A DNA stretch of 64,000 nucleotides. It comes from Actinocorallia sp. API 0066 (lineage in GTDB: Bacteria > Actinomycetota > Actinomycetes > Streptosporangiales > Streptosporangiaceae). Shown piece by piece: positions 1 to 64,000 of this stretch. Each line of letters opens with the position of its first letter. Position 1 is the stretch's first letter. A program made the translations under genes and the position numbers. Location: assembly GCF_020991275.1 (NCBI RefSeq), contig NZ_JAJLQY010000008.1, forward strand, positions 281,429-345,428. The letters run 5' to 3'. A model generated the notes under the pieces. It saw nothing but the letters and a program-made list of their open reading frames with translations, searched no databases and had not been told where the DNA came from.

Positions 1-3000
1 GCAGGCCACGGCCGTGGCCTGCGCTCCGAGACCGGCCAGTTCGGTGAGGAGGTCGCCGACGCCGGGGGCGTCCGGGCCGCGCCGCCCGGCCAGGAGCAGA
101 TGGCGGATCCCGTGCCCGGTGACCAGATGCCGGGCCAGCAGGGCGCCGAGCGTACCGGTCGCGCCGGTGATCAGGACCGTGCCCGAGGGGTCGAGCGGCC
201 GGACGGTCCCGTCGGCGGGGGAGGCCGCGGTGAGCCTCGGGACGCGGACGCCCTCGGCGCGCAGCGCCAGCTGGGGCTCCTCACCGCGCAGGGCGGGCAG
301 GAGCAGGGCGCGGGCGGCGGGGGAGTCCTCGACGTCTGCCAGGACGAACCGGCCGGGATGCTCGGCCTGCGCGACCCGGACGAGACCCCAGGCCTCGGCC
401 TGGCCGGGGTCGGCGTCCTCGCCGTCGCGGACGGCGACCGCGCCGCTGGTCAGCAGTGCCAGACGGGATCCGGCGAAGCGGTCGTCGGCGAGCCAGCGGT
501 GCAGCAGGTCCAGCACCGGCAGGGTGGCCGGGGCTCCGGGGGCGACAGGGACCGCGACGACGTCGGGGACGTCCTCGATCGCGGTGAGGTCGGTGCCGTC
601 CAGGACGACCACCTCGGTCCCGGTGCCGGGCTCGGGCCTGGCCGCGACCCAGTCGAGGGTGAACAGGGCGCCGTCGCCGTCCGAGCCGGTGAGGTCCGCC
701 GCGCTGACGGGCCGGACGCTCAGCGAGCCGGCGGTCAGCACGGGTGATCCGGCGGGGTCGAACACCGCCAGCGCGAAGGCGTCCGTTCCGAGGGCGGTCA
801 GCCGGACCCGCAGCCGGGTCGCCCCGGTGGCGTGCAGTCCGACGCCGGTCCACGAGAACGGCAGGACGGGGTCGGTGCCCTCGCCCAGCACGATCGGGTG
901 CAGGGCGGCGTCGAGCAGCGCCGGATGGAGCGCGAAGGCGGACTCGCCGGCCGGAAGGTCGATCTCGGCGTAGGAGTCGGCGCCGTGCCGCCACAGGGCG
1001 GTGAGCCCCTGGAAGGCGGGCCCGTACCCGTAGCCGCGGTCGGTGAGCCGCTCGTAGGCGCCGTCGAGGGGCTCGGGGCGGGCGCCGGGCGGCGGCCACG
1101 GGCCCGTCCACGCGGGCGCGGCGGGCGCTCCGGGAGCCAGGACGCCGGTGGCGTGCGGCGTCCACGGGGCGGTGCCGTCCTCGTCCGGGCGGGAGTGGAC
1201 GGCCACGGTGCGCCGTCCGGAACCGTCAGGACCGGCCAGGATCACCTGGACGCGGACCTCTCCGCGCGGCGGCAGGACCAGCGGCGCCTGGAGGATGAGC
1301 TCCTCGACCCGCTCCAGCCCCGCGGCCCGCCCGGCGTGCAGCGCCAGATCGAGATGGGCGGTCCCGGGCAGCAGGACGGTGCCGTGGACGGCGTGGTCGG
1401 CCAGCCAGGGCGAGGTCTCGGTGGACAGCGTCCCGGTGAAGAGGATCTCTCCGCTCCCGGCGGGTTCCACGACGGCCGTCAGCAGCGGATGGCCCGCGGA
1501 GTCCTGCCCGGCGGGAACGCCGCCCGCGGGGGCGGGCGCCGCGGGCAGCCAGAACTCCTCGCGCTGGAAGGCGTAGGTGGGCAGGTCGGCCGCGGGTCCG
1601 GTGCCGAGGACGGTCCGCCAGTCCACGTGCACGCCCGCGGCGTGGGCGTGGGCGAGCGCGGTGTGGAACCGGGTGACGTCGCCTTCGTTCCTGCGCAGGG
1701 TGGCGAGGGTGACGCCGGACGTTCCGGTGGCGTCGGCGGTCTCCTGGATCGCGGTCGTCAGCACCGGGTGCGGGCTGGCTTCGGCGAACGCGGTGTGCCC
1801 GTCGGCGAGGAGCCGGGCGACGGTGTCGGAGAAGCGGACGGTGTGCCGCAGGTTGCGGTACCAGTAGTCGGCGGTGAGCTCGGTCCCCTCGACGACCCGG
1901 CCGGTGACGGTCGAGTGCAGCGGGATCGTGGAGGGCACCGGCACGATCCCGTCGAGCGCGTTCAGGACGGCCGCACGGACCGTCTCGACCTGGGGCGAGT
2001 GCGAGGCGTAGTCGACGGGGATCCGGCGGGCCCTCACCTCGTCGGCGGCCAGCGCCGCCAGGAGCTCCTCGATCGCGCCGGCGTCGCCGGACACGACGGT
2101 CGAGACGGGGCTGTTGACCGTCGCGACCGCGAGCCTGCCCTCCCAGCGGGTCAGCAGCTCGCCGACCCGGGCGGCGGGCAGCGCGACCGAGACCATGCCG
2201 CCGGTCCCGGCGAGCGCGGTGATCGCCTTGCTGCGCAGGGCGACGACGCGGGCGGCGTCTTCCAGCGACAGCGCGCCCGCGATGTAGGCGGCGGCGATCT
2301 CGCCCTGGGAGTGGCCGATGACGGCGGCGGGCCGCACGCCGTGGTGCTGCCAGAGCCGGGCCAGGCCGGTCTGGACGGCGAACAGGGCGGGCTGGACGAC
2401 GTCGACGCGCTCCAGCGCGACCGGGTCGGCGAGCGCCTCGTGCAGATCCCACCCGGTGTGGGGGGCCAGGGCACGGGCGCAGGCGTCGAGGTGCTCGGCG
2501 AACACGGGCGAGCCGACCGCCAGGGCGAGCCCCATCCCGACCCACTGCGAGCCCTGGCCGGGGAAGACGAGCACCGGGTCGGCCGAGGCGCCCGCCACTC
2601 CGGTGACGGGGCCCTCGTGGCCGCGGGCGAGCGCGGCCAGCCCGGAGAGCAGGGCGTCGCGGTCCTCGCCGAGGACGACGGCGCGGTGGTCGAGCGCGGC
2701 CCGCCCGAGGGCGAGGGTGCGGGCGACGGCCGTCAGGTCCGCCGCGGCATCGGTCCTGAGCCGCTCGTGGAGGCGGGCGGCCTGCTCGCGCAGCGCCGCG
2801 CCGTCGCGGGCCGACAGGATCAGCGGCGGCACCTGGGCGGCCGGTTCCGGCGGCTGCGCGGGGGCCGGTGCGGGGGCCTGTTCGAGGATGACATGGGCGT
2901 TGGTGCCGCTGACGCCGAAGGAGGAGATCCCGGCGCGGCGGGGCCGGTCGTGGTCGGGCCAGGGGGTCGGCTCGGTCAGCAGGCGGACGGCGCCGGCGGT

Positions 3001-4160
3001 CCAGTCGACGTGCGGCGAGGGCTCCTCGGCGTGCAGGGTCGGCGGCAGCAGCCCGTGCCGTAGCGCGCCGATCATCTTGATGATCCCGGCGACTCCGGCG
3101 GCGGCCTGGGTGTGGCCGATGTTGGACTTGATGGATCCGAGCCACAGGGGGGTTTCGCGGTTCTGTCCGTAGGTGGCGAGGAGTGCTTGGGCCTCGATGG
3201 GGTCGCCGAGGGTGGTGCCGGTGCCGTGTGCTTCGACGGCGTCCACTTCGTGTGGTTGGAGTCCGGCGTTGGCGAGGGCTTGGCGGATGACGCGCTGTTG
3301 GGAGGGTCCGTTGGGTGCGGTGAGGCCGTTGCTGGCGCCGTCCTGGTTGACGGCCGATCCCTTGAGGACGGCCAGGACGGGGTGCCCGTTGCGCCGGGCG
3401 TCCGACAGCCGTTCCAGGAGCAGGAGGCCGACCCCTTCGCCCCAGCCGGTGCCGTCGGCGTCGGCGCTGAAGGAGCGGCAGCGCCCGTCGGGCGAGAGAC
3501 CGCGCTGGCGGCTGAACTCCACGAACGTCGCGGGGGAGGCCATGACCGCGGCGCCGCCGGCGAGGGCGAGCGTGCACTCGCCGTTGCGCAGGGCCTGGGC
3601 GGCCAGGTGCGTCGCGACCAGGGAGGAGGAGCAGGCGGTGTCGATGGTGATCGCCGGGCCTTCGAGGCCGAAGACGTAGGCGAGCCGTCCGGAGGCGACG
3701 CTTCCGCGGCTGCCGTTGCCGACATAGCCCTCAAGGCTGTCGGGTGCGGGTCCGGCCCAGGCCCCGTAGTCGCCGTACATGATGCCGGTGAACACCCCGG
3801 TCGGGGTGCCGCGCAGGGAGGTGGGGTCGATTCCGGCGCGTTCGAGGGTCTCCCAGGCCGTCTCCAGGAGGAGGCGCTGCTGGGGGTCCATGGCGGTGGC
3901 CTCGCGGGGCGAGATGCCGAAGAAGGCGGGGTCGAAGCGGGCGGCGTCGTAGAGGAACGAGCCGTGGCGGGTGTAGGCGGTGCCGGGTCGGTCGGGGTCG
4001 GGGTCGTAGAGGGCGTCGAGGTTCCAGCCGCGGTCGGCCGGGAGCGGCCCGATGGTGTCGGTTCCGGAGGCGACCAGGTTCCACAGCTCTTCGGGCGAGG
4101 TGACGCCGCCGGGGTAGCGGCAGCCGATGGCGACGACGGCGATCGGCTCGCCGGTGTCGG
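1..4160 (-). other. PKS extension module 2: KS-AT(methylmalonyl)-DH-KR, truncated by window edge
   Basis: The KS has IDTACSSS. The AT has GHSQGE and YASH (methylmalonyl type). The DH has [10 protein letters not shown] and DAALH. The KR begins with [12 protein letters not shown] and is cut off by the left edge before its stereochemical and catalytic motifs, so activity and KR type cannot be read here. If active, the module adds a second methyl-branched trisubstituted alkene. Confidence 0.88.
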
Positions 4161-7100
4161 CGGTGACGGCCGGGGCGGTGGGCGCCGCCGGGGTGGTCCC
4201 GGCCAGTTCGGCGGACAGATGGGCGGCCAGCGCGGTCGGGGTCGGATGGTCGAACACCAGCGTCGCGCTGAGCCGCAGCCCGGTGGCGACGTTCAGGCGG
4301 TTGCGGAGCTCTACGCCGGTCAGGGAATCGAAGCCGACGTCTTTGAAGGATCGTCCGGGTTCGACCCGTCCGGGCGAGCCGTGGCCGAGGACGGTGGCCA
4401 CTTCGGTGCGCACGAGTTCCTGGACGGCGCGGTCGCGTTCGGCGGCCGGCAGCCGGGCCAGCCTCTCCTTCCACGAGTCGGGAGCGCTTGCGGGCGTGGC
4501 GGCGGGCACCAGCTCGGCGAACACCGGGGCGATCTGCTGGGTCCTGGCCCGTGACCGGAGCGCGGGAAGGTTCAGCCGTGCGGGGACCGCGACAGGCGCC
4601 TGTCCCGCCAGCGCCAGATCGAGCTGGCGCAGTGCCTCGTCGGTGGGCAGGGGCAGCAGTCCGGTGCGGGCGGTGCGGCTGAGGTCCTGTTCGGCGAGAT
4701 GGCCGGTCATGCCGCTGGCCTGTTCCCACAGGCCCCAGGCCAGGGACAGCGCGGGCAGGCCGTCGGCGGCCCGGTGGCGGGCGAGGGCGTCGAGGTAGGT
4801 GTTGGCGGCGGTGTAGTTGCCCTGGCCGGGGCTGCCGATGATCCCGGTGACGGAGGAGAACAGCACGAACGCGGCGAGGTCCAGGTCGCGGGTGAGGCGG
4901 TGCAGATGCCAGGCGGCGTCGGCCTTGGGCCGCAGGACGGCGTCGAGGCGTTCGGGCGTCAGTGAGGTGATGACGGTGTCGTCGAGGATCCCGGCGGCGT
5001 GGACGACGCCGGTGAGGGGGTGGTCGCCGGGCACTCCGGCCAGCAGGGCGGCGAGGGCGTCGGGGTCGGCGGTGTCGCAGGCGGCCAGGGTGACCTCGGC
5101 GCCGTGCGCGCTGAGCTCGGCCTCCAGGGCGAGTGCTCCTTCGGCGGCGGGGCCGCGCCGTCCGGCCAGCAGCAGATGGCGCACCCCGTGCTCGGCGACG
5201 AGGCGCCGGGCGACGAGCCCGCCGAGCGTGCCGGTGCCGCCGGTGATGAGGACGGTGCCTTCGGGGTCGAAGGCGGGGGCGTGGCCGGCCGCCGGGTCGG
5301 CGGGCCGGGTCAGGCGGGGTACCAGGGCGGTGCCCTCGCGCAGGGCGATCTGGGTCTGCCCGGTGGCCAGGGCCGCCGCGACGGCGGCGGGCGTCGCGGT
5401 CTCGTCGAGGTCGAGGAGGACGAACCGGCCGGGCTGCTCGGACTGGGCGGTGCGCACCAGCCCCCAGACCGGGGCGGCGGCGAGCCCGCGCACGGTGTCG
5501 TCGGGGGCGGCGGCGACCGCGTCCCGGGTGACGATCACCAGCGGGACGTCGGCGGAGCGGTCGTCGGCGAGCCAGCGCTGGATCAGGTCGAGGACCGGCC
5601 CGGTCGTGGCGGCGAGGGTGTCGCCCTCGGCGGTGCTGACCGGGGCGAGCACGTACTCCGGCCGCCCGGAATCGTCGAACAGCGCGTCGAGGCCGGTGAC
5701 GGGCTCGTCGGCGAACAGCGGCGCGCCGTCGAGCACGGCCCAGCGCGGGAGGGGGGCGTCCGCCGCTGCGGGCAGGGGAGTCCAGGACAGTGCGTAGGGT
5801 CGTTCACCGCCGCGCGCGGTGGTGAACGAGGCGGGGTCGGCGGGCCGCAGGGACAGCCCGGACACCGATCCGGCGGAGCGGCCGTCGCCGTCGAACAGCT
5901 GGAGGGCGATCCCCTCGCCCGAGGGGGAGATCCGCGCCCGCAGGACGCGTCCGGCGGGCGCGCCCAGGGTGACGCCGCTCCAGGAGAAGGGCAGCAGCGG
6001 CCGGTCGGCCGGCGCGCCGCGCACCGTCAGGTGCAGGGCCGCGTCCAGGAGCGCGGGATGCAGAACGAACCCCGTGGTGTCGACGTCGTCGGGGAGCGCG
6101 AGGTCGGCGAAGATGGCCTCACCGGCGGTCCACGCGGCCCGGACCCCCTGGAAGAGGGGCCCGTAGTCGTAGCCGCGGGTGGCCAGGTCGTCGTACAGGC
6201 CGGTCAGGTCGAGGCGGCGGGCCCCGGCGGGCGGCCAGGCGGCGGCCGGGACGGCCGGCGCCGCGGGCTCCGGGGCGAGCAGGCCGGTGGCGTGCCGCGT
6301 CCAGGGCGGTTCGGGATCGCCGGCCGGCCGGGAGTGGACCGCGACGGCGCGCCGCCCGTGCTCGTCGGGCACGGCGAGGGTGACCTGGAGCTGGACGGCC
6401 TCCTGTTCGCCGAGGACGAGCGGCGCGTGCAGGGTGAGCTCTTCGATCCGGCCGGCGCCGGCCCGGGCTCCGGCGTGCGCGGCGAGGTCGACGAACGCGG
6501 TGCCGGGCAGCAGGACGGTCCCGGCGACGGCGTGGTCGGCCAGCCACGGGTGGGTGCGCAGCGACAGAGCGCCGGTCAGGACGGTCGCGTCGCCCTCGGC
6601 GAGGGAGAGCGCGGCGTTGAGGAACCGGTGCCCTGCGGGGTTCTGCCCGAGCGCGGACGCGTCGGCCGTCCCGGCGTTCACGGGGTCGATCCAGAACCGT
6701 TCGCGCTGGAAGGCGTAGGTCGGCAGGTCGTCGGCGGCCGGTCCATCGGGGAGCGCGGCGGACCAGTCGACGGGTGCTCCGGCCAGGCGGGCCTCGGCGA
6801 GGGACAGCAGGAACCGCTCGGCGCCGTCCCGGTCGCGCTGAAGGGTGCCGGCGGTGCGGGCGTCCGGCAGGGTGTCCTGGAGGGCGCCGGTCAGGATCGG
6901 ATGGGGGCTGACCTCGACGAACAGGGTGTGGCCGTCGGCGGCAGCGGCCCGCACGGTCCGCTCGAACTCGACGGTCTGGCGCAGGTTGCGGTACCAGTAG
7001 GCGGCGTCGAGCGCGGTGCTGTCGAGGAGCTCGCCGGTGACGGTGGAGTAGAAGGGCACGGCCGGGGGACGGGGGGTGATCCCGTCGAGGGAGTCGAGGA

Positions 7101-10100
7101 CGGGCCGCCGCACCGCCTCCACGTGCGGGGAGTGGGAAGCGTAGTCGACGGGGACCCGCCGAGCCCGCACCCCCTGCCGCTCGTACCGCGCGAGGAGCTC
7201 CTCGATCGCCTCGGGGTCGCCGGAGACCACGGTCGCGGCGGGTCCGTTGACGGTGGCGACGGCCAGCCGCGCGTCCAGGTCGGCGCGGACCTGCTCGGCG
7301 GGCAGCGCCACCGACGCCATCGCGCCGCTCCCGGCGAGCGCGGTGATCGCCCTGCTGCGCAGGGCCACGACGCGGGCGGCGTCCTCCAGCGACAGCGCCC
7401 CCGCGACATAGGCGGCGGCGATCTCGCCCTGGGAGTGCCCGATGACCGCGTCGGGACTCACGCCGTGCGCCCGCCACAGGGCGGCCAGCGACACCATGAC
7501 CGCGAACAGCAACGGCTGCACGACGTCGACCTCGTCCAGGGCCGCCGGGTCGGCGAGGGCCTCGTGCGGCGACCAGTCGATGTGGGGGGCGAGCGCGCGG
7601 GCGCAGGCGTCGAACTCCGCGCGGAAGACCGGGCTCGCGGCCAGCAGGTCCGTGGCCATCCCGGTCCACTGCGAGCCCTGCCCGGGGAAGACGAACACGG
7701 TCCTGGCCGAACCGGCCGCCTCTCCGCTGACGACGTTCGCGGCGCTCTCGCCCCGGTTCACCGCCCGCAGCCCGGCGAGGAGGTCGCCGGTGTCCCGCCC
7801 GACCACGACGGCCCGCCGTCCGAACGTGCTCCTGGCCAGCAGCCCGCGGGCCACCGAGGCGGGCGCGGCCGAGGGCCGCTCCCGCAGGTGGTCCGCGAGC
7901 CGTCCGGCCTGGGCCCGCAGGCCGTCCTCGCCCGCCCCGGACAGGACCAGGGCGACGGGCGGCGTGCTCCCGGGCTCCTCCGCCTGCGGCGCCGGCCGTT
8001 CGGCGGGCGGCTGTTCGAGGATCAGGTGGGCGTTGGTGCCGCTGATGCCGAAGGAGGAGACGGCGGCCCGGCGCGGACGTTCGGCGTCGTGGGGCCAGGG
8101 CGCGGGCTCGGTGAGGAGCCGCAGCCGGCCGGATCCCCAGTCGATGCGGGGGGTCGGGCTCTGGGCGTGGAGGGTCGCGGGGAGCGTCTCGTGCCGCAGA
8201 GCCATGATCATTTTAATGACGCCGCCGACGCCCGCCGCGGCCTGGGCGTGACCGATGTTCGATTTGAGCGAGCCCAGCCACAGGGGGGTGTCGCCCGCGC
8301 CGTAGGCGGTCTGGAGGGCGGTGGCCTCGATGGGGTCGCCGAGGGTGGTGCCGGTGCCGTGGGCCTCGACGGCGTCGATGTCCTGCGGGCGCAGGCCGGC
8401 GTCGGCCAGGGCGCCGGCGATGACGCGCTGCTGGGCGCGGCCGCTCGGCGCGGTGAGGCCGTTGCTGGCGCCGTCCTGGTTGATCGCCGAACCGCGGATG
8501 ACGCCGAGCACCCGGTGGCCGTTGCGCAGGGCGTCGGGCAGGCGTTCCAGCAGGAGCATGCCGACGCCCTCGGCCCAGCCGGTGCCGTCGGCGTCGGCGG
8601 AGAAGGCGCGGCAGCGTCCGTCGGCGGACAGTCCGCGCTGGCGGCTGAACTCCACGAACATGCCGGGCGTCGACAGGACCGTCGCGCCGCCCGCCAGCGC
8701 CAGGTCGCATTCACCGGACCGCAGCGACCGCGCCGCCAGGTGCAGGGCGACCAGCGAGGACGAGCAGGCGGTGTCGACGGTGATGGCCGGGCCCTCCAGG
8801 CCGAGCGCGTAGGCGATGCGGCCGGAGGCGACGCTGGTCGTGCCGCCGGTCAGCAGGTAGCCGTCCAGGCCGCCGCCGGGCTCGTGCAGCCGGGGCCCGT
8901 AGTCCTGCGCGGTCGCGCCGACGAACACCCCGGTGGGGCCGCCGGTCAGGCCGCGCGGATCGAGACCGGCCCGCTCGACGCTCTCCCACGCGGTCTCCAG
9001 CAGCAGCCGCTGCTGGGGGTCCATCGCGGCGGCCTCGCGCGGGGAGATGCCGAAGAACGCGGCATCGAACCCGGCGACGTCGCGCAGGAAGCCGCCGCCC
9101 CTGGCGTAGGTGGTCCCCGGGACGTCCGGGTCGGGGTCGTAGAGGTCCTCGAGGTTCCAGCCCCGGTCGTCGGGGAAACCGCCGATGGCGTCGGCTCCCG
9201 AGGCGACCAGGTTCCACAGGTCCTCCGGCGAGGCGACCCCGCCGGGGTAGCGGCAGCCGATCCCGATGACGGCGATCGGCTCGTCGTGGCTCGTCCGCAC
9301 CGTCCGCGTGACGGCGGCGGGCGGCGTCTCCAGCAGGTGGCGGGTGAGCGCGGCCGGGGTCGGATGATCGTAGACGAGGGTGTCGGCCAGCGGCACGCCG
9401 AGGGACTCGGTGAGCCGTTCGCTGAGCTCCACCCCCATCAGCGAGTCGAATCCGAGGTCCTTGAACGTCAGCGCGTCGTCGACCGCTCCGGGGTCGGCGT
9501 GCCCCAGGATCGCGGCGACCTCGGCCCTCACGGTGGCCTCCACCTCGGCGGCCTCCCCGGCGGCCGGGGGCGCCGCGGGATCGACCGCGACCGGCTCGGC
9601 CGCCGGCGCGGTACGGGCGGGCGCGGGGTCGCCGAGCCAGTGGACGCTGCGGTCGAAGGCGTAGGTCGGCAGGTCGACGACCCGGCCGGGAAGGATCAGG
9701 TCCCAGGAGGGTGACACGCCCCGGGTGTGCAGCCGGGACAGCGCGGTCAGGAGGGTCGCGGGCTCCGGCCGGTCGCGGCGCAGCAGCGGGATGATCGTCC
9801 GGCCGCCGCCGGTCGCGGTGCGGGTGAGTCCGCTGAGGACGGCGTCGGGCCCGATCTCGACGAACACCGAGGCGTCCGCGGCCAGCAGCGCCCGCACCCC
9901 GTCGTGGAACCGGACGGGCGCGCGCACGTGCCGCACCCAGTAGTCGGCGGAGCCGAGCAGCCCCGGTGCGGCGAGGGCGCCGGTCACGTTGGAGACCACG
10001 GGCAGGCGCGGTTCACCGTAGGCGAGCCCTTCGGCGACGGCCCGGAACTCCTCCAGGACGCCGTTCATGTGAGGGGAGTGGAAGGCATGGCTGACCTTCA

Positions 10101-12228
10101 GCCGGCGGGTCCGGTGCCCGCGCCCGGCCCACAGCGCGCCCAGCTCCAGGACGGCGTCGATGTCACCCGACACGACGGTGGCGGCGGGCCCGTTGACGGC
10201 CGCGACCGAGACCCGGCCGGCGTAGGCGGCCAGGTCGGGCCGTACGGCGTCCTCGGCGGCCTCGACCGACAGCATCGCCCCGTCCGAGCGCGCCGACTGC
10301 ATGAGCCGGCCGCGCGCGGTCACCAGCGCGGCGGCGTCGGCCGGCGACAGCACCCCGCTGACGTGCGCGGCGGCGATCTCGCCGACGGAGTGGCCGATGA
10401 GCAGATCGGGGACGACGCCCCACCGTTCGAGGAGCCGGAACAGGGCGACCTCGATCGCGAACAGCGCGGTCTGGGTGACCGCGGTCTCGTTCAGCCGCTC
10501 GGCCGCCTCGGAGCCGGGCTCGGCGAACAGCAGCGCCTTGAGGCCCGGGTCGAGGTGGGTGAGGACGGCGTCGAGCTCCTCGGCGAAGGCGGGCACCTCG
10601 GCGGCGAGCTCGCGGCCCATGCCCGCGCGCTGGGAGCCCTGCCCGGAGAACAGGAAGGCGACCTTGGCGGGCCCGGCCTGGCCGCGGTTGACCTCCGGTG
10701 ACGGTCTCCCGGCGGCGAGGGCCGCCAGCCCGGCGAGCAGCCGGTCCCGGTCGGCGCCCACGACGGCGGCCCGCCGGGTGAAGCTCGTGCGGGTGGTGGC
10801 CAGCGACCGGGCGACGTCGGCGATCGCGGGCGCCGGAGCCGAGCCGAGCCGGTCCAGCAGCCGCCCCGCCTGGCCGCGCAGCGCGGCCTCGGAGACGGCC
10901 GACAGCAGCAGCGGTACCGTCCCCTCCGGCGCGTCCACCGGCTCGGGCTCAGGCTCCGCGACGCCCTCGGCCAGCACGACATGGCAGTTGGTCCCGCCCA
11001 TCCCGAACGAGCTGACCCCGGCCAGCAGCGGCCTGCCGGGGAAGGGCCAGGGCCCGGCCTCCTGCTGGACGCGCAGGTTCAGCTCCTCCAGCGGGATCGT
11101 GGCGGGCGGTGAGGCGAAGTTGAGGCTGGCGGGCAGCAGCCGGTGCCGCAGCGCCAGCACCGTCTTGATCAGGCCGGTGATCCCGGCGGCGGCCTCCAGA
11201 TGGCCCACGTTGGTCTTCACCGATCCGACTGGCAGCGGCTCCCGCGGCGGGCGGTGCGTCCCGAGGGCGGCGCCGAGCGCGGCGGCCTCGATCGGGTCGC
11301 CCAGCCGGGTCCCGGTGCCGTGCAGCTCGACGTACTGGACGTCGGCGGGGCCGACCCCGGCCCGCTCGTAGGCCGCGCGCAGCACCTCGGCCTGCGCGTC
11401 GGGGCTGGGCACGGTGAGCCCGCCGGTGCGGCCGTCGTTGTTGACGGCGCTGCCCCGGATGACGGCCTGGATCCGGTCGCCGTCGGCCAGCGCCCGGTCG
11501 AGGCGCTTCAGCACGACCAGCCCGCCGCCCTCGCCGCGCACATAGCCGTTGGCGCGGGAGTCGAAGGTGTGGCACCGCCCGTCGGGGGACAGGCCGCCGA
11601 ACCTGGCGGTCGCCAGGGCGCTGTCGGGCGACAGGTTGAGGTTCACCCCGCCGGCCAGCGCGAGGGTCGTCTCGCCCGACCGCAGGGCCTCGCACGCCAG
11701 ATGGACGGCGACCAGCGACGAGGACTGGGCGGTGTCGACGGTCAGGCTCGGCCCGTGCAGGCCGAGGAAGTACGACACCCGGTTGGCGATGATCGCCCGG
11801 TTCGACCCGGTGATGGTGTGCTGGGTGACGGCGTGGCCGGCGGCGAGCTTGGCGTAGTCGTCCCAGGTCGCGCCGATCCACACGCCGGCGCGGCCGCCGT
11901 CGAGGTCCGCGGGCAGCACCCGGGCGTCCTCCAGGGCCTCCCAGGCCAGTTCCAGGGCCAGCCGCTGCTGGGGGTCCATCGCGCCGGCCTCGCGCGGGGA
12001 GATGCCGAAGAAGGCCGGGTCGAACCGGTCGAGGCCGTCGAGGAAGCCGCCGCGCGGGGGAGCGCCGGGCACGTCCCAGCGTCCCGGCGGGGTGTCGGTC
12101 AGCGCGCTGGTGCCCTCGGCGAGCAGCCGCCAGAACGCTTCGGGGTCGGGCGCCTGGGGCAGCCGGCAGGCGATTCCGATGATCGCGATCGCGTCGCCGG
12201 GGTGATCGGGCCGGGCCTTGGTAGTCAT
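1..12228 (-). CDS. Modular type I polyketide synthase, first protein of the assembly line (5' part; continues beyond window)
   Basis: One uninterrupted minus-strand frame runs from an ATG at 12226-12228 off the left edge, giving at least 4,076 residues. Domains in order: KSQ (about 12-440), AT with Ser614, ACP with Ser929; KS (Cys1155), AT (Ser1599), DH (His1899), KR (about 2326, Tyr2472), ACP (Ser2635); KS (Cys2866), AT (Ser3307), DH (His3612), and the start of a KR (about 4022) cut by the edge. A decarboxylating KSQ and no N-terminal docking helix mark it as the chain-initiating protein. No enoyl reductase lies between DH and KR in either extension module. The start is set by the KSQ beginning ten residues later; the ribosome site is weak (GAGAGG further upstream). 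It is co-directional with the tetronate cassette upstream but separated from it by an 843-bp scar of mobile DNA. Confidence 0.96.
4200..9300 (-). other. PKS extension module 1: KS-AT(methylmalonyl)-DH-KR-ACP
   Basis: The KS has an intact VDTACSSS motif. The AT has GHSQGE plus YASH near residue 1694, the methylmalonyl-CoA pattern. The DH has [10 protein letters not shown] (HxxxGxxxxP) and DAALH. The KR has the NADPH motif TGGTGTLG, the LDD motif of B-type reductases (GILDD) and [12 protein letters not shown] with the catalytic Tyr. The ACP site is [10 protein letters not shown]. All look active, so the predicted product on this ACP is 2-methylbut-2-enoyl (tigloyl-type). Confidence 0.92.
9320..12190 (-). 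other. PKS loading module KSQ-AT-ACP, predicted acetyl starter from malonyl-CoA
   Basis: The ketosynthase active-site motif reads [13 protein letters not shown], with Gln168 (codon at 11725-11727) replacing the catalytic Cys. This is the KSQ signature of a malonyl-ACP decarboxylase. The AT carries GHSVGE and the HAFH motif near residue 712, typical of malonyl-CoA selection. The ACP has the phosphopantetheine site [10 protein letters not shown] at Ser929. Known biochemistry of KSQ loading modules then predicts an acetyl starter unit. Confidence 0.93.
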
Positions 12229-12320
12229 CGCGTCCCCACGCCTCTCGGGAGTCTTGCTACGCCATTGACGAGCTTGACCACGGTCCCTAAAGCTGGTGCT
12301 TGGGCGAACCTAAAGGCCCA
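12229..12320 (-). promoter_or_regulatory. PKS upstream region with two CCTAAAG motifs
   Basis: Two copies of CCTAAAG (plus-strand reading) lie at 12286-12292 and 12309-12315, that is 58 and 81 nt upstream of the PKS start, 23 nt apart. The same heptamer lies at a matching distance upstream of the first tetronate cassette gene. This is the stretch left between the IS30 remnant and the PKS, so the PKS probably has its own promoter here. Binding by the cluster LAL regulator is inferred. Confidence 0.4.
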
Positions 12321-12359
12321 TGGCGCCACGGGGGAACGCCGACGGCCCCGGGAGGGGGC

Positions 12360-12463
12360 GGATTCTCGGGTGTGTCCGCCGGGCAGATGTCCGAGCAGGA
12401 CGTAGCGGGTGTGACGCTCGACCAGGGTGATGATCGCGCTCTCGCCGCGGGCGCCGATGATGA
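12360..12463 (-). pseudogene. IS30-family transposase fragment (catalytic core piece)
   Basis: Translation on the minus strand gives LIIGARGESAIITLVERHTR followed by YVLLGHLPGGHT, which matches the DDE catalytic core region of IS30-family transposases. Homology stops after about 34 residues, and no terminal inverted repeat is visible on this side. It abuts the 3' end of a group II intron, suggesting the intron once sat inside the transposase gene. Confidence 0.75.
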
Positions 12464-12885
12464 GTCGGGTAACGGGGATTGCGTTACTGCATCCCCGCCC
12501 CCTCAGAACCGTGCAAGCAGCTTTCACCGCACACGGCTCAAGCAAGCCCCGAAGGCTCGCCGGCAGGCGAAAACGCTGGACCCGTCATGGTGGCGGTTCC
12601 CTTCCGCCGTTGACAATGGGTGTGGAGGAGACGGAGTCGTTGATCGCCCGGCATGCTCTCGTCCGGGAAGGCGATGTATTGTTTGGAAATCGCTTTTCGG
12701 ATGACAGACCGCCACGTTTCCCATTCTTGTGGGCTTTGCGGCGGTTGGTCAGCGTGCAGCAGGAGCCCTCTGCAGATCGGGCAACGACCGTTTTGCGCCT
12801 TGAGGAGTCGCATGGTCATGGCATCGACCGGCAGTGGTGTTCCCTTGCGACGCCGCTGAGCCCAATATGATTTCAGGGCAGGATC
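12464..12885 (-). mobile_element. 3' remnant of a bacterial group II intron (maturase C-terminus/HNH, domains V and VI)
   Basis: The minus strand encodes the end of an intron maturase: residues DPALKSYWAQRRR, then an HNH-type zinc motif (CPICRGLLLHAD ... RLLHTHCQRR), stopping at 12538. Immediately after comes a 34-nt domain V hairpin at 12506-12539 beginning GAGCCGTGTGCGGTGAAAGC, then a domain VI stem (GGGGAT/ATCCCC) and a 3' end in ...CCCGAC near 12464. The 5' ribozyme and reverse-transcriptase domains are absent. The maturase tail is joined directly to an IS30 N-terminus, which implies an internal deletion. Confidence 0.82.
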
Positions 12886-13032
12886 GGCAGTGGCACGGTT
12901 CACCCCGACCAGCCGGGCCGCACCCGCGACGCTGCCGTTCTCCCGATCCAGCACCTCGAAAAACCGGGTCTTCAACTCCTCAAAACCCACGATCCCCACA
13001 ACTCCCTGAACGACAGGGTGTTGCGGGGACCA
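12886..13032 (-). pseudogene. IS30-family element 5' end: terminal repeat region and transposase N-terminus
   Basis: Residues MGIVGFEELKTRFFEVLDRE and GSVAGAARLVGVNRATA form the N-terminal helix-turn-helix region typical of actinobacterial IS30 transposases. They are preceded by a GGTGTTGCGGGGACC-like sequence (13017-13031) resembling an IS30 terminal repeat. After residue 38 the frame switches to maturase sequence (junction at NRATA|DPALK), so the gene is broken. Confidence 0.7.
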
Positions 13033-13071
13033 TGAGAACCCAAGGGGCTCCCGGGGCCGTCGCGATGCCGA

Positions 13072-14160
13072 TCAGGACGATCGGCGCAGACGGGCACGCG
13101 CCCGCTGAGCGGCTATCAGGGCGCCGAGCACGGCCCGCTGGGGCCGCCGGCCGCCCGACAGCTCCAGCAGGGAGCGGACGATCCACAACCGCGTCTCCAG
13201 GAAGTGCCGGGGCGAGCCGTGGACGTCGTCGTTCTCCACCAGCCGCAGATCCTTCAAGTGGCGGCGCAGATGCCCGGTGTCGCCGGGCGGGATGATCTCG
13301 TCGCGGCGGCTGGCCATCGAGTAGACCGGGATGTCCAGGGACGCCAGCAGTCCGGGCGTGAGGGCAAGGGGCCTCAGCCGGTCATGGATCTTGGCCCGGT
13401 CCGCTCCGGTCAGATGGGCGAGGGTGTCCACCGTGACCGACGGCAGGGCCCGCTGCCAGGCCTCGTCGGTGAAGAAGTCGATGATCGGGGCGCCCGCGAG
13501 GATCACTCCGCGGATGCGCGGGTCGGCGGCGGCCGCGTGCAGCGCCAGATTGCCGCTGAAACTGAGCGCGACGGCGTAGGTCCTGGCCGCGTCGGCCCGG
13601 TCGGCGACGGCGTCGAGGATCGCGGGCAGCAGCCGGGGGCTGTCCTCGCCGTACCGCAGCGTGTTCTCGCCCACGCCGGGCATCTCGGTGACCACCCCGG
13701 CCAGCCCCAGCCGGGCGGCCTGGAGCAGGACCGGCGCCCATTGCTCTTTGACGCTGACGATGCCGCCGATGACCAGCAGCAGGGGCTTGGGGTCCGCGGC
13801 CGACAGCCCGGTGGTCCAGCTCCGCACCCTGCCGCCGGGCAGGTCGAGGTCGAGGCGTTCGATCGCGGTGCCGCCGCGCCACCGGTCGAAGACCTCGACG
13901 CAGCGGTCCAGGGCGGCGCCGCGCGCGGGTCCGTCGACATAGGGGAAGCGGGCCATGTTGTGGCGGCGGAAGGCCTCCAGCAGCCGGCCGGCGTTCTCGT
14001 GCTCGCGTCCGGCGTCGGTCCAGGCCCGCACCCAGGAGCCGGGGCCGTCGCCGTCGTCGTGCTCGACGGCGTCCAGGACCCGCCGGTACTCGGCCTCGGG
14101 GATGCCCTGGGCCTTGGCGTGGACGACCACGAACTGCTTGAGCTCGGCGATGTCGTTCAT
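13072..14160 (-). CDS. Tetronate eliminase, alpha/beta-hydrolase fold (AbyA5/Agg5-like)
   Basis: A 362-residue FrsA-like alpha/beta-hydrolase protein. A nucleophile-elbow-like motif ALSFSG places a probable catalytic Ser at residue 200, with a C-terminal NDDVHGSPRH candidate His. In agglomerin and abyssomicin pathways the homologous enzyme removes acetate from an O-acetylated tetronate to give the exocyclic methylene that serves as dienophile. It is the last cassette gene, and its ATG overlaps the stop of the acyltransferase gene at 14157-14160. Function is inferred from family and gene order; generic FrsA-like hydrolases look similar, but the context is strong. Confidence 0.88.
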   Translation of the reverse strand: MNDIAELKQFVVVHAKAQGIPEAEYRRVLDAVEHDDGDGPGSWVRAWTDAGREHENAGRLLEAFRRHNMARFPYVDGPARGAALDRCVEVFDRWRGGTAIERLDLDLPGGRVRSWTTGLSAADPKPLLLVIGGIVSVKEQWAPVLLQAARLGLAGVVTEMPGVGENTLRYGEDSPRLLPAILDAVADRADAARTYAVALSFSGNLALHAAAADPRIRGVILAGAPIIDFFTDEAWQRALPSVTVDTLAHLTGADRAKIHDRLRPLALTPGLLASLDIPVYSMASRRDEIIPPGDTGHLRRHLKDLRLVENDDVHGSPRHFLETRLWIVRSLLELSGGRRPQRAVLGALIAAQRARARLRRSS

Positions 14161-14951
14161 CGAAGGCTCGCCCGCCCCTCGTCCGAGGGCACCGCGTCGT
14201 GACCGGTCTCCTTGGGCGCCTCCAGGGCGTCCTTGATCTCGGTCAGGACGTCGGCCGCCTCCGCGCCGTCGATCACCCGGTGGTCGAAGGCCAGGCTGAG
14301 CCGCAGGGTCGGGGCGATGGCCAGGCGGCCGTCCCGCACGACCGGCCGGTCGGCTATCCGGCCGAGGCCGAGGGTGATCGTCGTTCCGCCGACGGAGTGG
14401 AACCCGTCGACGGGCCGGTGGCCGAGCGAGGTGACGGCGAAGGTGCCGAACCGTTCGGGCCGCCGGTCCAGCGGGCGGACGACCCGCCGGAACCCGGCGC
14501 GGCCGATCACCACGGGCAGCCGGTGCAGGGCCCTCAGCCCGGCGAACTCCGGCAGGTCGGCGGCGTCGCCGTCGCGGAAGTACTCGATGCGCTCCTGGAG
14601 GGCGAGCGGGTCGGCGGTGTCGGCGTCGGGCAGGACCGCCGACAGCACGACGCGCTGCCCGTTCAGCGTCTTGTCCAGGGTGATCTTCGCGTTGACGTGC
14701 GGATGGCGGACCAGCCGGGGCCGCAGCCCGCCGCGCACGGCGGCGTTGGCGTCGGGATGGCGGGCCAGGACCCGGGCCGCGGCCGACACCACGTGCGTCA
14801 GCGTCGACAGCCGCCGTGGCGCGTCGGCCTGCCGGGCGCGCAGCGCGCTGACGTCGACCTCGGTGTCGAGGAACACCGGCGAGAACGACCGGATCTCCTC
14901 CAGGAAGTACAGGGTGTGCAGCCGCTCGCGCGGGAAGGCGGGCCCGCTCAC
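14157..14951 (-). CDS. Tetronate O-acyltransferase, 2-oxoacid dehydrogenase E2-like (AbyA4/Agg4-like)
   Basis: The 264 residues correspond to the catalytic domain of dihydrolipoamide acyltransferases without lipoyl or peripheral-subunit-binding domains. The E2 active-site signature FDHRVIDG is at residues 222-229 with His224. In characterised tetronate pathways this stand-alone E2-like enzyme acetylates the primary hydroxyl of the tetronate ring, preparing it for elimination. Its start overlaps the stop of the upstream ACP gene (14948-14951), and it overlaps the eliminase gene, so translational coupling is expected. Confidence 0.9.
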   Translation of the reverse strand: MSGPAFPRERLHTLYFLEEIRSFSPVFLDTEVDVSALRARQADAPRRLSTLTHVVSAAARVLARHPDANAAVRGGLRPRLVRHPHVNAKITLDKTLNGQRVVLSAVLPDADTADPLALQERIEYFRDGDAADLPEFAGLRALHRLPVVIGRAGFRRVVRPLDRRPERFGTFAVTSLGHRPVDGFHSVGGTTITLGLGRIADRPVVRDGRLAIAPTLRLSLAFDHRVIDGAEAADVLTEIKDALEAPKETGHDAVPSDEGRASLR

Positions 14952-15175
14952 GCGCCCACCGCCACCGCGTAGATGCGCTCCAGGCTGCGCGCCTCCAGCA
15001 GATCGGTCAGGACCAGGGACCGGCCCGTGGTCCGCTCCAGGAGGGTCGCCAGCGTCAGCAGGTGCAGGGAGTCCCAGCCCGCCAGCTCGTCCAAGCTGCG
15101 CCCGACGTCCTCGGGGGTGACGTCCAGGCCCAGCTCGTCCTGGACGAGGGACACGAACTCATCGATCGTGGTCAC
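14948..15175 (-). CDS. Discrete acyl carrier protein for the glyceryl unit (AbyA3-like)
   Basis: A 75-residue ACP with the phosphopantetheine attachment motif GWDSLHLL (Ser36). It lies between the FkbH-like synthase and the E2-like acyltransferase with overlaps on both sides. In tetronate pathways this ACP carries the glyceryl three-carbon unit made from 1,3-bisphosphoglycerate, later joined to the polyketide chain to form the tetronate ring. Confidence 0.92.
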   Translation of the reverse strand: MTTIDEFVSLVQDELGLDVTPEDVGRSLDELAGWDSLHLLTLATLLERTTGRSLVLTDLLEARSLERIYAVAVGA

Positions 15176-17076
15176 GGAAGGTCTCCTCCGGAGATGTCGG
15201 CGGACAGGGAAGGGGAGTCGCTCAGCTCGTCGCGCAGGTCCAGATGGCCGGGCGGGTCCGCGGGCGCCGTCAGGTCGTGGACGTACTCGGCGCCCTCGCC
15301 GCTCTCTCCGGCACGCGTGAACCCGTGGCGGGTGTAGAACTCGGCGACCTTCCCGTTCTTGGCGCTCGGCCGGTACAGGCCGCGGACGGTGGCCGCGCCG
15401 CTGTCACGGGCGTGGCGCAGGACCGCCGACAGGCCGGCGGCCTCGACGCCGCGGCCGAAGACCCGGCAGCTCAGCAGGAAGTTCTCGATCCGCAGGGCGG
15501 TGCCTTCGCGGTGCAGCAGGACGGCCCCGACCAGCCCGTTGTCGCCGAAGCGGTCGCCGGAGCGCAGCGTCACGACCGTCGCGGCGGGGTCGGCGAGCAG
15601 GGCGCGGACATCGGCGGGCTGGAGCCGCCGGGTCGTCAGGTTGAACTGGTTGGTGCGCAGGGTGAGCTGGGACAGGCGGGCCACATCGGCGTCCTGCGCC
15701 CGGGCGGCCCGCACCCAGACGCCGAGCTGCTCCAGGTAGGCCTCCAGCGAGGTGAAGGTGTCCAGGAAGTCCTTGCGGGCCAGGTCCTCGCGGTACTTCT
15801 CGGTCCTGGCGCGGTCCTCGGCGGTCAGCTCGCGGACGGTGAACCAGCCGTCGGCCAGGAGCCTCGGCGTGTGCAGCGCGGGCTCGGTGTCGACCTGGAC
15901 GACCGCCACGCCGGGCAGCTCACGGCGGACCAGCCCGCACTCGAACGGGCTGTCGTCGACGAAGACGAGGCTGTCGACGCCCAGCCCGAGATCCTTGGCG
16001 AGCTCGGTCAGGTTGTCGTGCTTGGGCCGCCAGTTCGCGACGATCCTGGTGAAGTCCCCCTCGCGCAGCACCATCCCGGGATGGTCGGCCAGCGCCGCGG
16101 CGACGGGCTCGGGATCGTTCTTGCTGACGGCCGCCAGCAGCACGCCCTGCGCGCCGATCTGGGCGACCACCCGCTGGAAGGCGGCGAACGTCTCGCCCCG
16201 GTATCCCTCACCGACCTCGATGCCCTCGACCCCGTCGTCGCCGAGGACGCCGCCCCACAGCGTCTGGTCGAGATCGACGACCAGGCACTTGGCGGCGCGT
16301 CCGGTCACCAGCCGCGCCAGATGCCCGATCTCGCGCGCGTAGCGGGCCAGCAGCGCGGGGGACAGCTGGAGGCGGGCGTAGGCGGCCAGCCGCGCGTCCA
16401 CGGCGGGAATCCCCTCGGCCAGCAGGGGGTCGAGATCGACCACGACGACGTTCAGACGGGTCTCGGCCAGGCGCAGCAGCCGCGCGGCCGCCTCCCGCCA
16501 CACCACGCCGAGGCGCGCCCGCGACCGCAGGTCGAGGAGCTGGGCAGGGTAGCTGGACGGCAGCGGCAGGGTGTTGAGGACCAGGGTGCCGCGGGCGTGC
16601 TCACCGAACCGGGCGGCCAGCTCCTCCAGCGTGGTGAGCCTGGCGTCCAGGACCCGTTCGACGTCCTCGACCCGCCACGGCGACGGCACCTCGTCGAAGA
16701 TCACTGTCGGGTCCAGCAGGCACACGGTCAGGTCCGGGTCGGCCTCGTACAGCCCGCTCGCGGTGTCGGCCAGTTCGAGGACGTAGCCGTCGTACTGGCC
16801 GGTCCACGGCCGCAGCAGCAGCCCGTGCCGGGCCAGCTCGGCCGTCAGGGGGGCAACCAGCGTGCCGAGCGTGCCGTGCCCGGTGATCGCGATGGTGACC
16901 GCGGGGAGGCCGGGATGGGCGCGCAGGACCTCGTCGGGGTCGACCCGCGCCAGCAGCCGTCCGGCCCGGTCCAGACCGGGCTCGTCGAGCCCGGCCAGCA
17001 GCCCGCGGACCGCGGGGTAGTCGGCGGCGAGCCGCCCCGCCCGGCTCAGCTCGGCGATCGGGTCGGTGACCGCCAT
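15172..17076 (-). CDS. FkbH-like glyceryl-S-ACP synthase (AbyA2-like)
   Basis: A 634-residue HAD-superfamily FkbH-type protein. The HAD motif VVDLDQTLWGG (Asp268, Asp270) is followed by KHDN and FVDDSPFE motifs, and the C-terminus is acyltransferase-like (FLLSCRVFGRGVE). Family members dephosphorylate D-1,3-bisphosphoglycerate and load the glyceryl group on a discrete ACP, here the next gene. The start at 17076 is chosen because it overlaps the stop of the FabH-like gene (TGATG). The C-terminal tail overlaps the ACP start by 4 nt. Confidence 0.93.
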   Translation of the reverse strand: MAVTDPIAELSRAGRLAADYPAVRGLLAGLDEPGLDRAGRLLARVDPDEVLRAHPGLPAVTIAITGHGTLGTLVAPLTAELARHGLLLRPWTGQYDGYVLELADTASGLYEADPDLTVCLLDPTVIFDEVPSPWRVEDVERVLDARLTTLEELAARFGEHARGTLVLNTLPLPSSYPAQLLDLRSRARLGVVWREAAARLLRLAETRLNVVVVDLDPLLAEGIPAVDARLAAYARLQLSPALLARYAREIGHLARLVTGRAAKCLVVDLDQTLWGGVLGDDGVEGIEVGEGYRGETFAAFQRVVAQIGAQGVLLAAVSKNDPEPVAAALADHPGMVLREGDFTRIVANWRPKHDNLTELAKDLGLGVDSLVFVDDSPFECGLVRRELPGVAVVQVDTEPALHTPRLLADGWFTVRELTAEDRARTEKYREDLARKDFLDTFTSLEAYLEQLGVWVRAARAQDADVARLSQLTLRTNQFNLTTRRLQPADVRALLADPAATVVTLRSGDRFGDNGLVGAVLLHREGTALRIENFLLSCRVFGRGVEAAGLSAVLRHARDSGAATVRGLYRPSAKNGKVAEFYTRHGFTRAGESGEGAEYVHDLTAPADPPGHLDLRDELSDSPSLSADISGGDLP

Positions 17077-18122
17077 CAGAGCCGCTCCAGCGCGAAGCCG
17101 GCTTTGATCCACTTGCTGGACTCCACTGCGATCCCGACCGCGCGGTCACCCCGGCCGAGCAGGCCCAGGACCTCTTCGAGCTGGAAGAACGCCAGCGCGT
17201 TCCCGCAGTTGCCGGTCTGGCCGACGCAGGTGATCTCCTCGGCGGTGTCCAGGCCGAGACGCTCGGAGATCCGGGCCGTCATCCGGCCGGACAGCTGCGG
17301 CGGCAGCACGAAGTCCAGATCGGTGTCCTTCCAGTCGAGGGAGTCGAGCAGCTCGGCGAGGATCTCGGCGGCCATCTCCGGCACCGACTCCTCGATGGCC
17401 TTGTAGTCCTCGCTGACGGCGGCCTCGCCGATCCCGGCGGCGCGTCCCGCGCGATCGGCCTGCCCGAACCAGCGGACGATCTGTCCCGGCGCGCGGCCCC
17501 GTCCGGTGAAGCGGGTCATCACCCGGCGCAGCGCGACCGTGCCGGGCGCCGGATCGGAGGTCAGGACGGCCGCGCCCGCGCCGTCGCCGAACAGCACCAC
17601 ATTGACGAGCTCGGCCGGGGGAAGGCTGCGCAGATCGGCCTCCAGGTCGAAGTGCCGGGCGCAGCTGTCGCCCGCGATGACCAGCGCGTTGCGGTGGCCG
17701 CCCCCGGCGAGCATCTGCCGGCCCACCTCCAGGGCCTGCACCGCGCCCGAGCATCCCGACTGGAGCTGGTAGGTCGGGATCTGGTCGATGCCCAGCCGGT
17801 CGGCGATCTCGTTGACCGTGGCGGGCATCAGCGCGTCGGGGGTGGCGGTCCCCATGACGATCACATCGATGTCGGCCGCGTCGGTTCCGGCGGCCGAAAG
17901 GGCCCGCCGGGCGGCCCGCTCGCCGAGGTCGGCCAGGGAGACGACGGTCTCGCCGGTGTCGAGGTCGACCGACAGGTGCCTGGTGCGGGTGCCGATGAAG
18001 ACGTCGATCCACTGCTGCCACAGATCGTCCATGCCGAACCGCCGGGCCAGGGTCACGTTGTCGACAGGCGGTCCGGGCAGGGCGGTTCCGGCGGACAGGA
18101 GGCGGATGTCCGATGCGTCCAT
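17076..18122 (-). CDS. FabH-like (KAS III) enzyme proposed to join glyceryl-ACP and polyketide in the tetronate ring (AbyA1/RkD-like)
   Basis: A 348-residue KAS III-fold protein with catalytic Cys124 (QSGCSGAVQAL) and the C-terminal Asn region (NCGNALAFFQ, about 305-314). The usual His motif PHQ is replaced by LPPQLSG near 273-279, so the classical Cys-His-Asn triad is altered. Homologs in tetronate clusters are implicated in C-C and C-O bond formation between glyceryl-S-ACP and the beta-ketoacyl chain. It is first in a five-gene overlapping operon. The ribosome site AAAGGA lies 7-8 nt before the ATG. Confidence 0.9.
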   Translation of the reverse strand: MDASDIRLLSAGTALPGPPVDNVTLARRFGMDDLWQQWIDVFIGTRTRHLSVDLDTGETVVSLADLGERAARRALSAAGTDAADIDVIVMGTATPDALMPATVNEIADRLGIDQIPTYQLQSGCSGAVQALEVGRQMLAGGGHRNALVIAGDSCARHFDLEADLRSLPPAELVNVVLFGDGAGAAVLTSDPAPGTVALRRVMTRFTGRGRAPGQIVRWFGQADRAGRAAGIGEAAVSEDYKAIEESVPEMAAEILAELLDSLDWKDTDLDFVLPPQLSGRMTARISERLGLDTAEEITCVGQTGNCGNALAFFQLEEVLGLLGRGDRAVGIAVESSKWIKAGFALERL

Positions 18123-18221
18123 CCCGGTCCTTTCTCAAGGTGGCGAGGGAGGGGCCTGAGATCGCCTCCGATCCTCTCCCCGCCACCTAAAGCGGACCTT
18201 TGCCCAGTCTGACGCCGCCGG
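18123..18221 (-). promoter_or_regulatory. Tetronate cassette promoter region with CCTAAAG motif
   Basis: This 99-bp gap lies between the LAL regulator stop and the FabH-like gene. It contains CCTAAAG at 18186-18192, 64 nt upstream of the start codon. The same heptamer sits 58 and 81 nt upstream of the PKS start. A shared activator site is inferred from equal motif and spacing only. Confidence 0.4.
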
Positions 18222-20999
18222 TCAGCCGAGATCGGCCATCAGCCGGGCCAGCGTGGCACGCGACCGGATGTTGAGCTTCCGGTAGATGCGGGTGAGATGG
18301 ACGTCGACGGTCCGCGGGCTCAACGACAGCCGCTCGGCGATCTCCCGGGTCTTCAGTCCCGATCCGGCGATCTCGGCGATCTCCCGTTCCCGCTCGGTGA
18401 GCACCGTCAGGTCGACCGCCGCCCGGACCGCCGCCGGGGGCGGGGCGAGCCGCACCGCTCCGCCGCGCTGCGCCAGCTCCTTGGCCAGGATGCGGGTCGC
18501 CGCGGCCTCCCTGCGGTGCCCGAGCGTGCTGAGGTGCGGGACGATCGTCATGAGGGCGCGCGCCTGGCAGTGGATCATCCCCGCGGCGCCGAAGAGATCG
18601 GCGGCCTGGCGGTAGCGGGCGACGGCCCCGGCCAGATCGTCGCCGACCCGCAGGACCTCGGCCCGGGCCAGCAGCGCGTAGGCCCGCGGCGCGGGCGAGG
18701 CCAGCCCCTCGACGGCCTTCTCGACCCGGTCGGCCCAGGGGCCCGGCGGTTCGCCCGCGTCCAGCGAGGCCAGCAGTCCGAGCAGGAAGAACTGGGGCCG
18801 CAGGAACGCGGGGATCCCCGGCAGATGCGGGCCGCCGCCCGCGTCCAGCAGCACCGTGACGCTGCGCCTGGCCTCGCCCCTCAGCCAGGCCACGGTCGCC
18901 ACCGTCAGCGACGCCGCCACCCCCCAGTAGTGGTTGCCCTGCCGCAGCAGGGTCACCGACCGGTCGGCCAGCGCCGAGGCCTCGTCCAGCCCGGTGCCGC
19001 CCCACACCTCGCACAGCGCCTCCAGCGCGAGGGCCAGGCCGCGCAGATGCTCGGCGCGGATGCACTGGGCCAGCCGGTCGGCCTCGCCGGCCAGCCGGCG
19101 CGCGTCGGACAGGTGGCCGGTCTGCCGGTAGACGTTGCCGAGGCCGAGCAGCAGCGCGGGGAACACATGGCTCTGGCCGGTGCTCTGGGCGATGCGCATG
19201 GCGCGGGTGAAGTGGCGTTCGGCGTGCTGGAAGGCGCCGACGATCGTCTCGGCCCAGCCGAGCAGGCCGAGGTATTCGGGGTGGGCGGCCAGTTCGCCGT
19301 CCGAGAGCCGGTCGATGGCCCCGCCGCAGTCGGCCACCGAGTCCGGCGCGTGCGGGCGGTTCCTGAACGCGTCGCACAGGCCGTCCAGGACCAGGGCGCC
19401 CGCCTCGGCGGTCCGGTCGGCGTGCCGGCGGGCCAGGCGCAGGGCCATCTGCACCTGGCCGCAGCTCGGCAGCCGTCCGTCGAACGCGCCGATGATGCCG
19501 TGCTCGATGATGAGGGCCGCGGCCTCGGGGGGAGGGGAGGGATGGGTGAACGCGTGCGCCAGCTCGTCCTCCAGCAGGGCGCGCGCCTCTGTGAAGTTGC
19601 CCAGCAGGCACTCCACGACCGAACCGAACGCCACCGCCTGGGCGCGCGCGCCGAGCTCCTCCATCGGGATGGTCCGCAGGACGCGGTGCAGGAGGTCGCG
19701 GCTCTCCGACAGCCGCCCGCTCTGGCCCAGCGAACGGGCCAGGAACAGCGTGAGGTCGATGCGGGCGGGGCCGGGAGGGCTGATCCGCAGCGCCGTCTCC
19801 AGCCACTGGACGGCGGCGCCGGGGTCGGTCGGGAAGACCTCCTCGGCGGCCTCCCGCAGGATCTGGGCGTCGCGCGGGCCGCCCAGGGTCCGGGAGCGTT
19901 CGACGTGCACGGCCCGGTCGACGGCCGTGCCACCCCGGCTGGACAGCAGGTCGACCGCCCGGCGGTGGGCGTGCAGCCGCCAGGTCGGATCGGCCGTGGC
20001 GTAGATCAGGCACCGCAGCACGGGGTGGCGGAACCCGTAGGCGCCGGCGTGGTCGACCGGCCGCAGGACGTCGTGCAGGAGCAGGCAGTCCAGCGCGGCC
20101 TGGACCTCGTCGTGGCCGGCTTCGGCGACCACGGTCAGCGCCGCGGCGTCGCCGTGGTCGCCCAGGATCGCGGCGGCCGTGGCGATCCGCAGCGTCGCGG
20201 CGTCGAGGGTCGCGATCTCGCCGAGGATCAGGCTGGTGGACTGGGTGGGCATATCGCCGGGCAGTTCGTTCGGATCGATGCCGGCCAGCGTGAGCAGGTA
20301 GAGCGGGATGCCCTGGCTGACGCGGTGCAGTTCGTGCAGCCGGGCGTCGCCGGGGTCGAGGTCGAGCAGGTTCGCCGCCTCCTGGAGGGCCAGCGGGCCC
20401 AGCTCGATCCGGGTGGCGGCGCCCAGCTCGCAGGCGTGGGCGAGGCTGCCGCGCAGGCGCTGCGAGGCCTGGCGGGGACGCTGGGCGATGACGAGCAGGA
20501 CGGGCCCGGCGGTGGGCCGCCGCACGAGCCGGTCGATCAGGTCGGCCGAAGCGGGGTCGGCCCAGTGGAAGTCGTCCAGGACGACCAGGAGGCCGTCCCC
20601 GGCGGCCCGGCCGAGAAGACCGCGCAGCGCGGCGGCGATCCGCTGGCTCTCGCCGACGGCCGGGTTGGGGCCGCTTCCGGCGGCGGCGCGGGCGAGGATC
20701 TCGATGTCCTCGGCGGGAGCCCGGCCCGCGCGGTGGTCGCCGAGCGGGATCGATTCGAGGATCTGGGCGAGGATATGGAAGGGCAGGGCCCGCTCCTCGA
20801 CGACGCACCTGGCGTGGACGACCGGGATGGCCCGGCAGCGCGCCTCGTCCATCAGATCGGCCAGGAGCCGGGTCTTGCCGACGCCGGGTTCGCCCACGAT
20901 CTCGACCGTCCGGCCCGATCCGCCGCTCAGAGCGTCGAGGGCCGTGTGAAGTGCGTGGGCCTCGGCTCGCCGGAGGCCCGTGGTCTCGATGACGCCCAT
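18222..20999 (-). CDS. LuxR-family LAL transcriptional regulator, probable pathway activator
   Basis: A 925-residue protein with an N-terminal ATPase (Walker A GEPGVGKT, residues 36-43), a long TPR-like middle region and a C-terminal LuxR-type helix-turn-helix (LTEREREIAEIAGSGLKTRE through LNIRSRATLARLMADLG). This is the architecture of large ATP-binding LuxR regulators that activate macrolide and spirotetronate clusters. The ATG at 20999 is preferred over a TTG at 21017 because GAGGGAGAG precedes it. It is co-directional with and just upstream of the cassette operon, and divergent from the TetR gene. Confidence 0.93.
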   Translation of the reverse strand: MGVIETTGLRRAEAHALHTALDALSGGSGRTVEIVGEPGVGKTRLLADLMDEARCRAIPVVHARCVVEERALPFHILAQILESIPLGDHRAGRAPAEDIEILARAAAGSGPNPAVGESQRIAAALRGLLGRAAGDGLLVVLDDFHWADPASADLIDRLVRRPTAGPVLLVIAQRPRQASQRLRGSLAHACELGAATRIELGPLALQEAANLLDLDPGDARLHELHRVSQGIPLYLLTLAGIDPNELPGDMPTQSTSLILGEIATLDAATLRIATAAAILGDHGDAAALTVVAEAGHDEVQAALDCLLLHDVLRPVDHAGAYGFRHPVLRCLIYATADPTWRLHAHRRAVDLLSSRGGTAVDRAVHVERSRTLGGPRDAQILREAAEEVFPTDPGAAVQWLETALRISPPGPARIDLTLFLARSLGQSGRLSESRDLLHRVLRTIPMEELGARAQAVAFGSVVECLLGNFTEARALLEDELAHAFTHPSPPPEAAALIIEHGIIGAFDGRLPSCGQVQMALRLARRHADRTAEAGALVLDGLCDAFRNRPHAPDSVADCGGAIDRLSDGELAAHPEYLGLLGWAETIVGAFQHAERHFTRAMRIAQSTGQSHVFPALLLGLGNVYRQTGHLSDARRLAGEADRLAQCIRAEHLRGLALALEALCEVWGGTGLDEASALADRSVTLLRQGNHYWGVAASLTVATVAWLRGEARRSVTVLLDAGGGPHLPGIPAFLRPQFFLLGLLASLDAGEPPGPWADRVEKAVEGLASPAPRAYALLARAEVLRVGDDLAGAVARYRQAADLFGAAGMIHCQARALMTIVPHLSTLGHRREAAATRILAKELAQRGGAVRLAPPPAAVRAAVDLTVLTEREREIAEIAGSGLKTREIAERLSLSPRTVDVHLTRIYRKLNIRSRATLARLMADLG

Positions 21000-21436
21000 G
21001 GTCTGTCTCTCCCTCAACCGCTGGCCGGATGGTCGTTCAAGAGCAAGGGAGTTGTGCCGTCGCCTCCCCCGGGGACGGGAGGCGTTCCGCTTCTTCCGCT
21101 GTGCAGTCTAGGCCGCCGGATCTCGACATTTCCGGTGCCGTGCGTGCAGCTCAGGGGGTTTTGGGCGGTCCGCAGTGCCCGCGGGGGGTGACACGGTCTC
21201 CTCGCGGGCGGCCTCGTTTCCCACTGATCGTGCGCATGAGCCGCTTCTCGTGGGCGGAGTGCTCGTGCCGGAGCGGATGCGGCTGGAGTAGCAGAAAGGT
21301 CCCACCACGATTCATGCAATGGCCCATTTCGGTCATTCATGTAGGAAAAACACACTTTGTTTTCCGGCCGGACGCGTCTCGACCGGGGGAGCGGTGCGGT
21401 CGGTATCCTCAAGACGGACAACGGAGGATGCCTGCC
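21000..21436. promoter_or_regulatory. Divergent intergenic region between LAL and TetR genes
   Basis: About 440 bp without a credible gene. Its right half (about 21300-21370) is markedly less G+C rich than the surroundings and holds two ATTCATG repeats about 25 nt apart. It ends with GGAGG 9 nt before the TetR start. It should contain the promoters of both flanking regulators. I could not assign specific -10/-35 boxes. Confidence 0.5.
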
Positions 21437-22045
21437 ATGACCAAGCCGCTCGCCGGGCCGCTCGCTTCGGATCCGCCGGGCCCGTCCCGCGCCATGCGCA
21501 TGGACGCCCGCCGGAACCGCGACAGGCTGCTGGCCGTCGCGGCGGAGGTCTTCGCCGAGGAAGGCGTCAACGCCTCGCTGAACGAGATCGCCAAGCGGGC
21601 GGAGGTCGGCGCCGGCACCCTCTACCGGCATTTCCCGACCCGGGAGGCGCTGCTGGAGTCCGTGCTGCACGAGCAGTTCGAGGACCTGGAGCGCCACGGC
21701 CGCGATCTGCTGGCCGCCCCGCCCACCGGCGACGTCCTGGCGGCCTGGCTGCGTGGGGTCATCACCCAGGTCACGAGCCTTCCGGGGCTGGCCTCGGTGA
21801 TGATGACGGTCCTGCACGGCGGAGGCTCCGAACTCGAGGCCTCGTGCTCCTCCGTCCGGGTCGCCGGCGCCGACCTGCTGGAGCGCGTCCAGGCGGCGGG
21901 CGAGGTCCGGGCCGGGATCGACATCTCCGACCTGCTGAAGCTCGTCATCGCGATCGCGCTGGCCACCGAGGGCGCGCCGGCCGGCTCGGGGGAGTCCGAA
22001 CGGCTGCTGGACCTGCTGCTCGCCGGCGTGCGCCGCGAAAGGTGA
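21437..22045 (+). CDS. TetR-family transcriptional regulator, likely controls the adjacent MFS exporter
   Basis: A 202-residue TetR protein with an N-terminal helix-turn-helix (ASLNEIAKRAEVGAGTLYRHF) after a 25-residue tail. The start is set by GGAGG at 21423-21427. It is tail-to-tail with an EmrB/QacA-type exporter whose promoter carries a TetR-like operator, so it is probably the repressor of that efflux gene. The ligand may be the cluster product or an intermediate (inference). Confidence 0.9.
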   Translation: MTKPLAGPLASDPPGPSRAMRMDARRNRDRLLAVAAEVFAEEGVNASLNEIAKRAEVGAGTLYRHFPTREALLESVLHEQFEDLERHGRDLLAAPPTGDVLAAWLRGVITQVTSLPGLASVMMTVLHGGGSELEASCSSVRVAGADLLERVQAAGEVRAGIDISDLLKLVIAIALATEGAPAGSGESERLLDLLLAGVRRER

Positions 22046-22047
22046 CG

Positions 22048-22078
22048 GCGGGCGGCCCCCCTCGGAGTCCGCCCGCCC
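22048..22078. terminator. Bidirectional hairpin between TetR and MFS genes
   Basis: GGCGGGCGG (22048-22056) and CCGCCCGCC (22070-22078) form a 9-bp G+C stem with a 13-nt loop just after the TetR stop, in the gap between two convergent genes. There is no T-run, as is usual in high-G+C actinomycetes. Confidence 0.5.
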
Positions 22079-22129
22079 GGTGTTGCCGCACGATGGTCCT
22101 GGGCCGTCACGGCCGCGAGTTCATACCCG

Positions 22130-23620
22130 TCACAGCGCGCTGACGGGCTTGCCGCCCGTGGCGAGCCTGACCTTGTGCACGGCCAGCACGGCGATCAACG
22201 CGGCCAGGAGGGTGAAGCCCAGGCCGCCGTAGAACGCGGTGGAGATGCCGTGGGACAGCACGTGCGCCGCCTGGTCGTCCGGGGTGGCCCCGACCGGTGG
22301 CTTGGCGGCCTCGTCGCGGATGGCATGGCCGAAGACCGCCACCAGGATCGCCAGGCCGAGCGAGCCGCCGACCTGGAGCATCGCCTGGAGCAGGCCGGAG
22401 GCGGCACCGGAGTCCTCCTCCGGCAGCCCCGAAAGGATGATCATGTTCATCGGCATGAAGGTCAGGCCGACCCCGATCCCGAACAGCAGCATCGGGCCGA
22501 GCACGCCGGAGGCGAACCCGCTGTCCTCGGTCAGCCTGGTCAGCCAGATGACTCCCGCGGTGATGAGCAGCGTGCCCGTCACCATGACGGCCTTGGCCCC
22601 GACCTTGGGGAACAGCGCCGGAGCGGCTCCCGCGGCGGCCATCTGCGTCAGGGCCAGCGGCAGGAAGGCCACCCCGGCCGCGACCGGGCCGAAGCCCAGG
22701 ACCTCCTGGAGGAACTGGGTGAGGAAGAAGAAGACGCCGAACATCGTCGCGGGCAGGACGAGCGTCAGCGCGTAGGACGCGGCCCGGTTGCGCTGGGCGA
22801 ACAGGCGCAGCGGCATGATCGGCTGGCTCACCCGGGTCTCGGTGAGGAGGAAGACCGCCAGCAGGACCACCGCCGCCACGAACGACACGATGGTCTGGAC
22901 GTCCGACCAGCCCGCGGCCGAGGCGCGGATGAACCCGTAGACCAGGGCGGACATCCCGATCGTCGAGCTGAGGGCGCCGGTGAGGTCGAACTTGCCGGGG
23001 TGGCGGCGCGGTTCGAGCACGAAGCGGGGCGTCACGATCGCCACGATGACGCCGATGGGCACGTTGATGAACAGCACCCAGCGCCACGAGAGGCTGGTCA
23101 GGACGCCGCCGAGGATCAGGCCGAGGACCAATCCGGATCCCGCGACGGCCGAGAACACGCTGATCGCCCGGTTGCGCGCGGGCCCGTCCTCGTAGCTGGT
23201 GGCGATAAGCGCCAGCGAGCCGGGGGCGGCCAGCGCGGCGCCGACGCCCTGCAGGGCACGGGCGGCGAGCAGGAGCCCGCCGCTGGTGGCCAGCCCGCCG
23301 AGCAGGGAGGCGATCGTGAAGATGATCACGCCCCAGAAGAAGATCCTGCGGTGGCCGAGGATGTCGCCGCTGCGGCCGCCCAGCAGCAGCAGACCGCCGA
23401 AGGTCAGCGTGTAGGCGTTCATCACCCACGCCAGGTCGGTGGCGCTGAATCCGAGATCGCTCTGGATCTTGGGCAGGGCGATGGTGACCACGCTGGCGTC
23501 CAGCAGCACCATCAGCTGGACGGTCGCGATGATCGCCAGAGCGATCCCCGGCCGCCCGCCTCTGACGGCGGCCCCCTCCACGGCGGGGGCGGCTCCGGGG
23601 GTAAGCGCCGAGCTTGACAT
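22130..23620 (-). CDS. DHA2-family (EmrB/QacA-like) drug efflux transporter
   Basis: A 496-residue MFS protein with about 14 predicted membrane segments. It has the motif LDASVVTIALPKIQSDLG in the first helix and GGRSGDILGHRR as the loop 2-3 motif A. The ATG at 23620 (MSSSALTPG) is chosen over an in-frame ATG at 23713 because GGAGAG precedes it and the upstream part overlaps an operator-like palindrome. Its position in the tetronate cluster suggests self-resistance or product export; the substrate is not readable from sequence. Confidence 0.92.
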   Translation of the reverse strand: MSSSALTPGAAPAVEGAAVRGGRPGIALAIIATVQLMVLLDASVVTIALPKIQSDLGFSATDLAWVMNAYTLTFGGLLLLGGRSGDILGHRRIFFWGVIIFTIASLLGGLATSGGLLLAARALQGVGAALAAPGSLALIATSYEDGPARNRAISVFSAVAGSGLVLGLILGGVLTSLSWRWVLFINVPIGVIVAIVTPRFVLEPRRHPGKFDLTGALSSTIGMSALVYGFIRASAAGWSDVQTIVSFVAAVVLLAVFLLTETRVSQPIMPLRLFAQRNRAASYALTLVLPATMFGVFFFLTQFLQEVLGFGPVAAGVAFLPLALTQMAAAGAAPALFPKVGAKAVMVTGTLLITAGVIWLTRLTEDSGFASGVLGPMLLFGIGVGLTFMPMNMIILSGLPEEDSGAASGLLQAMLQVGGSLGLAILVAVFGHAIRDEAAKPPVGATPDDQAAHVLSHGISTAFYGGLGFTLLAALIAVLAVHKVRLATGGKPVSAL

Positions 23621-23652
23621 ACCTGTCTCTCCGTCCCTGGGTTTTCCGGTCA

Positions 23653-23677
23653 GTAAACGGAAAGCCTCTCCGCTTAC
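23653..23677. promoter_or_regulatory. TetR-type operator upstream of the MFS gene
   Basis: An imperfect inverted repeat, GTAAACGGA (23653-23661) and TCCGCTTAC (23669-23677), has 9-bp arms with one mismatch and a 7-bp spacer, 33-57 nt upstream of the MFS start. Size and position suit a TetR dimer site. The candidate repressor is the TetR gene at 21437. Confidence 0.55.
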
Positions 23678-23690
23678 CGGGGAGATGATA

Positions 23691-23705
23691 CGGAGAGACT
23701 CTCCG
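23691..23705. promoter_or_regulatory. Perfect 15-bp palindrome upstream of the MFS gene
   Basis: CGGAGAGACTCTCCG is a perfect 7-1-7 inverted repeat, 14 bp beyond the TetR-like operator. The half-site ACGGAGAGAC recurs inverted at 23625-23634, over the ribosome site of the MFS gene. It may be a second operator or part of a promoter. Confidence 0.4.
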
Positions 23706-23756
23706 GTTCGCAACGGCGCCGGGACGAGGGGGCCGTCGTGACGCCGCTCGCGGGTC

Positions 23757-25151
23757 TCACCTGGAGGCGTCCGGGCTGATGGAGGCGTCCGGGCTGACCG
23801 CCTCGCGCTGCGCGGGCGCCGGGGCGCTGCGGGCGGAGGAGGTCAAGACCTTCGCGATGACGCGCGGGTGCAGGAGGGTCGCCGGGCTGGCGATCATCTG
23901 GGAGGTCGCGAAGAACCGCCGGTACAGGTCCAGGTCGCCGGGCACCAGGTTGATGAGCCGGTCGCTGTACCAGCGGCCGATGCGCTGGGACAGGCCGGGC
24001 TTCTGGTCCGACCAGCCCTGGTCGGTGCTGGTCGCCATCGTCCACGGCAGCCGCAGGGCCTTGGCGATCCGGCGCTGGAACTTGCGCTCCAGCCCGGCGG
24101 GGTCGCCGCTGGCCGAGACGAGCAGGGACTGGAGGATCTCCGCCTCGATCGCCGCGACGGTCATGCCCTGACCGTAGACCGGGTTGAACGCGCACACCGC
24201 ATCGCCCAGGACGACGAACCGCTCCGGCCAGCGGGCCTGCGTGTGGTAAGGGATCCATCGGTTCTGGAGCTTGACGGCATGGTAGAGCGGGCCGTCGGGC
24301 TCGCCCGCGGTGATGGCCTCGGCGACCAGGGGATTGGTCAGGGACCGGGCGAAGTCGACGAACTCGTCGGGGTCGCCGGGACGCTTCTCACCGCCCGCCG
24401 CGAACAGGGAGACCAGCCATCGCCCGTCCTCCACGGTGACCACGGCGCTGCCGCGCTTGCGGTGGGGGGCGTAGGTGAACTCGCCCGCGGTCTTCCAGTC
24501 GCCGTCGAAGTCGTCGGGGATGCGGAAGACCCGGGTGGTGTAGGAGAGCCGGCCGTCGATCACCTGCGCCTCGGGAACGGGGTAGCCCGCTGCCGTGAGC
24601 CAGGATTCGAGCTTCGAGCCGCGTCCGGCGGCGAACACGACCAGATCGGCGTCGACCTGCTCGGAGGTGTCCGGCGGGCCGGAGGCCGGCCCGCCGGACA
24701 CCCCGAGGACCCTGGTGCGGTCGTCGTTCCAGCGCAGGCCCTCCACCCGGAATCCGCTCCGCAGCGTGATCTCGGGCCTGCCGAGGACCCGGCGGCGCAG
24801 GGTGCGTTCCAGTGTCGTCCTGGTGACCGTCTGCACCTGCAGGCCGATGGTCCCGCGCGGCCCCGGCCCGTTGGGGAAGGCGACGCGGCTGGACTCGCCG
24901 CCGTCGAAGACGGGCGCCCCCGCGGCGGTGAGTTCGTCCCGCAGCCCCGGGAACAGGCCCTCAAGGATGTTCGCGCCCCGGGAGAGCAGCGCGTGCGGAT
25001 GCCTGGCCTGGGGGATTCCGCTGCGGTGCCCGGTCTCCTCGGTGATCGTGTCCTGTTCGAGAATCGTCACTTCGGAGAAATGGTCGGCCAGCACCCGCGC
25101 GGCCACCAGACCGCCGAAACCGGCCCCTACCACCACGGCGTTACGCGGCAT
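23757..25151 (-). CDS. FAD-dependent enzyme of the class A flavoprotein hydroxylase fold; candidate decalin-forming cyclase or epoxidase (PyrE3-like)
   Basis: A 464-residue flavoprotein with an N-terminal dinucleotide motif GAGFGGLVAARVLADHF, an acidic strand end (VTILEQD) and the second FAD motif GDAVCAFNPVYGQGMT. The segment GIPQARHPHALLSRGANIL is typical of the group that includes FAD enzymes of spirotetronate/spirotetramate clusters, among them PyrE3, a [4+2] cyclase forming a dialkyldecalin. The cyclase role here is inferred from family resemblance and context; an oxidative tailoring role is equally open. It precedes the MFS gene on the same strand. The ribosome site is AAAGGA. Confidence 0.8.
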   Translation of the reverse strand: MPRNAVVVGAGFGGLVAARVLADHFSEVTILEQDTITEETGHRSGIPQARHPHALLSRGANILEGLFPGLRDELTAAGAPVFDGGESSRVAFPNGPGPRGTIGLQVQTVTRTTLERTLRRRVLGRPEITLRSGFRVEGLRWNDDRTRVLGVSGGPASGPPDTSEQVDADLVVFAAGRGSKLESWLTAAGYPVPEAQVIDGRLSYTTRVFRIPDDFDGDWKTAGEFTYAPHRKRGSAVVTVEDGRWLVSLFAAGGEKRPGDPDEFVDFARSLTNPLVAEAITAGEPDGPLYHAVKLQNRWIPYHTQARWPERFVVLGDAVCAFNPVYGQGMTVAAIEAEILQSLLVSASGDPAGLERKFQRRIAKALRLPWTMATSTDQGWSDQKPGLSQRIGRWYSDRLINLVPGDLDLYRRFFATSQMIASPATLLHPRVIAKVLTSSARSAPAPAQREAVSPDASISPDASR

Positions 25152-25376
25152 CTTCGTCGTCCTTTCATCAAGGTGAGAAGCGCTGATCCCGTCGGGGACG
25201 AAAGCCTCGTTGGAGCACCATGGTGCAGGACACCCCTGGAATAATCAACTATTCCGATAGGGAAACAATGGTCGATGGGCGGCGTTTTTCTTTAGATGAA
25301 CTTTGGCTCGTAACGCTATAGGGGATGCCATTCTCCAATGGCTGATTGCATGGGTGATCACTCTTCCTGGGGGCGG
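25152..25376 (-). promoter_or_regulatory. Intergenic region upstream of the FAD gene with two palindromes
   Basis: A relatively A+T-rich stretch. It holds a perfect 12-bp palindrome GCACCATGGTGC at 25215-25226 and an inverted repeat GGAATA-N6-TATTCC at 25238-25255, 64 and 87 nt upstream of the FAD gene. No gene is visible. It also marks the right edge of the biosynthetic cluster. Confidence 0.45.
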
Positions 25377-25530
25377 TCAGGCGGGGCCGACGAGGTGGGG
25401 CGGCGCGCCCAGCGTCACCGACAGTTCGCGGGCGTAGCGGACGAGGGCGGCGCCGAAGCGGTCGACGTCGGCGTCGGTGGTGCGGTAGGCGGGGGCATTG
25501 ATGCTGATAGCGCCGAGGATCTCGCCCGCC
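25377..25530 (-). pseudogene. C-terminal remnant of an IclR-family regulator
   Basis: The minus strand reads GEILGAISINAPAYRTTDAD, then VDRFGAALVRYARELSVTLG, stopping at 25377-25379. This matches the last part of the IclR effector-binding domain. Upstream of about 25530 the homology ends abruptly, so only about 50 residues remain. It marks a recombination boundary next to the biosynthetic cluster. Confidence 0.6.
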
Positions 25531-25690
25531 CGCCCGGGGCGCTGGGACTATCCGGCGGGAGCCGACTCGGGCGGATGGTTGGCCGGACTGGCTTCACCGT
25601 CGGCCGATCAGTGCGGCGGATCGCGACAGGATCCTGAAGGATCTGTCGACCGACGAGGACGCGCTCAGCGCTGCCGGGCGGCGGGACGAC

Positions 25691-25960
25691 GTGCGGCTCG
25701 CACCGTTGTTCTCGTTCTTGACGATCGAGGGTTTCGGGGGTGGTGACGATCCCCGGAAGGTCGCTCGGCTGCGGGCCAGCATCAACGCGGCCTGCCGAGT
25801 CGCGGCGGGTGATCGGCGGACCAGCTATCGAGCGACTGACGAGTCGATCACGATCGGAATCGCCGGCCCTGACGCCCGCGAGCGGATCGGTTTTCTGCAC
25901 CAGCAGCTCTTGGGGATGAGCCGCAGTAAGGGCTGGACGATCACTGAAGATCTCAGATGA
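25691..25960 (+). CDS. Small hypothetical protein
   Basis: An open frame of 89 codons from a GTG. The same frame stays open upstream to about 25550, so the true start is unclear and this may be the tail of a longer, damaged gene. It lacks any motif I recognise. The ending (RERIGFLHQQLLGMSRSKGW) looks like genuine protein rather than a shadow frame. Low confidence. Confidence 0.35.
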   Translation: MRLAPLFSFLTIEGFGGGDDPRKVARLRASINAACRVAAGDRRTSYRATDESITIGIAGPDARERIGFLHQQLLGMSRSKGWTITEDLR

Positions 25961-26075
25961 GCCACTTCCCCACGAGCGGATGCTGATCGCTCTCCCGCAT
26001 GGGGCGGGTGACGCAGGGTGTGGTCACGGGCTCGGCACGTCGCGTCCACGGCTCGGAGTGTTGAGGGCGTAGCCG

Positions 26076-28454
26076 TCAGCCGGTCGCGGTCTGGAGGTGT
26101 GTGCGGAGCGCGGCTCGGAGTTCGGGAAGGCCGGTGGTGGCTCCGAGGCGGTGGAGGAAGTCGGGGACGCTCCAGGTGATGAGGGCGCCTTGGCGGGAGA
26201 GGTAGAGACCCACCTTGTTGATCTTGTGGTGGTCGTGGTAGTCGAGGAGGAGGTAGCCGGCGAGCTGGTAGATCTCTTCGCGGCCGAGGCGGCGGGGGTG
26301 GGTGGTGGCTTTGCAGTCGAGGAGGAGGCCGTCGAGGATGAAGTCGGCGTCGGCGCCGCCGAGGTCGGTGCTGCCGGTGAACAGGGGCCCGCAGATCCTT
26401 TTTTCGGCGGGGAGCGCCCGCAGGGCGGCGAGGGGTTGGCGGGCGAGGCGGGTCTGCTGGTGGATGTCGTCGACGGCGTAGGCGGGGACGGCGGCCGTCA
26501 GGTCGTCCAGGGCGGTGGCGGGTGTGGCGTAGGCGGGGTTGGCGAGCATGCTGTAGCGGCGCAGACGACCTGTGCGGCACAGGTCCTCGTAGAACGAGGC
26601 GACGAAACACAGCCGGGCGAGGTCGTCTTCGGAAGACCGCCCGGGGTCGAGAAGGTGTTCCTTCACACGGGACAGCAGGTCACGGCCAGCGTCGTGGACG
26701 GCGGCCCGCACGGCCTGGGACGGCCCTGCGGTGAAGAGGTCGTCGTCCAGGAGCGCTTCGACGCCGAGGGTGACGGCGACACCGAGACCGCCGCCGAAGG
26801 ACAGGCGGAGCCGGTAGTCGATGGCGTGGCCGAGCGCGGTCCAGTCGGGGTAGCGGACATCGAGGGGCTGGACGGGATGGGGCAGCCCGGTCAGGTGGGC
26901 CAGGTAGTCGTGCTCGACGTTCCCGCTGGCGGGCAGGTGGGTGTGCATGAACTGAGAGACCGGTGAGGCCGGGTGTTTGAGCTGCCCGGTGAGGCTGAGC
27001 GTTCCGAGGGGCTGCTGGGTTCCGGCGCGTCGCTGCTCGTAGGCGTCGATCCAGGCGACGCCGTCGGGGTCGAGACGGTGGCGGGCGCGGCTGACGGCGA
27101 CGTAGATGAGGCGGGCCTCGGCCGGGTTCAGCTCACGGCCGGGCCCGTCGCCGTCGCCGGCGGGCGGGTCGAAGCCGCGGCCGATACGGACGGTGTCCCA
27201 TTCGCGGCCCTTGGCCTTGTGGGCGGTGGACACGGTGACCTTGGCCCGGTACTCGGGGGCCAGGCGCTGGACGGCTTGGAGGATGGTGTCGGGGCCGTAG
27301 GTGTCGACGAGGTCGACGGTCGCTTTCAGGTCGGCTCCGGCGGTGTCGAGCTGCACGTACTCCTGGACCTCGGCCCAGGAGGAGAACAGGAACAGCTCCG
27401 GGTGACTGGTGCGTTTCCCGGCCTTGAGCTCTTGGGCGGCGTGGGCGATGCGTTCCAGGGCCGTACCGCCGCCGGTGAGCGCGACCGGCACGCCGAGGTT
27501 GAGGTAGCCGATGACGTGCGCCATCGCGTCGGCGTTCCCTCGCACCAGCACCGCGTCGGGGTGGGTGAGGGATTCGATGCGGGAGTCGGCCGGGCCGTGC
27601 CCGGCCAGCTGCATGGCCGATTCGGCGTGCTTGAGCCACCGGTTGGCGACCGCGGCGATGTCGGGGCCGAGCCGGAAGGACTGGGTGAGGTGCAGATGCT
27701 GGGCGGGGAACCCGGTCATCACGTCGCGGGCGCTGCGCCACCCGTAGATCTGCTGGGCGGGGTCGCCGACGCAGACGCGTTGGGCGTCCTGGGCGAGGAA
27801 CACCTCCTCCAGGACCGGGTTGGTGTCCTGGGCCTCGTCCAGCAGCACGAAATCCGCGCCCAGGGACGGCTCGGTGAGCGCCCACAATTTCATGTAGTGG
27901 TCGTGCTCGAAACGCAGCCGCCCATCGCGCGAGCGCAGATCGTCCCACGCCTTGACCGCGAACCGCAGCAGATGGTGGGCCAGGTAGGCCTGCGCTTCGC
28001 CGTCCAGGCCGTTGACCGGTTCCATGTGGCGGGCGGTCACCTGCTGGTCGGTGCTGTAGCAGTACCGGCGGATCATCCCCATCACCAGCCGCGCCTGATG
28101 CGACACGGTGATCTTCTTCTCGCCGCCCAGATCCAGGTCCCGCACCAGGCCGAGGATGTGCGCGGTCTGCTTGGCGGGGATGCGGGGCGCGTCCAACCGA
28201 TGCTGGAAGGCACGCCCGACGGTCCGGAACGCCAGGGAATGGGCGGTGCGGCAGACGACGTTCGGCCCGAACCGGCGGGCCGCGTCCACCGCGATCGCCT
28301 TGTTGAACGCCACGTACAAGCCACGCCGGCGCGTCGAGGCGCCCATCAGCACCAGCGTCGAGGTCTTCCCGGTGCCCGCCCCGGCGACCAACGCCAGATC
28401 CTGACCCGCGGCGAACGCCTCACGGGCGGCCTGCTGCTCGGCGGTCGGCTCCAT
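26076..28454 (-). CDS. UvrD/Rep-type superfamily 1 helicase with C-terminal PD-(D/E)XK nuclease-like domain
   Basis: 792 residues. The N-terminal two-thirds carry SF1 helicase motifs: Walker A GAGTGKTSTL (about 26-35), Walker B LLDEAQDTNP, QQIYGWR (motif III) and a late VSTAHKAKGREWDTV plus LIYVAVSRA. The C-terminal 200 residues include ADADFILDGLLLDCKATTHP followed by EEIYQLAGYLLL, a D...DxK...Q pattern like PD-(D/E)XK nucleases. The ATG at 28454 is used; a TTG six nt further upstream is closer to GGAGGG. Such helicase-nuclease proteins act in DNA repair or phage defence, and context does not decide. Confidence 0.85.
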   Translation of the reverse strand: MEPTAEQQAAREAFAAGQDLALVAGAGTGKTSTLVLMGASTRRRGLYVAFNKAIAVDAARRFGPNVVCRTAHSLAFRTVGRAFQHRLDAPRIPAKQTAHILGLVRDLDLGGEKKITVSHQARLVMGMIRRYCYSTDQQVTARHMEPVNGLDGEAQAYLAHHLLRFAVKAWDDLRSRDGRLRFEHDHYMKLWALTEPSLGADFVLLDEAQDTNPVLEEVFLAQDAQRVCVGDPAQQIYGWRSARDVMTGFPAQHLHLTQSFRLGPDIAAVANRWLKHAESAMQLAGHGPADSRIESLTHPDAVLVRGNADAMAHVIGYLNLGVPVALTGGGTALERIAHAAQELKAGKRTSHPELFLFSSWAEVQEYVQLDTAGADLKATVDLVDTYGPDTILQAVQRLAPEYRAKVTVSTAHKAKGREWDTVRIGRGFDPPAGDGDGPGRELNPAEARLIYVAVSRARHRLDPDGVAWIDAYEQRRAGTQQPLGTLSLTGQLKHPASPVSQFMHTHLPASGNVEHDYLAHLTGLPHPVQPLDVRYPDWTALGHAIDYRLRLSFGGGLGVAVTLGVEALLDDDLFTAGPSQAVRAAVHDAGRDLLSRVKEHLLDPGRSSEDDLARLCFVASFYEDLCRTGRLRRYSMLANPAYATPATALDDLTAAVPAYAVDDIHQQTRLARQPLAALRALPAEKRICGPLFTGSTDLGGADADFILDGLLLDCKATTHPRRLGREEIYQLAGYLLLDYHDHHKINKVGLYLSRQGALITWSVPDFLHRLGATTGLPELRAALRTHLQTATG

Positions 28455-28687
28455 GGCCAAGAGATCCCTCCAGGGGAGATACGGCTTTATGTACCGTCAT
28501 CCGGACGCTAGCGGCCGGACACGGTCCGGGGCAGGCCGATCACAATCCGCTGGCCACACCCGGCCGCCACACCACACGAATTAGCAGGTTCATCCCCAGC
28601 TCGCCGGGCCGACCTGTACCGGGCCGGTAGCCGGGCGGTGCCGGAGGACGCGAGTACCGCGGGTGCGGGAACGGCGATACTGCCGTC

Positions 28688-28969
28688 ATGCCACGATCAG
28701 AGAAGTCCGGCCTGGACGATTGCGTCGAACTCATGGCGACCATGTGGACCAGCGAGGTCGCCGGCCACACCCATGAACGGCAGGCCCGCCACGCGGCCGC
28801 GATGCTCCTGTCGGGAAGCGGCATCACCGGCACCGACGCCACCGCCGAGATGATCGAACTCCTCGACGAGGCCATCCAGGTCGGCTACATCGCCGCATTG
28901 AAAGAGGTGGAGAACGGCGACCTCGACGACGACATCCGCTCCTGGCGGCCCGACCTCGCCGACGAATGA
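28688..28969 (+). CDS. Small hypothetical protein, acidic and helical
   Basis: A 93-residue protein rich in Ala, Glu and Asp, with helical heptad-like stretches (AEMIELLDEAIQVGYIAALK) and an acidic tail. No family recognised. It is divergent from the helicase gene, with a shared 230-bp upstream region, and 60 bp before the next plus-strand gene. It could be a regulator or partner of the helicase, but nothing in the sequence proves it. Confidence 0.6.
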   Translation: MPRSEKSGLDDCVELMATMWTSEVAGHTHERQARHAAAMLLSGSGITGTDATAEMIELLDEAIQVGYIAALKEVENGDLDDDIRSWRPDLADE

Positions 28970-29029
28970 CCTCCGTCACGGCGCTGCCGGAAACGCCTCG
29001 GCATCGGCTGCCGCCGGAGAGTACCGTGC

Positions 29030-29860
29030 GTGATCGTGGACGAACAAGAGATGCTGCGCGGCCTGGTCGAGACCCTCGACCGCCAGCATCGCGCGCACAA
29101 GCTGATCAACGGCGGTGCGATGTCGGCGTGGACGATCCAGGCCGGTAGCCCGCTCGCCGGTGACGACGACAGGTCCCACCCGTACGAGGTCGGGCACGCC
29201 GCCGCGCACGCCCTGTTCGTCGCCCACGACCACCTGCTGTGCCTGCGGTCGTCGTTCGGCCGTGAACCCATCGTTGTGCACACCCACGGCCAGTTCACCC
29301 TCGCCCGGGCCGCACTCGAGAACGCCGCCCGCGCCCTCTGGCTGCTCACCCCCAAGGACCGGGCCACCCGGATCACCCGGTGCCTGGCGATGCGCCGCAA
29401 GGACGTCCACACCTCCTTCAAGCGGCGCGACCTCGTCGGCGCCCGCTCCCCGCGGACCAAAGAGCAGGCGTTGGAGGACGTGAACCGCGTCCTGGCAGCT
29501 GCCCTCGGCATCACCACCGGCGAGGCCGAACGCGTGGTGAAGGCGACGCCGACCAGCTACCGGGACATGGTGCGCGAAGCGGGCCCGGCCGCCGGGATCT
29601 CCGCCGACACCGCCGAAGCCCTGTGGGGTGTGTGCAGCGCGCTGGCCCACGGCGACCTCACCGGCACCCTCGACGCCTCCGAACTGGAGATCACCGCGGC
29701 CCGGTCGGTGAAGGGCCGCGACATCGCCACCGTGAAGATCACCGGGTCGGTCGGCAAGCTCTACTGGATCACCCGCGCCACCGCCTCGACGATCGACGCC
29801 GGATACGACCTGTACGCCCGCCGCGCCGCCTCCCCCTACACCCTGGCCGCAGGATCGTGA
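29030..29860 (+). CDS. Hypothetical helical protein
   Basis: A 276-residue protein from a GTG start. It is mostly helical, with the segment QFTLARAALENAARALWLL and a late WGVCSALAHGDL. This pattern recurs in actinobacterial proteins of unknown function and loosely recalls HEPN-like folds, though no clear R-x4-6-H motif is present. It has no membrane segments or signal peptide. It is co-directional with the small gene upstream. Function unknown. Confidence 0.65.
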   Translation: MIVDEQEMLRGLVETLDRQHRAHKLINGGAMSAWTIQAGSPLAGDDDRSHPYEVGHAAAHALFVAHDHLLCLRSSFGREPIVVHTHGQFTLARAALENAARALWLLTPKDRATRITRCLAMRRKDVHTSFKRRDLVGARSPRTKEQALEDVNRVLAAALGITTGEAERVVKATPTSYRDMVREAGPAAGISADTAEALWGVCSALAHGDLTGTLDASELEITAARSVKGRDIATVKITGSVGKLYWITRATASTIDAGYDLYARRAASPYTLAAGS

Positions 29861-29951
29861 CGCCGGACCCGACCGGCCGCATGCCGCCCCAGCCCCGTCT
29901 GATCGTCGCCGTTCTCCAGCGGCGCAACACCGGATCTGGGATCCTGACCCC

Positions 29952-30182
29952 ATGACCGAGCCCCGTGTGCTCGCCCCCATCACCGTCGGGGCCCTGCGCA
30001 GCTACCTCGCCGAGCAGGGCCTGGCCGACCACCTCCCCGTGGTCGTCGGCGGGACCGATTTCGATGATGCCGAGCGGACACTGATCGGCATCGCCGACGA
30101 CCTGCGGCATGACGCGCTCGGACCGTTCGGCGGGCGACTGGTGATCGCAGCGACGGGCTTGGGGTTGGTCGACGAAGGCTGA
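29952..30182 (+). CDS. Small hypothetical protein
   Basis: A 76-residue protein with an alternating beta/alpha look (ITVGALRSYLAEQGLADHLP, VVVGGTDFDDAERTLIGIAD). It follows the helical hypothetical gene by 91 bp on the same strand. No family recognised. Confidence 0.5.
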   Translation: MTEPRVLAPITVGALRSYLAEQGLADHLPVVVGGTDFDDAERTLIGIADDLRHDALGPFGGRLVIAATGLGLVDEG

Positions 30183-30283
30183 CCGGACCGGCAAGCGCTT
30201 CCATGACGATGGCCGGTGGCACCCGCCTGTGCTCGGGCGGATCTGCCCAGCCGCGTTCGTCGCCGTCCGGGGTGGCTGGTCAG

Positions 30284-30385
30284 TCAGGGCATGGTGAGAA
30301 CGAGTCTGCCGTGGACGTTGCCGGCGCGCAGCAGGTCGGCGGCGTCGTTGGCCTGGTTGAAGGGGCGCACGCTGTCGATCCGGTC
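30284..30385 (-). pseudogene. C-terminal stump of a zinc-type alcohol dehydrogenase / quinone oxidoreductase
   Basis: The minus strand encodes RIDSVRPFNQANDAADLLRA then GNVHGRLVLTMP and a stop at 30284-30286, the usual end of MDR-family dehydrogenases. The rest of the gene is missing. It abuts the stop of the DUF6602-like gene at 30389 and marks an insertion or deletion boundary. Confidence 0.6.
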
Positions 30386-30388
30386 TGT

Positions 30389-31213
30389 TCAGCCCCTGAC
30401 TGGGTCGTCCTCAATGTGGGTCCAGGTGAAGGCGGGCTCGCCGAGTGGGTGGTGTTGGGCGTAGTCGAACAGCCTGAGTGGCGGCATCCACGCGGTGACG
30501 AACTGCTGCTGGAGATGGAGGGTCAGTGCGAGCAGGATGTCCTCGTCCTGGTGGGGTCTGAAGGCGATCAGGCTCGATCCCGGTTCGGGTGTCGGGTTGA
30601 TGAGGCCCGTGGCCGGGTCGGTCCACATGAGGTAGCCCTTGCCGAGGATCCAGACGCTGTCGGGCCACTCGGCCGCATCGCGGCCGTCGCACCATTGGAG
30701 GAGGTGGCTGCCGAGGGTGTCGAGTTCGAGGCCGCTGAACGCGAAGATGATGCCGACGGTCGGGACGTAGGGATAGGTGCGGCCGTAGGCGGTGCGTTCC
30801 GCCGGCGGCTGCCGCGGGTGGAACGCGGTCTTCGGCAGCCTCTTGGCCGCGCGGATCTTCTCGCAAGCGTCGCGCAATTCAGCGCCGTCCAGGCTGCTCT
30901 TCATCTCGGTGACGCCGTACACGCATTCGTTCACCAACACGCTGAGGCCCGCGAGCGTCGTCAGGGGCGGCACGTTTCTGTCCGCGATCACCACATCGGC
31001 CTGCCGCGACACCTGCCCGTCCGCCGACACGATCTCGACGTTGTGGACCGCCCGGACGTGTCCGGGCAACTGGTCGGCGAGATACCGCTGGAAGAGGAGC
31101 TCGCGGGTGCCGCCCGCCTCGCCCCGGTGGTTCATCACGACGGACTGTGCGAAGTCCGCGCGTAGCCGCAGGGCGACCGAACGCAGCACCCCTGCGAGCT
31201 TGTTGTCGGCCAT
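30389..31213 (-). CDS. DUF6602-type protein with a PD-(D/E)XK nuclease-like core
   Basis: 274 residues. The N-terminal half reads FQRYLADQLPGHVRAVHNVE, then QADVVIADRNVPP and VYGVTEMKSSLDG, giving a D...ExK pattern that fits the restriction-endonuclease-like fold of DUF6602 proteins. The ATG at 31213 is preferred over an upstream in-frame start because GGTGGAGGAC sits directly before it. It lies between thiolase and an alcohol dehydrogenase stump, so it is probably an inserted accessory gene. A role in DNA restriction or defence is inference. Confidence 0.7.
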   Translation of the reverse strand: MADNKLAGVLRSVALRLRADFAQSVVMNHRGEAGGTRELLFQRYLADQLPGHVRAVHNVEIVSADGQVSRQADVVIADRNVPPLTTLAGLSVLVNECVYGVTEMKSSLDGAELRDACEKIRAAKRLPKTAFHPRQPPAERTAYGRTYPYVPTVGIIFAFSGLELDTLGSHLLQWCDGRDAAEWPDSVWILGKGYLMWTDPATGLINPTPEPGSSLIAFRPHQDEDILLALTLHLQQQFVTAWMPPLRLFDYAQHHPLGEPAFTWTHIEDDPVRG

Positions 31214-31373
31214 GTCCTCCACCCTAGGCCGACGCCTCTTGTGAAGCGCCGGTCGATCAGCGTCGCACCGACCTCCTCCAGCACGGCCGGGATCTGCCCG
31301 CCGCACCCGTCGCCGCAGGCAACGATCTCCGCCTGCGCCTGCTGAAACGCCGCCGTGGCGTCGATGGCACCGG

Positions 31374-32582
31374 TTACGGCGCATCTGCCCAGGCGGTCTC
31401 GGGGGCGACGTTCTCCAGGACGACCGCGAGGGCTTGTCCGACGCCGATGCAGATCGCGGCCACGCCCCACTGCTGGCCTTCGGCGATCAGGCGGTGTGCG
31501 AGGGTGCCGAGGATGCGGCCGCCGGATGCGCCGAGCGGGTGGCCGATGGCGAGGGCACCGCCCCAGGCGTTGACGAGGTGCGGGTCGAGTTCCCACGCCT
31601 GGATGCAGGCGATCGTTTGGACGGCGAATGCCTCGTTGAGCTCGACCGCGCCGACGTCGTCCCAGTCGATGCCGGATCGCTGGAGGGCGGTGTTGGCGGC
31701 GTGGACCGGGGCGAAGCCGAAGTCCTGCGGGGTCAGGGCGTGGACGCCGCGGCCGGCGATGCGGGCGATCGGTGCGGTGCCCAGCAGCGGCTGGGCGGCC
31801 TCCGACCCGATGATGAGGGCGGCGGCGCCGTCGCTGAGGGGTGAGGCGTTGCCGGCGGTGATGGTGCCGCCGGGACGGAAGGAGGGCTTCAGGGCGGCCA
31901 GTGTGTCGATGGTGGAGTCGGTGCGGATTCCTTCGTCGCGGGTCAGGTTCGTGCCGGGTACCGCTACGACGAGGTCGTCGTAGCGGCCTGTGTCCCAGGC
32001 GGTGTGGGCGAGCTGGTGTGACCGGGCGGCGAAGACGTCTTGGGTCTGCCGGGTGATGTCGAAGCGGTCGGCGAGCTGTTCGTTGCATTCGCCGAGGGAG
32101 ACGGTCCATTCGGCGGGCATCCGTTCGTTGACCAGGTGCCAGCCGAGGGTGGTGGAGACCGCGGTGGCGTCGCTGGCCGGGTGGGCGCGGTCTGGTTTGG
32201 GCAGGACCCATGGGGCGCGGGTCATGGACTCCACGCCGCCGGCGAGGACCACCGCGGCGTCGCCGGTCTCGATGGCTCGGGAGGCCATCATCGCGGCGTC
32301 GAGGGAGGAGCCGCACAGCCGGTTGATCGTGGTGCCGGGGACCGAGACCGGGAGCCCGGCCAGCAGCGCCGACATGCGCGCCACGTTCCGGTTCTCTTCG
32401 CCAGCGCCGTTGGCGTTGCCGAACACGATGTCGTCGATCCGTGCCGGGTCGAGCGCCGGTACCTTGCCGAGGACGCCGCTGATGGCGATCGCGGCGAGGT
32501 CGTCGGGGCGGATGCCGGCGAGCGCGCCGCCGAAGCGTCCGAAGGGGGTGCGGGCGGCGGCGTAGAGGTAGGCCGAGGTCAT
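31374..32582 (-). CDS. Acetyl-CoA acyltransferase (thiolase)
   Basis: 402 residues with thiolase catalytic elements: nucleophilic Cys90 (INRLCGSSLDAA), NEAFA, GHPLGASG with the active His, and the C-terminal Cys (CIGVGQALA, where the usual second Gly of CxGxGxG is Gln). It would cleave 3-oxoacyl-CoA to acetyl-CoA in beta-oxidation or a beta-ketoadipate-type route. It is co-directional with the acyl-CoA dehydrogenase 49 bp upstream. Confidence 0.93.
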   Translation of the reverse strand: MTSAYLYAAARTPFGRFGGALAGIRPDDLAAIAISGVLGKVPALDPARIDDIVFGNANGAGEENRNVARMSALLAGLPVSVPGTTINRLCGSSLDAAMMASRAIETGDAAVVLAGGVESMTRAPWVLPKPDRAHPASDATAVSTTLGWHLVNERMPAEWTVSLGECNEQLADRFDITRQTQDVFAARSHQLAHTAWDTGRYDDLVVAVPGTNLTRDEGIRTDSTIDTLAALKPSFRPGGTITAGNASPLSDGAAALIIGSEAAQPLLGTAPIARIAGRGVHALTPQDFGFAPVHAANTALQRSGIDWDDVGAVELNEAFAVQTIACIQAWELDPHLVNAWGGALAIGHPLGASGGRILGTLAHRLIAEGQQWGVAAICIGVGQALAVVLENVAPETAWADAP

Positions 32583-32631
32583 GGCGCGGTCCTTGCGTGA
32601 GGCGGGTGTTTCGTGAGGCGGGGTGTGGCGG

Positions 32632-33774
32632 TCAGCTGGCGAGGTCGCGGCTGATGACGAGCCGCTGGATCTGGTTGGTGCCCTCGAAGATCTGCATCAC
32701 CTTCGCTTCGCGCATGTACCGCTCGACGGGGAAGTCTTTGGTGTAGCCGGCGCCGCCGAGGACCTGTACGGCGTCGGTGGTCACGCGCATGGCGTTGTCG
32801 GTGGCGATGAGTTTGGCGATGGAGGCCTCGCGGGAGTAGCGGCGGCCCGCGTCGGCGAGCCGGGCGGCGTTGAGGTAGGTGGCGCGGGCCGACTGCACGG
32901 CGGCGGCCATGTCGGCCAGGACGAACCCGAGACCCTGGTGCTGGATGATCGGTTTGCCGAACGCTTTGCGTTCCTTGGCGTAGCCCACGGCGACGTCGAG
33001 GGCGGCTTGGGCGACGCCGACGGCGACCGCCGCGATCCCCAGCCGTCCGCCGTCGAGGGCGCTGAACGCGATGGGGAGGCCGTGGCCTTCGGGCCCGATC
33101 CGCCGGTCGGCGGCGACGCGGGCGTCGGTGAACAGCATCGTGGCGGTGGGCGAGCTCATCAGCCCCATCTTGTCCTCGGGGGTGTCGGCCGTCATGCCGG
33201 GGGTGTCGGCGTCGATGTGGAAGGCGGAGATGCCGCGGGCGCCGTCGTCGCCGGTGCGCGCCATCACCAGGTAGAAGTCGGCCACCCCGCCGTGCGTCGT
33301 CCAGGCTTTGGCTCCGTTGATCACGTACTCATTCCCGTCGCGTACGGCGCGGGTGCGCATCGCGGCGGCGTCCGACCCGGCGTGGGGTTCCGACAGGCAG
33401 TAGGCGCCGAGGAGGTCTCCGCCGAGCATGCCGGGCAGCCAGCGTTGCTTCTGCTGTTGCGTGCCGGCGTTGAGCAGGCTGAGGCAGCTGAGCGTGTGCA
33501 GGCTGACGCCGATCCCCACGGTCGCCCAGGCGGACGCGATCTCCTCGACGACCTGGAGGTAGACCTCGCAGGGCTGGGCTCCGCCGCCGAACTCCTCGGG
33601 GAAGGGCAGGCTGAGCAGACCGGCTTCGCCGAGGGTGGCGAACACCTCTCGCGGGAATGCGTGGGCGCGTTCCGCCTGGTCGGCGCGGGGACGCATCGTC
33701 TTGTCGGCGATGTCGCGGGTGAGCTGGATCAGGTCGTCGGACTCTGCGGTCGGCATCAGTCGATCGGCGGGCAT
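32632..33774 (-). CDS. Acyl-CoA dehydrogenase
   Basis: A 380-residue FAD-dependent acyl-CoA dehydrogenase of full family length, with AYCLSEPHAGSDAAAMRTRA (FAD/substrate signature) and MQIFEGTNQIQRL carrying the catalytic Glu. It oxidises acyl-CoA to enoyl-CoA. It lies in an apparent operon with the thiolase downstream and a broken second dehydrogenase upstream. It is closely similar along its length to the gene at 54501, including the N-terminus (MPADRLMPT versus MPAERLLPT). Confidence 0.94.
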   Translation of the reverse strand: MPADRLMPTAESDDLIQLTRDIADKTMRPRADQAERAHAFPREVFATLGEAGLLSLPFPEEFGGGAQPCEVYLQVVEEIASAWATVGIGVSLHTLSCLSLLNAGTQQQKQRWLPGMLGGDLLGAYCLSEPHAGSDAAAMRTRAVRDGNEYVINGAKAWTTHGGVADFYLVMARTGDDGARGISAFHIDADTPGMTADTPEDKMGLMSSPTATMLFTDARVAADRRIGPEGHGLPIAFSALDGGRLGIAAVAVGVAQAALDVAVGYAKERKAFGKPIIQHQGLGFVLADMAAAVQSARATYLNAARLADAGRRYSREASIAKLIATDNAMRVTTDAVQVLGGAGYTKDFPVERYMREAKVMQIFEGTNQIQRLVISRDLAS

Positions 33775-33795
33775 GGCGGTGGCCGGCGGGGTGTC

Positions 33796-34424
33796 TCAGA
33801 AGGCGGAGATGCCTGTCTCGGCGCGGCCGATGAGCAGCTTCTGGATCTGTGAGGTGCCTTCGTAGAGGGTCATGACCCGGGCGTCGCGCAGGAACTTCTG
33901 CACCGGGTAGTCGTCGATGAAGCCGTAGCCTCCGAAGACCTGGACGGCGAGGTTGGAGGCGGTGACCGCGGTTTCGGAGGCGAACAGTTTGGCCTTGGAC
34001 GCAGCGACGCTGAACGGCTCGCCCCGCTCCGCCAGGTCGGCCGCACGCCAGGTGAGGAGCCGGGCGGCGTCGGCGTCGACCGACATCTGCGCGATCATGT
34101 CCTGCACCAGCTGGTAGGAGGCGATCGGCTTGCCGAACTGGTAACGGGTCGTGGCGTAGCCGACGGACGCCTCCAGGCAGGCCTGGACGATGCCCACGCA
34201 CGCGGCGGCGACGGAGATGCGGCCCTCGTCGAGCGCTTTCATGGCGTAGCCGAAGCCCTTGCCCTCCTGGCCGAGCAGGGCGCCGGCCGGGATCCGCACG
34301 TTGTCGAGGGACAATTCGGCGGTGGCCTGGCCGCGCAGGCCGAGCTTGCCGTGGATCAGGGTGCGGTCGAAGCCCGGGGTGTCGGTCGGGACGAGGAACG
34401 CCGAGATGCCGCGGGCGCCTGAGG
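33796..34424 (-). pseudogene. Acyl-CoA dehydrogenase, N-terminally truncated
   Basis: Homology runs from ARGISAFLVPTDTPGFDRTL to the normal C-terminus (LYEGTSQIQKLLIGRAETGI, then SAF), about 205 residues. The N-terminal half with the first FAD-binding region is missing. Upstream sequence (34433 onward) belongs to an unrelated gene fragment in the opposite direction. The remaining frame is intact but cannot make a complete enzyme, so it is a rearrangement remnant near the integrase element. Confidence 0.8.
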
Positions 34425-34432
34425 AGTACGGC

Positions 34433-34522
34433 ATGGAGTTCCCGCACCTGCTCGCGCCGCTGGCGGTGGGGCCGCTTCGCCTGCGCAACCGCATGGTCAT
34501 GGGCGCGATGCACACCCGCCTG
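34433..34522 (+). pseudogene. N-terminal fragment of a 2,4-dienoyl-CoA reductase (FadH/old yellow enzyme type)
   Basis: The plus strand encodes MEFPHLLAPLAVGPLRLRNR then MVMGAMHTRL, the typical N-terminus of FadH-type NADPH-dependent 2,4-dienoyl-CoA reductases. Homology ends after about 30 residues. The fragment is head-to-head with the truncated acyl-CoA dehydrogenase, joined within about 10 bp, showing at least one recombination event here. Confidence 0.65.
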
Positions 34523-34688
34523 GCTACGCGAAGAGCCCCTCGACCTGCCCGTCACCCGAGATCGACCACGGCCGGGCTCTACCCCAGGACTCGGCTTCCG
34601 AAGGCCGTGGGATGGCGACCACGACATCGTGACCTGCTGGTGGGATCTCGGTTTCGTCGCTTTCGGACTTCGGGAGTGCTGGGTTGTG

Positions 34689-35840
34689 TCAGGGGTTGTT
34701 GTCGAGGAGGCGTTCCATGTCGTAGGTGGCGTGGGAGGAGAGGGTGGAGGTGCCGCGTTCGTAGCGTTGGGTGGTGGTGGAGGAGGCGTGGCCCATGGCT
34801 TCCTGGACTTTTTCGCGGGGGACGCCGGCTTCGCGGAGGAGGGTGGCGAAGGTGGCGCGGGCGGTGTGGGGGGTGAGGCCGTGGGAGCTGAGGCCGGCGG
34901 CGGTGGCGGCGCGGCGCAGGGCGGTGTAGGCGCGCCAGCGGTCCCAGGGGCGGGCGTCCTCGGTGCGGAAGATGGGCTCGTCGGCGGGGCGGCCCGCGAC
35001 GAGGGGGAGCAGGACGACGGCGACGGCGGGCGGAATCGGGACGCGCGCGGTGCGGCCGCCCTTGCGGGCGAACACCAGGACGCGGTGGCCGGAGTCGTCC
35101 TGGACCTGGCCGCACGTCAACGCGGTGATCTCGCCGACGCGCATGCCGGTCATGAACAGGAGCGTCACGCAGACGGCGTCAGCCGGGTACCTGTCCAGGA
35201 AGTCATCAGAGGCCGCGGTGGACGTCAGCCCCTGAGCCTCCTCCCTTGTGCGCATCGGGGTGCGGCCTTCCCCTGACACGACGGGCCGCTCCACGAAGCC
35301 CGGGTCGGCGGGGTTGGCGCGCAGCCCGGCCCGTCGCATCGCGTACTTGTAGAACGACGACAGTGTCGACAGGCGCCGCGCGACGCTCGCGGCGCTGAGC
35401 GGCTTCCCGACCTCCCGCACGCCCGCGAGCGCCCGCCCCGTCGCGACACTCTCCCGGTAGCCGGTGACGGTGTCCTCACTCACCGCGAGCAGCGCCAGGC
35501 CGGGCGCGTGGACCTCCAGCCAGCGCAGGAACGCGGCGATGTCCTGGAGCCGGGCGCGGCGCGTCTGCACGGACTTGGCGGCGGTGAGCCAGGCGGCGAC
35601 GGTCGGCCACACCAGGTCGCGCGGGAGGGCGTCGATCAGGTCGACGTCGGCGCCGGGGACCTCGCCGCCGTCGCCGCGTTCCCGGCGGGGGGACAGGCCG
35701 GCTATCGCGCCGACCGAGTCGAGCATCGGGGCGGGCGGGGTGATCTCGCGCCCGTCGTCCAGCCGGATCGTCCGCGGGGGTCGCGCGCCGGTCGAGGGGG
35801 TGAGGACGGCGGAGGGGACCAGGGCGTCTTTTTCGCTCAC
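34689..35840 (-). CDS. Tyrosine recombinase (XerC/integrase family)
   Basis: A 383-residue protein with an N-terminal SAM-like core-binding domain (about 75-170) and a catalytic domain with MTGMRVGEI (Arg), ARKGGR (Lys), HTARATFATLL (His325, Arg328), GH (351) and the nucleophile Tyr360 (TQRYERG). All catalytic residues are present. It is divergently transcribed from a coiled-coil gene, and the region between them carries a perfect 12-6-12 inverted repeat suited to a tyrosine recombinase crossover site. It probably mobilises or resolves this small element. Confidence 0.92.
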   Translation of the reverse strand: MSEKDALVPSAVLTPSTGARPPRTIRLDDGREITPPAPMLDSVGAIAGLSPRRERGDGGEVPGADVDLIDALPRDLVWPTVAAWLTAAKSVQTRRARLQDIAAFLRWLEVHAPGLALLAVSEDTVTGYRESVATGRALAGVREVGKPLSAASVARRLSTLSSFYKYAMRRAGLRANPADPGFVERPVVSGEGRTPMRTREEAQGLTSTAASDDFLDRYPADAVCVTLLFMTGMRVGEITALTCGQVQDDSGHRVLVFARKGGRTARVPIPPAVAVVLLPLVAGRPADEPIFRTEDARPWDRWRAYTALRRAATAAGLSSHGLTPHTARATFATLLREAGVPREKVQEAMGHASSTTTQRYERGTSTLSSHATYDMERLLDNNP

Positions 35841-35888
35841 GGGGCGGGGCTCCTCGCGGGTTCGCGGTTCCTCGGACTACTCCCCCAG

Positions 35889-35918
35889 CATCTCACATAA
35901 CTAGCATTATGTGAGATG
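35889..35918. repeat. Perfect 12-6-12 inverted repeat, candidate recombinase crossover site
   Basis: CATCTCACATAA (35889-35900), spacer CTAGCA (35901-35906) and TTATGTGAGATG (35907-35918) form perfect 12-bp arms around a 6-bp spacer, in A+T-rich sequence 49 bp upstream of the tyrosine recombinase gene. Dif, lox and many att core sites have 11-13-bp arms with 6-8-bp spacers. No second copy was seen in this window. A plain operator for the recombinase gene is the alternative. Confidence 0.6.
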
Positions 35919-35957
35919 GACACGCCCAAGATTCGGGATCGATTAACGCGTATCGCG

Positions 35958-35995
35958 ACACGCGAAAACCAATACGCGTGTTCTCTACGCGAAAA
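35958..35995. promoter_or_regulatory. Inverted and direct CGCG repeats upstream of the coiled-coil gene
   Basis: ACACGCG (35958-35964) and CGCGTGT (35975-35981) form a perfect 7-bp inverted repeat, and CGCGAAAA is repeated directly at 35961-35968 and 35988-35995, 27 bp apart. They lie 15-52 nt before the GTG start of the divergent coiled-coil gene. They may be operators for autoregulation or iteron-like binding sites. Confidence 0.45.
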
Positions 35996-36009
35996 GATAG
36001 GATGGGTGT

Positions 36010-37137
36010 GTGAACGAAGAGATCCCTGCGGCAGCAGAACAGCACCCGACCGGACCGACCCCGGGCGACGGCTCCCCCGTCCCCGCACCGCGCGGCGTGT
36101 GCGGGCTGGACGGGTGTGAGCTTCCGCTGCCGCCCGCCGGGCGCGGACGGCCGCCGAAGTACTGCTCCAAGGCGCACGCCGACCAGGCCAGCCGGGAGCG
36201 CCGCGCGGCCGACGCCGCCCTCGTCGAGGAGCCGCTCAAGCACGCCGAGGCACTCGCCCAGCACGTGCCCGCCGCGATCGCCGCGCTCCAGGCGCAGCTC
36301 GCCGAGCTCACCGGGTTCCTCGACAAGGCGCAGACCGGTGCGCTCGCCCGCGTCGAGCGGGCCGAGGCCGAGACGCGCACCGCACGCCAGGCCGCCGCCG
36401 ACGCCGAGGCCCGCGCCGACGCCGCCGAGACGGCCGCCGCGCGCGCCGTCGAGGACGCGCGCGCCGACCGGGCCGCGCGCACCGCCAGTGAGCGGGACGC
36501 CGCCGCCGCCCGGACGGAGACCGAACGCACGCGCGTCGAGGCGGCCGAGCGCGTCGAGGCGCACCAGCAGGCGCGTACCGCCGCCGAGACCGCGCGCGGC
36601 GCGGCCGAACAGGCGCGGGACGCCGCCGTCGCCGAGTCCGCCGAAGCGCGACGGGCGCGTCAGCACGACGCCGAGCACGCCCGTGCCCGTCTCACCGAAC
36701 TCACCGCGCTGCTAGAGACCCGCGCGCGTGAGAACGAGGAGTTGCGCGGCGCGCTCGGCCAGGCCCGTGAGGCACTCGCCGACGCGCGGGGCCAGGCCAC
36801 CGCGCAGCAGGCCCGCGCCGAAGCCGCAGAAGCCGACCTGCGGACCACGCGGCACGAGGCCGCCGAAACCCAGACCCGCCTGTCCACCGCCCTTGAGCAA
36901 GCGACCGCCCAGGCGGCCGCCGCGCGCGCCGAAGCCACCCACACCGTCCACGACCTGGGCGAGGCGCGCGCCGCAGCGGCCGCCGCCCAAGCCGTCCAGG
37001 CCCGCCTCGAAGCCGACCTCACCACCGCCCGAGCCGACGCCGCCACCCAACGAGAACGAGCCGCCCGAGCCGAAGCCCACCCCGCCGCTTTGAGCACCCC
37101 GCCGGAGGACACACCCGAGCGCACCGCGCGGACCTGA
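36010..37137 (+). CDS. Long coiled-coil protein with N-terminal zinc-binding motif, mobile-element associated
   Basis: 375 residues. The N-terminus has C-x4-C-x15-C-x3-H (Cys31, Cys36, Cys52, His56), with RPPKYCSKAHADQASRERRA resembling a DNA-binding zinc motif. Residues about 75-360 form an almost continuous Ala/Glu/Arg coiled coil. The layout recalls KfrA-type plasmid proteins (DNA-binding head and coiled-coil tail), but I cannot claim homology. It is divergent from the tyrosine recombinase, sharing 169 bp of repeat-rich upstream DNA. Role unknown: partition, autoregulation or recombinase cofactor. Confidence 0.75.
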   Translation: MNEEIPAAAEQHPTGPTPGDGSPVPAPRGVCGLDGCELPLPPAGRGRPPKYCSKAHADQASRERRAADAALVEEPLKHAEALAQHVPAAIAALQAQLAELTGFLDKAQTGALARVERAEAETRTARQAAADAEARADAAETAAARAVEDARADRAARTASERDAAAARTETERTRVEAAERVEAHQQARTAAETARGAAEQARDAAVAESAEARRARQHDAEHARARLTELTALLETRARENEELRGALGQAREALADARGQATAQQARAEAAEADLRTTRHEAAETQTRLSTALEQATAQAAAARAEATHTVHDLGEARAAAAAAQAVQARLEADLTTARADAATQRERAARAEAHPAALSTPPEDTPERTART

Positions 37138-37385
37138 CCGCCCAACTCGGCCACCGCCGCAGCCACGAGCCCGGCGGTGGCCGAACCGAGCATGGGGCCC
37201 GCCACCAGGTGCCGTAACCCGCCAGGCGGAGCCGAGTGCTGGAAGGCTCCCGGTGCCGGACGATCCGGTCCGAGACGCTCACCGCACCCAGCCTCACCGC
37301 AGATACAGACCCGCTGCCGACCGGCCCGCGAGCGTGGGGCCGTGGCGGACGGACGTGTCGGGGGTTGCGCACGACCGGTGTTGCT

Positions 37386-37916
37386 TCACTCCAGGGCGGC
37401 GGCGCAGCAGGAGCAGCCGCCGTAGGTGTCGCCTTCGTACTCGATTCCGCCGTCGTCGCGGAGGGGCTTCTGGCCGCAGGACGGGCACAGCGGGGTGAAG
37501 CGCGGATTCACCTGGAAGAGTTTGGTGTTCTTCGCGGAGAGTACGGCGTTGACGGTGTCCACGCCGTGTTCGTTGATTCCCTGTTGGAAGAACTCGAAGG
37601 CGCCGTAGGTGTGGCCGCACGGGCAGACGGTCGGAGTGAAGCGGAAAGTCCCCAGGTCGGCTATCCCGAGTTCGGAGTAGATCTTTTCCAGCTCCTCGTC
37701 GGACACCTTGGCCAAGCCTCGGGCCTTGATCCGCGCGGACGTCCAGTACCAGGCCCGGACCGCCTTCGCCTGCTCCGGGGTCAGATAGAAGGAAACGGAT
37801 TTCTCCGTTTCGATCGCCTCTTTCACCAGCGAGAGTACGGTGTCGTCGTCCGCGGCGATGACGATCTTCCCGCGGGCTGCCAACGCGTCGATTTCGGCGA
37901 GCACGGAAACGTCCAT
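37386..37916 (-). CDS. Cysteine-rich hypothetical protein, zinc-ribbon-like
   Basis: 176 residues from an ATG with GGAG motifs before it. The N-terminal 95 residues are helical and charged. The C-terminal part has CPCGHTYGAF, then CPSCGQKPL and YGGCSCCAAALE: seven Cys in a zinc-ribbon-like arrangement with an unusual CSCC end. Codon use is less G+C-biased than in neighbouring genes, suggesting acquisition. It lies between the integrase element and a stump of an enoyl-CoA hydratase gene, overlapping nothing. Family not recognised. Confidence 0.65.
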   Translation of the reverse strand: MDVSVLAEIDALAARGKIVIAADDDTVLSLVKEAIETEKSVSFYLTPEQAKAVRAWYWTSARIKARGLAKVSDEELEKIYSELGIADLGTFRFTPTVCPCGHTYGAFEFFQQGINEHGVDTVNAVLSAKNTKLFQVNPRFTPLCPSCGQKPLRDDGGIEYEGDTYGGCSCCAAALE

Positions 37917-37949
37917 GTCCTCTCCGATCCTCCTTGGAGGCCTTCCGGG

Positions 37950-38222
37950 ATCGCCAGCCGGGCGACGCCCGCCGCCGAGGTGCTGCCTGCGGCGTTGGCC
38001 CTGGCTCGCGAGGTCGCGGCAGAGGCCAACCCCGCCTCGGTCGCCGTCAGTAAACGGCTCGTGTGGGCCGACCTTGACCTCGACGCCGTCGAGCGCGAGG
38101 AGACTCGCGCGCACCTGGCGCTCCTGGGCACCGACGACGCGTTGGAGGGCGCCGCCGCGTGGCGGGAGCGCCGCGCCCCGGACTGGCGGGGGAAGGCCGG
38201 CGACCACACCGGCCCCGCTTAG
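37950..38222 (+). pseudogene. C-terminal remnant of an enoyl-CoA hydratase/isomerase
   Basis: The plus frame ATPAAEVLPAALALAREVAA, then NPASVAVSKRLVWADLDLDA and a final ERRAPDWRGK match the C-terminal third of crotonase-family enzymes. About 90 residues remain and the catalytic core is missing. Together with the thiolase and dehydrogenase genes to the left, it indicates that a former beta-oxidation locus was split by the mobile element. Confidence 0.7.
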
Positions 38223-39160
38223 GCCCCGCTGGGCGGGTCGAAGGCGTGTGTTGGGTGTCTGCGGTAGGCGGCGGGCGGGATGCCGAGGGTGCGTTTGAAG
38301 GCGACGCTGAGGGCGCTTTCGGAGCCGTAGCCGACGGAGCGGGCGATGGACGCGAGGGTTCCGGTGCCTTCGCGGAGCTGCCGGGCGGCCAGTTCGACGC
38401 GCCACCGGGTGAGGTACTCCAGCGGGCCCTGGCCGACGGTCGCCTTGAAGCGGGCGGCCAGGGTGGAGCGGGAGACGGCGGCGGCGCTCGCGAGGTCCGC
38501 GACCGTCCAGGGGCGGGCGGGGTCGCGGTGCAGGGACGTCAGCGCCGTCGCGACGACGGGGTCGGCGAGGCCCGCGAGCCACCCGGACACCGCGTGCGGC
38601 TCGCGCGCCAGGTGCAGGCGCAGCACGTGGACGAGCATGACGACGGCGAGGTGCTCCGCGACCAGGGTGGAGGCGATCGGCTGGTCCGTCAGTTCCCGGT
38701 CGATCGCGGTCAGCGCCCACCGGACCGTCTCGGCGTGCGGTGTTCCGGCCGGGAGGTGCACGACGGGCGGCAGCCGGTCCAGCAGCAGCTCCTGCGCGCG
38801 GGCGCCGAAGGAGAACGCGCCGCCGATGAGGAACACGTCGTCGCCTTCGCCCGTCCTGGCGACGCCGCCCTCGGCCGCGGCGAACACGGCTTCCGCGTCG
38901 AGGGGGACGGCCTCCGGGCCGCTCCGCAGCGTGAACGGGGCGCGGCGGGTGAGGAGGTAGCAGTCGCCCTCCGCCAACGGGATCGGCGTGTCGAGCCCGT
39001 CGACCTCCAGGAGGCAGGAGCCGCGCCGCACGGCGTTGAACTTGACCGTGTCCGGGGCCGCGAACCGCACGGCCCAGCGGCCGCCCGCCGCCAGGCCCGC
39101 CGACAGGTGGCCGCGCGGCTCCAGCAGGGCCAGCACATCCTCAAGCGGATCCATGACCAC
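38219..39160 (-). CDS. AraC-family transcriptional regulator with cupin sensor
   Basis: 313 residues: an N-terminal cupin-type ligand domain (about 1-180) and a C-terminal AraC helix-turn-helix pair (WTVADLASAAAVSRSTLAAR and IARSVGYGSESALSVAFKRT). It is divergent from the SDR gene at 39239 with 78 bp between them, the usual layout for an activator of that gene. An ATG six nt downstream (MDPLEDVL) is an alternative start. Confidence 0.92.
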   Translation of the reverse strand: MVMDPLEDVLALLEPRGHLSAGLAAGGRWAVRFAAPDTVKFNAVRRGSCLLEVDGLDTPIPLAEGDCYLLTRRAPFTLRSGPEAVPLDAEAVFAAAEGGVARTGEGDDVFLIGGAFSFGARAQELLLDRLPPVVHLPAGTPHAETVRWALTAIDRELTDQPIASTLVAEHLAVVMLVHVLRLHLAREPHAVSGWLAGLADPVVATALTSLHRDPARPWTVADLASAAAVSRSTLAARFKATVGQGPLEYLTRWRVELAARQLREGTGTLASIARSVGYGSESALSVAFKRTLGIPPAAYRRHPTHAFDPPSGA

Positions 39161-39238
39161 CCCCCGATTAGACGATCGCTAAAGAGTGAAGGACTCTCAA
39201 TCATAGAGCGTCCAGCAGTCGTGTCGTAGCGTGAAGGC

Positions 39239-40207
39239 ATGAACAACAACTCCGAACTCCTGACCACGCCCTTCTCCTCCCACGCCAGCGCGGCCGAGGT
39301 GATCGAGGGGGTGGATCTGGCCGGGCGGCGCGCCATCGTCACCGGCGGGGCCTCGGGGCTCGGCCTGGAGACCGTCCGGGCCCTGGCGGCCGCCGGGGCG
39401 GACGTCACGATCGCGACGCGCCGTCCCGCGTCCGCCGAGCCGTTCATCAAGGAGATGTCCGACATCGGCGGTTCCGTCCGTGCGGCGGCGCTCGACCTGG
39501 CCGACCCGGCCTCGGTCGACGCGTTCACCCGGGCGTGGCGCGGGCCCCTGGACATCCTCGTCGCGAACGCCGGGATCCTCGCCCTGCCCAACCTCACCCT
39601 CACCCCGTACGGGTGGGAGGCGCAGCTCGCCACCAACTACCTGGGCCACTTCGCCCTGGCCGTCGGGCTGCACCCGGCGCTGCGGGACGCCGGGTCGGCC
39701 CGCGTTGTGGTCGTCAGCTCAGGCGCGCACCGGGGCGAGCCGTTCGACTTCGACGACCCGCACTTCGCGCGGCGGCCGTACGACCCGTGGGCGGCCTACG
39801 GGCAGTCCAAGACCGCCGGGATCCTGTTCACGGTGGGCGCCCGCCGCTGGACGTCCGACGGGATCACCGCGAACGCCGTCAACCCCGGCTACATCCTCAC
39901 CCGGCTGCAACGGCACGTCCCCGACGACACCATGCGCGCCCTCGGCGTCATGGACGACGACGGCAACCTGAAGCCGCTGCCGTACTACAAGACACCCGAG
40001 CAGGGCGCCGCCACCTCCGTCCTGGCCGCCGCCTCCCCACTCCTGAAGGGCGTCACCGGCCGCTACTTCGAGGACAACCAGGAGGCCCCCACCCTCCACG
40101 GCGACGAGGACCGCCCCGACGGCGTCGCCGCCCACGCCGTCGACCCGGACTCCGCCGACCGCCTCTGGACCTACGCCACCACCGCGCTCCGCCAGATCAG
40201 AGGCTAG
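39239..40207 (+). CDS. Short-chain dehydrogenase/reductase
   Basis: A 322-residue SDR with TGGASGLG (cofactor loop), NAGI, an active-site Ser (VVVVSSGAHRG) and YGQSKTA (catalytic Tyr and Lys). Length and the extra C-terminal segment resemble retinol dehydrogenase/WWOX-type SDRs. The substrate is unknown. It is probably controlled by the divergent AraC regulator and ends by overlapping the convergent YCII gene by 11 bp. Confidence 0.92.
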   Translation: MNNNSELLTTPFSSHASAAEVIEGVDLAGRRAIVTGGASGLGLETVRALAAAGADVTIATRRPASAEPFIKEMSDIGGSVRAAALDLADPASVDAFTRAWRGPLDILVANAGILALPNLTLTPYGWEAQLATNYLGHFALAVGLHPALRDAGSARVVVVSSGAHRGEPFDFDDPHFARRPYDPWAAYGQSKTAGILFTVGARRWTSDGITANAVNPGYILTRLQRHVPDDTMRALGVMDDDGNLKPLPYYKTPEQGAATSVLAAASPLLKGVTGRYFEDNQEAPTLHGDEDRPDGVAAHAVDPDSADRLWTYATTALRQIRG

Positions 40208-40769
40208 GGGCGGGGCGGCCGCCGGGCGTCCAGGGGTGGACGTCGATCGAGGCGTAACGGTCGGGCGTGAGCAGGGCGCGGGCGGACCGGGGGTCGGACG
40301 CCTGGACGAGGGCGGCGGTGCCCAGCCAGGCGGCGGCGTCGTCGGACAGGAGCGGGCCGTGGGCGACGAGAGCGGACGCGTCGGAGGGCGGGGTGAGATC
40401 GGCGGGGTCGCCCGAGCCCAGGCCGATGACGAGGTAGGCGTCGTCCAACCCCAGATGGCCTTCGGCGTCCCGCTCCATCGGGTGGTCCCACATCGTCCGG
40501 CCCAGCGTGTTCCGCCAACGGCGCAGCATGACGTCACGGTAGGCGCCCGCCTGGTAGCCGGGCTCGTCGAACGCGAACGCCCGCGCCGCCGCCGCGTCCG
40601 GCAGCCCGAGGAGGTGGACGCTCCCCGTCGGACCGTCCGGGCCGAAGGTCGGACCGCGCGCGATCATCGTGTCCGCGAACCCGTCCATGTACGCCCAGTG
40701 CTCCTCCACCAAACGCTTACGCAGACCCCGCGAACCCGCCCGATCCCGGTGATAACAGAAGAACTCCAT
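40197..40769 (-). CDS. YCII-related domain protein
   Basis: 190 residues with a YCII-like dimeric ferredoxin fold. The first half (MEFFCYHRDRAGSRGLRKRL, MDGFADTMIARGPTF) has the typical His/Asp-bearing YCII pattern, and the second half (LVAHGPLLSDDAAAWLGTAA) looks like a repeat of the domain. Function unknown in most members. It is convergent with the SDR gene. Confidence 0.8.
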   Translation of the reverse strand: MEFFCYHRDRAGSRGLRKRLVEEHWAYMDGFADTMIARGPTFGPDGPTGSVHLLGLPDAAAARAFAFDEPGYQAGAYRDVMLRRWRNTLGRTMWDHPMERDAEGHLGLDDAYLVIGLGSGDPADLTPPSDASALVAHGPLLSDDAAAWLGTAALVQASDPRSARALLTPDRYASIDVHPWTPGGRPAPSL

Positions 40770-41098
40770 GCACCAGTCATACCGACATGTAGCCCCAGAT
40801 CTGTCGACCGCACTGGCCAGGCACCGGAAGCGAGCGGTGAGGGCCCTGCCGCCGGTGTCGAGCGCGGCATCGGACGGACGGGAGAAACCGGGCTGAGTCT
40901 CCCTGATTCGCTCGTTCCGGGAGGATGACGGCGTCGGCGTTTAGCGGCTGGTCAAGCCGGTAATGGAGGCTTGGGGGTGCTGTGGGGGTCGGGGTGAGAG
41001 GTGGTTCGTACGGGCCGTCACAAATGCGGGGGCGTCGTGTCCTGGCTGGTGGAGACAGGCGGTGATCGACGCCGCCCGGGAGACAGGAGAGGACAGTC
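40770..41098. other. Intergenic region, nothing recognised
   Basis: About 330 bp between the YCII and NmrA-like genes, which point away from each other, so it should hold both promoters. A good ribosome site (AGGAGAGGA) precedes the gene at 41099. I see no further gene, repeat or strong hairpin. Confidence 0.5.
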
Positions 41099-41842
41099 AT
41101 GAAGATCGTGGTCATCGGCGGTACGGGACTGATCGGGTCGAAGGTCGTGGGTTACCTGCGCGGGCAGGGACACGAGGCGGTCGCGGCGTCGCCGAACACC
41201 GGTGTCGACACGCTCACCGGCGAGGGGCTCGCCGAGGCGCTGGCGGGCGCGGACGTCGTCGTGGACGTGTCGAACTCGCCGTCGTTCGAGGACGCCGCGG
41301 TGCTGGAGTTCTTCGAGACCTCCACCGGCAACCTGCTGGCCGCCGAGGCGGACGCGGGCGTCCGGCACCACGTGGCGCTGTCGGTCGTCGGCACCGAGCG
41401 GCTGCCCGACAGCGGCTACTTCCGCGCGAAGATCGCGCAGGAGCGGCTGATCGAGAAGTCGGCGATCCCGTTCTCGCTCGTGCACGCCACCCAGTTCTAC
41501 GAGTTCGTGCCGAGCATCGCCGACGCCGCGACCGACGGCGGCACCGTCCGCGTCGCCCCCGTCTCCTTCCAGCCGATCGCCGCCGACGACGTCGCCCGCG
41601 CCGTCGCCGAAACCGCGGTCGGCACACCGCTGAACGGCAGAATCGACGTCGCCGGGCCCGACCGGTTCCGGATGGACACGTTCTTCCGTGACGCTCTCGC
41701 CGCCCGCGACGACCCACGCCAGGTCGTCACCGACCCGCACGCCCGCTACTTCGGCGCCGAACTGGCCGACGACACCCTCGTCCCGGCGGCCGCAGCGATC
41801 CTGGGCGAGACCCACTACCCCGACTGGCCCGGCCACACCTGA
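41099..41842 (+). CDS. NmrA/SDR-like NAD(P)-binding protein
   Basis: A 247-residue atypical SDR with GGTGLIGSKVVGYLRGQGHE at the N-terminus, no YxxxK triad in the usual place, and a substrate region like NmrA/YbjT-type proteins. Many act as redox sensors or NAD(P)H-dependent reductases. It is tail-to-tail with the XRE regulator at 41932; such regulator/SDR pairs are common in actinomycetes, so mutual regulation is plausible. Confidence 0.88.
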   Translation: MKIVVIGGTGLIGSKVVGYLRGQGHEAVAASPNTGVDTLTGEGLAEALAGADVVVDVSNSPSFEDAAVLEFFETSTGNLLAAEADAGVRHHVALSVVGTERLPDSGYFRAKIAQERLIEKSAIPFSLVHATQFYEFVPSIADAATDGGTVRVAPVSFQPIAADDVARAVAETAVGTPLNGRIDVAGPDRFRMDTFFRDALAARDDPRQVVTDPHARYFGAELADDTLVPAAAAILGETHYPDWPGHT

Positions 41843-41931
41843 CACCCCGCACCGAGGCGCGGCGTCGCGATGCTGACGGTGTCCGCGTCCGCGCGCGGGG
41901 TCGAGACGAACCCGGCGAGGCTCGCCGGGGG

Positions 41932-42774
41932 TCAGCGGGTGAGGGCGGTGTCGTCGCCGAGGACGGACAGGAATCGGAGTCTGCCGTCGGAGTCGCCGCC
42001 CTCGACGGCGGTGAGGACGGTGAGGATCTGGGAGCCGCCGGGGTCCAGGAGGCTCTGCCCGTGCAGGTCCAGGGCGCCGACGCGGGGGTGTTCCAGCCGC
42101 TTGTCGGCGCAGTAGGGCCCGGTGACGGGCCGTTCGCTCCACAGGTCGGCGAACTCGGCGCTGTGTTCGAGGAGGTCGTCGACGAGGCGGCGGCTCCGGG
42201 GGTCGCGCGGGTCCCGGGTGTGGGCGGCCAGGAGTTGCGCGGTGAGGGCCCTGCCGTGCCGGGTGTGGTCCTCGGGCGGGGTGAGGCGCCGTTCGGCGGG
42301 GTCGGTGAACCACCGGTAGGCCAGGGCGCGCGCCGGGCCCGTGTGGGCGGTCTGGTCGCCGAGCAGGAGCCGGGACAGCCGGTTCTGCGCGAGGGTCTCG
42401 CCGAGGTGGTTGACGATGTGGGCGGGCGTGTCCTCCAGCCGTCGCAGGATCTGGAGGATGCCCGGCTCAGGCAGGTCGGCGCGGGTGCTCGGCGCGGGCG
42501 GGGGGTGTCCGGCGAGCCGGAACAGGTGGTCGCGTTCGTCGTCGGTGAGCCGCAGGGCGCGGGCGATCGCGCCGAGCACCGGCGCTGAGGGGCGCGGGCC
42601 GCGCCGCTGTTCGATCCGGCTGTAGTAGTCGGTGGACATGTTGCTGAGCGCGGCGACCTCCTCGCGGCGCAGCCCGCTGGTCCGCCGCTGGCGGCCGCGC
42701 GGCAGCCCGACGTCCTCCGGTTGCAGCGCCGCCCGCCTGCCGCGCAGGAAACGTGCGAGTTCACCGCGGTCCAT
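41932..42774 (-). CDS. XRE-family regulator with MmyB-like ligand-binding domain
   Basis: 280 residues. The N-terminal helix-turn-helix runs RTSGLRREEVAALSNMSTDY, then YSRIEQRRG. The rest matches the MmyB-like ligand-binding region (IVNHLGETLAQNRLSRLLLG, ARALAYRWFTDPAERR). The start at 42774 is chosen because GGAGGGG lies just upstream; the frame is open further but without a ribosome site. Probably regulates the neighbouring SDR or aldehyde dehydrogenase genes. Confidence 0.92.
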   Translation of the reverse strand: MDRGELARFLRGRRAALQPEDVGLPRGRQRRTSGLRREEVAALSNMSTDYYSRIEQRRGPRPSAPVLGAIARALRLTDDERDHLFRLAGHPPPAPSTRADLPEPGILQILRRLEDTPAHIVNHLGETLAQNRLSRLLLGDQTAHTGPARALAYRWFTDPAERRLTPPEDHTRHGRALTAQLLAAHTRDPRDPRSRRLVDDLLEHSAEFADLWSERPVTGPYCADKRLEHPRVGALDLHGQSLLDPGGSQILTVLTAVEGGDSDGRLRFLSVLGDDTALTR

Positions 42775-42877
42775 GCCGGTTTCCCCTCCCCCGATGCGCC
42801 TGGAACCACGACAACGCCTCCGGACGGGTGTCTGTTCCGCGCCGTGGGCCCCGGGGCGGGGGCCCCCGCGGGGCGGT

Positions 42878-44296
42878 TCAGCGGTCGATGGCCTTGGTCT
42901 CCAGGAACTCCGCGAGGCCCTCGCGTCCGAGTTCACGGCCGTTGCCCGACTGCTTGTAGCCGCCGAACGGGGCCCGGAAGTTGAGCTGCGCGGCGTTGAC
43001 GGCGACCTGCCCGACCCTGAGCCGTCGGGCGACGGCGGTCGCGCGGTCGGGGCTTCCGGCGACGGCGGCGTTGAGCCCGTAGACGGTGCCGTTCGCGATC
43101 TCCACCGCGTGGTCCTCGTCGGTGTAGGGGATCACCATGAGGACGGGTCCGAAGATCTCCTCCTGGGCGATCACCGAGTCGGGGTCGACGCGCGCGAAGA
43201 TCGTCGGCTGGACGTAGGCGCCGGTGTCGAGCCCGTCGGGCCGTCCTGGGCCGCCGACCACGAGGGTGGCGCCGTCGGCGATGCCGCGCTGGATGTAGGC
43301 GTCCACACGCCGGCGTTGTGCTTCGGTGGCGACGGGCCCGATGGCGGTGCCGGGGTCGGTCGGGTCGCCGACGGTGTAGCCTGCGGCTGCCTCCCGCAGG
43401 ATCTCCACGACCCGGTCGTGCAGCTCCTCGGGGACGAGCATCCGTGACCAGGCGCCGCACGCCTGGCCCGCGTTGGTCCACGCGTAGGCGAGGCCGCGTA
43501 GGACGGCTTCCTCCAGGTCGGCGTCAGGCAGGATGATGTGGGCTGCTTTCCCGCCGAGTTCCAGGGCGACCCGTTTGACGGTCTCGGAGGCCGCGACGGT
43601 GACGCGTCTGCCCGCGGCGGTGGAGCCGGTGAACGACACCATGTCGATCCCGGGGTGGGTGGTGATGGCCTCGCCGACGACGGGCCCGGTGCCGTGCACG
43701 ACGTTGAGGACTCCTGCGGGGAGTCCGGCGTCGGCGGTGGTCTCGGCGAAGATCCGGGCGGTCAGCGGCGCGATCTCCGACGGTTTCAGCACGACCGTGT
43801 TGCCCGCGAGCAGCGCCGGGACGACCTTCGTGACGAGCTGCTGGAGCGGGAAGTTCCACGGGGTGATCGCGCCGACCACGCCGATCGGCTCCCGCACGAC
43901 GAGGGAGTTGGCGACCTCCTCCGTCCACGGGAAGTCCTCGGCGGCGGCGATGGCCGCTTCCGTCGCCAGGACGGGCAGTGTCGCCTGCGCGGTCCGGGCG
44001 AGGGTGATCGGCGCGCCCATCTCCGCGGTGATCGTCGCCGCGATCTCCGCGCCGCGCTCCCGCAGCCCCGCCGCGACCCGCCGCAGGACCGCGGCGCGCT
44101 TCTCGGGCGGGGTCGCCGCCCATCCGGGCAGCGCCGCGGAAGCCGCCGCGACCGCCGCGTCGACGTCGGCCGCCGTGCCCCACGGGACGGACGCGACAAC
44201 CTCGCCGGTGGCGGGATTGACGACGTCCAGAACCGGCCCGGCCACGGGCACCGGACGTCCGTTGATCCAGTGAGCTGCAGTGATGCGTTCGTTCAT
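42878..44296 (-). CDS. NAD(P)-dependent aldehyde dehydrogenase
   Basis: 472 residues of the ALDH superfamily with PWNFPLQQ, the catalytic Glu in LELGGK and the catalytic Cys in NAGQACGAWSR, plus EEIFGPVLMV. All catalytic residues are present, so it oxidises an aldehyde to an acid; the substrate is not readable. The ATG at 44296 (MNERITAAHWINGRP) matches the normal family start. It is upstream of and co-directional with the XRE gene. Confidence 0.94.
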   Translation of the reverse strand: MNERITAAHWINGRPVPVAGPVLDVVNPATGEVVASVPWGTAADVDAAVAAASAALPGWAATPPEKRAAVLRRVAAGLRERGAEIAATITAEMGAPITLARTAQATLPVLATEAAIAAAEDFPWTEEVANSLVVREPIGVVGAITPWNFPLQQLVTKVVPALLAGNTVVLKPSEIAPLTARIFAETTADAGLPAGVLNVVHGTGPVVGEAITTHPGIDMVSFTGSTAAGRRVTVAASETVKRVALELGGKAAHIILPDADLEEAVLRGLAYAWTNAGQACGAWSRMLVPEELHDRVVEILREAAAGYTVGDPTDPGTAIGPVATEAQRRRVDAYIQRGIADGATLVVGGPGRPDGLDTGAYVQPTIFARVDPDSVIAQEEIFGPVLMVIPYTDEDHAVEIANGTVYGLNAAVAGSPDRATAVARRLRVGQVAVNAAQLNFRAPFGGYKQSGNGRELGREGLAEFLETKAIDR

Positions 44297-44505
44297 GCAC
44301 CCCAGCCAACCCGCCGACCGGAACAGCAACCAGGGACGACATGTCCCGTGATCCACGCCACACCGCCCGGCGAGACGGCCCCGGGACGGGCGCGTCGATC
44401 TGGCGGCTGTTCGTCGCCTACGCAAACCAGCGCAGCTGGGAGCGCACCGACGCGGGCAGGCGACCACCGCACCGACAAGCGCCTCCCGCTCCACCCCTCC
44501 CGCCG

Positions 44506-45429
44506 CTAACCCGCCCCGTGCGCCGACCTCCAAGGCTCCAGGTCGAGCCCGGGATACCGGAGCCCCACCCCGGCGAGTGTCTCCGGCGTCCAGTACGGGT
44601 GCCCTGGCGGTGGGAAGCCGAACACGCGCAGCTGCCTGGGGGTGGCCCGGTGCACGAAGTCCACCCAGCGCGGGTCGAATCCGTGTGCGGCCCATCCGGT
44701 CCGATGGCCCCACTCCAGGGCGGCGGGTCGGAAGCCGAGTTGCATGCTGAAACGGGCGCCGCCGGGCGCGGTCAGCCGGGTGCCGCGGTGAAACGTGCCG
44801 GTCTCGAACGCGATGACGGTCCCCGCCGGACCGGTCCCGGACACCTCCACCTCGTACAGGTCGGGGCTGCCGCTGTCGTCGTCGAACCGCCCGCCGCCTT
44901 TTCGTCCTTCCTTCAGGAGCCAGTTCGGCACGGCGGGGATGTCTTCGGTGTGCCTGCGTGGGACGAGGTGGGGCGGGCCGAGGTCCTCGGGGACGTCGTT
45001 GAGGAAGAGGAACATCTCCACCTGCCGGTGTTCGGGCGTGGTGCCGGGCACCAGGAGCGTGTGGTTGAGGTAGTCGCGGTGCAGGTCCTGGTCGTAGTCG
45101 CAGGCGCCCGTGTACTTCGCCCACGCTTCGGCCGAGGAGATCCGGATGTCGTCGTCCTCCAGGAGCGCCTGGGCGAGATCCAGCAGCCGGGGGTGCGCCG
45201 CGAGCAGGCTCACGGCGGTGCTCGCGAACGGGAACGTGTCGATTCCGGCGAACTCGTCGCCGACGAAGCGCGCCGCCCGCGGATCGGTGCCGTCGTGGAA
45301 CCCCTGCGCCGACGGGAACAGGGAGCCCAGCCCGTCCACCGCCGCCCGCAGCTCCCGCGCGGGAAGAAAGGCCGGAAGGACGACGAACCCGTCGGTTCGC
45401 CAGGCGCGTGCCGCCTCCGTGAGGTTCAC
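44506..45429 (-). CDS. Phytanoyl-CoA dioxygenase (PhyH)-family Fe(II)/2-oxoglutarate oxygenase
   Basis: 307 residues from the GTG at 45429 (VNLTEAARAWRTDGFVVLPA); a TTG at 45465 would add 12. An HxD iron motif (LHRDYLNHT) and a distal His plus Arg (FHRGTRL) form the facial triad. PhyH-family enzymes hydroxylate small molecules including natural products and amino acids; the substrate is unknown. It is next to the glycosyltransferase gene on the same strand. Confidence 0.85.
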   Translation of the reverse strand: MNLTEAARAWRTDGFVVLPAFLPARELRAAVDGLGSLFPSAQGFHDGTDPRAARFVGDEFAGIDTFPFASTAVSLLAAHPRLLDLAQALLEDDDIRISSAEAWAKYTGACDYDQDLHRDYLNHTLLVPGTTPEHRQVEMFLFLNDVPEDLGPPHLVPRRHTEDIPAVPNWLLKEGRKGGGRFDDDSGSPDLYEVEVSGTGPAGTVIAFETGTFHRGTRLTAPGGARFSMQLGFRPAALEWGHRTGWAAHGFDPRWVDFVHRATPRQLRVFGFPPPGHPYWTPETLAGVGLRYPGLDLEPWRSAHGAG

Positions 45430-45505
45430 TCGCGCAGCATGACCGGGGTGTGGCGAGCCCCGCAAACCCTTTTGTGTGCCTGAGCGTGCCGCGCGTGGCG
45501 TGGGG

Positions 45506-46681
45506 TCAGGGTAGGTGGGATTCGATTACTTCGGCGGCGCGGGGGGCGCCGCCTTCGGCCTGGGTTTGGGTGCGGAGTTGTGCGGTGCGGCGGGCGACGG
45601 TCGGGTTCGAAGTTAGGTCTAGGAGGGTGGTGCGTAGGGCTTCGGGGGTGGCGTCGGGGGGGTCGAGGCGGCGGGCGACGCCGAGGGCGACCAGGCGGTC
45701 GGCGTTCATGAACTGGTCGGCGGCCTGCGGGACAGCGATCATCGGGGTTCCGGCTAGGAGCCCTTCGCCGCAGCCGCCCATGCCCGCGTGCGTGACGAAC
45801 GCGTCGGCCTGCCGCAGGATCGCGGGTTGCGGCACCCAGGCGTGCGCCTCGACGTTCGGGGGGATCACGCCCAGCTCGGCCGGATCGACGTACCTGCCGA
45901 TCTGGAGCACCACGTGCCAGCCCGGCAGGTTCCCGTAGGCGGCCAGGCAGGCGCGGTAGAACTCCGGCTGCCGTGTGTAGGCCGACCCCAGCGAGACCAG
46001 CAGGACCTTCTCGGCGCCGTCCGGACGCCTCCAGCCGTCCTGTTCGGCGCGGCCGCCCAGGCAGGGGCCCGTGAACGTCACCACGTCGGTGTCGACCCCC
46101 TCCAGGTTCGGCTGCATCGCGCTCGGGATCAGCGCCACCGCCCGCGCGGGACGGCCGGAGAACACGGCCGGGTCGGTGGTGGTGGCGCCGCATCCGGCGA
46201 GCCAGCGCGTGAACCGCTCCTGGTAGGCGTCCGCGCCCGGCAGCGCCAGCATCGGCGCGGCGACCTCCTCCTCGTAGCCCTTCCACGCCACGATCGCCGG
46301 GGACAGCTGCACGCACGGACGGCCCTGCGACTCGGCCAGCGCCCGCGCCGCGTACGCTCCGATGTCGTACAGGTACACCTCGGCAGGGTCGTCGTCGTAG
46401 AAGGCCCGCAGTTGCGGCAGCATCCCGATCGCGTCGTCGAGGAAGACGCCCATCGCGCCGATGGGGTCCTCCGGCCAGTCGTTGTCGGCGACGGGCAGCG
46501 TCGAGGTGTAGGGGACGAACTCCGCCCCGGTGGAGGCCACCAGGTCGGCGGCCGCCGCGCCGTTGGCGTACGTCACCCGGTGGCCGCGCGCCACCAGCTC
46601 ACCGATGACCTCCAGGCTCGGCAGCACGTGGCTGACCGCGGGAATGCCGACCATCGCGATATGCGCACGGCGAGAAGACAT
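45506..46681 (-). CDS. Macrolide-type glycosyltransferase (MGT/GT1 family)
   Basis: A 391-residue GT-B glycosyltransferase with the C-terminal nucleotide-sugar signature THAGMGGCGEGLLAGTPMIA, then VPQAADQ, and the N-terminal acceptor-domain motif IPAVSHVLPSLEVIGEL. Relatives such as OleD and Mgt glucosylate macrolides and other hydrophobic drugs, giving resistance. A short open frame with its own possible promoter lies 105 nt upstream and may be a regulatory leader peptide. It is not obviously linked to the PKS cluster 20 kb away. Confidence 0.9.
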   Translation of the reverse strand: MSSRRAHIAMVGIPAVSHVLPSLEVIGELVARGHRVTYANGAAAADLVASTGAEFVPYTSTLPVADNDWPEDPIGAMGVFLDDAIGMLPQLRAFYDDDPAEVYLYDIGAYAARALAESQGRPCVQLSPAIVAWKGYEEEVAAPMLALPGADAYQERFTRWLAGCGATTTDPAVFSGRPARAVALIPSAMQPNLEGVDTDVVTFTGPCLGGRAEQDGWRRPDGAEKVLLVSLGSAYTRQPEFYRACLAAYGNLPGWHVVLQIGRYVDPAELGVIPPNVEAHAWVPQPAILRQADAFVTHAGMGGCGEGLLAGTPMIAVPQAADQFMNADRLVALGVARRLDPPDATPEALRTTLLDLTSNPTVARRTAQLRTQTQAEGGAPRAAEVIESHLP

Positions 46682-46785
46682 GAGAAACCCACTTCACAGA
46701 TCGACCGGAACAGGGAAACCGGGGCGTCACCTGGGCGCGGCGGTGACGACACACCGGAACACGGGGCGGCGCCGTCCCGTCGGCG

Positions 46786-46815
46786 TCAGCCGTAGATCAA
46801 GATCTGGAAGGACAT
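46786..46815 (-). promoter_or_regulatory. Possible leader peptide MSFQILIYG upstream of the glycosyltransferase
   Basis: ATG at 46813-46815 followed by eight codons and TGA at 46786-46788 gives MSFQILIYG, hydrophobic in the middle. A TAGTTT box lies 6-7 nt before the ATG and TTGGTG about 19 nt further up, so the leader would be nearly leaderless. Drug-responsive resistance genes often carry such stalling peptides. It is 105 nt before the MGT start. Confidence 0.45.
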
Positions 46816-47135
46816 ACCCCGAAACTACCCACCCCGCAGGGTCGAGCACCAACCGATTTCCCGCGACGGGGCGGGGCCGGGTCGCTCCCCTCCGTCACTC
46901 ACGACCGTGCGGGGGCTGCCGAGGTGCTCCTAGCGCCGACCCCCGACGCGCTGGACGACAGGCGGCGTCGCGATGCCGCGGGTGCTGTTGCCCGTCCGGG
47001 TCACATCGGCGAGGCGCGCGGTCAGGCCGCTGTTGGGGGGCGGGGTCCGGCGGGGGCTGGGGGCGGTGGGGGAAAAGCCGGGCGGCCAGGCATTTCTTCG
47101 TGTCGGGAGGGGGCTGGTGCCCTACGGTGCGGTGC
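46816..47135. other. Intergenic region between MGT leader and zinc-motif gene
   Basis: About 320 bp. The left end holds the putative promoter of the leader peptide and glycosyltransferase. The remainder is G-rich with no supported gene or clear hairpin. Confidence 0.4.
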
Positions 47136-47561
47136 ATGGGGAAGACGAGGGCGCAGTTGCGCGCGAAGTGGGCTGAGCGGGAGGCCGAGTACCAGCGGAT
47201 GCTCGGTCGCGGGACGGAGGACGGCCAGGACGCCTCGGAGACGGACGTCTCGCCCCTGCCTCCCGAACCGGTGAGGACGTCGGGCGGGCGGCGTCCGGTC
47301 GTGCGGGCGGCCGACGCGAAGCCGTACAAGGTCGACTGTCCGCGCTGTGCGGCCCCGGCGGGGCGGCCGTGCCTGACGGGGAGCGGCAAACCCGTCCGGC
47401 CGCACGCCGACCGCGTCCGGGAGGCCGCCGAATGGAGCGCGCGGCAGCCACCGGAGGCCGTCCCGGACGAGGAGGGGGGTGCGGCCCGGCCGAATCCGCT
47501 GGGCCTCCCCCATCTGGACTTTCCGGGACGTTACGCGGCCGCCGTGTCGGACGGCGGGTGA
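47136..47561 (+). CDS. Small zinc-finger-like protein
   Basis: 141 residues with a basic N-terminus (MGKTRAQLRAKWAEREAEYQ) and a compact Cys/His motif DCPRCAAPAGRPCLTGSGKP followed by RPHADRVREA. This CxxC...C...H arrangement is common in small actinobacterial and phage proteins annotated as zinc-finger or DNA-binding. No clear ribosome site precedes the ATG. It is convergent with the dipeptidase gene. Confidence 0.65.
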   Translation: MGKTRAQLRAKWAEREAEYQRMLGRGTEDGQDASETDVSPLPPEPVRTSGGRRPVVRAADAKPYKVDCPRCAAPAGRPCLTGSGKPVRPHADRVREAAEWSARQPPEAVPDEEGGAARPNPLGLPHLDFPGRYAAAVSDGG

Positions 47562-47613
47562 CGGGTCGTCGTGGTGTCTCCGGGCTCCGTGGTGGAGCCC
47601 GGAGACGGCGGGT

Positions 47614-49200
47614 TCAGCGGTGGTCGCGGGCTCGTGCCCACATCTGGAGGTAGGCTTCCGGGCCGTTGGCGAGGTCGGTGAGCATGGCGGGCGGCGCGGT
47701 CTGACGGAGGTCCTCGAGCCAGTCGGGGACGAGGCCGTAGTTGGCGACGCCCTCGGTGTTGTAGTCCCAGGTGCGCTGCCCGGTGGTGAGCCGGTCGAAC
47801 GTGACGGACGGGTCGAACGGCGAGGTGAACGGGTAGGTGACGGTGCTGCCCGCGCGGGGTCCGGGAAGGCTGGCGAAGCCGTTGGCGTCCAGGCCGATGC
47901 CGTACCCGAACAGGTGGCCGGGGTCGGACGCGGCCTTCAGGGTGCGCCAGTAGGGGACGGCCCGGTCGGGGCGCGGCTGGATCTGGGTGGCCATGCCGCC
48001 GAGCCGGTAGACGCGCGGGAGGAACGACGGGTCGGTCCAGTTGTGGGAGGAGATGACGCCGCCGTAGCGGAGCTTCTCCAGCAGGGTGAGGGTCTGGTCG
48101 GCGGCTTTCGCACTCATGTGATCGATCTCGATGATCATGCCGCGTTTGGCCATGCCGCGGATCATGTGTTCGCCGAGCGCGGTGAGCCCGTGTTTGTTGC
48201 AGTGTGGTTCGTCGGGGTAGTTGGGCAGGCCGGGCAGCGGGACGCCGAGCCACTGGCCGAGCGGCGGCGGCAGGGAGCGCAGCGACATGATGGTGTTGTC
48301 GGGGACGCCGGTGCAGCGCTCGACCTGCCAGAACTGTCCGGTGCTGAGGAAGTTCCCGGCGTTGACGAGCAGGCCCGCGGTGCCGCCGTCGAACCGGACC
48401 CCGCACAGCGCGTTGTCGAACTTGTGGCAGACGAACATGCTGGACACGCCCATCGCCTTGACCTCGTCCAGGCCGCGGTCGATCTGCGCCTTCGTGCACT
48501 TGGGGACGCCGAGGAACTTGCCGCAGCCGAACGGTTCGGACGCCTCGATGCCGGTGACGACGGCGAGTTTGCCCTGGCCGATGACCTGGCGTGCCTGCTC
48601 GGGTGAGGTGACGAGCCGGAACCAGCCCTTGCCGGGGCCGCCGTTCAGGCCGTCGATGTAGGACTGCATCTCGCGGGCGCGCCGCATCTCCAGCCGGACG
48701 GTGTCCATCTCGTCGCACTTGTTGCGTTTCAGGGGGTAGACGTCGCACAGGATCCGGTTGGCGACGAGCTGGTCGACGAGGATCCGCAGGCCGCCGCGCC
48801 AGGCCCGCTCCAGCCACGTGTGGTACACCATCTGGTGCGTCTGGGAGTTGTGCGCCGGCCAGTAGCTGAAGGTCGGGTAGCCGTCGGTGGCGTGCTCCCC
48901 GGTGGCGGTGCCGTGCACGAAGAAGTTCTCGATGACGGCGTACTGGCCGTTCGGCCCGTGGTCGGGACAGTCCCGCAGCGCCTCCTCGATCCCGTCGGGG
49001 TCGAACGGTTTGCCGCAGATGATCCTCCCGCCCATGTTCTCGTGCCCTTCGACGTGCGTGTGCGCGTCCAGCAACCCCTGCACCGGCCCACCGGCCGAGC
49101 CCGGATCCCCGCCTTCAGCAGCCCGCCCGGGAACCCCCAGCAGACTCCACACCGCCACCAGGGCCACAAAGCCCGCAAAAAACCGTGATCTCCTCCACAT
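47614..49200 (-). CDS. Secreted membrane-dipeptidase-like (peptidase M19) protein
   Basis: 528 residues. The N-terminal signal peptide has Arg-rich start and hydrophobic core (FFAGFVALVAVWSLLGVPGR) with cleavage expected around residue 28. Metal-binding motifs of the M19/amidohydrolase fold are visible: DAHTHVEGH, IEIDHMSAKAADQ and VISSHNW. Several Cys (about 10) suit disulfides outside the cell. M19 enzymes hydrolyse dipeptides or beta-lactams; the divergent sequence leaves the substrate open. Confidence 0.85.
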   Translation of the reverse strand: MWRRSRFFAGFVALVAVWSLLGVPGRAAEGGDPGSAGGPVQGLLDAHTHVEGHENMGGRIICGKPFDPDGIEEALRDCPDHGPNGQYAVIENFFVHGTATGEHATDGYPTFSYWPAHNSQTHQMVYHTWLERAWRGGLRILVDQLVANRILCDVYPLKRNKCDEMDTVRLEMRRAREMQSYIDGLNGGPGKGWFRLVTSPEQARQVIGQGKLAVVTGIEASEPFGCGKFLGVPKCTKAQIDRGLDEVKAMGVSSMFVCHKFDNALCGVRFDGGTAGLLVNAGNFLSTGQFWQVERCTGVPDNTIMSLRSLPPPLGQWLGVPLPGLPNYPDEPHCNKHGLTALGEHMIRGMAKRGMIIEIDHMSAKAADQTLTLLEKLRYGGVISSHNWTDPSFLPRVYRLGGMATQIQPRPDRAVPYWRTLKAASDPGHLFGYGIGLDANGFASLPGPRAGSTVTYPFTSPFDPSVTFDRLTTGQRTWDYNTEGVANYGLVPDWLEDLRQTAPPAMLTDLANGPEAYLQMWARARDHR

Positions 49201-49306
49201 AACATGAGACTAATTCGCCTTCACCCCCCTGAGAGGACCCAATCCCCACCCTCACCGCGTTCTTCACCGGCTGGATGAGACGGTCTGGCGGCGACCGGCG
49301 CGGGGG

Positions 49307-49801
49307 TCAGTCGGCGGAGTCCGGTCGCTCGTAGCCGAAGGCGAACTCCGCCACCATCCACCTGCCATCGATCTTGCGCAGCTCCATGGAGGCGATGTCC
49401 AGCGCGTTCGCCTCCTGGAGCCGAGCGGTCGCGGCGCTTCCGGCCTGGTGTTTCTTGGGGATCGCCGTCATCTCCACCGACAACAGTGCAGACCGCTGCT
49501 GCTCGGAAAGGGACTCATAGATCGCGATCACGGCCTCTTCGCACGTTGCCGACTTCCGTCCGCCGACCAGGTCGTTCGCCCGGTCGAGCAGCGCTTCCTC
49601 GCCCTTGCGGGAGAGGGCGTGGCAGGCCGTGGCGGAATCACCCGAGGCGATACCCCGAAGAAGATCCTGGGCCACGTCGCGCAACACCTGCTCTGACCGG
49701 AAGAAGAGGTAGGCACAGCCTCCAGTCATCGCGAGCATCAGAATAACAACCACAAAACCGACACGCGCCGCGAACCTGAGTTCGGAATCCGATATGCGCA
49801 C
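49307..49801 (-). CDS. Membrane-anchored hypothetical protein
   Basis: 164 residues with one N-terminal membrane segment (FVVVILMLAMTGGCAYLFFR) and an extracytoplasmic part that looks like a small mixed alpha/beta domain (SVEMTAIPKKHQAGSAATAR, IDGRWMVAEFAF), recalling SnoaL/NTF2-like stress-protein domains. The GGC at the end of the segment is not a convincing lipobox. It is co-directional with the dipeptidase gene. Function unknown. Confidence 0.65.
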   Translation of the reverse strand: MRISDSELRFAARVGFVVVILMLAMTGGCAYLFFRSEQVLRDVAQDLLRGIASGDSATACHALSRKGEEALLDRANDLVGGRKSATCEEAVIAIYESLSEQQRSALLSVEMTAIPKKHQAGSAATARLQEANALDIASMELRKIDGRWMVAEFAFGYERPDSAD

Positions 49802-50156
49802 CGCCGTATCATAGCAGCACAGAACGCCCCTAAGCGGCGACCCATCGATCGATATAAGTAGATCCGATAATGAACTGGTAACAGGTCATATCGGATTCAT
49901 CAAGGCGGACCGGGCTCCCACGGCCGTCAACAAGATCGGTGTCGAAGCAGCACAAGTCCACCTCAGCCGCGTGGAGACCCCGCTCGTTCACGGCGAAGGC
50001 GAAAGGCAGGCGGGGTGGGCGACGGAAAGGCGGAAAACGCTCGGCAACGCATTCGGCGCGCGGCCGAACACAGGCAGCTCAACGTGCTGAAAGGGCGCTC
50101 GGCCGCCTGGATAGCACGATGGACGCCGGTGAGTTCGCCAATGCGGGTGTGGTGGG
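49802..50156. other. Intergenic region, no supported gene
   Basis: About 355 bp; its left 120 bp are unusually A+T-rich for this chromosome. A short plus-strand frame (49939-50160) reads as low-complexity Arg/Lys/Gly sequence and runs into the regulator gene, so I do not call it. The region also lies where a C-terminal helix-turn-helix of the adjacent minus-strand regulator would be expected, but none is encoded. Confidence 0.45.
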
Positions 50157-52220
50157 TTAGATGGTGGTTGGGGTGGGGGTGAGGGGGGTTTCGAGGCCGT
50201 GGAGGAAGGCTTTTTTGTAGGAGGGGTCGCCGATGGCGGTGCGGATCTGGGTTTCGCAGGTGCGGCGGGCGGCGGCGAGTTCGGGGGAGCCGAACTGGGC
50301 GGTGCCGAAGGTCGCGCGCCAGGCCTGTTCGCCGGTGCCCAGGACCGTCGCGGCCTGCTCGAACTCCCCCAGGCCCGCCAAGGCCAGGGCCAGGGAGTCC
50401 AGGACCAAAGCCATGCCCCAGTAGTCGCCGAGCTGCCGGTTGGCCTCCAGCGCCTGGCGGGCATGGTCGACGGCGGTACGCAGGTCGCCGGTGCCGAGCG
50501 CGGCCAACGCCCAGATGTAGTCGCCCCACGACCGGTACTTGAACTCGCGGCGCCGCGCCCCCTCACCCCGGATCCACTCGGCCAAACCGATCGCCGCCGG
50601 ATAGTCGCCGCGCACGATGTGGATGTAGGACACGCACGCCTGCACCATCAGCGCCGTCGCCTCCGCCATCCCCTCGGCCTCGTGCGGGCCGCCCGGCTCG
50701 GGCAGCGCGTCGAACGGCGCGACGAGCGTCATCGCCAGGTCGGCGTCACCACGGATCGACCAGCCGGTACCCGCCAGGTACGCCGCCGCACGCGCCGACA
50801 CACCGTGCGGAGGACGGTCCTCACCCCGCGCGGCGGCCGTGCAGATCCCGATCGCGTGGTTGGTCGCGTCGATGTCGCCCTGGGCGAGGACGACGAGGCC
50901 ATACGCCCACGCGGCCCGCATCCGGTGGTAGCCCGGAGCCGTGTCGTGCGCGAGAGCCCGCTCGAAGTAGTGGCGGCCCTCACGCTGGTGCCCGCAGCAG
51001 TACCAGAAGAACCACAGCCCGCCCAGCAGCTCCAGCGCGGCGTCACCCGGCTCGGTGAAACACGTCTCCAACGCGACCCGCAGGTCGGCGAAGTCACGGG
51101 CGAACCCGCGCGCCAGATCGGCCTGCTCGGGGCCGAACCACCGGCCGAACGCCCGGCGCGCCTCGTCCCGGTAGTGGTCGCGGTGCGCGAGCCGCGACGC
51201 CCGCTCCTCCCCGAGATCACGCAGCCAGTGCGCGCCGAACTCCGCGATCGTGTCGAGCAGCGTGTACCGGCCGTCGCGGGCCTTCACCAGCGACTTGTCG
51301 ACGAGCGCGCCCAGCGTGGCCCGGACGTCGTCGGCCGGGAGCGGACCGCCCGCGCACACCCGCTGCGCGGCCTCCAGGGTGAAGGACCCGGCGAACACCG
51401 ACAGGCGCGCCCACAGCAGCCGCTCCCGGGGCGTGCACAGCTCGTGGCTCCACCCGATCGTCGTCCACAGCGCCTCGTGGTGCGGCGGCGCCTGGCCCGC
51501 CCGCCGACGCCCGGCCTCAAGCCCGAACCGGTCCTGGATCCGCGCGGTCAGCTCGGCGACGGGCAGGTCCGCGACGAGCGCGGCGGCCAGCTCGACCGCC
51601 AGCGGGATGCCCTCCAGCCGCGCGCAGACCTCCACGACGGTCGGGAGGGTCTCGTCGGTGAGCGCGAAGGCCGGGGAGACGGCGGCGGCACGATCCGCGA
51701 ACAGCCGGACGGCCTCCCGGCCCACGGGCAGCGGCTCCAACGCGATCCGGGACTCACCCCGCACCCCGACCGGCTGCCTACTGGTCGCGACGATCCGCAC
51801 GCCGGGCGCGACACCCAACAGCACCGTGATCATCATCGCGCACGGCTCCAGGAGATGCTCACACCCGTCCAGGACCAGCAGGCAGCGGGCCCCGGCCAGC
51901 CGGTCGGCCAGCACCTCGACCATCGGCCGGGTCGTCTGGTCCTGCAACCGCATCTCCCGGCAGATGAGATGCGGCAGCAGGGTGCCGTCACGCAGTTGCG
52001 ACAGCCGCACCACCCACACGCCGTCAGGGAAACCGTCCGAGACCCGCGCCGCCGCCTCCAGCGCCGTCCTCGTCTTCCCGACACCACCGACGCCCGTCAG
52101 CGTGACCAGCCGCTCCGTGCGCAGCGCCTCCTCGATCGCGGCGAGCTCACCCGCGCGCCCCACAAAACTGGACAGATCGGTGGAGATGTTGCCGCGACGC
52201 CCGTACGCCTCTGTGCCCAT
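50157..52220 (-). CDS. AfsR/LAL-like NTPase with TPR region, lacking a DNA-binding domain
   Basis: 687 residues: an NB-ARC-type ATPase (Walker A GVGGVGKT at 43-50; LLVLDGCEHLL as Walker B) and a winged-helix-like linker (LWARLSVFAGSFTLEAAQRV), then TPR-like helices. Homologs usually continue into a LuxR helix-turn-helix after a ...LTxRExEV segment; here the protein stops at LETPLTPTPTTI with no HTH. It may act through a partner, or it may be a truncated regulator. It starts 101 bp from a divergent SpoIIE-like gene. Confidence 0.85.
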   Translation of the reverse strand: MGTEAYGRRGNISTDLSSFVGRAGELAAIEEALRTERLVTLTGVGGVGKTRTALEAAARVSDGFPDGVWVVRLSQLRDGTLLPHLICREMRLQDQTTRPMVEVLADRLAGARCLLVLDGCEHLLEPCAMMITVLLGVAPGVRIVATSRQPVGVRGESRIALEPLPVGREAVRLFADRAAAVSPAFALTDETLPTVVEVCARLEGIPLAVELAAALVADLPVAELTARIQDRFGLEAGRRRAGQAPPHHEALWTTIGWSHELCTPRERLLWARLSVFAGSFTLEAAQRVCAGGPLPADDVRATLGALVDKSLVKARDGRYTLLDTIAEFGAHWLRDLGEERASRLAHRDHYRDEARRAFGRWFGPEQADLARGFARDFADLRVALETCFTEPGDAALELLGGLWFFWYCCGHQREGRHYFERALAHDTAPGYHRMRAAWAYGLVVLAQGDIDATNHAIGICTAAARGEDRPPHGVSARAAAYLAGTGWSIRGDADLAMTLVAPFDALPEPGGPHEAEGMAEATALMVQACVSYIHIVRGDYPAAIGLAEWIRGEGARRREFKYRSWGDYIWALAALGTGDLRTAVDHARQALEANRQLGDYWGMALVLDSLALALAGLGEFEQAATVLGTGEQAWRATFGTAQFGSPELAAARRTCETQIRTAIGDPSYKKAFLHGLETPLTPTPTTI

Positions 52221-52353
52221 GCGATGCTCCGCTCACCGGTGACATTGCGGAATTGCGACGATACTCCGAGCATCGGGGATTTGTTCGCTCTTCGCGCGCA
52301 TCGCCTCACCCACGGCTAGGATGAGAACCCGACAGGGTCACGAGAGGCGGTCA

Positions 52354-53082
52354 GTGGAACCCTTCGACGCGCAGTCGGCCCCGTCCTCGCACTGCGGATC
52401 CGTCCGGGTGGAACGCGCACGCACCACCACCCCGCCCGACGCGCGCCGGTCCCGCTGCGAGGTCATCCACTCGCCGTTCGGCGTGCGCGCGATCGCCGCC
52501 CACCCCGTCGGCCGGGACCGCGGCGCGCTCCTCGGTGAGGTGCTGCGCGGCTTCCTCGAACTGGCGATGCACGAGACGAGCCTGGCCGGCATCGCGTTCC
52601 GCATCGACGGATTCCTGTCCGACCGGGGCGAGGAGTACACGAGCGCGGCCCTCGTCCAGTTCGACCCGGCCCGCCTGGACGCCGAGGTCATCTCCTGCGG
52701 GCACGCCCCGCCCGTCGTCGTGCGGGCCGACGGACGAGCCGAGCCGTGCGCGGTGCCCGCCGCGCTGCCGCTCGGCCTCCAGGCGATGGAACCCGGCTGG
52801 TACACCCCCACGTGGATCCCGCTCGCGCCCGGCGACGGACTCCTGCTGTACTCCGGCGGCGTCACGGCCCTCCAACACCCCTACCCGTTCCCGACCCGCG
52901 TCCCCCGCCTGGCCTCCCACGACCCGTCGGCCTTCACCGAACACCTCGCCGCCGACGTCGCCGCCCACTCCGACCGGCCCACCGACCTCCTACTCCTCCT
53001 CCCCGAACCGTCACCCTTCCTCCCGCGCCGCCCACGCCCCCAGGTCCCCACCCTCGGCCCCGGCTGGTCCGACTCCCCCTGA
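52354..53082 (+). CDS. SpoIIE/PP2C-like phosphatase domain protein, probably degenerate
   Basis: About 242 residues from a GTG at 52354. The C-terminal half matches SpoIIE-type PP2C phosphatases (EVISCGHAPPVVVRADGRAE, PLAPGDGLLLYSGGVT). The usual metal-binding Asp of YTDG/YSDG is replaced by Gly (YSGGV), and the N-terminal metal-binding motif (D-x-x-GHG type) is missing. The protein may be inactive or regulatory. It is divergent from the AfsR-like ATPase, suggesting a functional pair. Confidence 0.75.
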   Translation: MEPFDAQSAPSSHCGSVRVERARTTTPPDARRSRCEVIHSPFGVRAIAAHPVGRDRGALLGEVLRGFLELAMHETSLAGIAFRIDGFLSDRGEEYTSAALVQFDPARLDAEVISCGHAPPVVVRADGRAEPCAVPAALPLGLQAMEPGWYTPTWIPLAPGDGLLLYSGGVTALQHPYPFPTRVPRLASHDPSAFTEHLAADVAAHSDRPTDLLLLLPEPSPFLPRRPRPQVPTLGPGWSDSP

Positions 53083-53172
53083 CCCCACACCAGGATCACC
53101 GCCGTGGGTGGTCAGTGAAGATCTTCGTGGGGGCGGGGCGGGCGTGAAGGGGCCTCGCCTACGGTGTGCAGC

Positions 53173-53775
53173 ATGGGCACTGCGACGGAGCGCGACCCGC
53201 TGGGCGACGTGGCGTTGCGGCTGTTCGCCGAACTCGGCTACGACGCCGTCTCCCCCCGGCTCATCGCCGACGCCACCGGCGTCCAACCGGACGTCCTCAC
53301 CGCCCGAGGCGGCAAAAGCGGCCTCTACCTGGAGATCCTCCAACGCTACTTCCGCGCCCAGAACGGCATGCTCGACGAGATCGAGTCCACCCACACCGCC
53401 GACGCCGAAGGCGTCTACACCTCACTCACGATCTTCATCGAGTTCGAACTCGCCCACCCCCGCGAACTCGCGATCTGGCAGCACCGCGGCCTCGGCGACG
53501 CCGCCGACCTCACCGACGTCGAAGAACGCTTCTGGAACCCGATCTACCAGCGGATCAGCGGCATCCTCGGACCCGAGGTCATGTGGCACCCCGCCTACCA
53601 GCTGTTCGTCAACCTCAAAACCTGGGCCGTGTACGGATTCCTGTTCGGCGGCGTCATCACCCCCACGGGCGACCGGCTCGGCCCCACCGACCCCGAGGGC
53701 CGCCGCCTCTTCCGCGACCACATGTACCGGCTGTGCGACATCGTCCTGGACGCCGGCCTCCGCGACGCCTTCTGA
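53173..53775 (+). CDS. TetR-family transcriptional regulator
   Basis: 200 residues. The N-terminal part (GDVALRLFAELGYDAVSPRL, IADATGVQPDVLTARGGKSG) is a TetR-like helix-turn-helix, though the recognition helix departs from the usual xLYxHF form. The rest is helical with aromatic ligand-pocket residues (YQLFVNLKTWAVYGFLFGG). It is tail-to-tail with a second TetR gene. Target unknown. Confidence 0.82.
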   Translation: MGTATERDPLGDVALRLFAELGYDAVSPRLIADATGVQPDVLTARGGKSGLYLEILQRYFRAQNGMLDEIESTHTADAEGVYTSLTIFIEFELAHPRELAIWQHRGLGDAADLTDVEERFWNPIYQRISGILGPEVMWHPAYQLFVNLKTWAVYGFLFGGVITPTGDRLGPTDPEGRRLFRDHMYRLCDIVLDAGLRDAF

Positions 53776-53851
53776 CCCCGCCACGCGGGCCGCCGCCCGC
53801 CCGAGACCGCGGGCACCGGGCCCCGTCAGGCCGCGCCTCCGCGCACGGACC

Positions 53852-54403
53852 TCACCCGCCGTCGGGTCCCGCCAACAGCAGCGCCGCCAGCGCACGATAG
53901 GCCGCCGCGTCGTCCAACCCCGTCAGCTCCCGCAGGTCACCGCGGTGCACCGCCTCCATCACCAGGCCCGCGACCGCACCGGCGAACACCGCGTCCCGGC
54001 CCGGCGACGCGGCGGCGATCAGCTCACGCACCCGGTCGGCCGCGATCGCCGTGTTGCGCCGGTACACCTCACGGGCCGGCGCGAACGCCGCCAGATCCGC
54101 GAAGAACACCGGCGACGCCGCCGCCAGCTCCACCGAGATCGCCCGCAGGTACACACCCACCCGGACCCGTGGATCGCCCTCCCGCGCGACCGCCGCCTCC
54201 ACCCGGCCCGTCGCCCGCCGGAAGAACGCCCGCACCACCGTGACGATGATCTGCTCCTTGCTGCCCGCCACCACGTACAGCGTCGACTTCGAACAGCGCA
54301 GCGCCGCCGCCAGGTCCGCGACGCCCAGCCGCAGGAACCCGCGCGCCAGGAACACCTCGATGAGCCCCGCGACGAGCTCCTCACGCCGGGCCGCACCATC
54401 CAT
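53852..54403 (-). CDS. TetR-family transcriptional regulator, probably of the divergent acyl-CoA dehydrogenase
   Basis: 183 residues with the helix-turn-helix LGVADLAAALRCSKSTLYVV near the N-terminus and a helical effector domain. The start at 54403 (MDGAARREELVAGLIEVFLA) fits the family. It is divergent from the acyl-CoA dehydrogenase at 54501 with 97 bp between them. That gap contains CCAGTACCAGAACGAGTTC and CCCAGTACCGCCAGTGGTAC-like A/T-containing palindromic stretches that could be its operator. Confidence 0.9.
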   Translation of the reverse strand: MDGAARREELVAGLIEVFLARGFLRLGVADLAAALRCSKSTLYVVAGSKEQIIVTVVRAFFRRATGRVEAAVAREGDPRVRVGVYLRAISVELAAASPVFFADLAAFAPAREVYRRNTAIAADRVRELIAAASPGRDAVFAGAVAGLVMEAVHRGDLRELTGLDDAAAYRALAALLLAGPDGG

Positions 54404-54500
54404 GAGCCGGACGCTACCAGCCACCACCCGCCCAGTACCAGAACGAGTTCCCCAGTACCGCCAGTGGTACCGTCCGAACCATCCAGGAAAGGAGCACCCC

Positions 54501-55643
54501 ATGCCCGCCGAACGCCTGCTGCCCACCCCCGAAGCCGAAGACCTCCTCCGCCTCACCCGCGACCTCGCCACCCGCGAACTACTCCCCCGCGCCGCGACCG
54601 CCGAACGCGACGAGACCTTCCCCCGCGACGTCTTCACCCTCCTCGGCGGAGCCGGACTCCTCTCCCTGCCCTACCCCCACACCCACGGAGGCGGCGACCA
54701 GCCCTACGAGACCTACCTCCAGGTCCTCGAAGAGATCGGCACCGCGTGGGCCAGCGTCGCCGTCGGCGTCAGCGTCCACGCCCTGTCCTGCTTCCCCCTG
54801 TTCGCCTACGGCACCGACACCCAACGCGACCGATGGCTCCCCACCCTGCTCTCCGGCGACACCCTCGGCGCCTACTGCCTGTCCGAAGCCCACGCCGGCT
54901 CCGACCCCGCCGCCATGCGCACCCGCGCCCGCCGCGACGGCGACCACTACACCCTGCGCGGCGCCAAAGCCTGGACCACCCACGGCGGCCGCGCCGACTT
55001 CTACACCGTCATGGCCCGCACCAGCGACGACGGCGGCCGCGGCATCTCCTGCTTCCACATCCCCGCCGACACCCCCGGCCTCGCCTTCGACAAACCCGAA
55101 GAGAAAATGGGCCTCACCGGATCCGTCACCGCCACCGTCCGCCTCGACGACGTCCGCGTCCCCGCCGACCACCTCATCGGCACCGAAGGCCAAGGACTCA
55201 CCATCGCCCTCGCCGCCCTCGACGCGGGACGGCTCGGCATCTCCGCCGTCGCCACCGGCGTCGCCCAAGCGGCCCTCGACCACGCCGTCGCCTACGCCAA
55301 ACAACGCGAAGCCTTCGGCAAACCCATCATCGACCACCAGGGCCTCGGCTTCCTCCTCGCCGACATGGCGGCCGCCGTCGAAACCGCACGCGCCGCCTAC
55401 CTCCACGCCGCCCGCGTCAAAGACGCGGGACGCCCCTACGGACGCCAGGCGTCCATCGCCAAACTCGTCGCCACCGACAACGCCATGCAAGTCACCACCG
55501 ACGCCGTGCAGGTCCTCGGCGGCGCCGGCTACACCCGCGACTTCCCCGTCGAACGGTTCATGCGCGAAACCAAGGTCATGCAGATCTTCGAAGGCACCAA
55601 CCAGATCCAACGCCTCGTCATCGCCCGCCACCTCGCCCGCTGA
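54501..55643 (+). CDS. Acyl-CoA dehydrogenase (paralog of the gene at 32632)
   Basis: A 380-residue acyl-CoA dehydrogenase with AYCLSEAHAGSDPAAMRTRA and MQIFEGTNQIQRL (catalytic Glu), of identical length and highly similar to the gene at 32632. A strong ribosome site (AAAGGAG) lies 10 nt before the ATG. It is probably repressed by the divergent TetR. Substrate chain length is not readable. Confidence 0.94.
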   Translation: MPAERLLPTPEAEDLLRLTRDLATRELLPRAATAERDETFPRDVFTLLGGAGLLSLPYPHTHGGGDQPYETYLQVLEEIGTAWASVAVGVSVHALSCFPLFAYGTDTQRDRWLPTLLSGDTLGAYCLSEAHAGSDPAAMRTRARRDGDHYTLRGAKAWTTHGGRADFYTVMARTSDDGGRGISCFHIPADTPGLAFDKPEEKMGLTGSVTATVRLDDVRVPADHLIGTEGQGLTIALAALDAGRLGISAVATGVAQAALDHAVAYAKQREAFGKPIIDHQGLGFLLADMAAAVETARAAYLHAARVKDAGRPYGRQASIAKLVATDNAMQVTTDAVQVLGGAGYTRDFPVERFMRETKVMQIFEGTNQIQRLVIARHLAR

Positions 55644-55684
55644 CCCGCACCGTGTTCCGATGGGCCCGCAGGACGGCCGCGCCC

Positions 55685-56497
55685 TCAACGGCGCGGCACG
55701 TCCCGCACGACCGGCAGATCCACCACCGTGTCCCGCACCGCGTGCGGCACCGCACCCCGCGCACCCGGCACCGCCGCGTGCCGCCCACCCGCGCGCGGCG
55801 CGAAGAACGACAACGGCGTCAGAACGAACGTGTACACGTGCCCCAACGGCGCGGCGAACACCAGCATCAGCGCGGCCACCGCCATCCCGCCCCACACCGC
55901 GCCCGCCACCACGTCATGCGGATAGTGCACCCCCACCAGCACCCGCAACACCACACCCGCCACCCCCAACGGCAGCGTCACCCACGCCAGCCGAGGCCGC
56001 GCCACCGCGAGCCCCGCGGCGATCCCCATCGCGATCACCGAATGGTTGCTCGGAAACGACCAGTCACCCACCGCCGGACAGTGCGCCGCCACCTCCGCCG
56101 CCACCACCCGGCACGGACGCTCCTGCGCCACCACCACCTTCACCACCTCACTCAACCCGTACGCCGCCGTCGACCCCACCACCACCAGCGACAACGCCGC
56201 CAACCCCACCACATCACGCCGGAACAGCGTCACGAACGCCACCACCGTGTACAGCACGACAAGGCCGATCAACGTCGCGTCCGTCGCGACCTCCAACACC
56301 GGCCCCACCCACGACGGCGACCCCGCCACCCACCCCACCGCCGACGCGTACACCGACGCCGACACACCCTCCGCGACCCGCACCGGCGACCCGCCGCCCC
56401 GCGGCGCCAACACCGCCACCGCACCCGCGCCCACGACCAGCGCCGCCGTCGCACCCGCCAGCCGACGACCGACCTCACTCCCATACCAGATCCCCAT
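55685..56497 (-). CDS. PAP2-family membrane phosphatase
   Basis: 270 residues with about six membrane segments and the PAP2 signature: KVVVAQERP (KxxxxxxRP), PSNHS (the Gly of PSGH is Asn) and RVLVGVHYPHDV (His and Asp). Such enzymes dephosphorylate undecaprenyl diphosphate or phosphatidate at the membrane. The ATG at 56497 is used; a GTG 39 nt upstream is possible. It is divergent from the HAD gene. Confidence 0.9.
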   Translation of the reverse strand: MGIWYGSEVGRRLAGATAALVVGAGAVAVLAPRGGGSPVRVAEGVSASVYASAVGWVAGSPSWVGPVLEVATDATLIGLVVLYTVVAFVTLFRRDVVGLAALSLVVVGSTAAYGLSEVVKVVVAQERPCRVVAAEVAAHCPAVGDWSFPSNHSVIAMGIAAGLAVARPRLAWVTLPLGVAGVVLRVLVGVHYPHDVVAGAVWGGMAVAALMLVFAAPLGHVYTFVLTPLSFFAPRAGGRHAAVPGARGAVPHAVRDTVVDLPVVRDVPRR

Positions 56498-56570
56498 GAA
56501 CAGCGATTGTACGAACCAAACCACCCCACCAAACACAAACCCAACAACCCGCCGACGCTACCCTCGAACC

Positions 56571-57245
56571 ATGATCAAAGCTGTGCTCTGGGACGTCGAC
56601 GACACACTCTTCGACCACACCACCGCCGACCGGCACGGCATCATCGGCCACCTCACCGAACAGGGACTCCCCGCCGACACGGCGGCCCTCACCCGCTGGC
56701 GCGCCCTCACCGAAGCCGCCTACGCACGCTTCGAAACCGGCGAACTCACCTTCCAGGAACAACGCCGCGAACGCGCCCGCGCCTACCTCGGCCCGCGCAC
56801 CACCGACGCCGAAGCCGACGCCTGGTTCGCCCGCTACCTCACCCACTTCGAAGCCGCCTGGACCGCCTTCCCCGACGCCGCACCCACCCTCACCACACTC
56901 ACCGCCCACCGCCACGCCGTCCTCTCCAACTCCACCACCCCGCTCCAACACCGCAAACTCACCACCCTCGGCCTCCGCCACCACTTCGAGTTCCTCGCCT
57001 GCTCCGACGAGACAGGCCACGCCAAACCCGACCCCGCCGCCTTCCACCACGCCGCCCGCACCCTCGGCCTGCCACCCCACCACATCGCCTACGTCGGCGA
57101 CCGCCTCGACCTCGACGCCCAGGCCGCCACCGCCGCCGGACTCCACGGCATCTGGCTCAACCGCACACCCACCACAACCCCACCGCCCGACACCCACCAC
57201 ATCACCACGCTCTTTACCCTGCCCGACCTCCTCAAAACCCTCTGA
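56571..57245 (+). CDS. HAD-superfamily hydrolase
   Basis: A 224-residue HAD phosphatase with motif I WDVDDTLFD (nucleophile and acid Asp), motif II LSNST, motif III Lys in GHAKPDP and motif IV GDRLDLD, plus a helical cap. Length and cap type match the small phosphatase/phosphonatase-like group. Substrate unknown. Confidence 0.92.
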   Translation: MIKAVLWDVDDTLFDHTTADRHGIIGHLTEQGLPADTAALTRWRALTEAAYARFETGELTFQEQRRERARAYLGPRTTDAEADAWFARYLTHFEAAWTAFPDAAPTLTTLTAHRHAVLSNSTTPLQHRKLTTLGLRHHFEFLACSDETGHAKPDPAAFHHAARTLGLPPHHIAYVGDRLDLDAQAATAAGLHGIWLNRTPTTTPPPDTHHITTLFTLPDLLKTL

Positions 57246-57489
57246 CACCCACTCCGCGACCCGCGCTCGACCCCGTGCCGGGCCCGCGCCATCGACGCAC
57301 GGCCGCGCTCCGCGTCGATCAGCCCTTCGGCCCGGCCGACGAACGCGCCGCTGAACCTGGGCCCCGTCTCCCGGCCACCCTTCTGACGCGGGCGCCGGCC
57401 TGCCGGGGCACCGGCAGCGCACGCCGCCCCGGAGGCCCGGCGACCGAAACGCCTGCCAGACCCGCCTCTCCCTGCCGCGTTCGCGGCCG

Positions 57490-58161
57490 CTAGAGGCCGG
57501 GTTCCGGGCTCTCGGTCGGCTGGGCGGCGCTGACGGCGATGCGGATGAGTGGGCGGAAGAGCCTGCCCAGGGCGGCGGCCGTGTCTTCCGGGGTGCCCGA
57601 GGGCAGCGCGGTGTGGCTGAGCGCGAGCCGGATTCCGTTCTCGACGACCAGGTTCACGTCGGCGAGGTCGAGGAAAGGCCAGATCTCCCTGATCGCGGTC
57701 GTCAGTGTCTCGCCGGCGAGGATCATCACGGGCGCCCCGTGCGTGGACAGCAGCGACAGGAACTCGTCGCTGCCATGGTCAAGGACGGCCTTGCGGATGG
57801 GGTTGGTCGCCGCGGACACGAGGAAGACGCCGAACGCGGCCTCGATCGCGGCCGCCGGATCACCGGACTCGCGCCAGAGCGCCTCCACGACGGTCGTGAC
57901 CAGGCGTTGTGTCTCGCGCAGCACGTACGCTTGGGCGAGTTCGTCGCGTGATCCCAGAAGCTGGTAGATCGTCTGCCGGTTGACCTCGGCGCGTTCCGCG
58001 ACGTCCGCCATCCGGATCACGCTCCAGGGGCGTTCGCTCAGCAGCTCGCCGACACTGTCGAGGATCGCTTCCCTCATGCGTGATTGCACTTGTTGCGCGT
58101 ACTTGTTCCGCGGCCGACGACGCTCGCGGATCGCGGGATCGCTTGACTGGTGCGTGGTCAC
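57490..58161 (-). CDS. TetR-family transcriptional regulator
   Basis: 223 residues from a GTG at 58161. The helix-turn-helix is RMADVAERAEVNRQTIYQLL, preceded by a basic stretch (RERRRPRNKYAQQVQSRMRE). It lies 34 bp downstream of the signal peptidase gene on the same strand, so the two may be cotranscribed and the regulator may serve the neighbouring exported-protein locus. No strong ribosome site is visible. Confidence 0.87.
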   Translation of the reverse strand: MTTHQSSDPAIRERRRPRNKYAQQVQSRMREAILDSVGELLSERPWSVIRMADVAERAEVNRQTIYQLLGSRDELAQAYVLRETQRLVTTVVEALWRESGDPAAAIEAAFGVFLVSAATNPIRKAVLDHGSDEFLSLLSTHGAPVMILAGETLTTAIREIWPFLDLADVNLVVENGIRLALSHTALPSGTPEDTAAALGRLFRPLIRIAVSAAQPTESPEPGL

Positions 58162-58195
58162 GACGGCATCGTCGCACAAACCAGCGAAAGCGCTG

Positions 58196-58837
58196 TCATA
58201 GCGGGGGATTCTCCACCAGTTCCAGGACCGGCCGTCCCCCCACCTCCCGAGGTTCCGACAGCGGCCAGACCCGGAATCCCACTCGCCCTCGGACCGTCGC
58301 CGTCTCACCCCATCCGTAGGTGCGCGAGTCGTCGGACGCGTCCGGGTTGTCGCCCAGATAGAAGAAGCGCCCCGCGGGCACGACTTGTGCGCGGGGGTCC
58401 CCGGAACGGCCGCCTTCCCTGGTGCAACAGTTACTGATCTTGTTCGCCCTGCTCGGCCGGTACGGCGTGACGACCCGGTACCACGCACCGGCGCCGCCCG
58501 GCTGGACCAGCACCTGGTGGGCGTCCTCCGGAACCGAAGCGATCATGACCCGGTCTCCCGGGAGACCGATCACGCGTTTGACGATGGGGGAGCCACGGCC
58601 GGGCGCCTCCAGGAGGACGACGTCGAACCGGCCTGTCCGGCCGGCGGTGTTCGGCGTGACGAACAGGCGCTGGCCGTCGGCCAACGTCGGGTCCATGCTG
58701 TGGCCCTCGACCCGCACGCTCAGCACCGTCACGGCCAGGGCGGCGAAGGCGGCGAGCACGGTGAGGATCGCGACGAGCGCGCCGCCCGCCTTGAGCAGCC
58801 GAGGGGCGATCCGCCCCCTCGTCCCGCGGTGCTTCAT
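58196..58837 (-). CDS. Signal peptidase I (S26 family)
   Basis: 213 residues with one N-terminal membrane anchor (GGALVAILTVLAAFAALAVT), the catalytic Ser in EGHSMDPTL and the catalytic Lys in IVKRVIGLPGD, followed by FFYLGDNPDASDDSRTYG (box E). It cleaves signal peptides outside the membrane. It lies head-to-head with the six-gene DUF6230/DUF6114 run, whose exported members have AxA-like sites after the membrane helix, so it may be dedicated to them (inference). Confidence 0.92.
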   Translation of the reverse strand: MKHRGTRGRIAPRLLKAGGALVAILTVLAAFAALAVTVLSVRVEGHSMDPTLADGQRLFVTPNTAGRTGRFDVVLLEAPGRGSPIVKRVIGLPGDRVMIASVPEDAHQVLVQPGGAGAWYRVVTPYRPSRANKISNCCTREGGRSGDPRAQVVPAGRFFYLGDNPDASDDSRTYGWGETATVRGRVGFRVWPLSEPREVGGRPVLELVENPPL

Positions 58838-59248
58838 ACGATCCTCTTTCGCGGTCTTCGCGGGTGACCCGACGGTTCCGAACGTCCGGGGCCATGACCG
58901 TACTCCATGGGCGATCGGTGGCGAAACACCGGTTTGACCGGCATCGGCAAGCGATCTTGATGTCGGGTGGCGATCCTCGAACGTCAACCCGGAACCGAAC
59001 ACGTTCATGTTCTGAGTTCGGACACGGAAGCCCTTTGTGTCGCGGAATCGACAAGATCTTGCCCCAAGTCGTTACAACTGGCACAGACATTACTCTTGTC
59101 GCACCGGTGTGACGCGTGGCACATTACGGACACGTTGTGGAGGCCCAGCCGACGACCGGCTGGTTCGGGGGGCCCTCAAGGCGGCACCCGGTCCGAGCGA
59201 CCGGCGGTCCCGCGCAAAGCGCACGGGACATCGCGGATGGAGGAACGC
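58838..59248. promoter_or_regulatory. Divergent promoter region between signal peptidase and DUF6230 operon
   Basis: About 410 bp without a supported gene. The middle (about 59040-59140) is less G+C rich and is where promoters would be expected. A near-perfect ribosome site (GGAGGA at 59239-59244) ends it. I could not assign boxes with confidence. Confidence 0.45.
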
Positions 59249-59971
59249 ATGGAGTCAGCGGAGGCTCAGGGCGTGACCAGATGGCGCAGAAGCGCCATCG
59301 TCGGTATCCCGTCCATGCTGATCATCGGATGCATGGCCACAGCCATGGTGCAGGGCGCGCTCGCCGCGAACCTGTCCCTCACCAACGTCCCGTTCTCGCT
59401 CTCCTCGGACACGATGGCCGCACCGGGCGGCATGGCCGTCGTCATGACCGGCATCGGCAGCGACGGCGACACCGCGACCGGCGCGGCCGCCGAGGTCGGC
59501 GTCCCCAAGGCGGGACTCGACGGCATCTGCGTCCACGCCACCCAGTCCGTCAAGATCGGCGGACTGGATCTCGGAACCTACTCGCTCAACATCTCCTCGC
59601 CCGCCACCGGCGCCACCGCCAGCCAACTCGCGTCAGGCGCGGCCGGTCTCCAAGCCAACAACCTGATCCTCAACGCCCAGTCCGTCACCGCGGCCAAGGC
59701 GACACTCGACAACGCCGGGGGCACCGCGCCACCCACCACGATCGGCGCCTCCGCCGACTCGATCAACAGCGGAACGTCCGGAATCAAGGACGGCGCCGCC
59801 GGAGCGTTCGGCCTGTCCGCGACCGGCGGCCAGGCGACCGTCGAGAACCTGCTGGCCAGCGCCAACGGAGCCACCCTCGGCGGCTCCATCACCCTGCCCG
59901 ACCTCAGGATCGCGCTGGCCGTCGGCGACACCCAGGGAACCGGGGCCGGCCAGACCGCCAGCGGCTGCTGA
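59249..59971 (+). CDS. DUF6230-type exported protein (copy 1)
   Basis: 240 residues: a short basic N-terminus, one membrane/signal segment (IVGIPSMLIIGCMATAMVQG) ending in GALAAN, then a Gly/Ala/Thr-rich beta-type domain with an internal Cys (LDGICVHATQ) and a C-terminal Cys as last residue. The ATG at 59249 is chosen because GGAGGA ends 4 nt before it. It shares with the copies at 60568 and 62433 the QGxLAA-type motif, a (L/I)xG(I/L)C motif and a Cys at or near the C-terminus, probably an extracytoplasmic disulfide. Function unknown. Confidence 0.85.
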   Translation: MESAEAQGVTRWRRSAIVGIPSMLIIGCMATAMVQGALAANLSLTNVPFSLSSDTMAAPGGMAVVMTGIGSDGDTATGAAAEVGVPKAGLDGICVHATQSVKIGGLDLGTYSLNISSPATGATASQLASGAAGLQANNLILNAQSVTAAKATLDNAGGTAPPTTIGASADSINSGTSGIKDGAAGAFGLSATGGQATVENLLASANGATLGGSITLPDLRIALAVGDTQGTGAGQTASGC

Positions 59972-59987
59972 CCCCCCGGCACGACGC

Positions 59988-60028
59988 CCGGGGGGAGGAG
60001 CCGACTCGCATTCGGCTCCTCCCCCCGG
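59988..60028 (+). terminator. Strong 17-bp hairpin after the first DUF6230 gene
   Basis: CCGGGGGGAGGAGCCGA (59988-60004) and TCGGCTCCTCCCCCCGG (60012-60028) are perfectly complementary arms with a 7-nt loop, starting 17 nt after the stop codon and 78 nt before the next gene of the run. There is no T-run. It may be a partial terminator or an mRNA 3' stabiliser raising the first gene's expression over the rest. Confidence 0.75.
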
Positions 60029-60106
60029 CTCACCCTACGCCGCACACCAAGCCGACCGAAGGCCCTCCGGCCACCCGACGCCCGCCAAGCTCCTGAGAGA
60101 GAATCC

Positions 60107-60571
60107 ATGAACACACCTGCCAAGGGCGCGCAAAGCCCCCTCAGCACAGGCCGCCTGGCGTTTCGCGCCTGGCGGCGGCGACGCCCCCTCTGGGCCGCGA
60201 TCTGGACGGCGCTGGGCGGCTTCGTCATCTTCTACCTCCCGCTCGCCCCGGTCGGAAAGCTGCTCCACGTGGGCGTCGGCGGCATGGGCGGCCTGGCCGT
60301 CGGCGCCATCCTCATGGCGATGGCGCTGTTCATGGCGTTCCTGCCCGACCAGCGGCACGTCGCCGGAGTCATCACCTGCATCCTCGGCGTCGTCTCCTTC
60401 CCGCTGACGAACCTCGGCGGGTTCTTCGTCGGCATGGGACTGGCGGTCCTCGGCGGCTCGATGGCCTTCGGCTGGCTGCCCAACAAGCCGCAACGCAAGT
60501 GGCGCATGTTCCGCCGCGTCACCCCCGCCGTGCTCACCCCCGCGACACCGAGGGACCTGACGAGCAAATGA
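60107..60571 (+). CDS. DUF6114-type small membrane protein (copy 1)
   Basis: 154 residues with about four membrane helices (LWAAIWTALGGFVIFYLPLA through GFFVGMGLAVLGGSMAFGWL) and basic cytoplasmic ends (RAWRRRRP; NKPQRKWRMFRR). The R-R-x-x-P-(L/F)-W motif before helix 1 recurs in the copy at 61346. The ribosome site is GAGAG. Its stop overlaps the next start as ATGA. DUF6114 proteins usually accompany DUF6230 proteins; the role is unknown, perhaps an export or anchoring partner. Confidence 0.85.
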   Translation: MNTPAKGAQSPLSTGRLAFRAWRRRRPLWAAIWTALGGFVIFYLPLAPVGKLLHVGVGGMGGLAVGAILMAMALFMAFLPDQRHVAGVITCILGVVSFPLTNLGGFFVGMGLAVLGGSMAFGWLPNKPQRKWRMFRRVTPAVLTPATPRDLTSK

Positions 60572-61317
60572 TCATGTCGGCCCACACCAAGCAGGCATAC
60601 CACCGCGCCCGCGCCGCGCTCCGGAACTGGAACACCGCCCTCCTCCAGGCGGACGCCGATCGCGACGTCAGGAACGGAACCCGATGGGGACGCGCAGGGA
60701 TCTTCCTCCTGCCGACGGTCCTCTCCATCGGCGGACTCGGCTCCCTCATGGCACAGGGCGTCCTCGCCGCCGGCTTCAACGTCACCAACACGGCCTTCAC
60801 GCTGACCTCCAACGGCGTGACCGGATCCGGCTTCGGCGCCGTCCTCAACACACCGACCGTCGAGGCCGCCGACGGATCCACCTCCACCAACATCGGCATG
60901 GCGCGCGTCAGCTTCTCCTCCGCCCAACTCGCGGGACTGTGCGGAATCGTCCACCAGAAGATCGCCGGCCTCCAGTACTCGCTGATCATCACCGCGGGAC
61001 AGGACGTGGCCGCCACCGCCCCCACCGACTTCACCACCGACATCGACGCCTCGAACCTCTCCCTCGAAACCACCGGGCTGAAGGCCTCGGCCACCTCGCT
61101 GACCAACGCCGTCCTCGGCGCCTCGGCCGACGAGGTGAAGGTCGGCGGCGCCGGTCTCGCCGGTGCCGTCCCGGGCGGTTTTGGACTCGACGCGTCCCAG
61201 GGCAGCGTGAGCATCGCCGGCCTCAACGCCACCGCCTACACCGCCGAGATCGCCGGAACCCTCGGCCTGCCCGGACTTGAACTCAGCGTCGTCGCGGGGA
61301 GCGCGACCCATTGCTGA
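60568..61317 (+). CDS. DUF6230-type exported protein (copy 2)
   Basis: 249 residues with a 45-residue charged cytoplasmic N-terminus, a membrane segment (IFLLPTVLSIGGLGSLMAQG) followed by VLAAGFNVTN, then a beta-rich domain with an internal Cys (LAGLCGIVHQ) and a terminal Cys. It ends LPGLELSVVAGSATHC. The start overlaps the stop of the upstream DUF6114 gene, showing translational coupling. A second in-frame ATG (third codon) is possible. Confidence 0.87.
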   Translation: MIMSAHTKQAYHRARAALRNWNTALLQADADRDVRNGTRWGRAGIFLLPTVLSIGGLGSLMAQGVLAAGFNVTNTAFTLTSNGVTGSGFGAVLNTPTVEAADGSTSTNIGMARVSFSSAQLAGLCGIVHQKIAGLQYSLIITAGQDVAATAPTDFTTDIDASNLSLETTGLKASATSLTNAVLGASADEVKVGGAGLAGAVPGGFGLDASQGSVSIAGLNATAYTAEIAGTLGLPGLELSVVAGSATHC

Positions 61318-61345
61318 GCGGCACCACAACGCTTGGAGCGACAAC

Positions 61346-61837
61346 GTGACGACCTCTCACACGGAACCGCAGGACCTCCTGCCCCGCCCGGCCACACCGG
61401 GCCCGAGCCGTCGGCGCGCCGCCACGCGCCGCGCACGGCCGACGGGACCCCTCGGCCGGGCCTGGCGGTGGTTCCGCGCGTTCAGGCGCAGCCGTCCCTT
61501 CTGGGGCGGGGTCTGGTTGACGCTCGGCGGATGGATGATCCTGCGGCTCACCCTGGCTCCCGTCCAGACCGCGGTGACGACAGGGTTCAACGGGATCGCG
61601 GGATGGCTCGTCGGCGGCGGCATGATCCTCTGCGGGCTGATTCCGTGGGCGGCGCCGTCCCAGCGCTACACCTTCGGCGTCATCGGCACGATCCTGGCGG
61701 TGGTGTCGCTGGTCACCTCGAACATGGGCGGCTTCCTGCTCGGGATGCTGTTCGGCGTCGTCGGCGGCACCCTGATGGTCGCCTGGGGAAAGAAGAAGCC
61801 GAACCGCGGGCGGCCGGTGGCGAGGACAGGCCGATGA
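61346..61837 (+). CDS. DUF6114-type small membrane protein (copy 2)
   Basis: 163 residues from a GTG with GGAG 8 nt upstream. The basic N-terminus (RRRAATRRARPTGP) is followed by SRPFWGGVWLTLGGWMI, matching the start of helix 1 in copy 1, and three further helices, ending in AWGKKKPNRGRPVART. An ATG further upstream is in frame but has no ribosome site. The stop overlaps the next start (ATGA). Confidence 0.83.
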   Translation: MTTSHTEPQDLLPRPATPGPSRRRAATRRARPTGPLGRAWRWFRAFRRSRPFWGGVWLTLGGWMILRLTLAPVQTAVTTGFNGIAGWLVGGGMILCGLIPWAAPSQRYTFGVIGTILAVVSLVTSNMGGFLLGMLFGVVGGTLMVAWGKKKPNRGRPVARTGR

Positions 61838-62436
61838 GGTCGATTTCTCTCGTCATCACGCTTTTTGTGGCTCTGGTGGTCACCGCCCTCGGGCCGACCC
61901 GGCTGGTGTCCGAGGCGCGGGCGCTGGCCGCCGCGCCGGCGCCCCTGAACACACCGTTCCTGCCGGCCTCGGCACCGATGCGCGTCACCATCGCCAGCCT
62001 CACCGCCGTCAACCTCTCGGTCACCACCAATGTCACCATCCGGCTCGCCGACAACACGACGGTCACGACGAACAGGTACACGTTCCAGAAACTGTCGCTC
62101 AACAGCAACACCGTCATCACGAGCAACAACGGCACGTCGACCGTGACGGTCAGAGTGCCCGGATACGGCTCGCTCGGCGGAACCGACAGCGCCGGAAAGC
62201 CCCAGACGACCGTCATGTGGGGGAACATCAGCAGGCTCTGCGTGACCGTCATCCTCCAGATCTGCGGCATCCAGGGCCTGCTCAACTTCTTCGGCTCCCT
62301 CATCCCGCTGACGGCGGGCGCGTCGGGCTTCATCGGCGACATCTACGCCATCCGCACGATGGACGACCACGCCGAGCTCAGCGAGACCCAGAACCCCGTC
62401 CATCTGCCCGGCAGCCTGACCGTGACCACGCCATGA
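61834..62436 (+). CDS. Secreted hypothetical protein within the DUF6230/DUF6114 run
   Basis: 200 residues with a signal-type N-terminus (ISLVITLFVALVVTALGPTR) and a Thr/Asn/Val-rich beta-strand region (NLSVTTNVTIRLADNTTVTT). Two Cys lie in WGNISRLCVTVILQICGI. I do not recognise the family, and it differs from the DUF6230 copies. Start and stop overlap both neighbours by 4 nt, so it belongs to the operon. Probably an extracytoplasmic partner of the exported proteins. Confidence 0.75.
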   Translation: MRSISLVITLFVALVVTALGPTRLVSEARALAAAPAPLNTPFLPASAPMRVTIASLTAVNLSVTTNVTIRLADNTTVTTNRYTFQKLSLNSNTVITSNNGTSTVTVRVPGYGSLGGTDSAGKPQTTVMWGNISRLCVTVILQICGIQGLLNFFGSLIPLTAGASGFIGDIYAIRTMDDHAELSETQNPVHLPGSLTVTTP

Positions 62437-63122
62437 CCGAAGACGAGGAATGTTCCTACGGCACCCGCTGGGGTGTGGCCCTGTGCGCCTTCCTTCCGGC
62501 GGCGCTGGTGGTCGGCTGCCTGGGCGCGCTGATCTCCACCGGCGCCCTCGCGGCGGGCCTGGTCGTGCAGGGCGGTTCCATCAACGTCGCCACCAGCAGC
62601 GTCTACGGAACGAACTTCGGCGCCGCCCTGGTGGACCAGACCGCCAAGCAGGCGGACGGCACCACCAAGACCGTGCACGTGCTCCGGTTGGGCTTCGCGA
62701 ACGGACAGATCAACGGCCTGTGCCTGACCCAGCGGCAGTCCTTCCTCGGCGCGACCTACACGGTCATGATCAAGCTGGGTGACTCCGACCCCGCCACCTG
62801 GGAGATCACCACGAAGAACGTCGTCATGGACATCCAGCGCGTGAACGGAACCCTGGACATGGACGGCGTCGTCGACCTGAACGTCAACGGCCCCGACGTG
62901 ACGACGATCAGGGACGCCTCGGGGAACGTCGTTCCCAACCCGCTCGACAGCCCGCAGAACCGCTTCGGCATCCAGGGCCGCTACGCCAAGTTCGACCAGA
63001 TCACCGGCGACATCCAGGACCTGCAGATTCCGGGGGTGTTCAACTCCCCCAGTCTCGACATCACCATCACCCCCGGCGTCAGGACCTGCCCCGCGCCCGC
63101 GGCGCCTTCCGGCACCCCGTAG
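62433..63122 (+). CDS. DUF6230-type exported protein (copy 3)
   Basis: 229 residues: a short acidic N-terminus, a membrane segment (ALCAFLPAALVVGCLGALIS) followed by TGALAAGLVVQG, and a beta-rich domain with an internal Cys (INGLCLTQRQ) and a near-terminal Cys (PGVRTC). It ends the six-gene run; the ATG overlaps the upstream stop. It is more diverged than copies 1 and 2 and has a Pro-rich tail. Confidence 0.83.
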   Translation: MTEDEECSYGTRWGVALCAFLPAALVVGCLGALISTGALAAGLVVQGGSINVATSSVYGTNFGAALVDQTAKQADGTTKTVHVLRLGFANGQINGLCLTQRQSFLGATYTVMIKLGDSDPATWEITTKNVVMDIQRVNGTLDMDGVVDLNVNGPDVTTIRDASGNVVPNPLDSPQNRFGIQGRYAKFDQITGDIQDLQIPGVFNSPSLDITITPGVRTCPAPAAPSGTP

Positions 63123-63243
63123 AGCCGCGGAGGCGCCCTGTTCGGGGGGTGCGTTATTGCGCTATGTAGTCATATGGGTACTATGGGTGTGCTGCCGGGG
63201 GTGGACGCGGTGGCCTGGAAACGTGACGAAAGCGAGCAGAACG

Positions 63244-63798
63244 ATGACCATGACTTCGGCGGACCCGATCTCGTTCAAGGTGGACGCGCTGTTCCGGGCG
63301 ACGGACGCGAACAGCGACGGCGTCATCGAGTGGAACGACCTCGGGCGGATCGTGGACCGCTACCTGACCGCCTACAAGATCGACCGGAACGACCGCAAGG
63401 CGTACGCGCTCCTGGCCGCGTACCAGATGTACTGGTTGGAGCTGCTGCGGCACGCCCACGGGCAGGACCGTCTCAGCAGCGAGCAGTACCACGCCGCCAC
63501 CCGCGCGCTCGTGGTCGACACCAGCCGCATGAACATGGTCGAGGGCCTGCCGCACGCCGTCTTCGACATCATCGACACCGACGGCGACAACACCATCAGC
63601 AGGGCCGAGTTCGCCAAACACCTCGACGTGTGGGGGCTCGGCTCCCCCACCTCCGGCGAGGTGTTCGCGCGCCTCGACACCGACGGCGACGGCGAGATCA
63701 GCCGCCACGAGTTCATCCGCGCGGTCCGCGAGTTCTACTACGCGCCGGACCTCGACTCGCCCGGCAGCGTCTTCTTCGGGGCACTCCCCCGCGTCTGA
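63244..63798 (+). CDS. EF-hand calcium-binding protein (calerythrin-like)
   Basis: 184 residues with three clear EF-hand loops: DANSDGVIEWND (about 20-31), DTDGDNTISRAEF and DTDGDGEISRHEF; a fourth, degenerate hand lies between the first and second. This layout matches calerythrin-like actinobacterial calcium sensors or buffers. The ATG at 63244 is chosen for family length. It is 121 bp after the DUF6230 run on the same strand, with its own likely promoter. Confidence 0.93.
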   Translation: MTMTSADPISFKVDALFRATDANSDGVIEWNDLGRIVDRYLTAYKIDRNDRKAYALLAAYQMYWLELLRHAHGQDRLSSEQYHAATRALVVDTSRMNMVEGLPHAVFDIIDTDGDNTISRAEFAKHLDVWGLGSPTSGEVFARLDTDGDGEISRHEFIRAVREFYYAPDLDSPGSVFFGALPRV

Positions 63799-64000
63799 CC
63801 CGGACGGCGAACCGGAAACCCGGAGCCGCCCGTCACGCCCCCGGGCGCGGCGGGCGGCTTCAGCCGTCCCCCGGGGCGGCGGCCGCGACGCCGACTGTCC
63901 GGGCCACAGCGGATCATCCCCGCCCACACCCTCGCGTTCGCGGCGCCGCTACCGACCGCGGGCTCCCTCACCGACCGGACGGGCCTGCGCCTGGGATCGC
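63799..64000. other. Right edge, no supported gene
   Basis: About 200 bp after the EF-hand gene. Only G+C-rich low-complexity frames are seen, and no hairpin with a strong stem stands out. A gene may begin beyond the window. Confidence 0.4.

Follow-up and report, generated by a model that had tools for sequence, protein, structure and literature searches.

Cluster A, the tetronate cluster under study in Actinocorallia sp. API 0066, on balance appears to encode a C25 tetronate with a 5-methylene group, whose trans-decalin would be closed by a flavin-dependent [4+2] cyclase with no spirocyclisation to follow. The product may be new, and nothing found contradicts this; neither a C25 decalin 5-methylene tetronate nor a report of cluster A was found in the open-access literature searched.

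Extent and gene content of cluster A

The DNA analysed (the window) was a 64,000-nt stretch of contig C43. Cluster A is whole in the assembly, at about 237-306.5 kb of this contig (gene calls and domain scans), and comprises a KSQ loading module and eight extension modules on four PKS genes, together with five tetronate genes, all genes being open frames. It is cut by the window, with approximately 44 kb more lying leftward on the same contig and holding the remainder of PKS gene 1, the other three PKS genes, a transporter, tailoring genes and a regulator. An oligopeptide ABC transporter, a luciferase-like enzyme, a LAL, a SARP and a TetR/MFS pair are present in the cluster. The window features were as follows.

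1..12228, minus strand: PKS gene 1, 5' part (gene call and motif scans; the gene extends 6125 bases beyond the left edge of the window, to C43:275303)
12225..12999, minus strand: mobile-element remnant separating PKS gene 1 from the hydrolase gene (Rfam and sequence)
13072..14160, minus strand: AbyA5-like alpha/beta hydrolase, predicted to eliminate acetate to give the exocyclic methylene (PDB AbyA5 4ywf, E 3.9e-120; Pfam)
14157..14951, minus strand: E2-like acyltransferase, AbyA4/Agg4 type (PF00198, E 2.9e-21; HRVIDG motif present)
14948..15175, minus strand: stand-alone ACP, AbyA3 type (PF00550)
15172..17076, minus strand: FkbH-like glyceryl-ACP synthase, AbyA2 type (TIGR01686, E 2.8e-88, scoring 296 bits where the cut-off is 147 bits)
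17076..18122, minus strand: FabH-like tetronate-forming enzyme, AbyA1 type (PF08545/PF08541; PPQLSGRMT signature)
18222..20999, minus strand: LAL/LuxR regulator (PF13191 and PF00196)
21437..22045, plus strand: TetR regulator (PF00440 and PF21597)
22130..23581, minus strand: MFS exporter (PF07690)
23757..25151, minus strand: MonCI/Lsd18-type FAD monooxygenase, predicted epoxidase (PDB MonCI, E 1.3e-60)

The initial annotation had equated the five overlapping genes with abyA1-A5 in content and order, and this was borne out by the open frames and by the matches to Pfam, TIGR01686 and AbyA5 in the PDB; neighbouring genes overlap by 1 or 4 bases. Its LAL regulator and TetR/MFS pair beside the cassette likewise agree with the Pfam matches, and three related clusters have a LAL counterpart, 52% identical, next to their cassette. 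For the FkbH-like gene, a GTG at 17112 is an alternative start. Loci encoding relatives of the hydrolase number at least 75 (those among the matches listed), and the order FabH-FkbH-ACP-E2-hydrolase within 8 kb was observed at 35 of these 75, or at 52 when FkbH was ignored; the cassette is therefore recurrent and not a chance arrangement. The PPQLSGRMT signature also occurs at all nine hand-picked reference loci. Among three genomes of the genus, only that of the window has the hydrolase.

The FabH-like, FkbH-like and stand-alone ACP genes that together denote a tetronate pathway were all found, as was the E2-like acyltransferase and AbyA5-type hydrolase pair that denotes a 5-methylene tetronate. 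The proposal that this is a tetronate polyketide cluster with a gene pair for the exocyclic methylene is thus supported at the level of gene content.

The gap that separates the cassette from PKS gene 1 contains a group II intron piece (12464-12541; Rfam RF00029, 55.9 bits), flanked by what resemble, by eye, remnants of an IS30-type transposase and an intron HNH; the ORF at 12538-12999 gave no Pfam match. That this insertion cut PKS expression, leaving the cluster silent or decayed, is scarcely credible. The 843 bases separating the hydrolase gene from the PKS gene are indeed taken up by the intron piece and transposase-like remnants, but the insertion sits between genes, all of the cluster genes are open frames, and the KR and DH catalytic residues are kept.

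PKS programme and proposed pathway

The KSQ-initiated PKS reported beside the cassette was verified by the motif VDTAQSSS, which starts at residue 164 of the 6117-aa protein beginning at window position 12228, and the further modules that the initial annotation had suggested seeking to the left were found there. Motif scans of PKS gene 1 gave a KSQ-AT(malonyl)-ACP loading module, modules 1 and 2 with methylmalonyl specificity and DH-KR, and module 3 with malonyl specificity and DH-KR. In the cluster as a whole, DH is present in M1-M7 and ER in M5-M6. The last PKS protein consists of docking, KS, AT and ACP regions with no thioesterase in Pfam, as expected of a tetronate pathway. The same eight-module programme (AT order, DH in M1-M7, ER in M5-M6) was found in genomes G258, G265 and G269. 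In the M7 DH, Asp replaces the Gly of HxxxG, which counts against the explanation preferred here.

The PKS would make the chain CH3-CH=C(Me)-CH=C(Me)-CH=CH-CH=CH-CH2-CH(Me)-CH2-CH2-CH=C(Me)-CO-CH2-CO-ACP. Glyceryl would be loaded onto the ACP by the FkbH-like enzyme and then coupled with the chain by the FabH-like enzyme, which would thereby form the tetronate and release it; acetylation by the E2-like enzyme followed by elimination by the hydrolase would give the 5-methylene. The flavoenzyme g26 is then proposed to add the C10-C13 diene to the C4=C5 dienophile across the four-carbon tether, and oxidation of the pendant C14-C17 diene may fall to the MonCI-like enzyme, a second flavoenzyme (g25) and the luciferase-like enzyme. 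The pathway may finish with the enol oxygen of the tetronate attacking a C14-C15 epoxide to form a seven-membered ether, like that of tetrodecamycin. Decalin formation, the absence of spirocyclisation and epoxidation are all features that we infer.

Flavoenzymes of the decalin-cyclase type

Both g26, at the far end of the cluster, and g25 carry FAD_binding_3 and a C-terminal thioredoxin-like domain and lie in the clade of tetronate-linked decalin cyclases. The best solved relatives of g26 are ChlE3, Tmn9 (the second best) and TedJ (8r1r, E 2e-103), and in the tree it groups with the kijanimicin and lobophorin enzymes (support 99/98). The cassette-linked flavoenzyme was its best match in 7/7 reference genomes, which were chosen for having one. 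The flavin-loop Asn is replaced in g26, as in ChlE3, Tmn9, TedJ and all seven cassette-linked enzymes, and kept in the other 14 of 14. Five residues are named for ChlE3 (Pro12, Glu32, His97, Asp280 and Pro287), His97 being reported there as universally conserved (PMC13273814). Four are present in g26, with Gln for His97, as also in TedJ and Tmn9; the set was discarded as a marker, as it does not separate cassette-linked from unlinked rows.

These data fit g26 and g25 to the decalin-cyclase type, and closure of the decalin by a flavin [4+2] cyclase is likely. No counterpart of g26 occurs in the three complete related clusters; the flavoenzymes encoded there are most similar to g25 and retain the Asn of the flavin loop, so g26 is a putative decalin closer and the enzyme for this step may differ within the family.

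The MonCI-like enzyme

The FAD enzyme that the initial annotation had placed beside the cassette is present (23757-25151), but its nearest relatives are the epoxidases MonCI and Lsd18/LasC (all nine PDB sequences listed at E 0.001) and not a [4+2] cyclase. A PyrE3-type assignment was rejected, PyrE3 not being among the PDB sequences at that E value. Homologues form a large actinomycete family that gave no lead to function. The gene likely belongs to cluster A; no counterpart was found in the three related clusters.

The closeness to MonCI and Lsd18, together with Tmn9 as second-best solved relative of g26, could indicate a polyether-like tetronate, in which this enzyme would epoxidise the chain and cyclic ethers would form, with g26 and g25 acting like Tmn9/Tsn11. 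This was considered highly improbable: the predicted chain is without the spaced trisubstituted alkenes of polyethers, the scan of the cluster A genes showed no epoxide hydrolase, and the three related clusters have no MonCI-like gene. The polyether tetronates (tetronomycin, tetronasin and tetromadurin) are described as having the exocyclic-methylene pair (in tetromadurin), a PyrE3-type flavoenzyme and a MonC-type epoxidase (PMC7489565), whereas the cluster A PKS is shorter and the scanned genes also showed no methoxymalonyl genes.

The decalin tetronate reading is close to tetrodecamycin, compared by TedJ and its description: a 5-methylene tetronate on a trans-decalin, with a flavin [4+2] cyclase and no spiro ring (PMC12380092). 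Cluster A differs in its eight extension modules, its predicted C25 skeleton with a pendant diene, and its epoxidase candidate, a flavoprotein where that of tetrodecamycin is a P450. No P450, and hence no TedH-type enzyme for epoxidation and the ether bridge, was present among the scanned cluster A genes; the P450s of the related clusters, used as queries, matched only cluster B across 305 kb of contig. The MonCI-like enzyme may stand in for the TedH-type P450, and the product is perhaps ether-bridged like tetrodecamycin. The G258, G265 and G269 clusters, which have 20, 20 and 18 genes in common with cluster A, carry P450, ferredoxin, SnoaL-like and SDR genes in place of the MonCI-like gene and g26. 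Compared with cluster A, an amidohydrolase gene is also present in the G258 cluster (where scanned).

Search for a spirocyclase

The initial annotation had called the cluster spirotetronate. No AbyU/PyrI4-type (AOC_like) gene was found in cluster A or in the three complete related clusters, and the label is unsupported for cluster A because no such cyclase gene lies beside it. As a control, an AOC_like gene was present in 18 of 19 reference tetronate genomes. In the whole genome there was one strong match, P0125 (C43:135243-135794), which is separated by approximately 100 kb from the closest gene of cluster A and by 159 kb from the hydrolase; tblastn with 22 AOC proteins against 305 kb of the contig returned only P0125 and one chance match. 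Distance alone is weak evidence, since in reference strains G002 and G007 the AOC_like gene and the hydrolase share a contig but are 72-75 kb apart. At C43:344645 (window 63217), the kijanimicin AOC protein gave a weak match that proved to be an EF-hand protein.

P0125 is a relative of AbmU (E 3.6e-13) and groups with the Streptomyces abyssomicinicus enzyme (support 94/87, just under the 95 mark). Its neighbours resemble the remaining parts of the abyssomicin cluster as described in PMC5819245, which fits its assignment to an abyssomicin-like tetronate cluster (cluster B) with KSQ and six modules on the same contig. Abyssomicin and neoabyssomicin (aby, abm) are likened to cluster A by the abyA1-A5 cassette, KSQ, the oligopeptide ABC transporter, the luciferase-like enzyme and the LAL, SARP and TetR/MFS genes (PMC3625739, PMC5819245). 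However, their class I arrangement, a KSQ loading module and six extension modules with AbyU/AbmU, was not found in cluster A, which has loading plus eight modules and no such gene; the abyssomicin type fits cluster B, not A. An FkbH locus on contig C1 was dismissed as a third tetronate cluster, its neighbours looking like what we take to be a methoxymalonyl set.

P0125 could act in trans on the cluster A product, adding the C14-C17 diene to the 5-methylene to give a class II spirotetronate, so that one cyclase would serve both tetronate lines. The terminal diene of the predicted chain, the genuine relationship to AbmU and the 18 of 19 reference genomes speak for this reading, which we nevertheless regard as unlikely. 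Of the relatives with the same PKS programme, G265 has no AOC_like gene, G258 has only a partial one, 2.3 Mb from the cluster, and G269 has one that is dirigent-like and lies 18 kb beyond the cluster; this last, with a signal-like start by eye and beside an amidase, was rejected as a spirocyclase of the G269 tetronate cluster. Genome-wide, two of the four relatives, G265 and G273, have no such gene, and P0125 groups with abyssomicin-strain enzymes. Moreover, by our own atom count, a decalin that was then spirocyclised would be left with a ring of seven members, whereas nomimicins A-C, reported to be the smallest in the class, have eleven (PMC8404215).

The class II spirotetronates kijanimicin (L046), lobophorin (L055) and chlorothricin share with cluster A the five-gene cassette, a KSQ-type PKS and flavoenzymes of the g26 clade. 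The kijanimicin and lobophorin genomes have an AOC_like spirocyclase, in contrast to cluster A, and the chlorothricin spirocyclase is ChlL (PMC13273814). Their PKS is longer, with loading plus 11 modules described for kijanimicin (PMC10951976). Kijanimicin also carries sugars, whereas sugar genes, which the initial annotation had recommended looking for, were not seen among the scanned cluster A genes.

Direct spirocyclisation of the methylated C25 chain to a class I macrocycle was also considered. Spirohexenolide is a C25 spirotetronate without a decalin, and the carbon count is equal. This was judged quite improbable, as the two ER modules (M5 and M6) yield precisely the four saturated carbons that a decalin precursor has as its tether, and cluster A has two decalin-clade flavoenzymes and no spirocyclase. 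It is likely, from the genes compared here, that the decalin tetronate is not spirocyclised.

Implications

We tentatively suggest, at somewhat less than even probability, that this strain and no fewer than three further actinomycetes share a tetronate family in which the 5-methylene electrophile is retained rather than consumed by spirocyclisation, with loading plus eight modules and a flavin [4+2] decalin step, and that this strain adds flavin rather than P450 epoxidation and enol capture, leading to an unisolated C25 scaffold of the tetrodecamycin type. In g26 the cluster offers a candidate decalin cyclase for a C25 chain. Replacement of the flavin-loop Asn may be a quick marker of [4+2] flavoenzymes versus oxygenases in genome mining. 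A strain with two tetronate lines and one spirocyclase-type gene would make cross-talk directly testable. If the proposal is true, clusters that look spirotetronate by their five genes would make unspirocyclised decalin tetronates keeping the Michael acceptor, a group proposed to matter for the antibacterial action of tetrodecamycin (PMC12380092).

Cluster layout and tetronate cassette

The assembly comprises 7.0 Mb in 44 contigs. The window corresponds to C43:281429-345428. Since the finding lay at its left edge, contig C43 was examined from base 40001 to the end at 345428, with genes called by a codon-score script. The five tetronate genes of cluster A (C43 ~237-306.5 kb) were as stated in the initial annotation, and the alpha/beta hydrolase matched AbyA5 itself (4ywf, E 3.9e-120). 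A search with a 17-row alignment of this hydrolase gave at least 75 loci; among the 75 matches listed, 35 had the order FabH-FkbH-ACP-E2-hydrolase, all within 8 kb, and 52 had this order when FkbH was disregarded. Further PKS genes, named in the initial annotation as something to look for leftward of the window, were found there, PKS gene 1 continuing past the edge and being followed by genes 2-4. The right side of the cassette carries LAL, TetR, MFS and FAD enzyme genes.

Genes of cluster A left of the cassette
window 12228 to C43:275303, -, PKS gene 1
C43:263880-275252, -, PKS gene 2
C43:252446-263830, -, PKS gene 3
C43:249108-252425, -, PKS gene 4
C43:243811-249047, -, oligopeptide ABC transporter
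C43:242708-243745, -, luciferase-like enzyme
C43:241183-242697, -, flavoenzyme g26
C43:239650-241128, +, flavoenzyme g25
C43:237419-239567, +, PPTase, type II thioesterase, SARP regulator

Past the left end are genes for a carboxyltransferase and a DUF4158 protein, together with a piece of a Tn3 transposase; the genes scanned beyond ~26 kb of the window (UvrD-like, thiolase, acyl-CoA dehydrogenases, others) look unrelated to cluster A. Between PKS gene 1 and the cassette, window 12225-12999 contains a group II intron piece (RF00029) inside apparent IS30-type transposase remnants; the ORF there gave no Pfam match. Window 60568-63798 encodes two DUF6230 proteins, along with a calerythrin-related calcium-binding protein of the EF-hand type.

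Module programme and predicted chain

PKS domains were assigned by motif, Pfam being applied to the last PKS protein only, where docking, KS, AT and ACP domains and no thioesterase were found.

Modules of cluster A (by motif)
Loading module, KSQ, malonyl AT
M1 and M2, methylmalonyl, DH-KR
M3 and M4, malonyl, DH-KR
M5, methylmalonyl, DH-ER-KR
M6, malonyl, DH-ER-KR
M7, methylmalonyl, DH-KR
M8, malonyl, KS-AT-ACP

The Ser, Tyr and Asn residues were retained in all seven KR domains, as were His and Asp in all seven DH domains; in the M7 DH, the Gly of HxxxG was replaced by Asp. Read linearly, the programme would give an 18-carbon chain with four methyls which, with three glyceryl carbons, corresponds to a hand-calculated, predicted C25H32O4. 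Spirohexenolide is also C25. Such a chain would be compatible with an intramolecular [4+2] to a decalin, with the diene at C10-C13, the tether at C6-C9 and the dienophile at C4=C5.

Search for a spirocyclase

The AbyU/PyrI4-type cyclase suggested to lie beside the cassette was not found in cluster A, either with PF18678 or by tblastn of 22 AOC proteins. In the genome, PF18678 gave one strong match (protein P0125, C43:135255-135623) and one far under the cut-off on C44. Against 305 kb of C43, tblastn gave the P0125 gene and one chance match in the EF-hand gene; as 6 of the 22 queries had no match at all, divergent members could escape. In a control measuring detection and co-occurrence rather than adjacency, PF18678 matched above cut-off in 18 of 19 genomes chosen from the 75 loci, the exception being G005 (L039). 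Where contigs could be matched (G002, G007), the AOC_like gene lay 72-75 kb from the hydrolase. At L039 (Streptomyces sp. NRRL F-5123), the tetronate genes adjoin a ChlE3-like enzyme and PF18678 gave no AOC_like match; this is perhaps another unspirocyclised decalin tetronate.

P0125 was deduced to be a real relative because it matched AbmU (E 3.6e-13), 5dyv (AbyU; 2.5e-8) and, weakly, PloI4 (0.005) and Tsn15 (0.02). It clustered with the S. abyssomicinicus and L066 enzymes (support 94/87; long-branched tree), while the wychimicin-strain enzyme (L042) had no placement. Its gene lies 102 kb from the nearest called gene of cluster A and 159 kb from the hydrolase.

The same contig carries a second tetronate cluster, cluster B (C43:53930-101787; L020-L023), with FabH, ACP, E2, hydrolase, thioesterase, KSQ and six-module PKS, FkbH, luciferase-like enzyme, ABC transporter and two P450s, at 42-59% identity to counterparts in A. 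A KR motif is missing from its M4, and its assembly line ends in KS-AT-ACP; in both points it resembles the abyssomicin systems, where the matching KR has been reported as inactive (PMC3625739, PMC5819245). At 134242-141332 (L015, L016), the P0125 gene is accompanied by aldo/keto reductase, LAL, MFS and SARP genes; because abm also has such genes, this group looks like the remainder of cluster B, 32 kb off. The genes between cluster B and this presumed remainder have no counterpart in cluster A. Between B and A, C43:120022-128221 (L015, L024) holds a further oligopeptide ABC transporter set and luciferase-like genes. A third FkbH gene (C1:7467-12499, L025) lies downstream of a PKS, near dehydrogenase-like genes and a small ACP, a neighbourhood resembling a methoxymalonyl extender set.

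Flavoenzymes g26 and g25

The best matches of g26 were ChlE3, Tmn9 and TedJ (the latter two named after PMC12380092), with PyrE3 ranking seventh. The assignment of g25 is less clear, since FlsO1 came first and ChlE3 second. In seven genomes selected for a flavoenzyme beside the cassette, that enzyme was the top match of g26 every time (344-385 bits; others at most 300). In a 28-row tree, midpoint-rooted as drawn, the seven cassette-linked enzymes, five related-cluster enzymes, g25, g26 and one other row (L144) grouped together (100/99), and g26 grouped with the kijanimicin, lobophorin, wychimicin-strain, L039 and L041 enzymes (99/98).

A flavin-loop Asn was replaced by Ser, Thr or Gly in g26, ChlE3, Tmn9, TedJ and 7/7 cassette-linked enzymes, and was retained in g25, all five related-cluster enzymes and all 14 other rows. 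Judged by these sequences (rows L128-L150, G258/G265/G269), its loss may mark cassette-linked [4+2]-type flavoenzymes; thus g26 resembles a cyclase, and g25 is perhaps an oxygenase. His97 is called universal for decalin cyclases in PMC13273814; the residue at this position was Gln in TedJ, Tmn9 and four of the seven cassette-linked enzymes.

Related clusters

A hydrolase match at E 1e-90 was found in 39 of the 341 genomes of the family, own genome included. The four closest (67-71% identity) were examined by region: clusters were complete in G258, G265 and G269, and interrupted by a contig end in G273. Genes common to cluster A numbered 20 in G258, 20 in G265 and 18 in G269, where the stretch compared stops short of the thioesterase and SARP. 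All three match A across the eight extension modules in their AT order, in having DH in M1-M7 and in having ER in M5 and M6, the motif script having overlooked the G269 loading KS, the G265 M1 KR motif and a few LDD motifs. P450, ferredoxin, SnoaL-like and SDR genes were also present; six of them in G258 and G269, plus a single one in G265, were assigned by scanning, and the others by position and length. The SnoaL-like genes adjoin the flavoenzymes (L180, G258; L189, G269; L193, G265); that of G269 either forms a fusion with the ferredoxin gene or is a read-through from it.

No MonCI-like gene, PPTase or g26 counterpart was found in these three clusters, and no AOC_like gene in G265 or G273; G258 had a partial match 2.3 Mb away, and the G269 match was a dirigent-like protein next to an amidase, 18 kb beyond the cluster. 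The related clusters have one flavoenzyme each that retains the flavin-loop Asn and has lost a Gly and the Pro before that Asn. Such an enzyme may or may not close a decalin, and the claim of a family-wide decalin is thereby weakened.

Relation to known systems

Cluster A has its cassette and flavoenzyme clade in common with class II spirotetronates, which possess a spirocyclase in addition (PMC13273814, PMC6521127); nomimicin D is described in PMC8404215 as a precursor without spirocyclisation. Nearest to cluster A in logic is tetrodecamycin, for which PMC12380092 describes decalin formation by TedJ, then epoxidation and ether bridging by the P450 TedH. The initial designation as a spirotetronate cluster is well supported in its tetronate part and not supported in its spiro part, no spirocyclase having been found in the cluster. 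A spiro product is unlikely, and the cluster A product of Actinocorallia sp. API 0066 is likely to contain a decalin.
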